Positions 1-64,000 of a stretch of 64,000 nucleotides of DNA are shown piece by piece. Under the pieces are notes generated by a model that was given only the letters and a program-made list of their open reading frames with translations, did not search any database and was not told the DNA's origin. This DNA comes from Arbacia lixula. Taxonomy: Eukaryota; Echinodermata; Echinoidea; Arbacioida; Arbaciidae. Numbering within the stretch: the stretch's first letter is position 1; each line of letters opens with the position of its first letter. A program made the position numbers and the translations under genes. The stretch is taken from contig OZ022581.1 in NCBI GenBank assembly GCA_963669155.1, positions 17,687,027-17,751,026 on the forward strand, written 5' to 3'.

Positions 1-220
1 AAACAAGAATCAAGGTAGCCCTCAACGCCACATTAGAGAGAATCAAAGGATGTAGTTGAGATGTGTGAGCCTATTTGAAAGACGTCAGACCCCAAAGCTC
101 TGTGAATCTTTGGCTTTCTGGTACGTGTACGTTTCCTGTACCAGTAGCTAGAGGGTGTCTTTCGACGCTGTCTCTGTATCTCAGAAGGATCAAGCCTGGT
201 GGGTGTCTGGCTAGGTACTC

Positions 221-570
221 CTACTGCTGGTAGCCCCCTGGATATTGGCCCTGATTATACCCCCCATAGGCGCCCCCTGCCCCTCCACCTTGTGCCTGTG
301 GGGGTGGTGGGCCTGGTTGCTGGCCCTGGTTGTAGCCCCCATACCGTGCCTGGTGCTGGGGAGGGGGCGGTGGGCCCTGGCCCTGGCCCGGGTAGCCCCC
401 GTACCCCCCCGCTTGCTGCGGGTTGCCGTACTGGCTGGTAGGAGGGGGCATGTTGTTCTGCTGGGGGTAGGGCTGGCGCTGACTATGGGGCATCTGGCCG
501 TACCCTCCTGGGGGCCCGCCTCCCTGGTAACCCTGGTTGTAGTTGGGCATCTGGTTGTACATTGGCTGGC
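221..570 (-). CDS. SS18: SS18 exon 8 (QPGY domain and stop)
   Basis: Acceptor TTATTAG, then QPMYNQMPNYNQGYQGG and a Tyr/Gly/Gln/Pro-rich stretch ending YPGGYQQ and TAG at 223-221. This is the QPGY transactivation/self-association domain. No AATAAA is seen on the minus strand in 1-220, so the 3' UTR continues beyond the left edge. Confidence 0.95.
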
Positions 571-3500
571 CTAATAAGAAAGAGCAAACACAACAGTTAT
601 TGAGACCAGTTTGTTACAATTTCATCTGCATACCCAACTATAGATTAAAACCCAAACTTGTCTAATACCAAGCAGCCTTCACCCAGTTATTTTTAAATGG
701 TATGCCTGTTGTCTCATATCTATTTCATCTACGAAGCCACTGTGGCTAATTGATATTTCTTGAGGGTGTTTCACCAAGCTGTTCGTAAGTGACGAACGAT
801 TCTACGAACGACTGGTGATCCCTTCTTGTGCTAAATCAGATTCTCAATGAACAAAGTGTGGTATCGCATTTAGCACAAGAAGGGATCACCAGTCATTCGT
901 AAAGTTGTTCGTAACTTACGAACAGCTTGGTGAAACAACCCCCCTTATCCCTTTTTCATTTTATTTTACAGCCCCTTTGCCATATACTTACACTATCTAA
1001 TCACAACTTATTCATTTGTATACCCAGCTTTAGTAATATTTTGTAATGGCGAAATGGCTATCAGAGCAATAGGGTGAAGTAGGTCATTGTCAAGTTTATC
1101 ATTACCATAGACAGGAAAGTTTTTTTTTTATGAAATAGGCAGATTTTAAACACAATTAAACATGACCAAGTAAATATTGAAGAAATAATAGTTGTGGCTA
1201 ATCCTAAATAGTAAGACCCAACTGGGTTTAGACTGAACGGTAATAGATCATATGGAAGTTACACCCAGTGACTGATGGCCAGCTGGACACTTACCCAATT
1301 GCTGTGGTAGCTTTTGTGAACTCAAAACAATTGAACTTGTAACCCAACCTTTCTACACGTAACACACAACAGACTGTTCCTTCCACTAATTGCTATAACA
1401 AATGTTTCCCCATCACCACATTAATAAATTACAACTAAAATCATTAGATGGAAAGATAGGGAACAGACAAACAAAAAACAAAGAGAGATTACCTATACCC
1501 ACTCAATACAAAATGGTGAGCTAGTGTATAAAGACTATATTAATTATTAACAAATTAACATATCATACTGCCTACAGGTTATAATCAGTGTTTAATTTAT
1601 ATAGCCCCAAAAGAACCTTTGAAATAATATCAATCCCATTTTTATTGAGAGGGACAATGACAAAGAAAATGGGGTTAGAGAAGAAAGGACAGGAGAGAAA
1701 ATAGAAAATTATAATTACTGCCACATGTGTAAGGAATAGTACGGGGATGTTATTGATCAATGCCTACTTGACTGAACAGCTCATCTGTATACATTAATAA
1801 ACTAGTACACTACTGCAACTTGTCACACTACATGAATGAACCTACAACATAACGGCCAATGGTAAACAAATCGCCCTCAACTAACTGATCTAAAATGCAT
1901 TTCAAGTCAACTACATGAGGAATGTACATGTAGCAAAGCTGAAAACTGCCTCAGACACATATGAAGGAATGTACTACATATGGGGAATTCCATGCAAACT
2001 ATTGAAGGTTAGATGTTTACAAGATGAAAGTTTGGAACTAAATGTCTCCATGTGAGGAAATATGTAAACATTAAAGAAAACAAACAATGTAACTGCTGGT
2101 TATGCTGCTGCTGAAATGGTGAATGTGATATCTTAAGATTGAGAATAAATGAAAAGCGGATACTTCATTGATGTTAATTGACATACTGATTCTTTCGTTT
2201 TGGGTTATTTTCTTGAGTAAAAAGGGGGAAAACGCTTGCATGGAATTGTCCAAATTGTTGTCGCTTAGAAAAGATAAAAAATGTTTTAAAAAGGTATTTT
2301 TCGTCACTTTGTAATCTGCCGCTGCTCCTTGCCTCTCCCTTCCGATCTTTCGATTTTGATGTTCCTGCGTAAGATCAGAACATCGCACATTTAGAGCAGA
2401 CCCATAATCACAGTGCACGTTTGACTTGTGACAAATGTAAACCTAACTTTCAAATCCCCTCTCAACTATGGAATGCCAAACACGCATCATCAAGTCAGCA
2501 CTGATGTCATTCACTGGTGTACATTGTGGACATCTGGACCTTTTTTCTATTTAATGCAAAATGGCTTTTGGTTAAAAGTTCCTTTCCTGACAAATTTTTG
2601 GGGAGAGAATCTTTATCCAGGTAGGTAGAAAATCAAAATCAAATGTAATTCCATACGCACCTACAGATTCAGTTTTTGCCAACTACTAGGTAAAACTCAA
2701 CTCATTGGCATTCCATACCAAAGGGATTTGAAGCTAGATTCAATGCAACTTACCATGTGAAAACAGGTTCTTTCTTTTTTTTCTTTTCCACATTACCTGT
2801 ATAGCAAGTAGCAGCAATACATACCGATATTTTTTTGGCAAAAGAAATACATGTCATTTTAGCAGTAACAACACTCCCTTCATTATAGCACCATGCTTGG
2901 AGTGATTTTTGTGAGGAGAGTACACAAATTGCAAGCTTTTAACTCATAGACTTGCAAGCAAAATACAGCAGTAAAATCATCATTTTCATTTGAGATTCAT
3001 AAAACCTTTTCTAGACGTAAAGGGAAAGTAGTGGTAAGATCACAGCAAAATCGTTTTTGCCATCATCACAATTCCGGATTTTGTTTAATGATACCTTCAT
3101 GCGGTCATGAAATCCAGCCATAAGAGGATTTGAACTCATGGCATAACAACTCGGTCATGAATTTTATCATGTTGGGTCATGTTATCTTTACCAAACGTAA
3201 TATCCCTTTCCTTTAGTGTGATTTTCTTTGGAATGCTGTGCAATTCTTTTGTCTCTCTCAGTATTACTGCATGTACAGTATTTCTTTCTAACAGAAACGG
3301 AAGGTATGAAAGTGTTCTTTTACACAATAAGGAAATCTAACCTGTTTTAGATACTGAGTAAACTTTCTCCAACTGGATTTGTTGGCTTCCTCAGACATCC
3401 AACGAGTGAATTTATGTTGTTTTTGTTGTAGATGGTGCTGTCGCGGTTCGACAAGAAGTATACCAACTTACTCGTCAGAGGTCTGAGGAAGCTGGCGGAT

Positions 3501-5605
3501 CCAGTTAGCAAAATTTTACCTAAAATACGTTAATTTCCTGATTGTGTCAAAAGAAGATTTTCAGTCTTATTTTCTCATCGGTTATTGCTGATACCTCTGA
3601 AAAAAGCTAAATGACAAGCCTGCCAGAGAATATATTTTCGCTGCTTTGCAGAAGCCTTTAAAATGACAACAATATATAAGTTATAAGCAGAAGTGTTTCT
3701 CCCTGTCATATTATGACTTAATGAAGTGAAATTGGAACTGAGAACTGTTCACAATTGCCCCAGCAAAAATAACTACTGAACTATAAAATAAGTAATTTGA
3801 TCAAAATAATAGGCTGATTTGAAATAGTGTATACAATATCAATCTTTTAATCTTTGGCTCAATAAAATGATTGATCAAAACATGATCAACATCTTACAAA
3901 ATTTTATTGTCAGTATAAGCCCATGTTTGTAATAATTGTGCACCTCAAAATTATGATAAATCAGTGAAGATTCATGAAAGTCTTCTTGATATATTCCACT
4001 TTTATGCATAGCAGATTTCTGTGGCAGACTTGTATTGGCCCTGTGTTTCTTTGTGGAACATCATGTAACACTTATAACAGCATATCTGAAAACCAACAAA
4101 ACAGCACAAAACTCACAAAACACTTTCATATTTATCATGCTTTAATATCTGACAAAGATATTGCTTTCCTGAATCAAGCAATGGGTAGCATTGCATGTTC
4201 ATATTTACATGGAACCAAAAAGATGTCTCATCTTGAAGGAGTTTTCTTTTGGATTGAATGCTCATGATCTTTAATCAAGTAAGATTGGTGGTTTTGAGAT
4301 TGGTGGTTTTGAGATACGCCAAGTGTTACACCATGATTCCAGTTGAAATCTCAGACTCGGTTTGCCATGTATGTGCTGACGAAGCCAAACGGTCACAAGA
4401 AGAACGGAGGAACAGGATGGAACTCGATTACAGTGACATGCATTTCGTTTAACCCTCTCAGTACCAAGCAAGGAAGATGTCATTTGCTTTGTACACATGT
4501 GTGTTCCATAGGTAATGAAAGGGTTAACAACCAGGGCCTGACACGCTGGCACCCTTTTCACAAGGTCCCATTGTGCTATGGGCAGTTGTGGGAATCCATC
4601 AAATCTCATGCAAACAGAGAAGATCGTTGCACGTTGGAGCTGCCAGCATGTTTTAATGAGGTACCCTGTGGACAATGTCCTCTAGCAACATTTGAGGATT
4701 GCCCCCTTGCAAGGGAGCTGCTTCTTTGCAACAGAAATAAACTTGTGCAAATCCATGCCAGCAAAAAATAATATGAAATCAAACTCAGACACAAAGTTTT
4801 ATCACAAGTTTTTAAGTGTGTGGAGTGAAGATAAAGAAAGTGATGCCATTCTGTAAAAAAAAAAAAAAAAAAAATCAAGTTGGTAACTGCAAACAGCAAA
4901 AGCTTCAATGTATTTTGACGGCATTTCTTAAACCTGTAAGAATCTAATCAGAGAGGAAAATTTGATTTTGTTGATCTGTGTTCTGATTTTGTTCTATGTC
5001 TTGACTAGATATTGATAGTTATATTTCATTGCCTAAAGATACACCTGAACTATCCAGTTGGCTCCTTGAGTGCAACTTACACTCGAGATAAGGAAACATC
5101 ACTAGCAATCAAGTATACTACCCCAAAAAAAATAGCCCCATCATACCATACATTTTTGGAGTTGAAGTCAAGTTCATACTCATGACCTATTTGAGCACTT
5201 TTGTGATTCACACGTCTTCTCTAGAGGCAAAATCAAGTACCAGGTAAAATCATATTCAAATTGAAACCACAAAATCATTATCTTTTAAGGAAGACAACTG
5301 AAGTGTGCTCTTTGTATCCCACTGAAATATTTGGGAAGATTCATAACCCAAGTACTTTAGAGAGAATGTGCAGCCTACACTACAGCTCAAAGGAATTGGC
5401 ACAGGGAAATGGAAAGGGAAGTTCCTGCAGTTTTAAACCACGGTATATTTTGTCCAGTTCAGCATGAAACATCCTTCCCTATCCCTATGCCAATTCCTTT
5501 GAGCTTTAGTGTATGTTACTATTTTTGCAGTACATCTCCCCATTGTGCAAGTACACTCAGAGACATACAGCGCCGAGGAAGACACAGAGCAGGTGGGAGG
5601 GGGAT

Positions 5606-5649
<44 letters not shown>

Positions 5650-8600
5650 AGGAAGAGAGACAGGAACAGAGAGAGAGAGAATGGTTAGGTAGAACTTGAG
5701 ATTGACATTTGCACAGAATAATTGCTAGTTACACAACAAGGAACACATAAATGCATGCAGCTACAATGTATGTTAACATGACACATGTAGTGAAAGAAAG
5801 ATGTTAGTTCACACTTAATGATGTGAATAGTCACTCAGGTTATGCATGACAGTGAAAAGAAGAGGCAAACAAATAAGTTTTTTTCAATCCTTTAACAATG
5901 ACTATGTATGTGTGTACATACATCATACATGAAAACTAACTTTAACAATATATGTGTGCACTTTGCACTATACTCCTCAAGGTACGGAGTGTTTGTCAAC
6001 TTTTTGTAAGTCTTTGAGGACTGATGCTTTTATTCTCTTGGATATTAGAAAGCAGTTTTTAATCTAATATAGAGTAAATTGTTGCTTTGAGCTGATATTA
6101 ACTGTGAGAAAGCTTTGAGGTAACTAGCTTTATGCCAACTTTCAATATACCTCCAGGGGGGTGTTTCACCAAGCTGTTCTTATGTTATGAACGACTTTAC
6201 GAACAACTGGTGATCCCTTCTTGTGCTAAATGCGATACCACACTTTATTCATTGAGAATCTGATTTAGCACAAGAAGGGATCACCAGTCATTCATAAAGT
6301 TGTTTGTAACTTACAAACAGCTTGGTGAAACACCCCAGGCTCAAACTAAATCCCTAGATGGTGAAAAAGTTTCCAGTCTCCTGAGACAAATCATTTCCAC
6401 TTTCTAAAAATTGTGCTAATTTTGCCATCAGATGAATTTCTCGAAGCTGTTTTGTGAAGCTGATGTCAAATAACACTTTGGTATTTTTCTTCATGGTGGG
6501 TTTCAAAAAACTGATATCCGTATCAGGATTGTTCCTACACTTTGCTAATGACCTCTGTAGACATTTGATTTACAAACTTATCTGTCACAAACACAAAATA
6601 GGGAGACTGGCACATACTCATATATGACTGCAATTGCAGAGAGAATTCACTCTTCAATCTGAGGACTTTTTCAAAGATTATTCAAGAACGACAATTTGTT
6701 CAAGATCTACACAAGTTTTAAAGAAGATTTGTATGGAGGATTGAGATCATACTGTTTCAAGCACTAGTAAGCTGTTGATCATACTCTATCTATAGAGTGA
6801 AAGCAATCTGTGTACATACATACTCAATGGTTTCTGATGATTTACCTAGAAACTGAAAGCTATTTGTGTCCATACATATAGCCAGAACAAAAGGAATCCC
6901 TTCCAAGTTGGACACTTCTGATCTTACCTTGTGAAGGCTGCCGGTACCCACCCATCGGCTGCTGGCCTCCTCCCATCATCATCTGGCCCCCCTGGCCCCC
7001 ACCGGGCCCCTGAGGTGTCATCATGCCCTGGGGTGGGCCCTGCTGCTGCTGCGGGTGGTGGGTGGGGTAGCGCTGAGGTGGCATGCCCCCTGGGTACTGG
7101 GGTGGGGAGGGTCCCTGTGGACCAGCCTGCTGCCCAGGCTGCTGGGGTGGTTGCTGGGGTTGCTGCTGGGGTGGCGGTGGGGGCATGGGGGAGTGCAGGC
7201 TGGCGGGCTGCTGGTGAGGGGGTGTCTGCTGCTGCTGGCTGGGCGGCCCCATGGATTGTGGGGGTCCCATGTTTGGCTGGGGCTGGGAGGGAGGTGGGCC
7301 CATGGGGCTGGGCTGCTGGGGATGGGGCTGGCTGGGAGACACCATGGACTGTGGTGGGCCCATGTTAGACTGTTGGTGTGGCTGAGACATCCCCATGTTA
7401 CCTGTCCAAACAGACATTCACAGCATTAACTCCTTCTCTGCCATACTCCATACTGCTCTGTGGGATTGGTGTGTAGTACCATTGCAAACATGCCTCAATG
7501 AAAAAGGTTTAAACAATGATTCATTCAACCCAATATCCCCCCTCATATGTAAGAATAACAACTCATCAAAATATGATACTATATTTCTCTTTGTCTCATA
7601 TCTACGGGAAAATATGAAGTCAAACAACTTCATATGAATTGATGTTACAATTAATAATGCATTTAGGCCATAACTCCAAGCTCATTAGCTGGAATTGTCG
7701 GGATACAATTGCTGGTCATTCGCAGTATATGCACAGTGTCTACAGATGGTATGAAAGCATATCAGGTTGTGGTGCCTACCTTGCTGTGGGTAGCCCATAC
7801 CAGGTTGCTGCCCGGGATGCTGTGGCTGCTGCTGTTGCTGCTGCTGCTGCTGTGGTGGTTGCTGAGGTTGTTGTTGTTGGTTGGGTGGTCCCATGGCTTG
7901 CTGTGGTGGCATGGGACCCATCGAACCCTGCTGCTGCTGCTGGTTGGGTGGGGGTGGTGCCATGGATTGTGGTGGGCCGATGCTGGCTTGCTGCATGGCC
8001 TGTTGCTGCTGCGGAGGTTGCTGCTGCTGCTGCTGTGGGGGTGGTGGTTGCTGTTGTTGTTGCTGCTGGCCGGCCTGGGAGTGTGGCGGCATATTCTGTG
8101 GCATCATTCCTCCACCTGCATCACCAACAACAAGTCACTAAAGAGTTTCATCTAATTGGGAAATGAGACTGAAGAATGCTCTTTTAACACCATCAGGGGA
8201 TTTACATGTTGTACCTGTGTTAGGTAAACCTTCTCTGATCACGAAGGTTTTACACCCATCAAAATGTTTTGTACAAGATACAATTTTAGAGTTTACAGAC
8301 TTTTCAAGAACTTTGGGAAAACAGCACTTTCTTCAGTTTTAGTCTCCTTTAATGTAATCTGTACATTTATTTATTGCAATTGACTTGTCACTAGTAATGT
8401 ATAGAATATCATTATACCAATTTTATGTTAAAATTCAAATACCTGTTGAGGAATATATCATTATTTGTGGAACGAGGTTTTTTTTTAAGCTTGATGACAT
8501 GACATGAAAACACTGAACCAGGCTGTGCACCATACCCTACATGTAAAATCAATATCGCATTCTTACCAGGGCTCTTTGGTTATTAACAGGGCCTCTTCGG

Positions 8601-11600
8601 GGCATTTCAGGCGCTCACTCTGAATAGCTTTTGACTCGTGGGCAATATTGACACAATTTCAAATTTCTAGTGGGTCTATTTACTGTTGTAACAAATACGT
8701 ATAATTTATGTTTGATGTAACAACATTTTGATGAAAAGTAACTACCATTAACAGCACAAGTACTAGCACAAGAATAGTACTACGATTTCTTCTTCTACAT
8801 GCAAGACTACCCCTTCTACTAGTACAAGACAGTTTGAAATGATAAGAACAATACATGAAGAGGCTACAACAATGTCACAGACTCACAGTCACAACTAATA
8901 CCCACATGATACAGAATGTTGGGCCTCACTCAATATTTGGTTTCAAAATTTTGGGAGATTTAAGATATAACTGTTTCCTTCTATGAAGAAAAGATGAACA
9001 AAGAAAAAAATCACATCCCAGAATTCAAAAGGAAAATCCATTTTGACTGCCATAACACATGCAGCTGCAAAAATGCACAGGGGAAAAGAAGAAATAGCAA
9101 ACAGATTTTAAACTGCTCTAAATCAAATCAAATGTATGAAATGAGGAAAATAAAATCAAGGTACTGTACACTGAGCAAGAATCTAGAAGGGAAAGAAGTA
9201 CTTAGCAATATATCCAGTTCAATTCTACTACATGTCAAATGAAAGGACCAAGACATGCAGACAAAGTTCTGTATATATCACATATGTTTGATTCTCCCAA
9301 CATCTCCAGAAGAACATGTCATGGTCTCTTCCTTATATGTTAATCCTTACATTACCAAGCCTTTGAAAACCTCATTGGCTTCATGTCAATGGTAATGAGA
9401 GAGTTAACATCGGGAACTCCCCACTGTCCTGTCATACCATTTCTGCATTTTAAGTATAAAGTAATGTTGGAAACCTCACAGAATCACAACCACCTTCCAA
9501 ACACTACAAACAGCAAATTAAACCAGAACAGAGCAGCCAGAGTGCCATCAACATGAATATTACTTGTTTAATTTCAAATCATGTGAGCTTTACTCTTTAT
9601 GTACAACTTGTGTGTATTTGTATACAAATAATACACATCGATCCTACTGAGTAACAGTTTGTCTGGCACTAACAGAATTAAATCAAACATGCTCTTCACA
9701 AAAGAATACGGGGAAGGTTGTTTGACACTTTGACAGGTCACAAGATGAAATATCTGAAAAATCAAGAAGGGAGGAAAACAGCTCAAGTAGTACAGACTTC
9801 TAGTTCTATTCACAGGAAGAAGAAAGAATAATACTAAGATGTTAATCAGCAACACAATCAGGGTTCGCAGGAATAGCTACAATACAGGATGGTAGGAGAC
9901 ACCAACCACAAACATCATCCTGCCTTGAGAGTGTTGCTGCGACACGCTGCTGCCACCACTGCTGCCCCCCGAGTGGTAGCCTGACACACTGTGCGACGAG
10001 GCCCCACTCCCAGACACTGGCAAGGTGTTGTATGTTGTGGTCACCACATTGCTGCTACTGCTACTACCACCACCACCACCGCTACCACTACTGACACTGC
10101 TGCTGCTGCTGCTGTTGCTACTTCCATTGTTGCTGGCCGCATGGAAGGACCCTGAACTAGCCCCTGCGCTACTATTCCCACTCAACTGACTTGACGTGGC
10201 ATGCTCGCTGCGAGAATTAGACGCTATGAACAAAACCATTGCACCAAAGCAACATTTTTATTCAGCTATAAGTAGACACATTTTGAGGTAGAACTGGCAA
10301 TAAATTGGTAATTCATTTTACATATCAAATCAGGACTATATAACCTACCATATCACCTAAGCTAAGTAGGCATAGAATATTCTATATCTATCATGTATGA
10401 ATGTTATATGATAAAAATAATGCATTTTAATTAACTTTTCTGAAAATAGGTTCAAGTAGGTATTCATTGATTTAAAAACTGGTAATATTTCACATCAATG
10501 TACTTTTGCAAAGATTAATTTTTTAGGGTAAAAAAATACACTGAACATGTGTCTGATTTTAGAAATGCTATTAATAATTCCTTTGCTGGAAATAACATCA
10601 TTTTAAAAGTACAAAAAACATTGCAAAGAGAGGTCAAAAATCATTCAAACATCTTTTGGAATTGTGTTTAAGTTTAGAAACACCAATGTGATTTTTTTTT
10701 ATATTGAAATCCTCTTCTTTTTCAGACTTCAAATTCAGTAATTCAGAAAGTCATTTTGATGCAACACTTTGTCTAGCATCTATATTTGTAAGATGTTAAT
10801 GAACTGGGTGTAAGGATGGGCAAATGCTAGCCATCTGTAATGAAATATGAACCATGGGAGCTGTACAATGTATAATGCTAAAGCATCTCAGTACAAGGTC
10901 ATTGAAATCACATGGAGGTATCACACATGTGTTGCTCCCATGGGGCTGGGAGGTTTAATACATACCTGGCATTTGTTGTGAGTTCATGCTGGATGAGGTG
11001 ACTGGGGGCTGCTGCTGCTGCTGCTGCACAGGGACGGGCATGGGCCCGTTGGCCATCTGCTGTGGGGGTGGGGTCTGCATCATGGTGCCACCCTGCTGGG
11101 GCCCACTGCTGGTAGGAGGGGGGTGGCTAGGGGCATGGCTACTCACCGGTGGGTGCCCCTGGGGGTTGGGACCCCCACTGCTCCCCCCTGGAGGTGGCGG
11201 GCCGCCCCCACCGCCACCACCACCACCACCGCCTCCCCCTCCCATCCCCATGCCCATGGGCCCCTGGTGCATGTTGGGCCCACCCCCTCCGCCACCCCCT
11301 CCTCCTTGCATGGCGTTGGGGTAGGGCTGGCTTGGGGGCATGTTCCCTTGGTTGGGGGCCTACAGGTTAGAGGTAGATGAATGACAAATAAACAGAATTA
11401 CAAACATGTACAATTCAATGAAAAAAGAATTAGGGATAATAAATTATGAACATGGGTCTTTTGTTAGGCACATAAAATTTAAAAGGGACTCGTTGAAATT
11501 TTGTCCGTATAACACAACCATAGTGATTATTTCCAATGGCTATCATTCAAGCCTAATGTCCTGAAACAAACACCCTGTGCACTGTACATTATGAGGGAAG

Positions 11601-14600
11601 GCCATTTTCACACGGCTCTCTTGATGCTTGATCTCAAAGCTCTTTTTTGTTTCGCTTCATTTTTCACTAATGTACATACCTGTACACTGTTACACTTGCT
11701 GTACAACATCAGTACGATATTTCAGAAATCAAACTCTCTCATCAAATACTCACAATTTATTACATGGTTTTAGCATGGGCATCACATTTTGTGAAGATGC
11801 TTCTTACAGGAATTAATATCTTCATATTGCTCTTACCGGGAGAAGTTGTTGCATTCCTTGATTCGAGTCAGCAATAGTTGCCAGATACACAAGGTTGCGA
11901 TGTAGGATTTGCTGATATCTGATCGAGATTGAGATAAAACACAATTAAAGATTAACATATAACAGGATTTAAAAAAAAAAATGCCTGCCTTTATTCACTT
12001 GATGTGAAAATAAACTTATACAATTTCTACAATTGAAAATGCTCCAACCTGATCAAGCTTACTAAGTACATCAACGTCCATTACACTTCCATCAAATAAA
12101 CTCAATGTGGATCTTTAAATCAAACAAAAACTATTGGTCGTGACTTGGAATTGTTATTACAATATGGTTCACTCTGGGCATGAGGTCCATTGCAATCATA
12201 ATTTAACTGGAAATGATGGACATATTCATAATTGAGGTCTGCAGCTTAAAGGATGACCACAATTCATATCAACTCTAGTGTATTGGCTACTTTGGATGAG
12301 GTAAATTACATCAATGCATTGAAAATTCAGATCAGAAGGTAGGGTAAATGAAAAAAAAATGTAATACACAAGAATTACTTTCCAAGCCTACTTTCATGAA
12401 ATATAGGCACTGACCAACGCACTGCACTAAACCCTAGATGTATAATTTTCAGAGGGGCCTATTGGTGTTACATAGAGGGGTTCTCTTTAGCATTGGGGAG
12501 GCTACATGTAAATCACACTGGGGAGCAACTTACTGTGAGGCCTCTGAAGCCCTGCCCTTGCTCTGGTAGTCACATATTGTCTGGATTAGCTGGTTGTTTT
12601 CATCAAGCATCTAGAGAGGTAGGAAGACGGAGGGGAAGAGAGAATCCAATGAGGATATTAGATAGATAACCCAGTATATAGAGATTGAGAACTACATTAG
12701 AGACTGATAGAAAATATAACAAAAAAAAAACAGGATATCAAGACTGTGGCCATTACAGAATTGAAGTCATGGAACAAGTAAAATTTCAAACACACAAACA
12801 TTTTATGCAACCTATACCATGTATATACATCATGAGCAAAATCCAAACAATTATAAATCCTCTCTGAAAATAGTTTTTTTTTTATAAAACTTCATAACAG
12901 TTTGTAGGACCAACATTTTGAGGGTTTCTTTGTTCTGTGAATGTCTTTGTGTATCACACGTTTATCACAGATATTTTGAATCTGCTCGAGTCTGACATAA
13001 ATTTGACCAATCAGATTGTTTGATGGGTTGTTGGCTATGAATATTGAAATAAAAAAATTGTGCATATGTTAAATTACTTATTCATATATTCATTGGCATT
13101 AGCGTTTTCATATTCAAATTGGCGACCCGCATCGATCGCCATACAGTATACAGGTGTAGTGTTCAGTATCTAGATAGGGTATTTAGTAGACAGGAATAAC
13201 CGTCTCATTTGGGGCATTCTTTAATCGAAAGTACATTTTTGGACATACCCCCGAATAGATTGTTCGATGGTTTGTTGGCTATGAATATTCAAATCGCCAA
13301 TCGGTCCGACGGAAAAAAAAATAGCACACGGCAAACGAGCGGGAAAGAAATGTATGCATGTGTGAAATCACTTATTTATATATGCATCATGTGCATTAGC
13401 ATTAGCGTTTTCATAGTCAAAATGGTGACCCGCATCGATCGCCATACAGTGTACAGACTACAGGTGTAATGTTCAGACTCTAGATAGGGCGTTCAGAGGA
13501 GCCAAACAGATGCAATCTCAGCGGATCCAATGTCCTACAGAGATAGGGACACCCACAAAATATTAAAACAACTCCAAAATAAAAATGCTCACCATATATG
13601 CTTGTTTGCAATATTGATAATCCATAGAAATCATTAATTTTGGCAAAATAACAAGAAAAGTATTTATTTAAGCTAGATTTTAGCATCGTCTCCGAGTCAC
13701 AGATACTGCGGCTACACTGTACACAAAATTCGCGTATTTGCCAATATTAATTAACGATCTACCGGTACTCGCTTAGTGTATATTCCAGTGGGTTGCTGAA
13801 TCCGCACGGGATCAGCCAGCCTATTGTTACGTGAGGCATGCATGCATATTGCCAATCGGACTTTCTGCGAGCGTGCGGTGGGCGCATGCGAACGGCGCCA
13901 TGTCCGCGCAAGCCACGCATCGCGGTCAGCTATATATAGCGCCGATCCCACCGGCTCGGCTTAGCTTAGCCGCCGACTGTGGCGGCCACGCGCGGCTACC
14001 CGGAGCTATCATAGCAGCCGACAAGTGAGGCTTAGAATTGCGCGACGATTGTCGTTGCCCCCTCCGGAATTTCATAACATTTATCAACACCGCATATTCA
14101 TAGATCTAAACATGGGCTCATAAAACCCTTTTGCGGCACAACTGCGCCTTTGTAAAATGTTATAAATCAAAAGCCAAAAAGAAGCTCAGTATTTACTCTT
14201 GACACTATTCTTGTTTCGAATTGATCCACATAACGGAACATTTTCGTTTTCACCATAATTCACGAAAAAGTGAAGTGGATTTTCAAAAACTTACCGCAAA
14301 ATGCTTCGATCTCGCTCGGTCATTGCAGCTTTCCCAAAACTTTTTGTTGCATATGAAAGAAGAACTCACAGGGTTGTCGAGCTGAAAATCTCAACCCATA
14401 AATTTACTTTGATTATGTTCTACATCGGAATTCCGCTACCCGAACAGATCACGCATCTCACAAATTGCGCGCACCATTTTGCCATTCCGTTTTTGCACTT
14501 ACGTGCGAAGCGCCATGATCTAGTGACACATGGGCGTCCCTAACAGAGACTGATTTTTTTTTCGGTCTAGGTGTTCAGATCAGAGGAGCCAGAATAGATG

Positions 14601-14969
14601 CAATCTCAGCGGATCCAACGTCCTACAGAGACTGATTTTTCAGTCTACGTCGATCCTTGCAGTACCCAGGCACTGCACTCACACATATACAGACCACACA
14701 CTGTAATGCACACACAGTTCAGCTTAGCCTTAGGCAGCTATCACTGCGTGAGCAATGGTGAGCGGGCTGGTTGCAGTACGAACGTTGCGCATTTCGCTCA
14801 TACTTCATAGTCGCATACAGTACGCTTACACAATACGTTACGGTACGGTACGTGAGAAAAATCTTGACACGATAAAACTACAACACTCGAAAATAAATGC
14901 TCATTCGGCGCTTACCTTTTGAATAGTTGCCTGATCAGGTACCGATTTCCCCCTCTGACGAGGAGCCAT
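221..14969 (-). CDS. SS18: SS18/SS18L1-like BAF chromatin-remodelling subunit (complete, 8 exons)
   Basis: Coding exons are 14916-14969, 12534-12610, 11837-11918, 10966-11359, about 9924-10223, 7780-8115, 6928-7401 and 221-570. Joined they give 2067 nt, 688 codons plus TAG. Residues 1-71 are the SNH domain (MAPRQRGKSVPDQATIQK, then LDENNQLIQ, then HRNLVYLATIADSNQ), which is diagnostic for SS18/SYT and SS18L1/CREST. The middle is low-complexity Pro/Gln/Gly/Met, with a Ser/Gly exon; the end is a QPGY domain closing in GGYQQ, like human SS18 (GNYQQ). Known family role: a dedicated subunit of BAF (SWI/SNF) complexes in the nucleus, where SNH contacts the remodeller and the QPGY region self-associates and activates transcription. 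At 688 residues it is much longer than human SS18 (418), through expanded low-complexity exons. Invertebrates usually have one gene for this pair, so the symbol stands for the common orthologue. Confidence 0.95.
764..943. mobile_element. Palindromic MITE, family A, copy 1
   Basis: Begins GGGTGTTTCACCAAGCTGTT and ends with its near-perfect inverse (AACAGCTTGGTGAAACA then a C run). The two arms pair almost to the centre, so the whole ~180 bp is a foldback hairpin. No coding capacity; likely a non-autonomous DNA transposon. Confidence 0.8.
5376..5513. mobile_element. Small foldback element
   Basis: Terminal inverted repeats of about 35 bp: TACACTACAGCTCAAAGGAA at the left, and the inverse of TACACTAAAGCTCAAAGGAA at the right, around a ~70 bp centre. 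No reading frame of note. One copy seen. Confidence 0.65.
5607..5663. repeat. (GA)n microsatellite
   Basis: A near-pure GA run, then GGGA-interrupted purine repeats, within SS18 intron 7. Confidence 0.9.
6156..6337. mobile_element. Palindromic MITE, family A, copy 2
   Basis: Same element as at 764-943, with GGTGTTTCACCAAGCTGTTC at the left, the inverse at the right, and the same centre (TTGTGCTAAATGCGATACCA). The copies differ by scattered substitutions, so they are separate insertions. Confidence 0.8.
6928..7401 (-). CDS. SS18: SS18 exon 7 (Pro/Gln/Met-rich)
   Basis: Encodes NMGMSQPHQQSNMGPPQSM and repeated MGPP/SQPQ units, ending GGYRQPSQ. Acceptor TGGACAG, donor GTAAGA, phase 1 on both sides. 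Tetra- to octapeptide MGPPQSM-like repeats recur here and in exon 6, which suggests internal expansion. Confidence 0.92.
7780..8115 (-). CDS. SS18: SS18 exon 6 (Gln-rich)
   Basis: Encodes GGMMPQNMPPHSQAGQQQ and many short CAG/CAA-coded Gln runs, ending GMGYPQQ. It enters and leaves in phase 1. Acceptor GATGCAG, donor GTAGGC. Confidence 0.9.
8116..9923 (-). other. SS18 intron 5
   Basis: AT-rich intron; no gene, RNA or clear repeat family recognised. The left limit of the preceding exon depends on the GC versus GT donor choice. Confidence 0.7.
9924..10223 (-). CDS. SS18: SS18 exon 5 (Ser/Gly-rich; 3' end ambiguous)
   Basis: Encodes SNSRSEHATSSQLSGNSS and long Ser/Gly runs. Both neighbouring joints are phase 1, so the length must be a multiple of three. 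Two donors satisfy this: a GC donor (CAAG|GCAGGA), giving 9924, or a weak GT donor (TTG|GTGTCT), giving 9903. The GC choice avoids an out-of-character hydrophobic RMMFVV tail and is preferred. The Ser-rich content has no clear vertebrate counterpart, so the exon could be alternative. Confidence 0.75.
10224..10965 (-). other. SS18 intron 4
   Basis: About 740 bp of AT-rich sequence with no recognised feature. Confidence 0.75.
10966..11359 (-). CDS. SS18: SS18 exon 4 (Gly/Pro/Gln low-complexity)
   Basis: Begins APNQGNMPPSQPYPN, matching the LLPAPPTQNMP segment after the human SNH domain. It continues with poly-Gly runs, a Pro/Ser/His part and a Gln run (VPVQQQQQQPP). Acceptor CTGTAG at the right, donor GTATGT at the left, leaving phase 1. 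Confidence 0.92.
11837..11918 (-). CDS. SS18: SS18 exon 3 (SNH domain end)
   Basis: Encodes YQQILHRNLVYLATIADSN then QGMQQLLP, near-identical to the vertebrate SNH core. Acceptor GATCAG, donor GTAAGA, leaving phase 0. Confidence 0.95.
12534..12610 (-). CDS. SS18: SS18 exon 2 (SNH domain)
   Basis: Acceptor TCTCTAG, then MLDENNQLIQTICDYQSKG and RASEASQ. Donor GTAAGT splits the Gln codon (phase 2). It aligns with the NNHLIQCIMDSQNKGK segment of human SS18. Confidence 0.95.
13019..13500. repeat. Tandem duplication of ~240 bp in SS18 intron 1
   Basis: Two diverged copies, about 13019-13215 and 13263-13500. Shared landmarks are TTGTTGGCTATGAATATT, GCATTAGCGTTTTCATA, CCCGCATCGATCGCCATACA and CAGGTGTA.TGTTCAG. 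Function unknown. Confidence 0.75.
13496..13543 (+). repeat. 48-bp dispersed direct repeat, copy 1
   Basis: GAGGAGCCA...AGATGCAATCTCAGCGGATCC..TGTCCTACAGAGA-like block, repeated in the same orientation near 14582-14631 with about 90% identity. Confidence 0.7.
14582..14631 (+). repeat. 48-bp dispersed direct repeat, copy 2
   Basis: Second copy of the block at 13496 (GATGCAATCTCAGCGGATCC, GTCCTACAGAGA), about 280 bp downstream of SS18 exon 1 in transcript direction. Confidence 0.7.
14916..14969 (-). CDS. SS18: SS18 exon 1 (start codon, SNH domain start)
   Basis: Eighteen codons, ATG at 14969-14967, encoding MAPRQRGKSVPDQATIQK, followed by donor GTAAGC. Phase 0 joins exon 2. The APRQRGK motif matches the N-terminus of SS18 proteins, which fixes this start. 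Confidence 0.95.
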
Positions 14970-15115
14970 GAATGCTAGAGACATTGCGAATGAAGAAAGT
15001 GTAGATTTTCGTTAACTAAACACACTTTTAAGCTAGCGTTAGTTCGGAATCGACGGAGGTTTCCTTTCCTTTGTCGTATATCGTTAATGTACATGTACTG
15101 TAGCTGTAAATGCAC

Positions 15116-15123
15116 TGACGTCG
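15116..15123. promoter_or_regulatory. CRE-like site upstream of SS18
   Basis: TGACGTCG, one mismatch from the full CRE palindrome TGACGTCA, about 150 bp upstream of the SS18 start codon. The transcription start is unknown, so the role is inferred from position only. Confidence 0.35.
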
Positions 15124-15250
15124 CAATGAAAGAAAATATAGCTGAAGAACCTCTTTTATCCAGATAGTCTGCCTATCAGCGCTCTTAAAAATGTACAGCC
15201 TAGGCCTCAGTGTGTGACTTACGTTTCCTGCGCACTAAATTACAACTTTT

Positions 15251-15272
15251 TTTTGGGGGGGGGGGGGGGGGG
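15251..15272 (+). repeat. Poly-G run
   Basis: Eight or more T followed by about 18 uninterrupted G. It can form a G-quadruplex in principle. Similar G runs occur near 34363, 45699, 58718 and 60290. Confidence 0.8.
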
Positions 15273-17973
15273 CAGGCAATACTATGAAAAATTGAGTTTA
15301 TCTGTAAAAGATAATTTGACCTGGAAATCCTGACACGCACACAATAATATTATTATTATCAGTGCCTAAGTTTATACCAGGGTCGCGAGAGCCCTTTTTA
15401 GGCCTATACAACACTAGTCGTGGTGCGTACTTGGCGGGAAAGTGGATTCCCTCTTCCATGTAGAATATTTGAGTGTTTATTTCATCTTCAACATTGATAA
15501 ACACGAAATGAATACGATGCACCTATTTATTGGATTTCATTTTTCTTTCTTCATAACAGCATAGTTGGTCCAGTACGTCTTATATGAGACTCAGTGTGGA
15601 CTGTATGTATTGAATGTCTGATTATCATAATAATGATTATTATTTGATAGATTCCCGTGCAATCCCGATACATCAAAGACGTAACTGTGATTAATATGGG
15701 TATAATATTTGTTAAGAGTTATTAAATCTTTACCAAGTTTTGAGCCTTAAGCGTATCTGTTTTTGGTTTTTGCACTTGATGGTAAAGTATATACCTGGGG
15801 AATATGTAGTTGTATGTGCAGACACGTGTTCGTTCTAGCATGATTTGAGACGGATTAGTACAAGCCATAGGCCTAATATAATTCATGCAGGTCATATTTC
15901 GTCACATCCTCCACAATGGCCCCTCATCGGTCTTTCCGATTCCCTTAATCCTCTTTTCTTTGTCACTTTCTAACTCGAGCTACTTGAGACTTTTTTCATT
16001 CTCTCGTTACGTTTTGTTGGTATCATTTCCCGCCGGCTGTCCCTTCTAGTAGGCTAGCTGGCATACTAGGCTTCGGAGTGCATAGACAAAATCGAGTCAA
16101 CTATGTCTGGTAATACAGACCATAGGCCCTAATCTGTCTGCAGCTGGCCAGCCGCCTGCAGGCCTCTTCTCATCTTCGCCTCGATCGAGAGCTAGAAGCC
16201 AATCCAGCAAGTCAGGAAAAGGCCTAGTCCTGTTCTATCAGACATAATTGTTAACAGACTCGGCTATATGTTCATGTCCTCCGCAGCCTAGCAACCAGGC
16301 TACTAGTAAGCCTACTCCGGTCGCTATATTTCACTAATTTCCTTAATTACTACTTTTTATTTGTCACCTACACACGTCTATCCCATTCTCATTTATTCTC
16401 TAAATTCTCTCGTTCTTTCTTTTTGCATAATCATCTTTTCACTCTCTGATTAGGCCTATTTCCCCTTTTCCGTTGCATTATAATTATGTCTACATTTATA
16501 CCACATTTTTATTGTAGGCCTACCCTTTGTCCCTTCCTTCCAAGCTAGTTTATCTCAACACTTCGAAGTCAGGCCTATATCTTAGTCATACAAAAGAGAT
16601 ACATCTCCATCTTTACTTAATATGTTAGTAAATACTATTTGCATTGAATATCATCAGTCTATTTGTTGAAAAATGTAAAATGTCTAGGTAAAAAGTGTAA
16701 CATCTAGGAAAAGTAATTTCTGACATAACGCAATAAATTTTCTCAATTGCTAAAAGAAACCCCTGTTGCATTGATTTGTCGGCTGTTTGGTATTTTTTTC
16801 TTCATATTTGTTGATTTCTTTGTTCAGTATAGCATACAATTGCAGTGACAAACAAATGTATAACAAATTATACTGAACATGTTCAGAATCTCAATACCAT
16901 GAACTTAAATTGGCAAGATTCTCATATAAACAAAAAAGTATTTTGTGTTACAGCATGACATACAAATCCTTATTGTATCACTTATTGTTACACTTATAGG
17001 AAATAAAATCAAATAAATATAGTTTATTTTTTATGATTGATTGAGTTTTTAAAGCAATTTATGCAGCTAACATGCCATGAAAGTGTTCAGTTTTGTGTTT
17101 TATGAAAATCAGATTTCACTAAATTGACTCTCTCCCTGACCTACGAAATCGTCTAAGGGAAAGTGGTTTTGTGTGTACGTCACAGCCGGGAAATGCTTCA
17201 CGCAGCTATATATAGAGGCAAACTGCAATCTACACACAAATGTTCACAATGACCATTGTGTATCACACTTGTAATCCACTAGCAACTGCCATCGCAGTTT
17301 CATTCATGATGCATGATGCTTCTGGCGGAAAAGAAGCTGCGGATTGGCATGTGTGATGCACAATAACGCCTCCCTTTTCTTACGTCAAACCTAAAGGCCG
17401 TTTCAGATGACAGTAGGGAAAATTTGTCCCAGAGAATAGGGTGACTGTTTTTACCCCAATTTCGCTTTTTCGGACGTGATATATTATTTGAACGTCATCC
17501 AAGCTCATTGTCTGCCTTATAAGCTTTCTGTAGATGAATATCGTCATATTTAGGGATTTTCTATGAATATCACCTTTAATGTTAGCGCCGATCCAACGGC
17601 CTATGTTTTGCTGCATTGGTTCCGATATGCTCGTTAGCTCGTTAGTGCCGTTTCTTGTACAAGTTTTCAGCTCCCAAATTATTTGGACATTTTCATTTCA
17701 CTTTGGGTTTTGGCCTTCATACGCCTACTTTTATTCAAGTACCCCGCACCCCAAACAAAAATTAAATAGATTTAACCCCAAAAATTATTTTGGACGTTTC
17801 TCATTTTTGGTTCAGGATTTGACCCACCCACCCCCTTTATAGTCTTTGCTTCCAAAGTATGTAATACCTTCTGTTCATATTTGAATGATTGTTTTTTAGT
17901 AGCTGCATTCCATACATATTCATTAAAAAAATGTTCTTTTCCATGCATGGAACAAAATTATGGACTTTGAAGG

Positions 17974-18041
17974 GGTGGTGTGTGTGTGCGTGTGTGTGTG
18001 TGTGCGTGAGTGTGTGTGCGTGTGTGTATGTGTGTGTGTGG
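17974..18041 (+). repeat. (TG)n microsatellite
   Basis: Long TG run with CG and GAG interruptions. A second, shorter TG run is at 18207-18232. Confidence 0.9.
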
Positions 18042-18326
18042 ATCTTACAATAATATCTTACAATAATATCGAATCAATAGAAATATTACTTTTATGTATT
18101 TGTTATTGTATGTTATAAAGTGAAATTGTTTATTTTTTGTTTTTGTTTTTGTTTATGTTTTTGAATGAAATCAAATAAAGAATATGGAAAAAAAAGTAAA
18201 AAAAAGTGTGTGTGTGTGTGTGTATGTGTGTGACATATGTTTTACAATGACCCATATGTATTTCTTCTGGAAATTAAAACAAATGCAACAATGAAACACA
18301 AACAAAGACAAGCTTGTGTTAGCAGT

Positions 18327-18332
18327 TTTATT
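18327..18332 (-). terminator. Candidate distal poly(A) signal of dynein gene
   Basis: AATAAA on the minus strand (ATCAATAAAACTGC), followed after ~20 nt by a GT-rich stretch (TTGTCTTTGTTTGTGTTTC), as at real cleavage sites. Use of it would give a 3' UTR of about 3.8 kb. Nearer AATAAA sites exist, for example at 21447-21452, so this is only a candidate. Confidence 0.4.
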
Positions 18333-21300
18333 GATTTATCAAAATATTAGTACATCTCACATAAATGTGGCAAGTAAAAATCTTGCAGGAATGCCATCAG
18401 CTTTTAGGATTTTGAATCAACACAATTCAAACATCAGATCACATCACACTAAGAGATAGAACTTCTACATATCACATAATGTGTGAATAAGTCTCTTCTA
18501 TACACAATACAAGCAAGTTATATATTTAGGGGAGTCTATACCACATATTGAATTATACCGTTACTCCTTCTTGATCAAACAGTATGAGCATGAACACATT
18601 GTTCAGATAAGAGATTTGAAAATATACACTCTGCAAAACATACACTTCAAACCACTATGACTTAACATTTTGCAAATAACCTTTTAGTACATTTTGTTAG
18701 TGTACAAGCACACTTTCTGTTCAGTAGATCTTCTGTATCATATCTTATGCGCTCCTACTTTTGATGGGAACTATGGCTCGTATATTGTACTACTAGTACA
18801 TTCTCAGTCTCGTTTGATGCAAAAAGCTGTTATGGTAAAGTAAGCACTGTGGTTTATTACAACGAATAGAAATACATGTTTATTGTTCCTGAGAAAAAAG
18901 GGCTAGAATTAAGGATATACCACTTTACAAAGCTTCAAAACATATCTGTGTTTCAAGGTGTGATTTCATTTGTCTTATGAAAAAAGGAATACAAAGTACT
19001 GGTAACTGAAAAGTATTTTTAAAAGTTTCTTGGAGTGTTAAATTTAATGTAAACATTTCAAACTTTTGGTGCATGTGACCACAAAGACAGAACTTTTATG
19101 GGTGACTAACATGATTTTGTTCATGAAATATTTTGTAATATAAACATTTTGACATACTTTTGACAAAAATAACACAGCACATGATAGCTTATTGTAATCT
19201 TAACATACACACTTTTTAAAAGAATTAATCACCCTGCAAGAATTCTGCACACCAGCTCTACAGTTTTCAAAGGTAGAAATTAAGATAACACGAACAATGT
19301 AATGAAACAACAATGTATGGCAAACATGTATCCTCTATAAGAACACATATACATATTTTGTATCCAATTTAAATGTTTTCTATCCTTGTTCACATCATTT
19401 CCAAACTACTGTAGTAATTATTACTACATATAATATTTGATACAATAACACACATTTATACACAATAACACAAATATACATCTTAATGTGTATTTTGATC
19501 AATCTTCAATTATAACCATGTTTTCTATGGTATACATTGAAATAATACACATTCTATAAGATTCCTACAAAGAACATAAATGCAGCTTTCTTTACTTCTG
19601 AAACAAACAGTTATCTTGTTCTCTGTATTTGGGTGATTTTGTGATTAATTTCTTTGTTCTTGTTTGATAGCTTGTTCAGTTTGTTCTCAAATGAGATTGT
19701 CCACTTATACTTATATCTTTGAATATCATAAAATCTATTCATAACATATTTTTCTCTAATTAAATCTCAATTTGTCCAATTATTACATTTGGGGCAAAAT
19801 GCTCTATGAGAAATAACACCAGTTAACTTTTTTTTTTTAGGATACCATACAATATTTAATACTTCTAAAACATTCAATGATGTTTGCGCTTCCTAAAATA
19901 CTTCCTAAAAAGTACTTTGATCAATGTTGTCATACTTGGTACATTTCAAAAACAGAATCCTTGCAATAAAGGTGACACAAGGTAAAGGTAACAAAAAGGT
20001 AACAAAAAACAAAGCCTAATCAATAACATTCCAATAACATTTTTCATTCAGACACTTAAATCCCTATTAAAAGAAACCTAAACTGTCACTTATATTATCA
20101 ATAATCGTTCAGTACTAAGGCAGATGCCTGACATATCACCAAAGCCATTAACTGAAGACAACACTACATTAACCCATTACTAAGATACAAAGAAGGGTCA
20201 GATTACAAAGTGACGTCAAGTATCACCCTAACACCGTTAGGAGGAATACAACAGATCAAATGAGCTGAGAGTGATATGGAGCTTTGATTATATCTGATAG
20301 CTTTGTATATATACAAGACGTAAAACAAGAATGAAAATGCTTTCTCAGTAAATACATGAAGGCGATACAAATGGACATTCACAAGCGACTAAGGCTAAGG
20401 CAGAAGTGTATGTTCCTTTTAGAGTTTATACACGATATGCATTGAAATGTAGATATATATTGACTGATACTAGTATATGTGAAACACTATTACATAGTCA
20501 ACAGGTGTAAATGCAATTATAAAATGGAATAATGAATAAAGACAATACAAAACACTAATGATCATAGCAAGGAGCTGCGGCAGTCTGTATTTGGCGTAGT
20601 AGGAAAATGAGGAGGTAAGTAATACAGAACTAGGGCATGTTACATATGCTAGTGATACGTGATACACATAGATATGCCTACAACAAAGCATACAGATGGT
20701 ACACAAACATGAGAATATAAATATCTATATGAGAAACATATGTAGTTATAAATATAATATGCTCTTGGAATATACGAATAGAGTTTAGAAAAGGAAGAAA
20801 GTTTTGAATACAATGTAAGAAAGGCAATATCAAAATATATCTGCAGATGTATATTATTTCATTGTCTTGTTAATTTGTAAATGAAGATAAACAAGGTGAA
20901 TAGATATTTGGAAACATGTTGAATAGGACGGTATATTGAAATGCTACAGAGCACACATAAAAGGCTAGGACAGAAATGTCGCGGTGCATTTTAAACTTAT
21001 ATATACTTTTATTTTAAGAAAGGCAATAGAAGAGCAAAAAGTGTTTGTGCAATAGCATTAACAGATGTCTCATGAACTTCTCTAGCACACAAAAAGGGAG
21101 AAGCAAATGAATAGTCTTCCCCTTCTTTAGGACTCTTGATGAAGATCTTAAACTGCTCAAGTAAACACACAACATATGAGTAGCAAGCAGTACAATATCT
21201 AAGAGGTAAAGTAGACAGATATCATAGAATATGATTTAGAGAACAGCACAATATGAAAACTGACATATGTGTGTTTCTGCACATGTACATGATGCCTCTG

Positions 21301-22106
21301 GAAAGTGATTGATAACATACATGTTTTACACATGCAGAATATGAGGAATACAAGAATACAATAAATGCATACAGTCATTGATATGATTTCTACATACATA
21401 TATTTTATTGAACTGCATGATATCTACAGTAATAGTAATAATCTATTTTATTATTTAAGCAGAACAATCAATATGTAACTGCATGATGTAAAGTATGAAA
21501 TGGACACTGATATAAAATATGAAAGACATGGGTCTATGTTCATCGTAATTGTTCTTATCATAATGATTTCAGGTGTAGGGAAATGGAATTTGAAAAAAAA
21601 GCACATGCCTTTTTTGCCAGGACACCACAAAGATAAATTTGATACACTTCTGAATAAATCAAATGAACTTGAATGAAAGGAGATGGAAGAAAACATTGTT
21701 CAATCACAGGAAGTATCAAAAAAGACATACAAAGTTCATGAAAAGCACGGCACATGCCTTGGGATTGACTGCAATGTTTATGTAACTGACATGGAAATAA
21801 ACTAACTGTGATCTTGTATTGGGATATGCCATATATAAAGTAAACATGATGCAAACGGAAGCATAAAGATACAAGATATGAAGTATGTGACACATACACA
21901 AAGGACATGCTGGTATACTTTTGCATGAAAACATGATGCAGATAAGCAAAGATACTGCAATAGTAGCACTTGCTTTGTGAGGGTATATATACAGAGACTC
22001 TTGGCCAAACAGGGACGATAGTAGCATGGCTGGATAATGGATGAATGAACGAGCAAGGAAGGACAGCAGGGAGTGAGGATGTGAGGGAGGAAGGGCCGGT
22101 AGAGAT

Positions 22107-22493
22107 CTACTTGATGTCACAAAGCAAAGCTACCCCCCGGAGTATCCAGTGATCAGGGTTCTGCGTTGTCTTCAGCTCCACAGCCGCGATGTAGGTCAGG
22201 TCCGTGCGGACAGGCTTCTTGTAAATGGGGCACTCATACATACGTGGGTCCCTGCCCGCAGTGCTGTTGATGGCGTAGATGTGGATGACTGGCAGGGGCT
22301 CAAAGAGCACCTTGGGCTTGGGCTCGATGAGACGACAGCCACGCCGGTCCCAGCTAGCGCCCTCTAGGAAGAGGCCGTAGACGTAGACCCCCTCCTGGGG
22401 TGGCTGGCTGATGTCATCACGCAGGAAGCGAGTCACGTCGTTGTGCAGCACCACGCTGTCCAGGGCCCAGCCCTTGTGGGCTCGTGTCACCTC
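22107..22493 (-). CDS. DNAH5: Dynein exon 55 (C-terminus and stop)
   Basis: Residues 3453-3580. [19 protein letters not shown] to [14 protein letters not shown], then TAG at 22109-22107. The [20 protein letters not shown] segment is the DNAH5/8 C-terminal hallmark. Confidence 0.97.
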
Positions 22494-25400
22494 CTGTCGG
22501 TGCACGGGGGAAAGGGGAAAAAAGGTTATGTCCAATACAGGAATAGTGGCCATTTAAAGACATTCAACAGTGAATAGTATATGGATGAATAATATATGTA
22601 TGCTTTGCGGGGCTTATACATTAATGGAATATGGAATGGTGGTCATTAAAAGATATTCTGCAATCTTTCAACACAAGGTGAAATGTATTTGGATCAATAC
22701 AAATTTGATTCTATGCAGGCTTATACACACAAAATGGTGATCATTAGAAGACATTCCACCATTTGCCAACACGGGGTAAAATTGTAAGTGGATCAATAAA
22801 AATTGTATGCTTTGCACGGCTTGTATAACGCAGAATGGCGGTCATCAACAGGAACCCATATCTATATGGTATCTAACTAGGAACGTCATCTTGTGCTGGA
22901 TTTGGATGTCTACAGTGCAGGAACATTGCAGTCTAATGCACCAGGTAGAGAGATGGCTGGATGAAGATATGCAGAAACGGAGGAGCTTGCCTACATTCTT
23001 CCAGACCATACCTGTCTCATGGCGGTGAGGAATCCCTGTGGGTTGAAGAAGCCGGTCATCCAGAAGGTGTTGGGGCGGCCCTCGAAGCACCAGGCGTGGA
23101 ACTGCTTGTTGCGGTCAAGCAGCTCCGTGAACCAAAAGCCCAGGGTGGACGATGCCCAGGAGATCTTGCTCCAGGTGACCGGGATGCGGCCGTCAAACAT
23201 GCTGTCCAGCGCATCACGCAGGTTCTCGTTCATGATGATGGTGCCGTCAATGGCCAGCTTGAGGTCGGTCAGGGTGGCTCTCACCAGCGAGATGACCCGC
23301 TGCATGCGGTCAATCTCCTGCCGCAGGAAGATGTTCATGGGCATGAGCGCTCCCATGCGCTGGAGCCGCTCCCGCACCTCGAAGGGGCTGTAGTCTGCAG
23401 GCAGCTTGTCCAGCATGTCGTCAGCCATGCGGGTCACTGTCACCTCACGTGTCTCACCACCTCCACTCCCGCTGTCCTTAGGCTGGATGCTCAGGATGGT
23501 GCCCAGTACTGTTTTGGCCGTGTTACTTTGGTACCTGGGTAGCAGCAAAAGAATATATGACGTAAATGCTGGATATGTAGTACAAATGTTTTGTCATAAT
23601 ACAGTGTGAAAGGGAAGACTAGTGATAAATAGCAGTTTAAGATGATTTAAAGATGCCACTAAAGGCCACATGCATTTAATGCCTTTTCAGCATTTTCATC
23701 AAGGAGAAACTCTAAGCACCACTTACGTAATATCTGCGTTAGGATGCAGTCCAAATGCTTCAGGTGTGTCGGCCAGCGGCAGGCTGTTGATGTACTCGGT
23801 ATACTGGAGAGGGTTGGTGCACCTCGGGATGGCATAGCCTTTGTAGAAGACAAAGTTTGGGTGAAACATGGCCTCGCTGAACCACACCTTGGCGAAGGTG
23901 TTCAGGAGGCGCTTGTCGTAATCATCAGTCACACGGCCTCCATACTGGATCTCACCGATCATGTAGCGAACCGTCGACCACGACACACCCTTCTTGATGT
24001 CCATGTCATCCAAGTGATTCTGCATAGAATGAGGAGAGAATCAGTTTTACGGCCTCTTCTGAATAAAGCTGATGCCTTACATACACTATTGTACATCATG
24101 ACATTCGAGCTGCATAGCGCTTGCAAATGAATGCAATGCACTTTCATGGAAATTCTACATAACTCTCGTACACAATCTAGTGAGTCTTTTATGTTCTGAA
24201 ATGACATGTGAAGAGTGACAGTCATTTTGACACTATGGTTAAAAGATAAGTTTAGTGGTCCACTCTCACCACATTCTCTAAGGCATAAACTACAACATTC
24301 TTCTACCAGTCCACATTATTTAGGAAACACAACAAAATGTAATGAGGTTCGACAAACAATTTCATGAAAGACGGAGGTGGCAGGGGCATGTCATACCTGC
24401 ATGAACTGGACGGTGGAGCTGAAGTCTGCTGCATTGAACTCATAGGGGATGTTCCAGCCGAGGGGGCCAAACTTGCGCCTCTCCTGGACTGTGGTGTGGA
24501 GGAAGGCAGTAGCATACAGCATGGGCTTCCACTGAGGCATGTTGGAGACGTCTAGCTGGTCCTGGCTGATGCCTGCATAGGTCCGCTTCAGCCCTGCCTT
24601 GATTCCTTGTGGAGGCTCGTTGGTGAACTTGATGCACATCTACAATGGGGCAGAGAAACAAGCATTACGATGGACATTTGAGATGCTTAAAATATGACAT
24701 TTCATATTTGCTCATTTGTGAACTTGATGATGAACTTGATCTACAATGGGGCATGAAAAGAAGCATTCAGATTGGCATTTCAGATATTTCATGATTGCTC
24801 CTTCATGAACTTGGTGAGAAAAGAGACTATGATTGTTATGTAAGACTGGCTGGATCTGGAGGAATCTAATTCATTTGATACACATCTGACACGATCCAGA
24901 CAATATAGCAATTTGCAATGAATGGGTCTGGCTGCAGTAGCCTAACCATTCTCAATTTCTTACTGGTCTTATGAATACTAGACTCTGTTTTCAAAGTATG
25001 AATTAGACATGCCCAAAAGCCTGTAAGCCATGCTCCATTGCCAGCAGCACAGAAAGGGAAGGGCACTGACCTGCAGCAAGCTGATAGGGAAACTCTTGTG
25101 GACCTCTGTGGTCATCCAAAGCCGGAAGTCTTCATGGATGGTCTCTGTCTCCACCACGGTGTCCATCAGCTCCCCCAAGAAGTCCAGCGACAAGTGGCAG
25201 TTCTGCAGCAGCACCCAGCCTCCCTGAAGGTCAACATCAAGGTCAAGGATAAACACTCTGTTTATGTCCTGGAGGGCGTTTCATGAACATTTTTCGTCTG
25301 ACAAGCTGTCTTTTTCTGACAGTTACCATAGTAACAGTCAGAGGCTAGTGCCTCTCAGCCAATCAAAACCGAGGATTTCATTGAAGCTGTCAGCACAGAC

Positions 25401-28400
25401 CATTTGGTCAGTGCTGGCAACGTTCATGAAACGCCCTCCTGAACTGCATTGTTGTAACAATCTCAAGATGTAAACTTTTGATTTGAATGCATAATTAAAC
25501 AAAAATAATTACCTCTAAATAATAAGCTCCAAATGCATTGCAAATGTCATGACTATTTTCAAAGATACCAAACTCTAACATCAACAAAAGGTGAAATCCT
25601 ATTTTACCTTCGATATTACAAAATCAAATTAGTTTGCAGATGAGCGTTTCCATGGTAACTACATGAATTGTGAGTTACGCAGCTACTCACGTTGGTCATG
25701 AACTGCTGCATGAGGCGGCGTGCATGCACCTCCTGGCCCTGCCCCATGGAGATAGAGCGGCAGTCAAACTTCCTCTTCTTGGCCAGTCCTTCGATCATGT
25801 TGGTGGGGTCGGAGCCCATGGACAGGAAGCAGATCAGTGGGTTGCGGGGGTCTGACTCCTCAAAGGTCTGCTCCAGATCCAGGATCACTCCCTCAGCGTA
25901 CCGGTCACCCATGGAGTCCGCTGCAGTCCAGAGAAGGGGTCGGAGGAAAAAATGTATCTTTTAAGTCAAGTTCTTCAATTCTGCAGAAGGGCTTTATAAC
26001 CCATGACTTCCACATAAACTTATCAGACAATGTACATGCACCAGCACTGCACCTCAATATTACAAATCATTGTGAATTGTGACTGAAGATCTAAATATCC
26101 CAGGTTCAAGCCCCCTATGGCGCATGAGCCCTTCAGCAAGATACTTTATCCATATTACTGCTCTCCACACAGGAGTATAGATGGGTACCTGATAGGAGGT
26201 GGACAATTATGTAAATGATCTTGACCCAGCAGTGATCTCGTGCAGCGGGCAGGGAGTGGAGATGGTGCACATATGTGTGCATGATATGTTCTTGTATCCC
26301 GCAATCAGTGCTCTAATTGTCACATCACTCATTTCAGTCTCCAGACATCAAAATGGGCAAGAGCCTCTACACCATATACAAAAAAATGTGCTTTATCTTC
26401 CCAGCTCTCACCGATGTACTTGCGAGCCTGTGCCAGGGTGCGGTCAGGGCACCAGGACCGGATGAGCAGCAGCTTGCGGAAGACGTCCAGGGACTGGTGG
26501 TAGCCGTCCGGGATGGCCTCCTCCTCGGGAGCCTCTCGGTCAAACCAATGCTTCCACTGCTTCTCGTTGCGGCTGACCTGGTTGATGATCTCAGTGAAGT
26601 GCTTCAGCTTGCGCACCTCCACCAGGTTCAGCCACGTGATATCCAGGATCCACTTGGACGGCTTCGGAGGGCAGGTGTTGAGGTCAAGGGTCGCACCACC
26701 TAGGTTTGGGAGATGGAGAGATTGGATTGACATCACATTTCTATAAATGAACAGAACATGCAAAATAACAATATATATACACACACACCAGTTGATTACT
26801 GAAAAAGTATTTCCAGATGCACTGATGAGTATACTTTATCAACAATATAAGTCAATGAGTATGACCTCAGTTACAAACATATCAATTATAAAAAAAAAAG
26901 AGTACATCTCTCCAGACAGTTAAAGGGGAGTGTGAAGAGAAAATAAGTTAAAGCCTTAAAATGTATGCACACAAATGGACTGTCATGACCAACTGACCTT
27001 TGATGAGGGTCATGAATTCTTCATGCTTGACCTTTCCTCCCTGGAGGTCAATCTTGAGGGTCAGCAGCAGGGTGAACATGAATTTGTCTGCCTCGTACAG
27101 CCCCCTGGCTGCATACTTGAAGACGGCAAACGTCATGTAGTCAATGATGTTGGCTATACGCTTGCTGGTGATGGGACTCTTGGTTGAGCTGTTCACAACA
27201 AAGAAGAAAATCACTTTAAACTATTCAATCAAATTGTGTGAATACAAGCATTGAAGCACCTTCAGCTTTCACTATGAGAGAGCTAGGCTAGGGAAGGAAA
27301 ACTTCAGCTACACAGCATGTTTTTTTTAATTGTTTCTCCTGAATTTTGTTTGGATAATGACATTACAATCAATATTAGTGCATGTGTTACACACAAATGT
27401 GTTGCTTCTTTCATGCTCACTTGAAAGAAATGTGAAAATTACAAATTTTTGGTTCACATAAATAATTTCTTACCTAAAACTAATCGTCTACGAGTAGCCC
27501 TTTTGAAATGATTTGGCGTTCATACAACATACAAACAATAATGATCGATGCAGAGAATTAACAGACAAATAATGTAATCAAGATGACAATGCTTCATTAT
27601 TCACACTGACAGACTGACAGACTGACAGACAGACATAAAAAACAAACATATGTGTACTCACTTTGCCATGGAGAGGTCAAAGATGCCCAGGAACTGCTTG
27701 AGAGATGTTTGGTACATGACATTGACCATGCTCATCTCTGTGATCAAGAAGTAGAGAATACTGCCTCGGGTCGCAACTACAGTGGGGAAAGAAGAGATAT
27801 CACAATAAGGATTGAATCAAGTCAATTTGTCTTTATCCTCCACTTGTTTCTTCTCCTCCTCATCTTCTTCTTCTCCATCTCATTTCCTCCTCCACTAACT
27901 CTACTCCTCCTCCTCACCCTTTCTTCTTTCTTCTCCTCCTCATCACTGGTATTACCCGAGTCATACTTAACACCATTATCATAAAGCGTTATCTCTATGA
28001 TCAATGCAATCATTTTCCGTGTCAACACAAGAGAACTCTTGGACGAACCTGGCCTAAACTCCTCTCTGGCCGTGTTGATCTTGACCTCTGTCTCCGCAGC
28101 AATCTGCAGCTTCTGACTGACCTCCTCGGCCGTTGTCTTGGTGATCTGCAGCACGGTGATGAGTGACTCGTCGTCCACGAGGGAGCCCTGCGTGGAGGTG
28201 AGACGGTAGAGCAGGTTGTCTTCTAGCTCCTTCATCTTGCGCTTGTTGGCTGTCACATCCTCCACCAGCTTGGTGCGCTCAGCCTCCAGCTCCTGGGGAC
28301 AAGTGGGGGAGTTTGAAAGTCAATAGATAAGTTTTCTCAATTAAGCTGCAAACGAACCACTTTGGAAACTCGACAATTGTTATTGCTAGCCGTCAAGAAA

Positions 28401-31400
28401 TATGCCTCTGCCTCCAGCTTCTGGTGGGAGATGGGGGAATTTTGAAAGTCAATAACTTATCTCAGTAGTGATTGTACTTCTTACTGTCTTTGGTGTAAAT
28501 TGGTTTATTCCATTTTCATTTTACAAACATGTTTATTAATGCTTCAACCAAGTTTTCTTATTTTTTCTGGATATGACAAAGATATGTTTCTGGCAAAGTT
28601 CAAAGTTCAAAGCCCTTTGAACGTCAAACTCTTATGGAATTGGCCTGACATCTCAAAGCTCTGCCCCTTCCCCACATGACCCCGGTACTTACGCTCTTCT
28701 CTGTCAGGATGACCCTGCCCAGCAGCTGGTCCTCTAGACCCTTCATGGTGACAGTGAAGTCAATGATGGATGTCTTGGCACTGATCTCCGGGGTGTAGGC
28801 TGGGTTGGGCAGCTTGGTGGTGATGTAGAGCCGGAAGCCATCCATCACATCCACCTCCTTGTCACCCACTTTCACCTGAGAGTACCAACATGGAGGAATG
28901 TTAGTCTCTTAAAGACCCTCTGGCCCTTATTTCTTACATGCTACGTACGACTACTTAGTACTCTGCAATAAATAACATACATTTAGTGCCTAATACCATT
29001 CCGTCAATACCAGTCATTTGTAACTATCTATACATTCAAGCGCAGGCTAAAGCGCAGCCTAATCGACGCATATCGCACACTTCCCGATGCTTAGTTTATT
29101 TTCTCCTCAAGTATGCCCTTCACCATTAACTCCCCCCCTCCTTTACGGCACTTTGATTTAATAAATGTATACATCTTTATGTAATCTCATATATTGTAAC
29201 GGGGAGCCTATAACCCTACAAGCTTCGCTTTTTTATAGGCTCCTCCCCACATTGTTATATGTTATCAATTTTCTGTTATTGAAGTGTACAAGCAGTCATT
29301 TAATATTGTTTTCGGTATGCATTCTATTTACCTTGTTAATGTCCCTCTTTATTTATCTGTATATGCATGTGAACGTATCATTTCATGTACCTGTACATTG
29401 TATGTTTATGGTTATATGTTTATATGTGGAAATAAATTCAATTCAAAATTCAATTCAATTCCAGGCAATGAGCTTACATGAAACTATTCTGAATGAAGGA
29501 GTTAACTCTTTATATTCTGTTGTTGCATTTTAGGAGCAGCAATACACATGAGACACACAGAGCTGCATTCTCTGTCACGACAAGGGTTAACTCTCACCTT
29601 GAAGGTGCTGCCACTCTTGATGTAGTTCTTCTCCAGGACGTTGTCCAGGGCGGGGTCAAGCTCCTCTCCCACATCCTCTATCAGTAGAGGGCGTCCTAGG
29701 GACAGGCAGTCCTCCAGGTGGGTGCGGAAGTACTTGTGGTTCAGCGACGTGACCTGGGGAGGAACAGTGGGGATTGGCAATATATTGATATCAATGATAT
29801 GTCCAGCCAGGTTCAGCCTAAATCTGTATATCATGTTGAACAACAGGTACGCTACCGTAAAGATTACAAACCAGTTCATGGATATCAAGACTCATTACAT
29901 TGATTCAAGATGGTCACTCTGCCACTTGCATGTAACAGGATTTTGTTTATGTTTGATTCTCTCTCTCCCTCCCTCTCTTTATCTCAAGTTTGTCTTTCTA
30001 TTCATTTCCCTCCTCCCCTCTTTCACTCTCTAAATTACTCCATCTCCTGCTCTCGTCATTCTCCCTTTTTCAACCTTCTCTTCTCTCTTATTGTCCCTCC
30101 CAATCCCAAACTCTCCATCCTTTCATCTCCCTCTGCATCTATTAAGCCTCATCTCTCCTGACCTGCATCTCGTTGGCAGCCTCCCTGTTCTTGATCCAGA
30201 TCTTGCCCTGGCCCTGAGGGTCGACCAGGAGAGGGAAGCGGGAGGCCTTAGTGACGATGATACCGTTCTGAATAGACAGCTCGTCGTTAGGCAGACCCTG
30301 TAGATTCCACTCAGCAATCTGGCAAGTGGAGAAAACACAACAAGAGAATGCTTATGTTTTCAATGAAATGTGTGTGGTTACAGAAAGCAGTGAATTAGTT
30401 AACCTGTTGATGTGTATTTTTGTGCAGTGTATTCTTTGGCGTTTGCTTTTTAGGACAGTGTCTAATAATAAAACTTACACAATTACTTGTGTAACAGTGG
30501 AGCTTTTAACCCTCACTTCAATGAGGATGATGATTTTCATGAAATCCTTCATCTAGTGCAGGTTCTTTCATTCTACACAAAGAATGTATTGCATAAACAA
30601 ACTCAAACATGATCTTCACTTACTGTAGTGCTATCAATCAGCATCTAAATGAAGCTTGATTGGTGTATATGTTTTCATGCTTGTTTTGAAAAGAAGCACT
30701 GAATTATCTAAATCGATCTCGACTCACGGTTGTGTTGTCAACCAGCATCTCGATGAGATTGAGGTTGGCTGTGAAGGGGATCTTCCTGGTCTTCATCTCT
30801 TTCTGCCAGTCCTTGAGCAGCTTACTCCGGAACTCCTGGTTGAAGGGGCCAGAGTAGGACAGGAAGCCTGTAGCCATCAGGACGTCACCAACCAGTCTAA
30901 GGGGTAGGACATCACGAGGGTTAGAATATATAGGCAAAGCTAACTTGGGGCTTATAGACAAAAGGCACCATCTGCCAGGACATATATCATCATTTCTTTT
31001 TTTTTAATCTGAGCAATGAAGTATAATTCGAAAGAAAAAAATTGAAGGAAGACCTGATAAAATGAAAAATTATGAAAGACAAGATAAAGAAGTAAAATTA
31101 AATGGGGAGAAGAGGAAGAAGAAATAAGAGAAAAGGGAAGGAGTAAACGTAAGCACAAACAGGTGGTGGGTTGCTAGGTGCACAAGTGTCTACTGACCTG
31201 CCAATCTGAGCCTTGAACTCCTTGTTAGCCTGTGTCCATCTCTCTTTCTCCCCTCCCAGACCACTGATCAGGGTGGAGGCAGCCTCCATCTTACGCCGGC
31301 AGTTCTCTGCATCATCCAGCAGATCCTGAGCAGAAGCAAACAGGGTAGGAGAGAATGAGTTCATGTATCCATGGAGACAGTTTGCTAGCAGTGCGTGACA

Positions 31401-33230
31401 CATCATCAAGCCTACTTGCTGATTTGCATAATTTCATCTCGCCAGCAAGGCACTCAACTGCTATCTTGTTATCATTACAAGGCTACACGAAGTCAACATT
31501 TCTGTTCTTACTTTACTCTACTAAGAGCAAAATACAGGCTGGGGACATGAAGCTGTGAACATCAAGATAGCAGTCATACATGTCAGCTGAACAGGAAATG
31601 AATGTAGGAATGGAAATGGAGCGGTGTAGCGGGATCAATGTTCCTCTCATTCTCGATCAGGGGAGAAAGGGTTTGAACCAGGCAGCTGCCACTTATGTCC
31701 TTCAGCCAGATGCTGAATCCATCCACATAGCTGCTCCCTACCTAGCTATAAGAGCAATAGGTGCCTGGGAGGATCCATTGGTCCAGTCACTATCATCGCA
31801 ATAACTTGGGGCCTCTGTAGAAATCAGGGTGCCCATTAGAGAGGCTGCGCTGTATAACTAAGACCTTCAGAACATCATGATCCTTACCTGTTTCTTCTTC
31901 ATGGCAGCGTCATACTCTGCCTGAGCCTCGTCCAGCTCTGCCTGCTTGGCGTCCAGCTGGGCCTGGGCCTTGGCCAGGTCATTGTTGGCTGCGGTCAGCC
32001 TCGCCTCTTGGATCGCAAGGTTCGCCTGGTCCACAACAGAGAGCAAGAGGTCAAAGGTCATTGTAGAATACAGAACAATTTTTTTTTTTTTAGTCAAAGC
32101 AAAGACAAGATATGATAAGAATGGAATCTGCACGCTGAAACATGCACATACTACTTCTATTAAAGATTTGGCATGAGTCGGACCGAAGATAAGACAAGAT
32201 ATTTTGATTTACTTCAGTCGTAGGTTATTCATAGAATGAGTTTCTTGGTGATCAAAATATTGCTCATTAATTGTACAGTCCTGGTACTGATAGTGTGTTA
32301 CATTCAAAGAACTCATTATTACGTTTTACTGATGAGTTAGCCTATGAAAGATAAATATTGATACATCTGTTCATTGTCCATGGTCTCACAAATTGTGCAA
32401 TGAAATGGACAAAGTTAAGACCTACCTTGAGTGGCAGAACCTCCCTGTTGATGTCATAGAAGAAAGCCATGGCCTTGGTCCATGAACACAGACCAGCCAC
32501 GTCACCGCACACCTGGAGGGGATCAAAGAGGTCAAAGGTTGTGTGAGTGAGAAGAGCAATCCATAGAAGGACATTACAACACAGTCACAATAAACCCTTG
32601 ATTGATACTCAGGCAAACAAGCTTTCTTAAAAGAATATGATGCATACATGGTTGGGAAATAGGGAATGTGCATTAGCACTCGACATAATGGTACCCATTA
32701 TAATTGCATAACAGTTTTACAAGATATTTTGATAGCTGGATTAAAGGTTTGGGTTAAAGGGGATGTCTGGCAGTGATGATGTTTCATAGCACAACTGTTC
32801 TGCCATGTTTAGATTGTTTCTATCTTAGATAACAATTACATAATGTCAAAGTTTCTACACATGAAGGGTTCCTAGGTGAGAGTGAAAGGTAAAATCACAT
32901 AAAAACTCTCTTAGTCCTAGAAATGCTCCTTACCTTCTTGGCATTCTCCAGGTTGAAGTCGTCCATCTTGAGGTATGGCTCCAGCAGCTCCACAGTCTCT
33001 CCATTGATGGAGTCCTTGGGGAAGGACAGGAGTCCCTGCAGGAACCCAGCTCCACCCATCAACTGAAGGGAGGGAGAGAGAGTGACGATACGAACAATAG
33101 CAGTGATTAATTGCACGGTGCAACAATAGGTATGATTACAACTATTACATATATGTTACAACTCGTCATATCTCCTGCAAGACACCAGCTTCACCCATCA
33201 ACTGTGGGAGGAGAGAGAGAGGAGAGAGAG

Positions 33231-33264
<34 letters not shown>

Positions 33265-33282
33265 GGGAGAGAGAGAGAGAGA

Positions 33283-33328
<46 letters not shown>

Positions 33329-36300
33329 AAAGAGGGCGACAAATACTTAATACTGACAATAATTCTGAATTGAATGATAAGTCTCCTTACTGCATTTAGG
33401 GGAAAAGTCACCCCATAATGCACTGTGCAGCAACATCCAGATTTTTTTGTGTGCTATGTGCATAAAAATGGTCAAAATTGAGCGCACAGTGACTCTAAAT
33501 CCTCTTAAATGCAGGCTGTTTGCTAAACCCACATAGCTTAGAACCAGTCATCTAGACAACACCTGACTGGAGAAACACATATGACGTCACACTCCGGTCC
33601 TCTATCCACTCACCTTAAGGGAGTCTGCCCAGGACGGTAGAGGGCAGACCCTCTCTGGGTCAGGGACGGCAGGGCCGATGCGACGCTGGAAGAGCAGCAG
33701 CACGCAGTCCATGATGCGCATGATGAGATGGGGAGGCTTCCCCAGCTTCCTCACCGTGGAGATGTGGGCAGGCTTAATGGTGTTCAGGGCTCGCTCAGCC
33801 TCCTCCAGGGCTGGCTTAGCTGCTTCCAGCTTCATCTCAGCTGATGCCTTGTCAATCTACACAGGCAGGGCAAAAGATAAGCGCATAGGGACTTAAATTC
33901 ATTTTTTGTGATATGCGCTATACAAGAATTGCTCATTATTATTATTATTAAGATTGATGTTTGAGTTCACACTATACCAATCAGATTAATTTGATGCTGC
34001 AAAACAACTTAACCCAATTCATAATAATATTAGTCTCAGCGCACACCATGTCAATGTACTCAGGGGCGGAGCAAGAGATTTGAGTTTATTCAGTCCTAAC
34101 TATGCCAATCAGATTAATCTGCTGCTGCCAAACCGTAGAAAATATTTATATTATTGAAGAGATTAAGAAATAAATAACAATTTAAGGGGGTGTCTCTTTG
34201 CAATCATCAACTTATTAAGCAAAGACATTACATAAACAAATTTAGTGACTTTCACATTGACAAGAGTAATATTAAATTAAAATTTGTCTATTTCTGTGTT
34301 ATAGAATACCGTTCTGCTTTTGTTTATCGTTGTTTGTCTTCTAAATGGTTGCTGCCCGATATGGGGGGGGGGGGGGGGGGAGGTGATACCTTTCACTATG
34401 TCCCTCTTTCAAGTGTTCAAATTTGCCTTTCTATATTTTCATTTCACTCGCTGATTTTCATGTAACAGTAATCAGAACTTACCATAAGTGAGGCAAGTGT
34501 AAAATCTTTGTAGGGGCTTTGTGAGTATTACTTGTGTAAAAATGCACCAATGGATCATACAAGTCTTAAATAAAGAGCGAGTCTATGAGGAGTCTTACAT
34601 TGATTTCATCCACAATGGCTTGAGCCTTGTCCTTGACCTTCTGCACCTGAGTCTTGACCTTCTCTGCTGCCTGAGCCTTGACCGCCACAGCAGCCAAAAC
34701 CTGGACATAGCAAACACAAGAAATAAACATAAAAATAATGACCATCAATAAATATGAAGAACATACATATATGTACACACAGGTAAGACAAGAAATTAAA
34801 CACTACACAACATAAACCTAGGCAAACCTATCATGAACTAGGAAAAATGTAATAGAGTTTCAAATGGAATTGTCACCTGGTTAATTTACATTCAAATTGA
34901 TAGTTTAAAGCATCATTTATGCTATTCATCCCTCATAATGTGGTTTGATATAATTTCTTTTGACATGTACAAACTAAATTCAATGTAGGCTACTTATATT
35001 CATTTCTCAATCAAATTTGTCACCCTTGTCATTACATCCCCTACATGCAAGGTCAAAAACATGATGAGTAGACAGTATTTATGAATACTTGAGGTAGTCA
35101 TGTCCTTGGTGCAGACACTGACCTCTTCAGCCTGCTTTGAGGCCACAGCCAGCTCCTTCTCCTTCTCAGCCAGCTCGATGCTCAGCTCGGCAACGGAGGC
35201 CGACGCCTCCACCAGCTTGTCCAGACCGGTCGTCATGCGACGAGACAGCTCGTTGATCTCCTCGTACTTGGTCTGGTAGATGTTCTTGTAGCCCGCGATG
35301 AAGGATAGGTAGGATTTGGGTGTCACGTGGGTGGCACGGCGGAACCTGGTGTGCGGGAATAGAGCGTGAAGGGTTGAGTTAAATATCCTTCATGTGTAAT
35401 TTGACACATTATGGGGGTTCTACATCATTAAGAGTTGAACCTTGGGAGGAGTGCAATTGGATACAAGGATTGACAGCTTTGTCACCTTTTCTATGTAATT
35501 TAAGACATTATGGGGGTTCTGCATCATCAACAATTAAAGGCTTTGTGAGCGTTCAAATCAATAGCAGTTACTGGAAAAACATACACACAAAAAAATCCCT
35601 ACTTTTTTCTGAATTTATGTATTTAATATAAAACTTCAACAAATCCTGAAAGCACTTCAAAACCTTTGATCTTTGACATAATTGAACCATTAGCAAAAAA
35701 AAACACCCATTAGCATCCATTTAACCAGGCACATGTAAGTAGAGAAAGAGAGGTATTTTATCTAGGAGTTCCTATTTCTTAACTAATGGTTCCAAAAGTA
35801 CTCTCTAATGGCGTTCTTTGAAACAAACAGATAAATACTCTGAAAACATAAACATCTTCTCACCTATCAAAGTAGTCTACGCAGGACTCTGCCACTCCGT
35901 CCTGAAAGCTGCCCATGGCCTGCTCCACCTGATTCTTGACCTCGTCGGTGCAGACGATGTTGAAGACCTTGAGAAAGTGGTGCGACACGGCAATGAGGGC
36001 GTCCTTCGGCCAGCGGCTGAACCAGTCCATGGTGCAGCCAGAGATAAGGCCAGGGAATTTCAGGGCACGGTTTCGGAACTTTTCTCCAACCTACCGGGAA
36101 GGGAAACGATACGCCGACATTGTCAAGTTAATCGCTTCTCCGATTGATATAATAAAGTACATCAAAAGCAAGCAAGTGTCCAACAATTAAGAAGTCAAGG
36201 CCACTGTCTCTAAGCGCATAGAGACCCTGTCAAGGGTATAATGTGCTATTATGCGCTAAACAAGAACAGCGCAATTATTATTATTATTAAACAAGGCATT

Positions 36301-39300
36301 AGCAATATTGTGTCTCGCCCACTTGCGAAAATAACCAGAAATATCGCGATCTCCGTTGCTACGCAAAAGAAAACTGAAACAAAGAAATAAGCAACTTTAA
36401 ACAGACAACATCAAAATCAGGTGCAAAATAGTGACTTTGAATAAATTTGCATAAATGTGCATGAGTAATGTTTGCCTAAATCTACATCAGTAATGCTCAC
36501 ACATGCTCACACAATTCTGTGCACAAGTTAGGAAGCCTTCACCAAGAGTCTTGCAAGTAAACTTTAATGTATGACCTCAAATGACCTTTGACCTTATCAT
36601 GTGACCTCTTACAGCACAATAACATGCAGGTGCCCCCAGTGCATCCATCATCCAAGTTTGATTGCCATTGTAGCAACATGTGATGAGTTATGTGTGATAA
36701 GAGAGTCTTGCAAGTTAACTTTAACGTATGACCTCAAATGACCTTTGACCTTATCCTGTGACCTCCAACGGTACCATAACATGAAGGTACCCCCAGTACA
36801 TCTATGACCCAAGTTAGGTTGTAATCCAAGCAACCTATGTGAAGTTATTTGTCAAAAGAGAGTCTTGCAGGTAAACTTTAACGTATGACCTCAAATGACC
36901 TTTGACCTTATCCTGTGACCTCCAACAGCACCATAACATGTAGGTACCCCCAGTGTATCTATGACCCAAGTTAGGTTGTAATCCAAGCAACCCATGTGAA
37001 GTTATTTGTCAAAAGAGAGTCTTGCAGGTAAACTTTAACGTATGACCTCAAATGACCTTTGACCTTATCCTGTGACCTCCAACGCCACCATAACATGAAG
37101 GTACCCCCAGTGCATCTATGACCCAAGTTAGGTTGTAATCCAAGCAACCCATGTGAAGTTATTTGTCAAAAGAGAGTCTTGCAGGTAAACTTTAACGTAT
37201 GACCTCAAATGACCTTTGACCTTATCCTGTGACCTCCAACAGCACCATAACATGAAGGTACCCCCAGTGCATCTATGACCCAAGTTAGGTTGTAATCCAA
37301 GCAACCCATGTGAAGTTATTTGTCAAAAGAGAGTCTTGCAGGTAAACTTTAACGTATGACCTTAAATGACCTTTGACCTTATCCTGTGACCTCCAACAGC
37401 ACCATAACATGAAGGTACCCCCAGTGCATCTATGACCCAAGTTAGGTTGTAATCCAAGCAACCTATGTGAAGTTATTTGTCAAAAGAGAGTCTTGCAGGT
37501 AAACTTTAACATTTGTGACGGACGACGGACGACGGACGACGGACGACGGACGGACGACGGACGGACGACGGACGGACGACGGACGGACGACGGACGGACG
37601 ACGGACGGACGCCATTTGGATCCCTTAGTCTCGCCTTCACCTCCGGTGGGCGAGACAATAAAAGGACTCTTCACTTCCGGGAACAAAAATGACAAGATTT
37701 TGAGATTTTGTGATATACAATACAATAGAGTTATGGAAATATTGTGCAGAAGAATAAAATTCAGGAATGGTGAAGTCTTACAATGTCACTGTCACATTGT
37801 AGCACAACTAAAACACACAAATCCTACAGAGCAACACATCATAGCGCATAGATGGGACTAAGGAACTCACAGGAGAGAAGCAGAGTACGACGTGGAGGTT
37901 CTGTCTAGACCTGGTGATGAAGTAGTCGTAGAGGTTCTCTCCTGTCGGTGGTCGCCGTGGATACTCCCTCTTCATGATAGGGATCAGCTCCTGCTGAATC
38001 TCATCAATCTCATCACGGGCAAACAGGTTTGACACCTGCAGGGGAGGAGAGAAGGGGGAAGGGGAATTCAGGGTGTTGTACACTTTAATTTTATATTTAT
38101 AATATTTACAATGTTACAGTTAATATAATAAATCTGTAATTTAGCTTTCATGGTTTTTTTATTTTGTCTATCATATCTTATTTATTGCAAAACTTTATGC
38201 AATTCAGCCCTTGGCCATGATTTTTTTTTCTAATCAATAAAGATACCTTTGAATCAATCAATCAAAATCATCATTTACAATGTCTTGACACCTGCATGGA
38301 AGACAGGATAGGAAGAAATCATTGATGCATAGTAATGAAAAATCAAGCTTTCTATTTTGTACAGATACCTGCAAAAGTATATGAGACATCTGTAAATACC
38401 AGTAAATATTGGTCCATATATTTCAGTTCACAAGGAACACTTGTTTATAGGTTCATAATGAAGTCACACGAGCGTCAATGAATCCACATTAAAATAGCTC
38501 CTATAATCACTAATAGAAAAATAGATCATATTATATTGCATTGGTTGACTTTTTTTCCCCCTCCTGATCATTCCCTTTCTTCCTACCTCAGGTAAGAAAG
38601 CCATCAATGACACAGGCCATGGGCACTATGATATATTGTGGGGCTATTTTGAAAGCCCAATGACTGACCTCTCCTGAGGACAGGACATTGTTGAGGTACT
38701 CCAGAAAGCTCTCATCCTTGATCTCATTGTCAGTGAAGATGAAAGTGATGCCCTTGCCCTGCTGACCAGCCACACGGTACAGCGTCTTTAGGTCCTCCAT
38801 CAGGTTGGAGGTGTTGTACGATCTGCTCAGAGGGAGGGGATGGGAGACCAGGGTTATTCAGATATAATCATTATTTACCGCGGATAAAATCTTTAATTAC
38901 AATGAATTTGCTTATATCTATTTGTTTTGTTATCTTGTTTGAGCATTCATATTGTTCATATACGTTGTTTGATATATTGTATGTAATGTTATATGTGATA
39001 TGTACAAACACATGAATTTTATACTGTGTCCACTGTAGAACTTTGCTATAAATGACAAATGGGGAGCTATATGCAACATGGCTCAGAAATGTTCTCCTCC
39101 AAAGGCTTGACAGCCAACCATTTTTTTCAAACTGAGCACAATCACTGTGCTCTGATATCCATAAAATGATTCATGATTTTTTCCTCCAATAGGAAGCATA
39201 GTTAATGGACAGTTGATTTTGTTTGAAGTTCACCTGGTGAGCGTGATCTGGAATGTCTTGTAGCCAGCGATGAATGAAGCCAGGCGGGTCAAGCTCTGCT

Positions 39301-42300
39301 TGCCAGAACCTCCCACTCCCACCAGAAGGGCGTTACCTCGTGGGGTGCTGATGATACGAGAAACCTGCAGGCAGAATGACAAAGAGAAATCTTGTAGTAA
39401 CCAACGATGTTTACATTATGTAATGTTATGTTTACGTTTATGTTCTATAATTTTTTATTTATGTATGTTGTAGTTATTTTTGGACATGAACTAGTGGAAG
39501 AGGAATTTCCTGTAAATGATAATAAACAATGAACTACACTTTATATCTCTAATGAGACTAAGAAGACAGAAATGAGAGGGAGGGAGCACAGCCTAGATTT
39601 GCTAGTTGTAATGATTGAAAGGATGGCAATACAGATGAGAGAGACCTAGTTCACCCGCATGAATACAAGACTGGTACAAGTTCATCAATGCAAACATTGA
39701 TGCCATGAAATGAACATCCTGAAGCATGTTGTACATTGTGCCTCACAAGTGAAGTAGATTTTCCCAAGGTCAATTGTTCTATTCTTGTTAGCTTTAAGGG
39801 TTACTAAATTAGAAAAATATGTTCCCAATAATCTATGTAAAATTATCCACTAAAAAAACGAATTTCACATTCATTTGCCGCAATAAAGTCTCATTTTGAC
39901 AAAAAAATGAAAAAACGCATGCCTCCAGTGACATCAGAGAAGTCAAAATGCCATAGATTGTACGGAAGTGAACAATATACCATCTTCGTAATGTATTCAC
40001 AACTTTCCCCCTAACTGCGTAATAACGAGTTATTGCACTCACCTGTATCTTGTCATTCAGATTCAATGGATGGAATGCACTTTGAATCTATTAGTTGTTG
40101 CTACTCGGACAAGCTTTGGGGTTCCCATTGGTAACGTATTGTTTGAACGAGGTGAATGAAATATTTTATTCATGCCATTGCCATTTATGGCATTTTGACT
40201 TCTCTGACGTCCCTGGAGGTGTGCGTTTTTTCAAATTTTCGTCAAAATGAGACTTTATTGCGGCAAACGAATGTGAAATTCGTTTTTAGTGGATAATTTT
40301 ACATAAATTAGTGGGAACTTATTTTTCTAATTTAGTAACCCTTTAATGATGCATGGGAGGGGCTTAATTGCTGAGAACCCCAAGATATTTTTGTCACCAT
40401 TGGCTTCTATAACCTACCTTGACAAGATGTATCATGGCATCCTTGAAGAACACCAGGTCCATGCCCGCTCCTCTGATTTGCTCATTGTACTGAGACATGA
40501 ACATCTGCAACCGCTCCTCTAGCACAGGGAATGATGGGATAGGCTCGTAGACCTTGGGCATGTCGAAGTCTGCATCGTCAGGCTCTTCTCCAGTTGCCTC
40601 AGGGGCATCGCTAGGGGGATAGCATCGGAATGGACATTTATTACGCAAAAGAATGTAAACTTATCAGTATTTTTTTTGCATTGCACAAATCAACTTTGCA
40701 ACATCCAATTTACACATGTTTATAGGATGAGGGAATAACTTTTAAGAATCTCTGATTACATTTTGCTTTTAATGACAGCATCCCCTCTTACCGGAGGAAG
40801 TCAACAAACTAGTGGTCCTGGTAATGAAAATGAGACCATTGGAACGAATCAATTAAATTCCATTGTTCTTCTATTTTGGTGATGATTCCAGTGTTCCTTC
40901 TTACCGGAGGAAGTCCATAAAGTAGTGGTCCTGGCAATCAAAAGGAGACAAATGAAATGAATCAATTGAATCAATGATTCAAATGTTTCTCTACTTTGGT
41001 GATAATGCAAGCATTCCTTCTTACCGGAGGAAGTCAACGAAGTAGTGGTCCTCGGTGGAGGAGTTGGCCAGGTCATCTCCTAGCTCCTCCTGAACCACCC
41101 TGACGATGGTCTTCTGGAACCACTCGCAATCCTGCGGGTTGGTGAAGCGGTCAGCGATCACACGCACACACTCGTGTTTCCATAGCGACAGCAGGATGCG
41201 GGGCGAAGTCACCACCTCGCCCAGCGTGTTGATCATGCCCTGCCAGATGCGGGACAGATCGCGCAGGTTGAAGATGTAGTGGAACTTGGCTGGTGTGGGT
41301 AGCATCTTGATCTGTAAATTAGCAACAATTTAGAAAACACTTTAATAATACAAATTGGGACAAGTTGATTCAGAGAGTTCAAGTTTTGCAGAGAGACAAT
41401 AGATAATATCATTTCTGTAGCAATCAAATTGATTAATCAATATAAGCAGTAATAGGTTCTGTGAACACATGCTATGTTTTTATTAAATGGCATCATCAGC
41501 CTTACGTTAAGCAATTTGGCAATGCATTTTTAAATATACAAATTCAATGTTATCGTTAGATGGGTAAGCACACATAGGTGACATTGTAACATAGGAACAA
41601 AGCTCACATGGTTTGGTACAAAATTGTCAGCACACCAATCAATAATGAATGTGAAAGCCAAGGTCTCTTAACATCAGCAGTGAATCCTCATATCTTTCTA
41701 GCACATAACAGAATGATGGTGGTATATTGGCAACAAACCATTTAAAGACGAATGTGAAAAGCCATAGTGCTTACCTTGGTGAGTTGCCAGAGCCGTCTGG
41801 TGATGGGCACCAGTGCCTTGGCCAGGTCTCTCACATCAGCAGTGAAACCCCTGGGCTCACAGTAGTGGCCCATCCCAATCACACCTACACAAAGAAACAG
41901 AACAAAATAGCAAACAATTATGACCAGCAAACAATCATTATTAAAAAAAGTCCAAAGTTCTTCTCTTTTATATCATGTGCTATTTTGCAATCTTGCAGGA
42001 TAGGATCCTTTAATAGCTCTACAAAACACAAATGATAATAATAACTCCACATTTGTATAGCGCTTTAATAAACAAATAAATGTTAGCAATACTAGCCTGA
42101 GATTGGCTTCCATCACAATAATGACATGAACTTTTCTTATGGACTCATTCCATTTACATTGTTTGTGAAAGAGAAATGGAGGCATTTTTTTTTCGTTGGT
42201 TTCACTGCCTTAAGCCAAGCAGCCATACTCAGCACTAGAAGCTAGTTGATATCATACGATCAGGAATACATGTAGATCTTGCCAGGTAGCCATTTACAAC

Positions 42301-45300
42301 ACAGGATTGAGAATGACAAGCATTGGGACAACATGACATCGTAGAAAACCTACCAAAGATCTTGTCGATGGAGGAGTTGGATGGCAGGGTGCAGTTGAAG
42401 ATGGAGAACTGTCTCTTGAGACGCTGAGGGATATCGTTCCGCCCCCCACCAGGCTGGATCATGGCTGCCATCATCTGAATGTCTGCAATGATGGTGAAAT
42501 CACCAGGCTTCTCCAGGTTGTAGAAGCCATTGAACTCCATCATCTGACGCACAATCTCATTAGTGATCTGCATGGGGGTGAAAGGAAAGCATTACATTTT
42601 CATTTCTATTTATGTTTTTGCGTTGTCGTCCTATCGTAGTCTGAGGCATAGCAGGTCAGACTTTTTGGATGCAGACTGGAATTTTGGATCATTCTTCATC
42701 ATCTGGTAAGTTTCCTTTAATGTAAAGGAAAGCGTTACATTTTCATTTCTATTTTATGTATGTGGAACCCTCCAACTCCATCACCTGATATACAATCTCA
42801 TTTGAAATTTTTGTAGGATTGATGCAACACCATTAACATTTTATTTCTATTCCTATGTGATTTTGACTGGTAGAACTCGTCAAACTCCCATCAAATGATG
42901 CACAACCTCATTGGTGATCTGTATAGGGGCAATGGGACATGTTAACTCTGAATATCTATTCATATATAAACTGAAATCTGCTTTAGCGACCACTTGTTTA
43001 GAAAGGCCACCTATGACAAACTTTTTTGTTTAAGCCTTAAATACGTTTCTAATTGAAACATATAAGTACCCTGTACTGAAAGACCAAATGCTTATATTTC
43101 TTGTCTTCTTTGAGTGGTGTTTATAGACATATTTCACTATATTTGGTTTCAATTCCATTTATCAATAGCTCAATCTGTAATAGTTTACAAGCTGTAGTAG
43201 AAGTTGAACTAATCTTTATTTCTGAGCAGCAGCAAACCAATCTGACCTAATCAAGATTTTCTGGAATGACCAGCCATCACAGTAATCTCTTTCGCAACAC
43301 TTTACAGCAGGAACATAGATGATGACTCCTGTTGCTAAGTAACCACACTGAAGGAATAGCTTGGATTTACCTGGTCTCCCCATTCGTTGATGATAGGCAT
43401 GTTGATGTCGTCTACAAAGACAGTCATCCTCTTCCCAGCTGGAGGTCCATAGGTGTTCCCCACTCGCTTGTCTACGTAGCTCTCAATGGTTCTCTGCAGA
43501 TGGAGATAGGCATAGAGAACTCAACGACAGGAATGGGAGGGCATTGATCGATTTGTGTACATCACAGCCAAATCTGAGGAATCTACTTACATCTTATATT
43601 CTATAAATTATGATTAAACCATTAAAAGAGTGATTGAAATCAAATGTATCCCAGGAACTCATGTAAAATAGAAACAAAATTGTGTTTGAATCGATTTGAG
43701 AATATTTCTAAGAACAAATAATAAATGTACCTGATTACCATCAGAGCAAAGAGAGACGGTATAATATTGATTTAAAAATCAAATTTGAATGATGCCTCCT
43801 GCCATTTTGTGGCGGAGGCATAAAAACAGCAAAAGCAGCACTGCATGCTAAACACATGACAGAAGTATAGAATGAACACCTTTTGTAGCAACAAATCTGG
43901 TCTGCAAGTGTCAATGTTGAATGTCTAGAGCGGCTATAGTTCAACTGCCCAGTGATTGTAATCACTGACTGCATTGGACTGCAATCAACTACAGTCAGCT
44001 CCGTATATTGGAAATAATCTGACTGCTGGCACAGACCGCAATCACTCACAGATGCCTGTGCAGTTATTATCGAGCTTCACTGTATGCCTTATAGAGTCGC
44101 AAACTGCACGAAAACATCATGAATCAGCATAATCATAATCCTTATCGTACATCATCATGGAACTGACCTGGAACATGAGAGGGGTGGTAGCAGAGGAGAA
44201 GTTGAAGCTCTTGGCCATGTGGACCTCCGGGTTGTACTTGTCCATGTTGCCCTTGATCATTACAGTCTTCGCTGTCCCCTGCTCACCAATCAGTAGCACG
44301 GCCTATACCAGAGATTGGGGAGCAGCCAAATAATAGGTCAGTATACTCTAATCACTGTCAGTCAAATATTCCAGCCATTCTTCACATCAAGATATATGCT
44401 GATAAGGTACATGTGAAGGGCATCTGAAGGAAGTCACTCAACTTATAAAATTAAGAAGTGATTAGATAACATGAGTTGCAGAATTTATTGATAATCTTAT
44501 CAAATAAACAAGAATGTTATGAGGGTTTTTCATTAAGTCACACACGCAAAAGGCGAGGTGCAGTGGGTTAAAGGTCAAAGGTCGGTGTGAAAGGTCACCT
44601 TGGACTGCTTGGCGATGGTCTGGATGAGAAAGTCCGTCCTGACGTTGTCTACATTAGGGACCAGGATGGAGCCGTACTCAGGCGTGGAGTCAGACGGGTA
44701 CAGCCACTCCTCCACACGCGCATCCCAGTGCTGCCAAGAACCTGCGATGGGTGGGACAACACAAAGGGAGCTGATCGACCTTAGCAGTCTGCTTGCAGTT
44801 GTGGTATAAAGCATTGTCTTGCTTTTCACTTCATATTGCATGGTCTCACTTGCTATCGTTTCAGACAGCATTGTCTTGTTTTACATTCTTTCCTATGACA
44901 TTGTACTGTTATATTGTTTCACATTATATTGTACTTCTTTTTATTGGTTCACATTGCATCGTCATGCTCTTTATGTTTTTACATGGCATTGTATTGCTAT
45001 TTATTGGTTTGTATTGTGTCACATTGCTTCAGATTGCTTCTATAAGGCTTGTGGGCAGTACTGGTGCTATAACGGACCAATAGAAATGAGAGAGTTCAAA
45101 TGTCATGCTGTATATTGCAGTGAAGGCCATTGCATTGTATCATAACTTATTGCAAAATCTTGCTTAGTATTATTATATTGTTAACTCTAAGATGATAAAT
45201 TTCAAATGCAAAAGGTAAAACTGAATCAATGATGATCATGACTGCATGTTTATGAAATGCACATACAGATAAATGTGCACAGACCACTGCAATCCACAAA

Positions 45301-48300
45301 GAAGTCAAACATGGTTTGGTCAGATACATCACACATCTGGACACTTGTGCTCAAACAGACACACACACACTCATACACATTCCTACACACCCAAACTCAG
45401 ACACACAGACACAGACAAACAGAGGAACACCTACCATCATTATCCACAAAGAAGTCAAACATGGTTCGGTCTGAGCCTTCAGGGATCTCTGGGACATTGA
45501 GCTTGATCTCATCCCGGTTAGCGCGGATGAAAGCCTCCATCTTAGAGCGGTCATCCAGCTCCAGCAGGGCTCCGATGCTCCACATGGTGCAGAAGATGTA
45601 GATCTTCTCCAGGTGGTCCGGGGACAGCCCCTGCGCCTCCTTGTCATCCTTCTTGGGGATCATCCCCTTCAGCAGGTTGATGCACTACAGAGAGGAGGGG
45701 GGGGGGGGGGAGGAACAGGGGCATGCATTAACACCAGGAAAACATTGAACAATTATTTGGTGGGGCTACTTTTCAACCCTGATATCATGAAACCTGGGGG
45801 GCAATTCGTGAAAATTGTCAGCAGTGTTTTAAGAGTTAGTGCCAACAAATTCAGTGAAATCCTCAGTTTTGATTGGTTGGATGCACTAGCCTCTGACTCT
45901 TACGATGGTAACTGTCAGAAAAAGACAACTTGTCAGTGCTGACAACTTTCATGAAATGCCCCCCTGATGTCCTGCATCCTGTTTTGCAATGTGATCTGCA
46001 AGTATTTTTTTTTTCACAAGGGCTCTTTTGGAATTTATGGGGCTCATTTCTGCTTTTAAGGGGATAAATCATGTTTAAACATCGCTCTACAAAAGTTGCA
46101 CTTACACTTGTGCTGTATTCATTGTTCTAAGGTGCATTGCTGTTTTTGTCATATTGCCAATTGTTACGATACTTGAACAGCCAAATGTGAAATGTTGTAC
46201 AGGATTGGCAAGTAAATAGAAACTCACTTGGCTGATGATCATGCACTCCAAGACATTCATCTTAAAGATCAGGTTCTGAGTGGCGTACTGTAAGATGGCA
46301 GCAAAGGACCTCTCAAACAGGTTGCGCAGCGTCTCGGCCTCGGACAGGTTCCTGCTCATCAACCAACCCTGAAAGCAAACAAAAGCATTGTCTCATATTT
46401 ATCTTCTCATTTCATGAACATAGGAACATAAGAGAGACTTCCCATCATACTTGAAACTGATTGCAGAACTGCCCTATTCTGACAAAAGGAAGCAACTAAC
46501 AAAAGAGACTTAAATAAGCAAAATGTATCTGTCACTTGCATTGGCATCAGTCCAACACCATATCATGTTAGATTGAATATCTCGCAGCAAGATTAATATT
46601 TCTTGTTCAGATTTTGGCTGTATGTAGGGAATGCTGGGTACAATCTAAGAATACCAATAAGCCAGAATTGAGTGATTTGTCACCTGCTTCCTTTTGTTAG
46701 AAAAGGGCAGAGAACAGCTCCATGCATTTGTGTAGCGATTGACTGCACTAACTTGGAATCATTTGCATTCAAGTGGGCAATCTGGCTCAGGCTCCACTGT
46801 TTGGTATTAATCTATCCCATCCATGCATGTGTAACATCTCTCTCTTTTAATAATACAATAAATGTATCGTAGCACCATTATGTTAGTGCATTATTAAATG
46901 ACAGTGAAAATTAGTATATGTTTTAAAGGTAGGGGGTAATAGTGGTAACAGATGTGGGACTCGTAATTAATGCAGTGCTGTTCAGCCATGACCATCAAGG
47001 GCCCCATTCTTGGTTAATTTCAGGAGACCTGGGCCCCGTTGCATAAAGCTAACCATTAATGGTAACTTTACCATCAATGGTAACTACCATGGTAACATCG
47101 CTCAACAGCCAATCAAATTAAAGGTTTCTATGGAAGTTGACATTGGTACCAAAATTACCATCAATGGTAATTTTTATGCAACAGGGCCCAGGAAGGAATC
47201 ATCTGAAAATGATGATAGTTGAAATGAAACTGAATATAACCACAGTGATGGCAAAAGCCAGTATTCATCACCACTACTACCCTTCTGTGATTAAGTTGTA
47301 ACAGTGGCATTGCCTGCTAAATGACCCCAGGCTCCCTTATATCTCCTTCTCAACTTGCACATTACCTCCACGATAGGCTTCCAGTCCAGGGCAGAGCTGC
47401 TCATGTAGACCATGCCGTTGCGGGAGACGGTTGCCGGGGAGGCGTTGTCGATGTTGTGGGGCTCAAAGACCACCTTGCAGAGGGGCGCCATGGGGATGCG
47501 ATCCCCGTTGGCCAGGGTCAGGGTCTTGTTGTCGTCCAACACGCTGTTGAGGTTCTCGATCCAGATGGCATCCACAGGACCATCAAGGATAATCCAGATA
47601 TGCTCACCTGGGAAGACGTTAAATGGACAAATCAGAAGAATGATAGTGACCACAACAATGTTGACCATGATAGTAATCATTATTTCTTATTTACCCAAAT
47701 GGCTGATGATAACGATATCATGAAATGATACCATATGACAATTGCCAATTTTCACATGGCCTCTTCCATTTTAGAGGGCTATTTCAATCATTGCAGGGGT
47801 TCAATACAAGTGAACTATGAAAAAAGAAATGTATTTTTTTTTTTATGGTTCCCATTGTAACAAGAGTTTTTTTGTTTTTAATAGAAGTGTCGTACCCTGT
47901 GACATACATAATCATGTAGTGCCACAACTCTTTGTCCTGAACTCTTTCTACGAGCTTCATGAAAGAGGTTACCGGTGCTAATACACCACAGGGTGTGAAG
48001 GAGGTCATGACGCACCTTTCTTGGCCCTGAGGGTGCGCCTCCACAGGGTGGAGAAGATACCATCGGTCCAGTCGTTGGTGGCCACGTCCAGCCGGCCGAA
48101 CATCTGTGGCGCGGTGATAGCCTTAGGGTTCATCCTCATCTCCTTGTGGGGTGCGCCGCAGTCTGTCATGGCCTTCATCAGGTTGTGGATGCAGCAGGTC
48201 TTGCCCGCACCGCTCGGCCCAAGCGCCATCATGCCGTGACGCACACGCTGCGTCTCAAACAGCTGCAATGGAAAAAAGAAAAAAAGGTCAGTAGGTTTAC

Positions 48301-51300
48301 CATGCCTCTCAAGTAGATAACAGGAAAAGTAATAATGTATGCAATCAAGTACATGAAATAGGTCATCAGTAGCAAGTTGTGGTTGCAACACAGTCATCGT
48401 GTTAAATTAAAGTCAGAGATACTGAGAACAAATGATTTTTAATTTTCCATTTTAAATTTTTAATATAACTTTTTATATGCTTGACAAAATGTGTGCATGT
48501 GTGTGCACATGTGTCCCAAACTGCAATGCTTGTGCCCAACGATTTAAGCCCTGTACCTGGATGAGTTTGAGTGTCCAGGGTGGATGGTTGACCAGTCCAG
48601 CCTCCTCTACTCTCATGCCAATGGCTGCCTCCAGCTCTGGGTAGCCAGCCTTGTCCAGGACGATGCCAGGGAAGAGATCGTTGATCAGGGACAAGAAGAG
48701 CGCCTCATCCTCATCAACCTGTGGAAGATATCAATCAAGTTAGCAGAACATTCAGAGAAGACAACCTTTGCAACCCAAAGATGTGCTCTTAAGACTAAAC
48801 AATTGTATTTTACATGGAAATATCTATCAACTTAATGCTGTATAGTATCTTACAAATATATCTATCATTGTTAATATTACATGAATTTATACAACTAGCG
48901 CAATTCGACTGGCATGTATGCCGTTAAGAAACATGCCTGCATTTATGCTACCTTCATCTGGTTTCAATGTATCATATTCTTTGCTTATCTTTCTTTCATG
49001 AGTATATACCACTTTCCTAATCTATTTCTCTGATTTGTCTACTTGTTTATTTCAACTTCTGGTCAGGGTTTTATCAGCCTTTGATATCAGACAGGTTTCA
49101 CTCACCAGTTTGGAGAGGTTCATGTCCCGGAGCACTCTCATGACGATGGTGTTCTCACTGTCTGTGGGGTTTGCTCGCTTTGCTGCCCCCAGGGTTCGAA
49201 GCACAGACAGGATGTTCCGCAGACCAAAGTCGTAGTGAACCTATCAAATCAAATGAATTCAAAGATACAAGCTCTGTCAGACACATAAATAAAACATTAT
49301 CCCAAAGTTTTCAACATCATGATGAACCTCTAAATTGTTCAGAGCAACTTTTGTCACAGTTTTGTCACAGTTTTTGTCACGTACAAACTCTTCATGCACT
49401 TTCACAATTGCCACTTTTTCTAAGCTAAGATTGTCCAAATAATAACCATACTTTTCACTAATTTGAGCGTTAACCCCTTTTGCCTGAAAAAATGAATAAA
49501 TTGTTCCAAATCCTTTGCATCACACACAAACCCATGCATCAACTGCAAGCATACACAGCATAGAAATCTAGACCAAGCTCGTTTTTGTCAAGGTATTTTT
49601 CAGCGTCTTGAAGAAGACATGAATCAGGATTTGGCCTTGATACCTGTTTGGTCAGCTGCTCCTCACATAGCTTGTACAGGGTGTAGAACTTGCGGGCCAG
49701 GATGATGTTCTCCATGAAACCACAACTAGCCAGCTTCACACGGATGATGATCTGCCGATCAGGCACCATCATGGCCACAGTACGGAAGTTGATCTTGAGA
49801 TTCTCAGGCAGCTCCTGCCGGCCTGCATATCCAGGGTTCTAAGGAAGGTGAGAGAGAGTGTTAGGTTGCCATTGCACCATCCAATTAAAAGGATAATGTG
49901 TGTATTATATCTACAGATGTTTTTCCGATTTTATTCTGGGTTGTGTAATATATCTATGGTGTCTTATGTCATATTCAGGTTTACGATTTGAAAGAGAAGC
50001 ATTTAGATTGAATACAGTAAAGATTTTTATGAAAGATTTAACGGTTGGTTACCATGGTGAGGAAAAGGCCAAACTCAGGGTTGAGCTCCACCACATCTCC
50101 ATCAGTGAAGATGAATTGCTTCTTTCTCTCCTTCTTGGCGGTCAGCACGATAGCGATCTGCTGTGCGGCCACAGACAGCACCGGCAGGTCAATACGGTTG
50201 AATTCATCGAAGCAGCCCCAGCTGCCTGACTGAGCTAGACCTGGAGGTGGGTGGGTGAGAGGAATGTGGATCAAACATATGGTAAAAAAAATGTAACCAA
50301 AAACAATTTGGGGGCAAAGCACGAGTTTGTATCTTTTTTGTGACTAGGGAAAAGTGACCCAAACACAAGGTAGAATTAGCACAACTCAAAGCAAGTTTGG
50401 GTTAAGTTCTTATCATTCTCGTTCCCAGGGGAAAGTAGCCCAAACACAAGGTATCCAACATATTAAAAACAAGACTTCTCATTTTTCTGTCCCATGGAAA
50501 AGTAAATCAAACACCTAGTAGAATGGAGGCTTCAAAATACACATTCATTTGCTCAACAGAGGCTCTGATAATTTCATACCCCTTTGCAAACAAAGTCGAT
50601 GCAATTTCTGCTAATATGGACACAATTATCTCCTTACTGGTTTCATTTGAACGGTGCATTGCTTTTTAGTATACTTCCACTTCATCTGCAAGCACAAGTT
50701 GATTCTTAAGATAAAAGTTAGGGTTTCTGAAAGTCTCCACTCACCTTTGTAGATGCGGCCGAGCCCTCTGTAGTCCATCTGGTCAGAGCAGTTGAAGACG
50801 ACGACATACTTGCCCAGGGAGCGGCCCATGTCCTTGGTGGTCTCTGTCTTCCCGGTCCCAGCTGGGCCTGCCGGGGCTCCGCCCATACTCATCCCCAGCG
50901 CCTGGGACAGTGTGATGTAACACCTGCCAATCAGCAGACAGAGAAAGGAGATTAAGGCTGCTATTCTCTAAATCCATCCTATGTCATATACTTAGTATGG
51001 GAAGCAGCCTGTACAATGACCGTTTCTGTCTGAAAATCAACCTAACTGGCGAGGAAAACTAACATATTCAAGGTGCACTTATCATGGAAGATGCATTGGA
51101 CAATAATTAATGTATTAAGCATGAAAGAAAATTAACATAATCATTCAAGTAATCTATATGTATGCACTAAGTACGGATGGTGGGCTGTAAAACCATCATT
51201 TCTTTCTGAGAATTAACATAGTTAATGAAAATCTGAACATTTTCTGTATACGCACTAACTTTCCGAAAATCACTTGATCCAATGAAAACTAAAATGATCT

Positions 51301-54300
51301 GTGTATGTCTACAAAGTGCCATTTTTCTTGAAAATTAATTTCACAGATGACAGCTGAAATGCAGACCGTCATACCTGTCAGTGAGCGGGGTAATGACAAG
51401 GCGCTCTGTGCACCCAAGGAACTCGTTCTGGTAGATGAAGTCGACGTCAGTGATGGAGACGATCATCTTGTCGTTGTCCTCATTGAAGTAGAAGCGGCAT
51501 TGCTTGAGCCACTCAAAGTCTGCGGGAGACTTGATGTGCATCCGCACCTAATGGAGGAGGAAAAGATGGAGGTTTCAGGAGTTAGTATCACTTCATGTTT
51601 CATGAGCAGATTTGGGGAAGAACCTCCCAGATGGAGTCAATGTAACTATGACCGTGACAGTGACTCTGTTTACATCCTTATATCACTATTATTCAGGGTG
51701 AACTAGATCCATTAGCAGAATTGTGGAAGAGTCTTCCATAGTGATTCAAGAACTTCCAACTCTTTTGAGAGGTCTACAATATTTGTAACGCTTTCATCTG
51801 AAATGGTCAAACTTACAAGTCATTGATACATGTTGATTATCATTATATTTTCTCAATTTTGTGAATGACACAAAATGGTCAAATCTTCAAAATTTAATCA
51901 ACCACTCTAGGACAAATTAACTATGAATCACAAACTGACCAGGTCATCAAAGATGTCCCTCTGGTGGACGTGGATGGTGATGAGGGTCTCAAACTTGCGG
52001 CGCTCCACCTTGGTGAGGTTGCGAGTGGTTTGGGCGATGAGGAGGTTGAGTAGCTCCAGGAAGCCCTGGTTGGTCTGCTGCATGACCTTCCGGTCATACT
52101 TGGCGTTGGTCAGCGCCTCCTGGGCATCACGCGTCCAGATCATCTGGATCCCCAGCAGCCCAATCTGAGACAGGGATAGAATAGATGGTGAGTTTTGATT
52201 TTAAGGTTCAAATTGGGATCATGAGTGGGATCAGGATTGGCATTGGTATTGGTATTGGTATTGGTATTGGTATTGGAAGTGGTATTGGAAGTGGTACTGG
52301 GATTGGCATTCCAAATTTGACTAAATGATCAGATCGTTTTGATGCCCAGTAGCTCAATCTTTGGCCTTGGTATTAAATTAATAATGTTACTTGGTGTCTG
52401 GATCGTCAGATCGCCAGCATCAGTATCATTTCCATCAGGATTTGAATTTATACTGGTATCAGTCTTGTCATCGCTACTGGTTCTCACTCATAGAGGTAAT
52501 GATATCAGAATAGGTATTGGTCTCATCAGTAACTGGTATCAGTGTTGTTACTAAACTAATACAGGAATCACTACCAACTCTCTTATATACATTGATACAC
52601 ATATCCATCTTATTACTATGTATTGGAATCAGTGCCATTGTATCATCATTGTCTTGTCATTGGTACTATTCCTTACATGGTCCTGGTAGGTGTTGAGAAA
52701 CTGGTATGGATAGTGGTATAGGCATTTTTTTGGTGGTGGTATCAGTCCCAGTATTTGTATTGATACAGGTATCCATCCTGTCACTGGTACTGGAATCAGT
52801 GCCAGTGCATCAACAATTCATACGGTCATTTGGTACTAACCTGAGCCTGGTAGGTGTTGAGGAACTCAATGATCTCAAGGCTAGAGTCCTGGACGGCGCT
52901 AGAGGCAGTACGGATGACGCTGTGCAGTGAGCGCTGGGCCAGCACCATCAGCTGCATCAACCACACCTCCACATTACCGGACGCCAGCACAGGCTTGTCC
53001 AGCTATGAACCATAGAGGGAGTATCGGTGGGTAACAGTTAGAAGAGCGCAAGGACACAACAGTCATAGACTAAATGTCTGTAAAAAAAAACCCTAAGTGA
53101 ATCACTTCAGAGTACTTGCATGAGCTTGCATTTGTGTACCACCTGTCTATTAAGACCCTTGGGGTGGTCTTTATGGACAGATTTCACTGTACCAATTACC
53201 AATGATGGCTATGGTCAGTAATATTCATCATCACATGAAGATTTGAACTCTTGACATGCTATCAATCTAACAAACACAGATAAGATGGAGAAGCAGGTTT
53301 TCTTGCGCACAAAGGGTTAATGGCAGTGACTCCACATACTCTCCATAAAGTGCCTCTTCCATTTGAGTGACATAAGAAGTTACAAGACTGACCTCAACCA
53401 CCTCGCCCTCCGAGGAGATGATGGCCAGGATGCGATCGTAGTCCTTCTCATGGAAGCGGACAGACTTTGTGTTGTCGAAGATGGAGAGGAGGTGGGCCTG
53501 GATGGTGTGTGAGTCAGAGGCCTGGCCAAGAATCTCAAGCAGGGCAGGGTCAGACACGAAGAAGAACCGTGGGAAGAGAAGACGCTTCTTCTCCAGGTAC
53601 CTGGGGAGTGCCGTACAAAGACGAAATACAGGGTTTAAAATGAAAAATAGCAGAATTTACCCCAATTGAATTGAACTTCAAACCTAAAATTAAGAAAGTT
53701 ATATGGGGAATCAAGTATTACCAACATAAAGGAAAGGGTTCCAACAGCTGTAATGCTGTAATTAATAAAACTGAACCATCTGTTTCCATGGTACTGATTC
53801 ATCTGAACAGAGGGGGGAAAAACAAATATTTTGGGTATTTTTTTCTTCAAGTTTTCAAACAAAACATTAAACCTTGCTAAGCATTATACCCATAAGTATA
53901 AAGTTCAACATTTTCACAGGGAAGCTTTGGGGTATTTAGGGGGCTACAGTGCAATAAACTGTGTATTTTTGGTTCACTGTATAAGCAATTTTAACCCATT
54001 GCTTACAATAAGATTTCTTGCTTTGCGCACCCTGCTCTAGTTAAGATGTCGCAAATTTGCCATGGAACTGCAGTAACCAAAGGGATGTTTTCTATAGGGA
54101 ATTTAGGAGTTTATTCATAGCCCGTCGTCTATTGCTCAAGCAGTAGAATGTATGGGAGTCCGGTTGATAAGTATCTGAGTTGTGAGTTCTTTTGGTTGAG
54201 TTCTTACCCAGTGAGAGACTTCTGGCAGAGCTCTAGCTGCTCCAGGAGATGAGGCAGGAGCTGACCCATGGTCTCATCCCCCACGCAGCACTGCACCACG

Positions 54301-57300
54301 TTGGTGTTCTCATGGGCACGCACCATGATCTTCACCCAAGACTTGTCAATGTTGCTGAACCGCTTGGCTTCCTGGAGATCAAACACAAACAACAGGCATA
54401 TCAATCTTTGCCCCCCATGATCACGATCACAACCACAATCAAAAAATGATCTCTCCTCTTTTTACCCTCTCTTTATTCACCCCAAAATTGGGTCAAATAA
54501 TAACAACACAGCACTTCCAAATGTTGTATTATTTTCTAAATAGTTTTTATTAGTAAATAGCACACTAGTCACAATTTCTTGATATCATTTCCAGGAACAC
54601 AAGACAATAACAATATACCAAATAAGAAATAACGATCACAGTGACTAAAACGCACTGAACACACAGTGCTTATCTACGTCTGTGAAGGCCAAAAAATAAA
54701 AAATATTCTTTAAAATCATTCATGCCGATGCAAAACAAAAACAACCTTACATATACATTTACATATACAATTTTTATACAGATACATTTCAAATCCCATC
54801 TTTAAAGAATAAGAAGAGCCAAAGAAATTTGATAATCATCACCCTTATCATCACTATCGCTATTGTTTTTGTTATTAACATTATCATCATTGCCATTATC
54901 ATTATTACTATGATTATCATCATTGCTAGCATTGTATGTGTGACCTCTAACCTTTGGCAGCTGTTTGGCGATGTCTCTGGCAATGTCTCCGCTCACTGTC
55001 GCTATTTTTTTTTTGTTATTAACATTATCATCATTGTCATTATCATTATTATTATGATTATTATCATTGCTAGCATGGTATGTGTGACCTCTAACCTTTG
55101 GCAGCTGTTTGGCGATGTCTCCGCCCACGAAGACAGCCTCGAGGTAGACCCAGAGGTTCTGGACCTGCATCCACTGCTCAATGATCTCACTGGTATTGGA
55201 CAGGTTCTGCACCCACTGCTGAATGTTCTTCTTGAACGGGGCGTTATATCTGGTGGACACACAAAACAGACCAATCATTACAAATTGTGAAGACTGACTT
55301 ACAGAAATAATCCCTAATTGAAACTTTAAAGTCCCCTGCCTGCAAAACTTTATATTTGACTTCTGACTTGGACCTTTATCTGTGATATACATATACTTTG
55401 ACTTTTCACATATCATTTCTTATTCAAAACAATGTTCCTTTGTACCAAATTTAATTGTATAAATTTTTATTTAAAGATCATTAACCATAAAAATTAAGAC
55501 TTTTATCGTTGGACTTCATCATATCTGACCTGAAATTCGATTGATTATAGCGATTGTCCTGTGACGTGTTACCTTTGGATCAAGCTGATCAAGTTCTGTC
55601 CAAGGATTTAAGGATTCAACTTTGACCCTTGACCTGTGTGACCCATAAGGGAAAATGTTACCTGTTACTCATGAGGGAGCCGAGCACCATGAGGCTGTCC
55701 TCCATAAGGCCGATGATCTCGGTGGTGTTGTCTCCTCTCAGCAGCAGCTCTCCGCGGTTCTTGAAGTTACCAAATGTGAGGTCCCGGGCACTCCACTCAG
55801 CGACAGTGGCCTTCAGTTTGGCCTCGATATCCTTCTCCTTCACAGCAGATATGCAAATGTCCTACAAACACAATGGGATGATTTGATTTGAATTGAATTG
55901 AATTGAATGGGTTTGTGCATGTCTTGTACAATAGAAAGAATAGATCATCACATCCTTCAGTTTGGCTTTGATGTATTTCTCTTAGATCCTCGATACAGAC
56001 TAAGATAATACAATTGATTACCATAAAAATAACAAAAGGTCATTGTTATTCTTATTTGTAATTCAATGCAGGAGAATCTTATAACAATAATAGAAAAGAA
56101 AGGTTCTAAAATTGGAATATGGATATCATAATCTTAACTCACATTGGAATAAAAGTTATATCGGATGTTCAAGTTTCACTTTAACCTTTTGCCTGAAAAC
56201 TCACATTGATGTTTATCTCCCTCCCTTTCTCTTTCCCTTTTTTCTTTTATGTCTCTGTCTCTATATCCCTCTTTGTTTGGAGCTCTCTGTCCAATCTTCC
56301 TCTCTCCTCCCTTCCATCATTTTCCTCACCTCAATATCCTCCTTATTCTGCAGCAGTTGTGTCTCAATGATGTTGCACAGACTAAAGGATTCCTCCTCTA
56401 TCAATGTCTCTCTGTATTCCCCTTCCCCCCTTCCTTCTCTCACCACCCTCTCTCTAATTCTCCCCCCCCCCCACCCCCATCCTCCTCACCTCAATATCCT
56501 CCTTATTCTGCAGCAGCGGTGCCTCCATGTTGCATAGACTAAAGGATTCCTCCTCTGTCAATGTCTCCCTGTATTCCCCCTTTCCCCCTTCCTTCTCTCA
56601 CCACCCTCTCTCTAATTCTCCCCCCCTGCCCCCACCCTCCTCACCTCAATATCCTCCTTTTTCTGCAGCAGTGGTGCTTCTATGATGCTGCACAGACTAA
56701 AGGATTCCTCCTCTGTCAATGTCTCCCTGTATTCCCCTTTCCCACCTCCCTTCTCTCACCACCCTCTCTCTAACCCCCCCCCCCCCCACCCTCACCCTCA
56801 TCTTCCTCACCTCAATATCCTCCTTATTCTGCAGCAGCGGTGCCTCCATGATGTTGCATAGACTAAAGGACTCCTCCTATGTCTTTGTCTCCCTGTATTC
56901 CCCCTTTCCCTCCTTCCTTCTCTCACCACCCTCTCTCGAATTCTCCACCCCCCCCCCCCTACCCTCCTTCTCCTCACCTCAATATCCTCCTTATTCTGCA
57001 GCAGTGGTGCATCCATGATGTTGCACAGACTGAAGGATTCCTCCTCTATCAATGTCTCCCTGTATTCCCCCTTCCTTCTCTCACCACCCTCTCTCTTATT
57101 CTCCCACCCTCTCTCTAATTCTCCCCCCCCCCCCCGCCCCACCCTCATCCTCCTCATCCTTCTCACCTCAATATCCTCCTTATTCTGCAGCAGTGGTGCT
57201 TCCATGATGTTGCGCAGGCAGAAGGACTCATTCTCCACCTCAAAGACATGTCCAGTGGTATCGGCCATGCGTTGCCAATGACGTGGCTTCATGGCCTTGT

Positions 57301-60300
57301 TGGTCATCAGCTCCAGAAGCGGACAGGTCTCGTTGAAGTCGTCAATCGTCTTCTTGAGGTCATTGAACGCCGGCCACTCCTTCAGTGCACGCGGCAGCTT
57401 GCGGCATCTTTTGGGGGCAGGTTTTGTATTTTCATATTTGGCTCATTACAATTATTTCTGATGTTGTCACAGTTCCTTGAAAATCATTTAACTATTTATT
57501 TAATCTATGACTGATCATTCCTCCTTAAGAGTCAAACTCCATAGCATTGTCATGAACATTTATGTATTTTAATATTTCCATCTTTCCATCTTGAAGGTTT
57601 TATTTCAGGTATTCTGTCATGGTTCCTTTAAAAACAGAAATTGAACTATTCAATTTGTTGTCATTCTCCATGTAATTTCTTATCTCATAGTATTGGCAAT
57701 TCAAAACGCTGATTTTCTTTGGCACCCTAAGTGAGCACCCTAAGGCACACTATCACTGCTGAACAGCATATACGGTCTAGAATAGTATGCTGCTTTGTAT
57801 GATGGGGGCCTCTTGCCTCGGATTCAGACAAAATCTAAGCATGCCCTGCAAATGTTAATTACTTTATAAGTTACATATATTGCAAGGTTATCATTCATTT
57901 TTGGTACCATGTCTTTCCCTTACAACATTGGTAATATATCTTTCATAAAAAGGACACTATTTCAATGCAGTCAAATGAAATTTAAGCTGCACATAATTAA
58001 AATGACATCTGTAAAAAATTGAAATTGATTAACTTGATTTATTACTAGAGGACAATGTCCTAAACTTAGTTTTTTTTCTGGAACAATATTCACAACCAAT
58101 TATTTAAGACACGTCTTTTAGATTTATGTCAATGCAATTTGTATTAATCACAAAAGTTAATCACATCAAAACTTATCAAAAAAAATCATAAAAGTGTGCA
58201 TTCTGTCCAATCCAGCTGTTTGTATAGAAACATTTGCGATGTTTTAATGATGTAGAATGTGTGAAGTGAGTAGGCATATGTGTGGCATATAGATGCAAAT
58301 GTGACAGAAGTCTGCTTTGATATGATCTGACTCGTGATAAACTGTTGTCATTGTGAGTGGAGATTTTAGAGGATATTACCAAATCTTACAATGAAACCAA
58401 TGAAGGATGTCAATATAAACCAATGTCTGAGACTATGAACCAGTGTATAAGAGCTCAAAATGTCTGGATTTTACGTCCATGTGCAGGAAGGTGCTATGTT
58501 ACGCAAAATAAGGAAGAAATATTTATTCTTCATAACTCAAAGCCAGAACTGGAATGGGGAAGACAGTTCTGTTTGTTTTTGGGGGAATGCATTGACGTTT
58601 CCTGCGAAAAGCCTATCAATCTCCATTTGGTAAAGCAATGAACCAAAGTAAACGAGCTCCAAATCTGTGTGAGTGAATGTATGCGTGTGTAAAGGAGTAT
58701 GGTATGACGCAAAAAGGGGGGGGGGGGGTGCACCAAGACTTACCATTTTTAAGAATTCTGTTTGTTTTCATTTATTTTCTTGAGCTGCTCTTGAAAAGTT
58801 CTGTCTAAACATTTGTTTTACTCAATTTTCAGTTTTGAGTGGATTACTGCAGGAATGTTTGCAGAAGGGGCTTGTGGTGGTAATTCAATATCATTAAAAA
58901 CAAATAAACCTTGTGAAGCCTAGCTATGGCCTTTAATAACAAAATGAACAAAAGAAAATACTCTTTTACATTTCTTCTTGGAAAAGGGAATTCTGAAGCA
59001 TATCTTGAAAGGTGTACATCATTTAATGAGCTCCTAAGCTACATCGCACAAAGTTTTACCCTTGTCGTAACTAGCAAAGAGACAGCCAATGGGCTCTCCA
59101 CATTGTGGCTGTTGCCATGGTAGTTATAATACATACTCTAATTACAGCAGTTGGATGCAACATTTTCCTGGACTTCTTTGAGAAAAAAAAATCCTTTCTT
59201 CCCAATAAATCAGCATGCAAGTAAGTGTTACATCAAAAACATGATTAAGACAAAAAAATGTAAATGTTCAAAAACTGCCACCAATTAGTGCAACAAAGCA
59301 GCAACGTGCATGAGGGAAGTGGGCGTGTTAATGGAGATGGTGCACATAATGAAAGGATCAAGTGACCCCTAAACATTGTCTACACATGTAGGATTTCAAG
59401 GAGAAGGATTTCACTATTTGGTTCCTGCATTTAGGGTTGGCCCTTATCACTGGGATGTAATTATCATACACTAAAGTATACTAACTCAGTTGAAACATAT
59501 TTATATGTAATATATAGTAATTCTTCTGATATTATTAACATATCTTTAATCTCAATTTCTACCTAGGTATTTATACATCTTTGTACATAACTATCATATA
59601 TGTTTGGAGAGAATTACCTATCCATTATCTTTGATATCATTTTATCTGTCTATCTCACCAATCAATCTATCCATCTATCTATCTCTCCATCTATAGATGT
59701 ATTTGGCTACCTCACAGCCTTTATATCAAAGTAGATTCTACTCCCACATAGATCAAAGAAAAATTGACACCACATTGAGTGAACTATACTAAATATGAAT
59801 ATTACTAATTCTTCTCAAACAGTGAAATCCTTCTCCTAGATTATTAGAGTAGACAGATAAGATCACTTTATCCTCTCAAGTGCAGGATGGTCAATCATGA
59901 GAAAAACAAACATTCAAACATGGTGAGAGAAAAGACAAAAATCACAAATCACATGGTTAGCATCCCAAAACAACACATGTCAGTAATAAAAACAAGTCAT
60001 GCACCATTAAGTTCTTCTTTATATCATTTCACCATTGCTGCCAATGAAAAATGTAGTTACTAATTATTAAACATGAATTTTTGAATATAAATAATGAAGG
60101 GGAAGGGAACGTGTATATGAACGGATTTTAAACTGACAACCATGCAACATCTCTGATTATCACAAATAACTGACAGCATTTCTTACAAGGTGATCAGCCC
60201 CTGAAATGTTCCCAAGTGGAAATGCTTGGATGAACAAGCCTGTGAATGATCATCAGCAGATTGTTATGGTATTAATTAAGGACGGGGCGAGGGGGGGGGG

Positions 60301-63300
60301 GGTGAGTTAAACCATCAAATCAATGCAAAACCCAGAGCACCACTATCAAACCCAACCAAGACAGAATGCATGCAGACGCACCTGTTCTGGAACTCAATCA
60401 GCTCATTGTTGATCTTCTCAATGTCCACGTCCTGCCAGAGGATGTCGTAGTACCCGTTGACGCGGTCGATGACATCGTTGTAGAGGCCGTAGAGCTTCTG
60501 GAGCAGGTTGAGCTCCTTCTTGATGACCAGGAGCTCAGGGTACTCCGTCACAGGGAGCCCAAACAGCTCCTCCCCACCCGTGTAGGTGATGAACTTACGG
60601 TAGAGGTTGTCAAAGTGGTTCTGGTAGATAAGGAGACGGTCGCTGGCCTCCTTGGGCGGCAGGCCTGTTACCATTGGCCCGGACTGGAAGGGGAGAGGGA
60701 TGAATAGACACTGGTGTGTTACCACTGCTAGGGTGCTACAAACCTACTGATGTGACAGCCAGGGATGTGTGACATAGATGGGGAATACTACAACAGCCAG
60801 TAGTCTCTGTTGCATAGAGTTTTCTGCTACTGTAAAGTGTGACTTCACATTTACAAAGATGCCATCATATTATGTTTCCCATTAGTACATGACCACACAA
60901 CCAAAAGAAATGACTCACCTTGCAGTATGAGGTGTAAAAGTTGTTACATTTAAAAAGACGCCACAATTAAACAAAGAATAACAATTAAATAAAATCTAAT
61001 GCTAAATTGCACAGGTGTGCACCAAAAAGAAATCACTCACCTCACGATACGACGAGTAGAAGTTGTCGCAGTCCTGAATGAATGTCTGGACGTTCTCCAG
61101 TAGGTTGCCCCTGAAGTTGGGCTGGATGGTGAGCAGGTGGTGTGAGGTGACCGAGGCCTGGGACGTCAGCTTGGCCCAGCTGTAGCGCAGAGTGTCCACA
61201 CGCTCTACATCCTCCTTCGCCACCAGCAGCTCATACTTGTTTAGCAGAGCGTATGATTCCTACAAGGGGACAGAAACACAATTATTGAGCAAATTCAATG
61301 ACAAAGGGGGAGAAATGCAATCGCCCAAGAGGACATGATTCTGTGGTGAGATCTTGTAGCATTTCTATTACTCATATTACTATTAAATCATGATTCTCAA
61401 CACTGTGGAAAAGGCACAAAATCATTCAACAGGGCAAAATTGTTTGGCTAGCACATGTACTACTCCTGCTATTACTGCCAGTGCTTTAGTTTACACAATG
61501 CTGGCAGAAATGGATGTGTACAATTTGTACAATATAGAATCAATGTACTTCAATCACAACTGCTTATAAAGACTGCCTCAATGGAAACAGAAAATACAGT
61601 ATTTGTGAAGAGGTGGTCTTCATAGTCATGAACAGTTACATGTTTACTGCTCTGAAGGGAGTCAAGTGGTCATCATAGACAAGAGAGTTTGTCCACAGGG
61701 TTGACGGTACAATTATAATTCAGACATCTACGATAAAGACATTTGTTTTACAATGTTAAACAATGTTACAATGTCAAAATGATGACTACCTATCAAATCT
61801 CCAAGTTACAACTCTTTACCATTACTACCACTTCCACTACTACCCAAGCATTACTCGCCCCTCACCTCAATGGGTCCGATGGCCATGTCGATGCGGATCT
61901 CGTTCTCCCGGACGTCCTTGAGGGCCTTCATGACCATACGGATGTCGTCCAGGTCCTTGATGGGGCGGCTCAGCTTCTTGTTGATGTCGTCGATGAACTC
62001 AATGATCTCATCCATCATGGTGCGGTACTTCTCGTTGCAGGCCTTGCCGTACGCCACACACCAAGCCTTGGTCTCCGTCGTCAGCGACATCTTTTCAATT
62101 CAATTCAATTCAATTCAATTTTATTGCAATCAAAATGTGCTTTGCAGCACAAAGCTGACTTGGACATAGATAGCTGGCAATGTTTTGAGGCAGGAATTCA
62201 AATTTCTATTTAGCTAAATGCAAAATGTTTTGTATTTGTGTGCTTTTGAGTTTCATTGAAAAAAAAATGTTTTAATGAGGCCAGAAAAGAGCAAGCATAC
62301 CACCACAACAAAAATAGTTGGAAGGTGCTTACACGTTCTCACCATCCATGAAAATACTACAATAGTTCATCATTACAACAGATAATTTTAGACTATTTCA
62401 TAATAACCAAAGCCCCAGGAAAAACACTGATGGGGCTACTCTGAATAAATATAGCTTTTTTTAAAAGAAATGAATAAATAACTCCATAAATATGAAAATT
62501 AACATACATTAATGGTAAGATGAAGCACACATACCTTGAGCATTTCTGTATAGAGAGCAATGGCACCAACATTGTAGAACTCTGGCTCAGCCAAGATGGC
62601 CTCCTCCAGCTCTCGGTAGTGGACGATGGTTGACTGGAAGTCGCTCAGCTTGGGCTGCTGGCTCAGGAACTCCTGCACCGTCTCCTCCCGCTCCTTCTGC
62701 CAGATCGGGTGGTAGCAGGCAAAGCGCTCCAGGGCCGTGATTACCTCCTGGGAGCCGAGGGAGAAGGAAGACATCCAAACATTGTTAAACCTTTTTTTCA
62801 ATCATTTACAAGATGAGCTTGTGATCTTTATCACTGGGAGCAGCAGGGGAGAGGAGGAAATCCAAACATTGTGACAACTCATTTACTTTTTGGGAGCAAG
62901 GATGTGATCTTTATTACTGGGAGCAAGCAAATTTGATTTTCTGCATGAAATTCCCCCCAAGGAAGATTCTTTTCATAAGTGGTAACTTGTCCCAACAAAG
63001 TTGATTAAGTTTGAGATTTCCCCTCTCTTCCACAGGAAATAACAGGAATTTGCAAACATTTTGATTGGTTTACGCAACTGGGAATTGATTAATTCTTATC
63101 TAATGACTTTCCGGATGGGGTGGTAGCACTAAAGGAGCTGTGATTGCTTATAGGACTTGTGGAATACATCTTATGTTGAAACATGCTCTGGGAGAAGAAA
63201 TCCTTCAAGGGAGTAAAGGCAGACCAATCAGAGAAACATACTGACTACATTTTGAGAAATATGATGAGAGAAATTTGAAACTCTGAACAAGACAATGCCC

Positions 63301-64000
63301 AATATGTCAGTAGGCAAAATTGGCTATGCAAGATGCAAATAACATACTTATTTGTTTTCATTCATTTACAGGATGGAGCACGCTATCCTTACTTCTACTG
63401 GGTGTATGCCTACAATTTCTTTTCAAAATTTCACTAAAATCTAGCCAAAATTAGAGCTATCCATGACAGTCTGAGATGGCTCTCACCTTCTTGGTGGACA
63501 TGACGCAGGTGGAGAGCAGAGATACCAGCTTGGTGATCTCCTTGTTGTCGCTCACACTCTTGAAGTAGTTCTTGGTCTGTACCTGGGGAACCAGGTTGAC
63601 TGATGCAAACTCATCCGAACGGCCTGGCATGGACAGATCAATCAAAGAAAACGATAAGAACTCTAGCAGCCTTAAAACATTTATCAATTGTAAGAAAAAT
63701 AATGGATGAATGCATTAATCCTCAAACTAAAAAATATTGAAGAAATTAACAAATTAGACTGTAGTTGCTGCTACACAATAAGTTAAATTGAGATATTTTC
63801 TGACATGTTCAGACTTTGAGTTTGTTACCTTTCTTGGTTGATGTGATGTCACTTCTGGAGCTCTCGGAGGCAGCCATGCTAGAGATGCTGCTACGGCGAG
63901 CAGAATCAGGCAGGGCTGTGGCTCTCATGTCAGCCTCCTGCTTGGCCTTGTGGAACAAACAGCAGAATGAACATTCATCAGATGGGTTCTTAACCTGCCT
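22107..64000 (-). CDS. DNAH5: Axonemal outer-arm dynein heavy chain, DNAH5/8 class (5' end outside window)
   Basis: Fifty-five consecutive coding exons, listed below, splice in phase into 3580 residues plus stop. Sequence order follows vertebrate DNAH5 throughout, for example [53 protein letters not shown]-loops are at fragment residues 933-940 (AAA1 GPAGTGKT), 1215-1222 (AAA2 GPSGAGKT), 1547-1554 (AAA3 GEQGTAKT) and 1911-1917 (AAA4 GVGGSGK). The stalk coiled coil with microtubule-binding domain spans about 2120-2475, AAA5-AAA6 about 2490-3100, and the C-terminal domain about 3180-3580. Known role: the ATP-driven motor of the outer dynein arm in cilia and sperm flagella. About 1000-1150 N-terminal residues (tail) are missing at the right edge. 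DNAH5 and DNAH8 arose by vertebrate duplication, so the symbol marks the class, equivalent to Chlamydomonas gamma and sea urchin alpha. Confidence 0.96.
22543..22850. repeat. Intronic ~100-bp tandem repeat, about 4 copies
   Basis: Units marked by GAATRGTGRYCATTAAAAGA near 22543, 22632, 22733 and 22833, with GGATCAATA and ATGCTTTGC landmarks. It lies in the last dynein intron. Confidence 0.75.
23012..23534 (-). CDS. DNAH5: Dynein exon 54 (C-terminal domain, longest exon)
   Basis: Residues 3278-3452, 523 nt. [77 protein letters not shown]. Acceptor TACCCAG, donor GTATGG. Confidence 0.97.
23727..24019 (-). CDS. DNAH5: Dynein exon 53 (C-terminal domain)
   Basis: Residues 3181-3277, [40 protein letters not shown] to FGLHPNADI. 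Acceptor TATGCAG, donor GTAAGT, phase 2. Confidence 0.97.
24397..24639 (-). CDS. DNAH5: Dynein exon 52 (AAA6 to C-terminal domain)
   Basis: Residues 3100-3180, [20 protein letters not shown] and [17 protein letters not shown]. Acceptor ATTGTAG, donor GTATGA. An acceptor-edge copy lies at 24740. Confidence 0.97.
24715..24755 (-). repeat. Copy of dynein exon 52 acceptor and 5' edge
   Basis: CCCATTGTAG|ATCAAGTTCATC resembles the true CCCATTGTAG|ATGTGCATCAAG at 24639. The pseudo-boundary is at 24740, 101 bp upstream in the transcript. Confidence 0.7.
25071..25223 (-). CDS. DNAH5: Dynein exon 51 (AAA6)
   Basis: Residues 3049-3099, [20 protein letters not shown] to [18 protein letters not shown]. 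The [11 protein letters not shown] motif is universal in dynein heavy chains. Confidence 0.97.
25271..25440. mobile_element. Palindromic MITE, family B, copy 1
   Basis: Ends are GGAGGGCGTTTCATGAAC and its inverse GTTCATGAAACGCCCTCC. The interior holds CTGACAGTTACCATAGTAAC and CAGCCAATCAAAACC. About 170 bp, no coding capacity, within the intron between exons 50 and 51. Confidence 0.8.
25691..25920 (-). CDS. DNAH5: Dynein exon 50 (AAA6)
   Basis: Residues 2972-3048, [55 protein letters not shown]. Acceptor ACTGCAG, donor GTGAGT. Confidence 0.97.
26098..26300 (+). mobile_element. tRNA-derived SINE-like element
   Basis: Contains a B-box-like GGTTCAAGCCCC, then CTTCAGCAAGATACTTTATCC and GATGGGTACCTGATAGGAGG, an arrangement common in tRNA-derived SINEs of marine invertebrates. 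The A-box and tail are not clear, so it may be truncated. Confidence 0.55.
26412..26699 (-). CDS. DNAH5: Dynein exon 49 (AAA6)
   Basis: Residues 2876-2971, [20 protein letters not shown] to [17 protein letters not shown]. Acceptor AACCTAG, donor GTGAGA, phase 1. Confidence 0.97.
26998..27188 (-). CDS. DNAH5: Dynein exon 48 (AAA6)
   Basis: Residues 2812-2875, [37 protein letters not shown]. Acceptor GAACAG, donor GTCAGT, phase 1. Confidence 0.97.
27662..27776 (-). CDS. DNAH5: Dynein exon 47 (AAA6 start)
   Basis: Residues 2774-2811, [19 protein letters not shown] to GIFDLSMA. Acceptor ACTGTAG, donor GTGAGT. Confidence 0.96.
28049..28292 (-). CDS. DNAH5: Dynein exon 46 (AAA5-AAA6)
   Basis: Residues 2693-2773, [20 protein letters not shown] and [14 protein letters not shown] to AREEFRP. 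Donor GTTCGT, phase 1. An acceptor-edge copy lies at 28420. Confidence 0.96.
28395..28460 (-). repeat. Copy of dynein exon 46 acceptor and 5' edge
   Basis: CCAG|AAGCTGGAGGCAGAGGC at 28420 resembles the true CCAG|GAGCTGGAGGCTGAGC at 28292. The upstream intron (TTGAAAGTCAATA) is copied too. Spacing 128 bp. Confidence 0.8.
28693..28875 (-). CDS. DNAH5: Dynein exon 45 (AAA5)
   Basis: Residues 2632-2692, [39 protein letters not shown], ending LTEKS. Donor GTAAGT. Confidence 0.97.
29165..29462 (+). mobile_element. Retroposon-like 3' end with hairpin and (ATTCA)n tail
   Basis: Contains a hairpin (GGGAGCCTATAACCC / ATAGGCTCCTCCCC around 29200-29250) and ends GGAAATAAATTCAATTCAAA then (ATTCA)n. An AATAAA plus simple tail on the plus strand suggests a 5'-truncated non-LTR element or SINE. 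Confidence 0.55.
29598..29753 (-). CDS. DNAH5: Dynein exon 44 (AAA5)
   Basis: Residues 2580-2631, [39 protein letters not shown]. Acceptor TCCCCAG, donor GTGAGA. Confidence 0.97.
30163..30318 (-). CDS. DNAH5: Dynein exon 43 (AAA5)
   Basis: Residues 2528-2579, [19 protein letters not shown] and [18 protein letters not shown]. Acceptor TTGCCAG, donor GTCAGG. Confidence 0.97.
30600..30660 (-). repeat. Possible degraded copy of dynein exon 42 3' edge
   Basis: The minus strand ATGCTGATTGATAGCACTAC, then GTAAGTG at 30624, resembles ATGCTGGTTGACAACACAAC, then GTGAGT at 30728. Spacing 104 bp; identity is modest. Confidence 0.5.
30728..30896 (-). CDS. DNAH5: Dynein exon 42 (AAA5)
   Basis: Residues 2471-2527, [19 protein letters not shown] to [12 protein letters not shown]. 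Donor GTGAGT. A degraded 3'-edge copy may lie at 30624. Confidence 0.96.
31198..31325 (-). CDS. DNAH5: Dynein exon 41 (stalk CC2 to AAA5)
   Basis: Residues 2429-2470, [19 protein letters not shown] and [11 protein letters not shown]. Donor GTCAGT, phase 2. Confidence 0.96.
31630..31805 (+). mobile_element. SINE-like remnant
   Basis: GGTTTGAACCAGGCAGC resembles a tRNA B-box, followed by CCTTCAGCCAGATGCTGAATCC and AATAGGTGCCTGGGAGGA, parallel to the element at 26098. Ends not defined. Confidence 0.45.
31888..32025 (-). CDS. DNAH5: Dynein exon 40 (stalk coiled coil 2)
   Basis: Residues 2383-2428, [20 protein letters not shown] to YDAAMKKKQ, an Ala/Gln/Glu heptad helix returning from the MTBD. 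Confidence 0.96.
32426..32512 (-). CDS. DNAH5: Dynein exon 39 (microtubule-binding domain end)
   Basis: Residues 2354-2382, [20 protein letters not shown] to REVLPLK. The [10 protein letters not shown] motif is typical of dynein MTBDs. Shortest dynein exon seen (87 nt). Confidence 0.96.
32934..33062 (-). CDS. DNAH5: Dynein exon 38 (microtubule-binding domain)
   Basis: Residues 2311-2353, [20 protein letters not shown] to [10 protein letters not shown] copy of its 5' edge with acceptor lies at 33201. Confidence 0.95.
33170..33330 (-). repeat. Copy of exon 38 5' edge and a GA microsatellite
   Basis: CCCACAG|TTGATGGGTGAAGCTGG at 33201 copies the true CCTTCAG|TTGATGGGTGGAGCTGG at 33062 (spacing 139 bp). 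The adjoining purine tract has expanded into a ~120 bp GA repeat (33207-33330), which is the pyrimidine tract of the copied acceptor. Confidence 0.8.
33614..33856 (-). CDS. DNAH5: Dynein exon 37 (stalk and start of MTBD)
   Basis: Residues 2230-2310, [48 protein letters not shown]. The [16 protein letters not shown] part leads into the microtubule-binding domain. Confidence 0.97.
33870..33952 (+). mobile_element. SINE 3' end with (ATT)n tail
   Basis: GATATGCGCTATACAAGAATTG followed by ATTATTATTATTATTA. Related tails are at 36200-36295 (plus) and 42028-42068 (minus), which makes a dispersed family. Confidence 0.6.
34599..34700 (-). CDS. DNAH5: Dynein exon 36 (stalk coiled coil 1)
   Basis: Residues 2196-2229, [18 protein letters not shown] to [11 protein letters not shown]. 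Acceptor GTCCAG, donor GTAAGA. Confidence 0.96.
35123..35345 (-). CDS. DNAH5: Dynein exon 35 (stalk coiled coil 1)
   Basis: Residues 2121-2195, [20 protein letters not shown] then heptad-rich [19 protein letters not shown]. This is where the outgoing stalk helix begins. Confidence 0.96.
35864..36090 (-). CDS. DNAH5: Dynein exon 34 (AAA4 end)
   Basis: Residues 2046-2120, [34 protein letters not shown] to [12 protein letters not shown]. Acceptor CGGTAG, donor GTGAGA, phase 2. Confidence 0.96.
36200..36297 (+). mobile_element. SINE 3' end with (ATT)n tail, second copy
   Basis: TCTAAGCGCATAGAGACCC, TTATGCGCTAAACAAGAACAG, then (ATT)n. Same family as at 33870. Confidence 0.6.
36530..37510 (+). 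repeat. 157-bp tandem satellite, about 6 copies
   Basis: The motif AGAGTCTTGCA recurs at 36545, 36702, 36859, 37016, 37173, 37330 and 37487, exactly 157 bp apart. The left units are the most diverged and the right ones near-identical. Each unit contains TGACCTCAAATGACCTTTGA, then CCTTATCCTGTGACCTCC. Confidence 0.95.
37516..37612 (+). repeat. (GACGGAC)n minisatellite
   Basis: Alternating GACG and GACGGAC units, about 97 bp, at the end of the 157-bp array and just before the element's right terminus. Confidence 0.95.
37871..38035 (-). CDS. DNAH5: Dynein exon 33 (AAA4)
   Basis: Residues 1991-2045, [17 protein letters not shown] to [13 protein letters not shown]. Acceptor CCTGCAG, donor GTGAGT. 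Confidence 0.97.
38225..38280 (+). mobile_element. Retroposon tail with AATAAA and (TCAA)n
   Basis: CTAATCAATAAAGATACC followed by TTTGAATCAATCAATCAA, a poly(A)-signal-like motif with a simple tail. The upstream body is not delimited. Confidence 0.4.
38669..38822 (-). CDS. DNAH5: Dynein exon 32 (AAA4 Walker B)
   Basis: Residues 1939-1990, [19 protein letters not shown] and [20 protein letters not shown], the AAA4 Walker B. Donor GTCAGT. Confidence 0.97.
39234..39364 (-). CDS. DNAH5: Dynein exon 31 (AAA4 Walker A)
   Basis: Residues 1896-1938, [20 protein letters not shown] with P-loop GVGGSGK at 1911-1917. Donor GTGAAC, phase 2. Confidence 0.97.
39798..40341. mobile_element. Foldback MITE with ~165-bp TIRs and TTTAA/TTAA target duplication
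   Basis: Left end GGGTTACTAAATTAG and its exact inverse at the right, with inverted repeats extending about 165 bp through CACTAAAAAAACGAATTTCA, CAATAAAGTCTCATTTTGAC and AGAAGTCAAAATGCCAT. It is flanked by TTTAA at 39793-39797 and 40342-40346, as expected for a TTAA-targeting (piggyBac-like) non-autonomous element. Length 544 bp. Confidence 0.85.
40418..40610 (-). CDS. DNAH5: Dynein exon 30 (AAA4 start)
   Basis: Residues 1831-1895, [36 protein letters not shown]. The acidic DAPEATGE loop is typical of the DNAH5 class. Confidence 0.96.
40785..40960 (-). repeat. Two copies of dynein exon 29 3' edge with donors
   Basis: Each has CCACTA.TTT.TTGACTTCCTCCG-like sequence followed by GTAAGA, at pseudo-boundaries 40905 and 40792 (true boundary 41025). 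Spacings are 120 and 113 bp. Confidence 0.85.
41025..41311 (-). CDS. DNAH5: Dynein exon 29 (AAA3-AAA4)
   Basis: Residues 1736-1830, [20 protein letters not shown] and [12 protein letters not shown] to DHYFVDFLR (Arg codon split). Two copies of its 3' edge with GTAAGA donors lie downstream at 40905 and 40792. Confidence 0.97.
41650..41695 (-). repeat. Partial copy of dynein exon 28 interior
   Basis: AGCCAAGGTCTCTTAACATC then AGCAGTGAATCC matches exon 28 sequence near 41815-41850. The flank AATGTGAAA is shared with 41750, so the unit was duplicated and then internally deleted. Confidence 0.55.
41775..41884 (-). CDS. DNAH5: Dynein exon 28 (AAA3)
   Basis: Residues 1699-1735, [19 protein letters not shown] to [10 protein letters not shown]. 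Acceptor TGTGTAG, donor GTAAGC. Confidence 0.96.
42028..42070 (-). mobile_element. SINE 3' end, third copy
   Basis: On the minus strand TTAAAGCGCTATACAAATGTG is followed by a TTATTATTATC tail. Same family as at 33870. Confidence 0.55.
42354..42567 (-). CDS. DNAH5: Dynein exon 27 (AAA3)
   Basis: Residues 1628-1698, [20 protein letters not shown] and [20 protein letters not shown]. Two degenerate copies of its 5' edge lie upstream, near 42808 and at 42918. Confidence 0.97.
42760..42940 (-). repeat. Two copies of dynein exon 27 5' edge
   Basis: The copy at 42918 keeps an acceptor (CTATACAG|ATCACCAATGAGG) and would read [12 protein letters not shown] and then stop. The other, near 42808, is more decayed. 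The intronic CATTTTCATTTCTATTT block is copied as well. Confidence 0.75.
43371..43493 (-). CDS. DNAH5: Dynein exon 26 (AAA3 Walker B)
   Basis: Residues 1587-1627, [20 protein letters not shown] then [28 protein letters not shown] is the AAA3 Walker B. Acceptor TCTGCAG, donor GTAAAT. Confidence 0.97.
44168..44302 (-). CDS. DNAH5: Dynein exon 25 (AAA3 Walker A)
   Basis: Residues 1542-1586, [18 protein letters not shown] with P-loop GEQGTAKT at 1547-1554, then [13 protein letters not shown]. Donor GTCAGT. Confidence 0.97.
44599..44741 (-). CDS. DNAH5: Dynein exon 24 (AAA3)
   Basis: Residues 1494-1541, [17 protein letters not shown] and [19 protein letters not shown], a DNAH5 signature. Acceptor ATCGCAG, donor GTGACC. 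Confidence 0.97.
45270..45330 (-). repeat. Copy of dynein exon 23 3' edge
   Basis: AACCATGTTTGACTTCTTTG then TGGATTGCAGTG|GTCTGT at 45285 copies the true edge at 45435. Spacing 150 bp; GT is retained but the donor is weakened. Confidence 0.8.
45435..45684 (-). CDS. DNAH5: Dynein exon 23 (AAA3 N-terminal part)
   Basis: Residues 1411-1493, [45 protein letters not shown]. Donor GTAGGT. Just inside the acceptor, a run of C in the transcript (G run on plus at 45699-45711) forms the pyrimidine tract. Confidence 0.95.
45794..45966. mobile_element. Palindromic MITE, family B, copy 2
   Basis: Same family as 25271-25440. CTGGGGGGCAATTCGTGAAA at the left, the inverse of CAGGGGGGCATTTCATGAAA at the right, with TGTCAGCACTGACAAGTTG in the right arm and the opposite internal orientation. 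Confidence 0.75.
46228..46368 (-). CDS. DNAH5: Dynein exon 22 (AAA2-AAA3)
   Basis: Residues 1364-1410, [18 protein letters not shown] to [11 protein letters not shown]. Corresponds to the variable GFLKKRSPQEAEILRQLY part of human DNAH5. Confidence 0.94.
47029..47192. mobile_element. Palindromic MITE, family C
   Basis: CTGGGCCCCGTTGCATAAAG at the left, the inverse of CTGGGCCCTGTTGCATAAAA at the right, with several ACCAT(T/C)AATGGTAA palindromes inside. About 164 bp, within the intron between exons 21 and 22. Confidence 0.8.
47366..47607 (-). CDS. DNAH5: Dynein exon 21 (AAA2 Walker B)
   Basis: Residues 1283-1363, [31 protein letters not shown] and [17 protein letters not shown]. Acceptor TTCCCAG, donor GTAATG. 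Confidence 0.97.
48016..48262 (-). CDS. DNAH5: Dynein exon 20 (AAA2 Walker A)
   Basis: Residues 1201-1282, [20 protein letters not shown] with P-loop GPSGAGKT at 1215-1222, then [20 protein letters not shown]. Donor GTGCGT, phase 1. Confidence 0.97.
48557..48718 (-). CDS. DNAH5: Dynein exon 19 (AAA2 start)
   Basis: Residues 1147-1200, [19 protein letters not shown] to [11 protein letters not shown]. Acceptor TCCACAG, donor GTACAG. Confidence 0.96.
49106..49240 (-). CDS. DNAH5: Dynein exon 18 (AAA1-AAA2)
   Basis: Residues 1102-1146, [20 protein letters not shown] to LRDMNLSKL. Acceptor TGATAG, donor GTGAGT, phase 0. Confidence 0.96.
49644..49838 (-). CDS. DNAH5: Dynein exon 17 (AAA1 sensor region)
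   Basis: Residues 1037-1101, [19 protein letters not shown] and [15 protein letters not shown] to CEEQLTKQ. The NPGYAGR(Q/T)ELP sensor motif is intact. Confidence 0.97.
50053..50240 (-). CDS. DNAH5: Dynein exon 16 (AAA1 Walker B)
   Basis: Residues 974-1036, [18 protein letters not shown] with the Walker B DE pair at about 985-986, then [10 protein letters not shown]. Donor GTAACC. Confidence 0.97.
50335..50525. repeat. Intronic ~85-bp tandem repeat, about 3 copies
   Basis: Units marked GGGAAAAGTGACCCAAACACA, GGGGAAAGTAGCCCAAACAC and GGAAAAGTAAATCAAACACC, in the intron between exons 15 and 16. Confidence 0.65.
50745..50923 (-). CDS. DNAH5: Dynein exon 15 (AAA1 Walker A)
   Basis: Residues 914-973. 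Contains the catalytic AAA1 P-loop [10 protein letters not shown] at 933-942, then [20 protein letters not shown]. Donor GTGAGT, phase 1. Confidence 0.97.
51375..51547 (-). CDS. DNAH5: Dynein exon 14 (start of AAA1)
   Basis: Residues 857-914, [40 protein letters not shown]. Acceptor CATTAG, donor GTATGA, phase 2 exit. Confidence 0.97.
51940..52164 (-). CDS. DNAH5: Dynein exon 13 (linker to AAA1)
   Basis: Residues 782-856, [18 protein letters not shown] to [17 protein letters not shown]. Acceptor TCTCAG, donor GTCAGT. Confidence 0.96.
52235..52300 (+). repeat. (TATTGG)n microsatellite
   Basis: Six-base GGTATT repeats with GGAAGT variants. Looser GGTATC/GGAATC repeats continue to about 52800 in the intron between exons 12 and 13. 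Confidence 0.85.
52325..52375 (-). repeat. Copy of dynein exon 13 5' edge
   Basis: CAAAG|ATTGAGCTACTGGGCATC at 52358 copies CTCAG|ATTGGGCTGCTGGGGATC at 52164. Spacing 194 bp. Confidence 0.7.
52655..52705 (-). repeat. Copy of dynein exon 12 3' edge
   Basis: On plus, TCATTGGTACTATTCC then TCCTGGTAGGTGTTGAGAAA parallels the true edge at 52831-52862. Spacing about 164 bp; the donor itself is disrupted. Confidence 0.65.
52841..53002 (-). CDS. DNAH5: Dynein exon 12 (linker)
   Basis: Residues 728-781, [18 protein letters not shown] to [10 protein letters not shown]. Acceptor TTCATAG, donor GTTAGT. A degraded copy of its 3' edge lies near 52682. Confidence 0.95.
53393..53600 (-). CDS. DNAH5: Dynein exon 11 (linker)
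   Basis: Residues 658-727, [20 protein letters not shown] and [18 protein letters not shown], the classic linker [15 protein letters not shown] motif. Donor GTCAGT. Confidence 0.96.
54208..54371 (-). CDS. DNAH5: Dynein exon 10 (linker)
   Basis: Residues 604-658, [19 protein letters not shown] and [19 protein letters not shown]. Acceptor CTCCAG, donor GTAAGA, phase 2 exit. Confidence 0.96.
54945..55000 (-). repeat. Copy of dynein exon 9 3' edge with donor
   Basis: Encodes RDIAKQLPK followed by the identical donor GTTAGAGGTCACAC, pseudo-boundary 54952 versus true 55096 (spacing 144 bp). Both are followed by similar ATT/ATC-rich repeats. Confidence 0.85.
55096..55249 (-). CDS. DNAH5: Dynein exon 9 (linker)
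   Basis: Residues 552-603, [18 protein letters not shown] to [14 protein letters not shown], donor GTTAGA. A copy of the 3' edge with the same donor is 144 bp downstream at 54952. Confidence 0.95.
55662..55861 (-). CDS. DNAH5: Dynein exon 8 (linker)
   Basis: Residues 486-552, [44 protein letters not shown]. Acceptor TTGTAG, donor GTAACA, phase 2 exit. Confidence 0.96.
55945..55995 (-). repeat. Copy of dynein exon 8 interior near its 5' end
   Basis: [11 protein letters not shown]-like coding sequence resembles [12 protein letters not shown] of exon 8, about 147 bp upstream in the transcript. No copied acceptor is visible. Confidence 0.6.
56326..57166 (-). repeat. Array of five degenerate copies of dynein exon 7 3' edge plus donor
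   Basis: Pseudo-boundaries at 56978, 56811, 56645, 56490 and 56330 (true 57167). Each has ESF.L.NI(M).[11 protein letters not shown]-like coding sequence followed by GTGAGG. Unit spacings are 189, 167, 166, 155 and 160 bp. Between copies, the transcript strand is polypurine (GAGGGGG..), so no acceptor pyrimidine tracts are present. Confidence 0.95.
57167..57407 (-). CDS. DNAH5: Dynein exon 7 (linker; 3' edge amplified in intron)
   Basis: Residues 405-485, [14 protein letters not shown] to [17 protein letters not shown], donor GTGAGA. It is followed by five degenerate copies of the last ~75 nt plus donor, down to 56330. Confidence 0.95.
57408..60381 (-). other. Dynein intron between exons 6 and 7 (3.0 kb)
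   Basis: The longest dynein intron in the window: AT-rich, with a G run near 58718 and 60290 and a (TCTATC)n stretch at 59645-59695. No exon or gene recognised. Confidence 0.75.
60382..60683 (-). CDS. DNAH5: Dynein exon 6 (linker)
   Basis: Residues 305-405, [31 protein letters not shown], ending LIEFQNR with the Arg codon split (phase 2). Strongly conserved in DNAH5. Confidence 0.96.
60905..60955 (-). repeat. Copy of dynein exon 5 3' edge with donor
   Basis: [11 protein letters not shown]-like coding sequence, then GTGAGT, pseudo-boundary 60919 versus true 61041 ([15 protein letters not shown]). Spacing 122 bp. Confidence 0.8.
61041..61259 (-). CDS. DNAH5: Dynein exon 5 (linker)
   Basis: Residues 232-304, [17 protein letters not shown] to DNFYSSYRE. 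Acceptor TTGTAG, donor GTGAGT. A degenerate copy of its 3' edge lies at 60919. Confidence 0.95.
61866..62090 (-). CDS. DNAH5: Dynein exon 4 (linker)
   Basis: Residues 157-231, [18 protein letters not shown] to IDMAIGPIE. The acceptor GAAAAG follows directly on a (TTGAA)n tract, so there is no normal pyrimidine tract. Donor GTGAGG. Confidence 0.92.
62091..62180 (-). mobile_element. Retroposon 3' end abutting dynein exon 4 acceptor
   Basis: On the minus strand, TTTGATTGCAATAAAATTG is followed by (AATTG)n and then AAAAG at the exon start. AATAAA plus a pentamer tail is typical of a retroposed end. Related tails are at 29430-29462 and 55888-55910. Confidence 0.6.
62535..62747 (-). CDS. DNAH5: Dynein exon 3 (linker)
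   Basis: Residues 86-156, [17 protein letters not shown] to [11 protein letters not shown]. Phase 0 on both sides. Its 5' edge and acceptor recur in the upstream intron at 62833 and 62916. Confidence 0.95.
62748..63486 (-). repeat. Dynein intron with two copies of exon 3 5' edge
   Basis: Copies at 62833 and 62916 keep GCTCCCAG, then TGATAAAGATCAC or TAATAAAGATCAC, versus the true GCTCCCAG|GAGGTAATCAC at 62747. The first also copies CAAACATTGT from the intron. Spacings 86 and 83 bp. The rest is AT-rich with nothing recognised. Confidence 0.75.
63487..63623 (-). CDS. DNAH5: Dynein exon 2 (linker)
   Basis: Fragment residues 40-85. Encodes [20 protein letters not shown] and [14 protein letters not shown], collinear with the human QTKNYYKNVSENKEIVKL segment. 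Acceptor TGCCAG, donor GTGAGA. Confidence 0.93.
63829..63946 (-). CDS. DNAH5: Dynein exon 1 of window (linker insert, Ser-rich)
   Basis: Encodes [20 protein letters not shown] and [10 protein letters not shown], a poorly conserved charged/Ser segment before the conserved linker. Donor GTAACA, phase 1. The acceptor at 63947-63948 (CACAAG, behind a pyrimidine-rich stretch) is the best guess, but the frame stays open to the window edge, so the exon could extend right. Confidence 0.75.

Follow-up and report, generated by a model that had tools for sequence, protein, structure and literature searches.

Tandem duplications over exon-intron boundaries of a DNAH5/8-type dynein heavy chain gene are very probably mirages

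In the 64,000-nucleotide stretch of Arbacia lixula DNA analysed here (the window, to whose positions all coordinates refer), 14 exons of an axonemal dynein heavy chain gene have part of their sequence copied in the adjoining intron. Tandem duplications of exon-intron boundaries have been described in amphioxus as "mirages", in Adh3, globins and TnC (PMC3087553, PMC3902484). We conclude that the copies in the dynein gene are very probably mirages as well, that is, short tandem duplications of about 100-240 bp, randomly placed over the gene and now decaying neutrally.

The gene is a DNAH5/8-type orthologue that fills the minus strand of the window from 22107 onwards:

22107..64000, minus strand, DNAH5/8-type dynein heavy chain gene, 55 exons within the window, 5' part past the window edge; identified from the parse, the DNAH5 comparison and Dynein_C

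The gene model comes from a self-trained parse based on codon use and splice sites, which proposed 69 exons. The resulting protein was split into three pieces, each of which was compared with solved PDB structures, and human DNAH5 (8j07_n0) is the top match for all three (residues about 1065-4624). The second-best match, 9fqr_I3, is close behind; its entry is labelled CFAP57, while the alignment shows a dynein, and because of this closeness DNAH5 and DNAH8 are not separated. A Pfam search of seven pieces (six open frames outside the exons and a dynein control) returned nothing but Dynein_C, which lies at 22994-23593. Fourteen of the 69 parsed exons are without a counterpart in human DNAH5, nine of them being intronic copies in frame with the dynein protein. 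Their removal leaves a set of 55 exons, free of copies, that matches human DNAH5, and the parse so checked gives the same number that an earlier note on this DNA had counted. The gene continues beyond the window, and the 5' edge of its first in-window exon is unconfirmed.

Two scans place the copies above chance. In a gapped self-comparison of the 42-kb locus (offsets 30-600 bp, simple repeats masked), 49 raw alignments scored at least 15, against a mean of 2.7 (maximum 6) in 15 controls that compared the sequence with rotated copies of itself; 46 scored at least 16, against a control mean of 1.3 (maximum 3). These rows are partly redundant, many coming from one array. Sixteen of the 49 overlap an exon on one side (12 exons), one does so on both sides (score 15.0), and the remaining 32 are intron-only, the purely intronic tandem duplications claimed by the earlier note. 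In the second scan, 80 nt from either end of each exon were compared with the intron next to it, over at most 500 nt, and the other introns of the gene served as the null. From 5008 control scores, chance would put 0.1 of the 108 junctions above the 99.9% quantile and 1.1 above the 99% quantile; the observed numbers are 12 and 15.

Twelve of the 14 exons come from the self-comparison rows, while exons 8 and 9 stem from separate alignments. Exon 9 is absent from the self-comparison due to a masked microsatellite; exon 8 passes the entropy filter and was probably missed because it fell within the score tail of the array at exon 7. The copies, together with that of an intron end before exon 3, are as follows:

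62834..62929, minus strand, intron-end copy before exon 3; source 62748-62845, offset 86; takes in the acceptor AG, exon part not clear
60898..60944, minus strand, exon 5 donor-edge copy; source 61020-61066, offset 122; GTGAGT kept
56285..57109, minus strand, exon 7 donor-edge tandem array with units of about 158 bp; source from 57235
55954..55981, minus strand, exon 8 sequence copy; source 55810-55837, offset 144; acceptor side, junction not visible
54851..54977, minus strand, copy of exon 9 donor edge and intron; source 54993-55121, offset 144; GTTAGA kept
52584..52702, minus strand, exon 12 donor-edge copy; source 52752-52866, offset 168; GA where the source has GT
52330..52360, minus strand, exon 13 acceptor-edge copy; source 52136-52166, offset 194; AG kept
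45260..45338, minus strand, exon 23 donor-edge copy; source 45410-45488, offset 150; GT kept
42761..42963, minus strand, two exon 27 acceptor-edge copies; source about 42519-42613, offsets 241 and 351; AG in one, AA in the other
41614..41687, minus strand, copy over the exon 28 donor; source 41821-41849 and 41717-41764; about 58 nt deleted, donor included
40760..40932, minus strand, two exon 29 donor-edge copies; source about 40995-41056, offsets 113-120 and 233; GTAAGA in both
33174..33210, minus strand, exon 38 acceptor-edge copy; source 33035-33072, offset 139; AG kept
30611..30659, minus strand, exon 42 donor-edge copy; source 30715-30762, offset 104; GTAAGT
28403..28454, minus strand, exon 46 acceptor-edge copy; source 28274-28325, offset 128; AG kept
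24710..24785, minus strand, exon 52 acceptor-edge copy; source 24615-24684, offset 101; AG kept

The alignments run across the junction at exons 5, 7, 9, 12, 13, 23, 27, 29, 38, 42, 46 and 52, and at exon 28 with a deletion. Donor-side copies belong to eight exons (5, 7, 9, 12, 23, 28, 29 and 42) and acceptor-side copies to six (8, 13, 27, 38, 46 and 52); both sides are thus affected as claimed before, with 8 and 6 exons in place of roughly seven each. Copies lie downstream in the intron in donor-side cases and upstream in acceptor-side cases, as they must if a tandem duplication covers the junction and the exon-proximal splice site is still used. Most offsets fall between 101 and 241 bp; one of the exon 27 copies lies at 351 bp, and the copied intron end before exon 3 at 86 bp.

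Sixteen exons had been named by the earlier note, and exonic sequence is found in the adjoining intron at 14 of them. At exon 3 the claim holds in part: the acceptor tract is duplicated, in an 86-bp unit that covers the end of the intron as far as the AG, but the exon edge alone is weak (P=0.0016 at this junction, rising to about 0.17 when all 108 are considered). At exon 33 the claim is not supported: an alignment of 18 nt is at chance level, with a score of 13.6 and an exon-edge P of 0.13. For exon 5 the whole alignment scores 22.8, with the exon part alone not significant (P=0.056), and for exon 46 the exon part alone gives P=0.0056. Exon-interior copying, previously proposed for exons 8 and 28, was rejected as a class of its own. 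The exon 28 copy spans the junction: it breaks off for about 58 nt, donor included, and resumes as intron sequence beyond the donor (chained score 22.9; controls at most 12.0). The same chained alignment gave no extension at exon 8, where the junction is not visible. The splice motifs reported earlier are all seen in the copies: GTGAGT at exon 5, GTTAGA at exon 9, GTAAGA twice at exon 29, and GTGAGG five times at exon 7 (56977, 56810, 56644, 56489 and 56329), unlike the working donor of exon 7, which is GTGAGA.

Identity between copy and source ranges from 72 to 95%. The copy at exon 9 is the freshest, with 95% over 127 positions; the exon 7 array stands at about 90%, and exon 23 is among the most worn, at 72%. 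This spread supports the earlier view that copies of differing ages arose from a recurrent tandem-duplication process. It also bears on whether the tandem copies could come from heterozygous haplotypes that were misassembled. The near-identical cases (exons 9 and 7) would be open to collapse or expansion in assembly, and PMC3087553 describes a mirage that was misassembled in a draft genome; however, most copies have identities of 72-87% and indels of their own, and are thus too diverged to be haplotype duplicates, and similar repeats in lancelet PGBD5 were confirmed by re-sequencing (PMC3902484). We consider an assembly artefact extremely improbable.

Are exon-intron junctions preferred targets of duplication? 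Manual reduction of the rows gave 28 loci, of which 14 overlap an exon and 14 are confined to introns. The latter represent the 32 intron-only rows once repeat hits to one and the same cluster or array had been dropped, along with rows at 63402 (offset 561), 54926 (microsatellite) and 32733 (score 15.0). When visible footprints were placed at random, with exon-to-exon placements redrawn, 11.7±2.5 of the 28 loci were expected to overlap an exon, and the observed 14 are no significant excess over this (P=0.24 for at least 14). A forward simulation of random tandem units, in which those falling within exons or enclosing whole ones were removed and sequence outside the exons decayed neutrally, gave 11.0, 12.4 and 12.1 exon-overlapping loci for three age ranges, and a donor-acceptor balance like the 8 to 6 observed. 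With 14 of 28 within what random placement gives, junction targeting is unnecessary. The special status of junctions proposed by the earlier note does not survive this comparison, which it had itself named as a refutation: their share is in line with the random expectation.

Targeted duplication, for example through splicing- or transcription-coupled breaks, nonetheless draws some support from the 14 of 28 being slightly above the mean expectation, and from the higher density of duplications in the gene (28 loci in 41.8 kb) than in the 22 kb next to it (5 loci; P=0.017, on small, hand-collapsed counts). The five neighbouring loci are what is left of 12 rows after four in Q/P/G-rich open frames and two scoring 15.4 were left out and one pair was combined. 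Yet the excess over random placement is not significant, the simulation that includes tolerance and decay gives 11.0-12.4, and the density of intron-only loci does not differ between the gene (14 in 31.1 kb) and its neighbour (5, over about 20 kb; P=0.35), so that targeting to junctions appears very improbable.

We then consider whether the copies are used. Mismatches between exon and copy fall at codon positions 1, 2 and 3 in 22/156, 12/158 and 39/155 cases, respectively. This fits the 1:1:2 ratio predicted for a neutral copy against a constrained exon (P=0.20) and departs from the 75% at third positions that we assumed for a pair of coding copies (P=6e-5). Of the 14 visible alignments (both exon 29 copies included, exon 7 counted once), 12 retain the splice dinucleotide; with exon 29 counted once the figure is 11 of 13, which is not significantly better than neighbouring bases or general identity would give (P=0.16 against 0.68). 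Because codon-position mismatches and dinucleotide retention both fit neutral decay, the copies are, as judged from sequence, probably without function and most likely decaying neutrally. This reading gains no support from the roughly two-fold difference that the decay model predicts between exon and intron parts: exon parts (66/400 mismatched) are just slightly better preserved than intron parts (98/524, exon 7 left out), in a test that is biased by local alignment truncating worn intron parts.

That some copies serve as in-frame mini-exons, or as alternative or decoy splice sites, would agree with the retention of GT or AG in most of them and with a gene finder, blind to the copies, having called nine of them in-frame exons. 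Against this, the extra residues are without counterpart in human DNAH5, codon positions and dinucleotides are consistent with neutrality, the exon 28 copy has lost its donor, and normal splicing is reported for several published mirages (PMC3087553, PMC3902484). Such use is quite improbable, and the splicing or decoy role suggested earlier is not supported. The third option offered by the earlier note, that of neutral by-products of a high tandem-duplication rate, is the one supported. It is similarly unlikely, if a little less so, that splicing optionally includes some in-frame copies as mini-exons, for example those of 24 nt at exon 12 and 21 nt at exon 42 or the core of 18 nt in the exon 7 array; were this true, mirages would be a source of protein variants and, in the long run, of new exons and introns in the lineage.

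With neutral decay as the preferred reading, the pattern could be accounted for as follows. When a tandem unit, produced by slippage or unequal exchange, covers an exon-intron boundary, the exon-proximal splice site would stay in use; the second copy of the exon edge would then be intronic, tolerated, and free to decay neutrally, presumably with no effect on splicing. Duplications within exons would change the protein and be selected out, and for this reason those that survive would be intronic or junction-spanning. As the exon side of each pair would be held by selection, old duplications should remain visible longest there, an expectation that the raw identities do not show. Some places were duplicated repeatedly, with five copies at exon 7 and two each at exons 27 and 29.

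Our results suggest that mirages require no special junction mechanism, just a high rate of tandem duplication. With a dozen boundary-spanning duplications of varied age in one gene, the birth and decay of copies become measurable, because the exon retains the ancestral letters of each copy. The copies are also an annotation hazard, given that a plain gene finder called nine of them exons.

Taken together, the dynein gene is an unusually rich example of an already described phenomenon. The Adh3 mirages of B. floridae and B. lanceolatum, described by Canestro et al. in 2002, are said to be the founding case of boundary-spanning minisatellites. As cited in PMC3087553, their units are 10-72 bp and they show somatic instability; the duplications in the dynein gene are about 100-240 bp. 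The literature covered, which leaves out most subscription papers, yielded no genome-wide count of mirages and no gene with so many. The earlier remark that no description of such density in a single gene is known can stand, if at all, for that density only, since boundary-spanning duplications as such are the known mirages of amphioxus.

Intron gain by tandem genomic duplication likewise involves splice signals (PMC4974935, PMC2891723). In those cases the duplication makes a new intron, whereas in the dynein gene it enlarges existing ones. Intron creation of the Rogers type was rejected on anatomical grounds, the introns here not being bounded by copies of the opposite exon.

The closest parallels are in the lancelets, where published mirages affect both sides of boundaries with units of 60-160 bp (PMC3087553, PMC3902484). 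Likewise, the dynein gene has tandem direct repeats whose unit contains an exon-intron boundary, affecting 5' and 3' boundaries (8 donor, 6 acceptor), with AG/GT in many but not all copies (12/14). The mirages of the amphioxus globin genes BflGb6 and BflGb9 have units of 150-160 and 157 bp, with repeat identities of 81-100% for BflGb6; AG/GT occurs in many, not all, of their copies, and RT-PCR is reported as giving no sign of splicing interference (PMC3087553). As in these two genes, the dynein copies span the boundary on the 5' or 3' side of exons and often, not always, carry AG/GT; unlike in them, with one boundary per gene, 14 exons of one long gene are affected, and old, worn two-copy cases are included, down to 72% identity (PMC3087553). 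Lancelet PGBD5, in a paper that also cites the Adh and TnC mirages, has imperfect 60- and 108-bp tandem repeats over splice sites that were falsely annotated as an exon and vary in copy number between assemblies (PMC3902484). The repeats of the dynein gene overlap splice sites in the same way and were taken as exons by a gene finder in the same way, at 14 exons as compared with two boundaries in PGBD5 (PMC3902484).

Immediately before the exon 9 copy, in which the donor edge of this dynein exon is duplicated together with adjoining intron, an additional partial copy is found at w54964-54996 (offset between copies in self-comparison, 132 bp). Given the presence of this preceding copy, the exon 9 site appears to have been duplicated in two rounds. 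Exon 30 is flanked on either side by short stretches that resemble each other (w40246-40662; offset 382 bp, alignment score 16.7); a larger event may have left this trace.

Intron 33 of the same gene carries approximately six tandem units of 157 bp each, with 94% identity (w36545-37611), followed by an array of an 11-mer (GACGGACGACG); both repeats lie wholly within the intron.

Open frames rich in Q/P/G are present on the minus strand at w224-613, w6863-8134 and w9880-11359 and are part of a neighbouring gene or genes; a Pfam scan of five of these frames returned no matches at E 0.01. Also beyond the dynein gene, w13009-13496 holds a tandem duplication of two copies, which are 89-93% identical and offset from each other by 244-303 bp.
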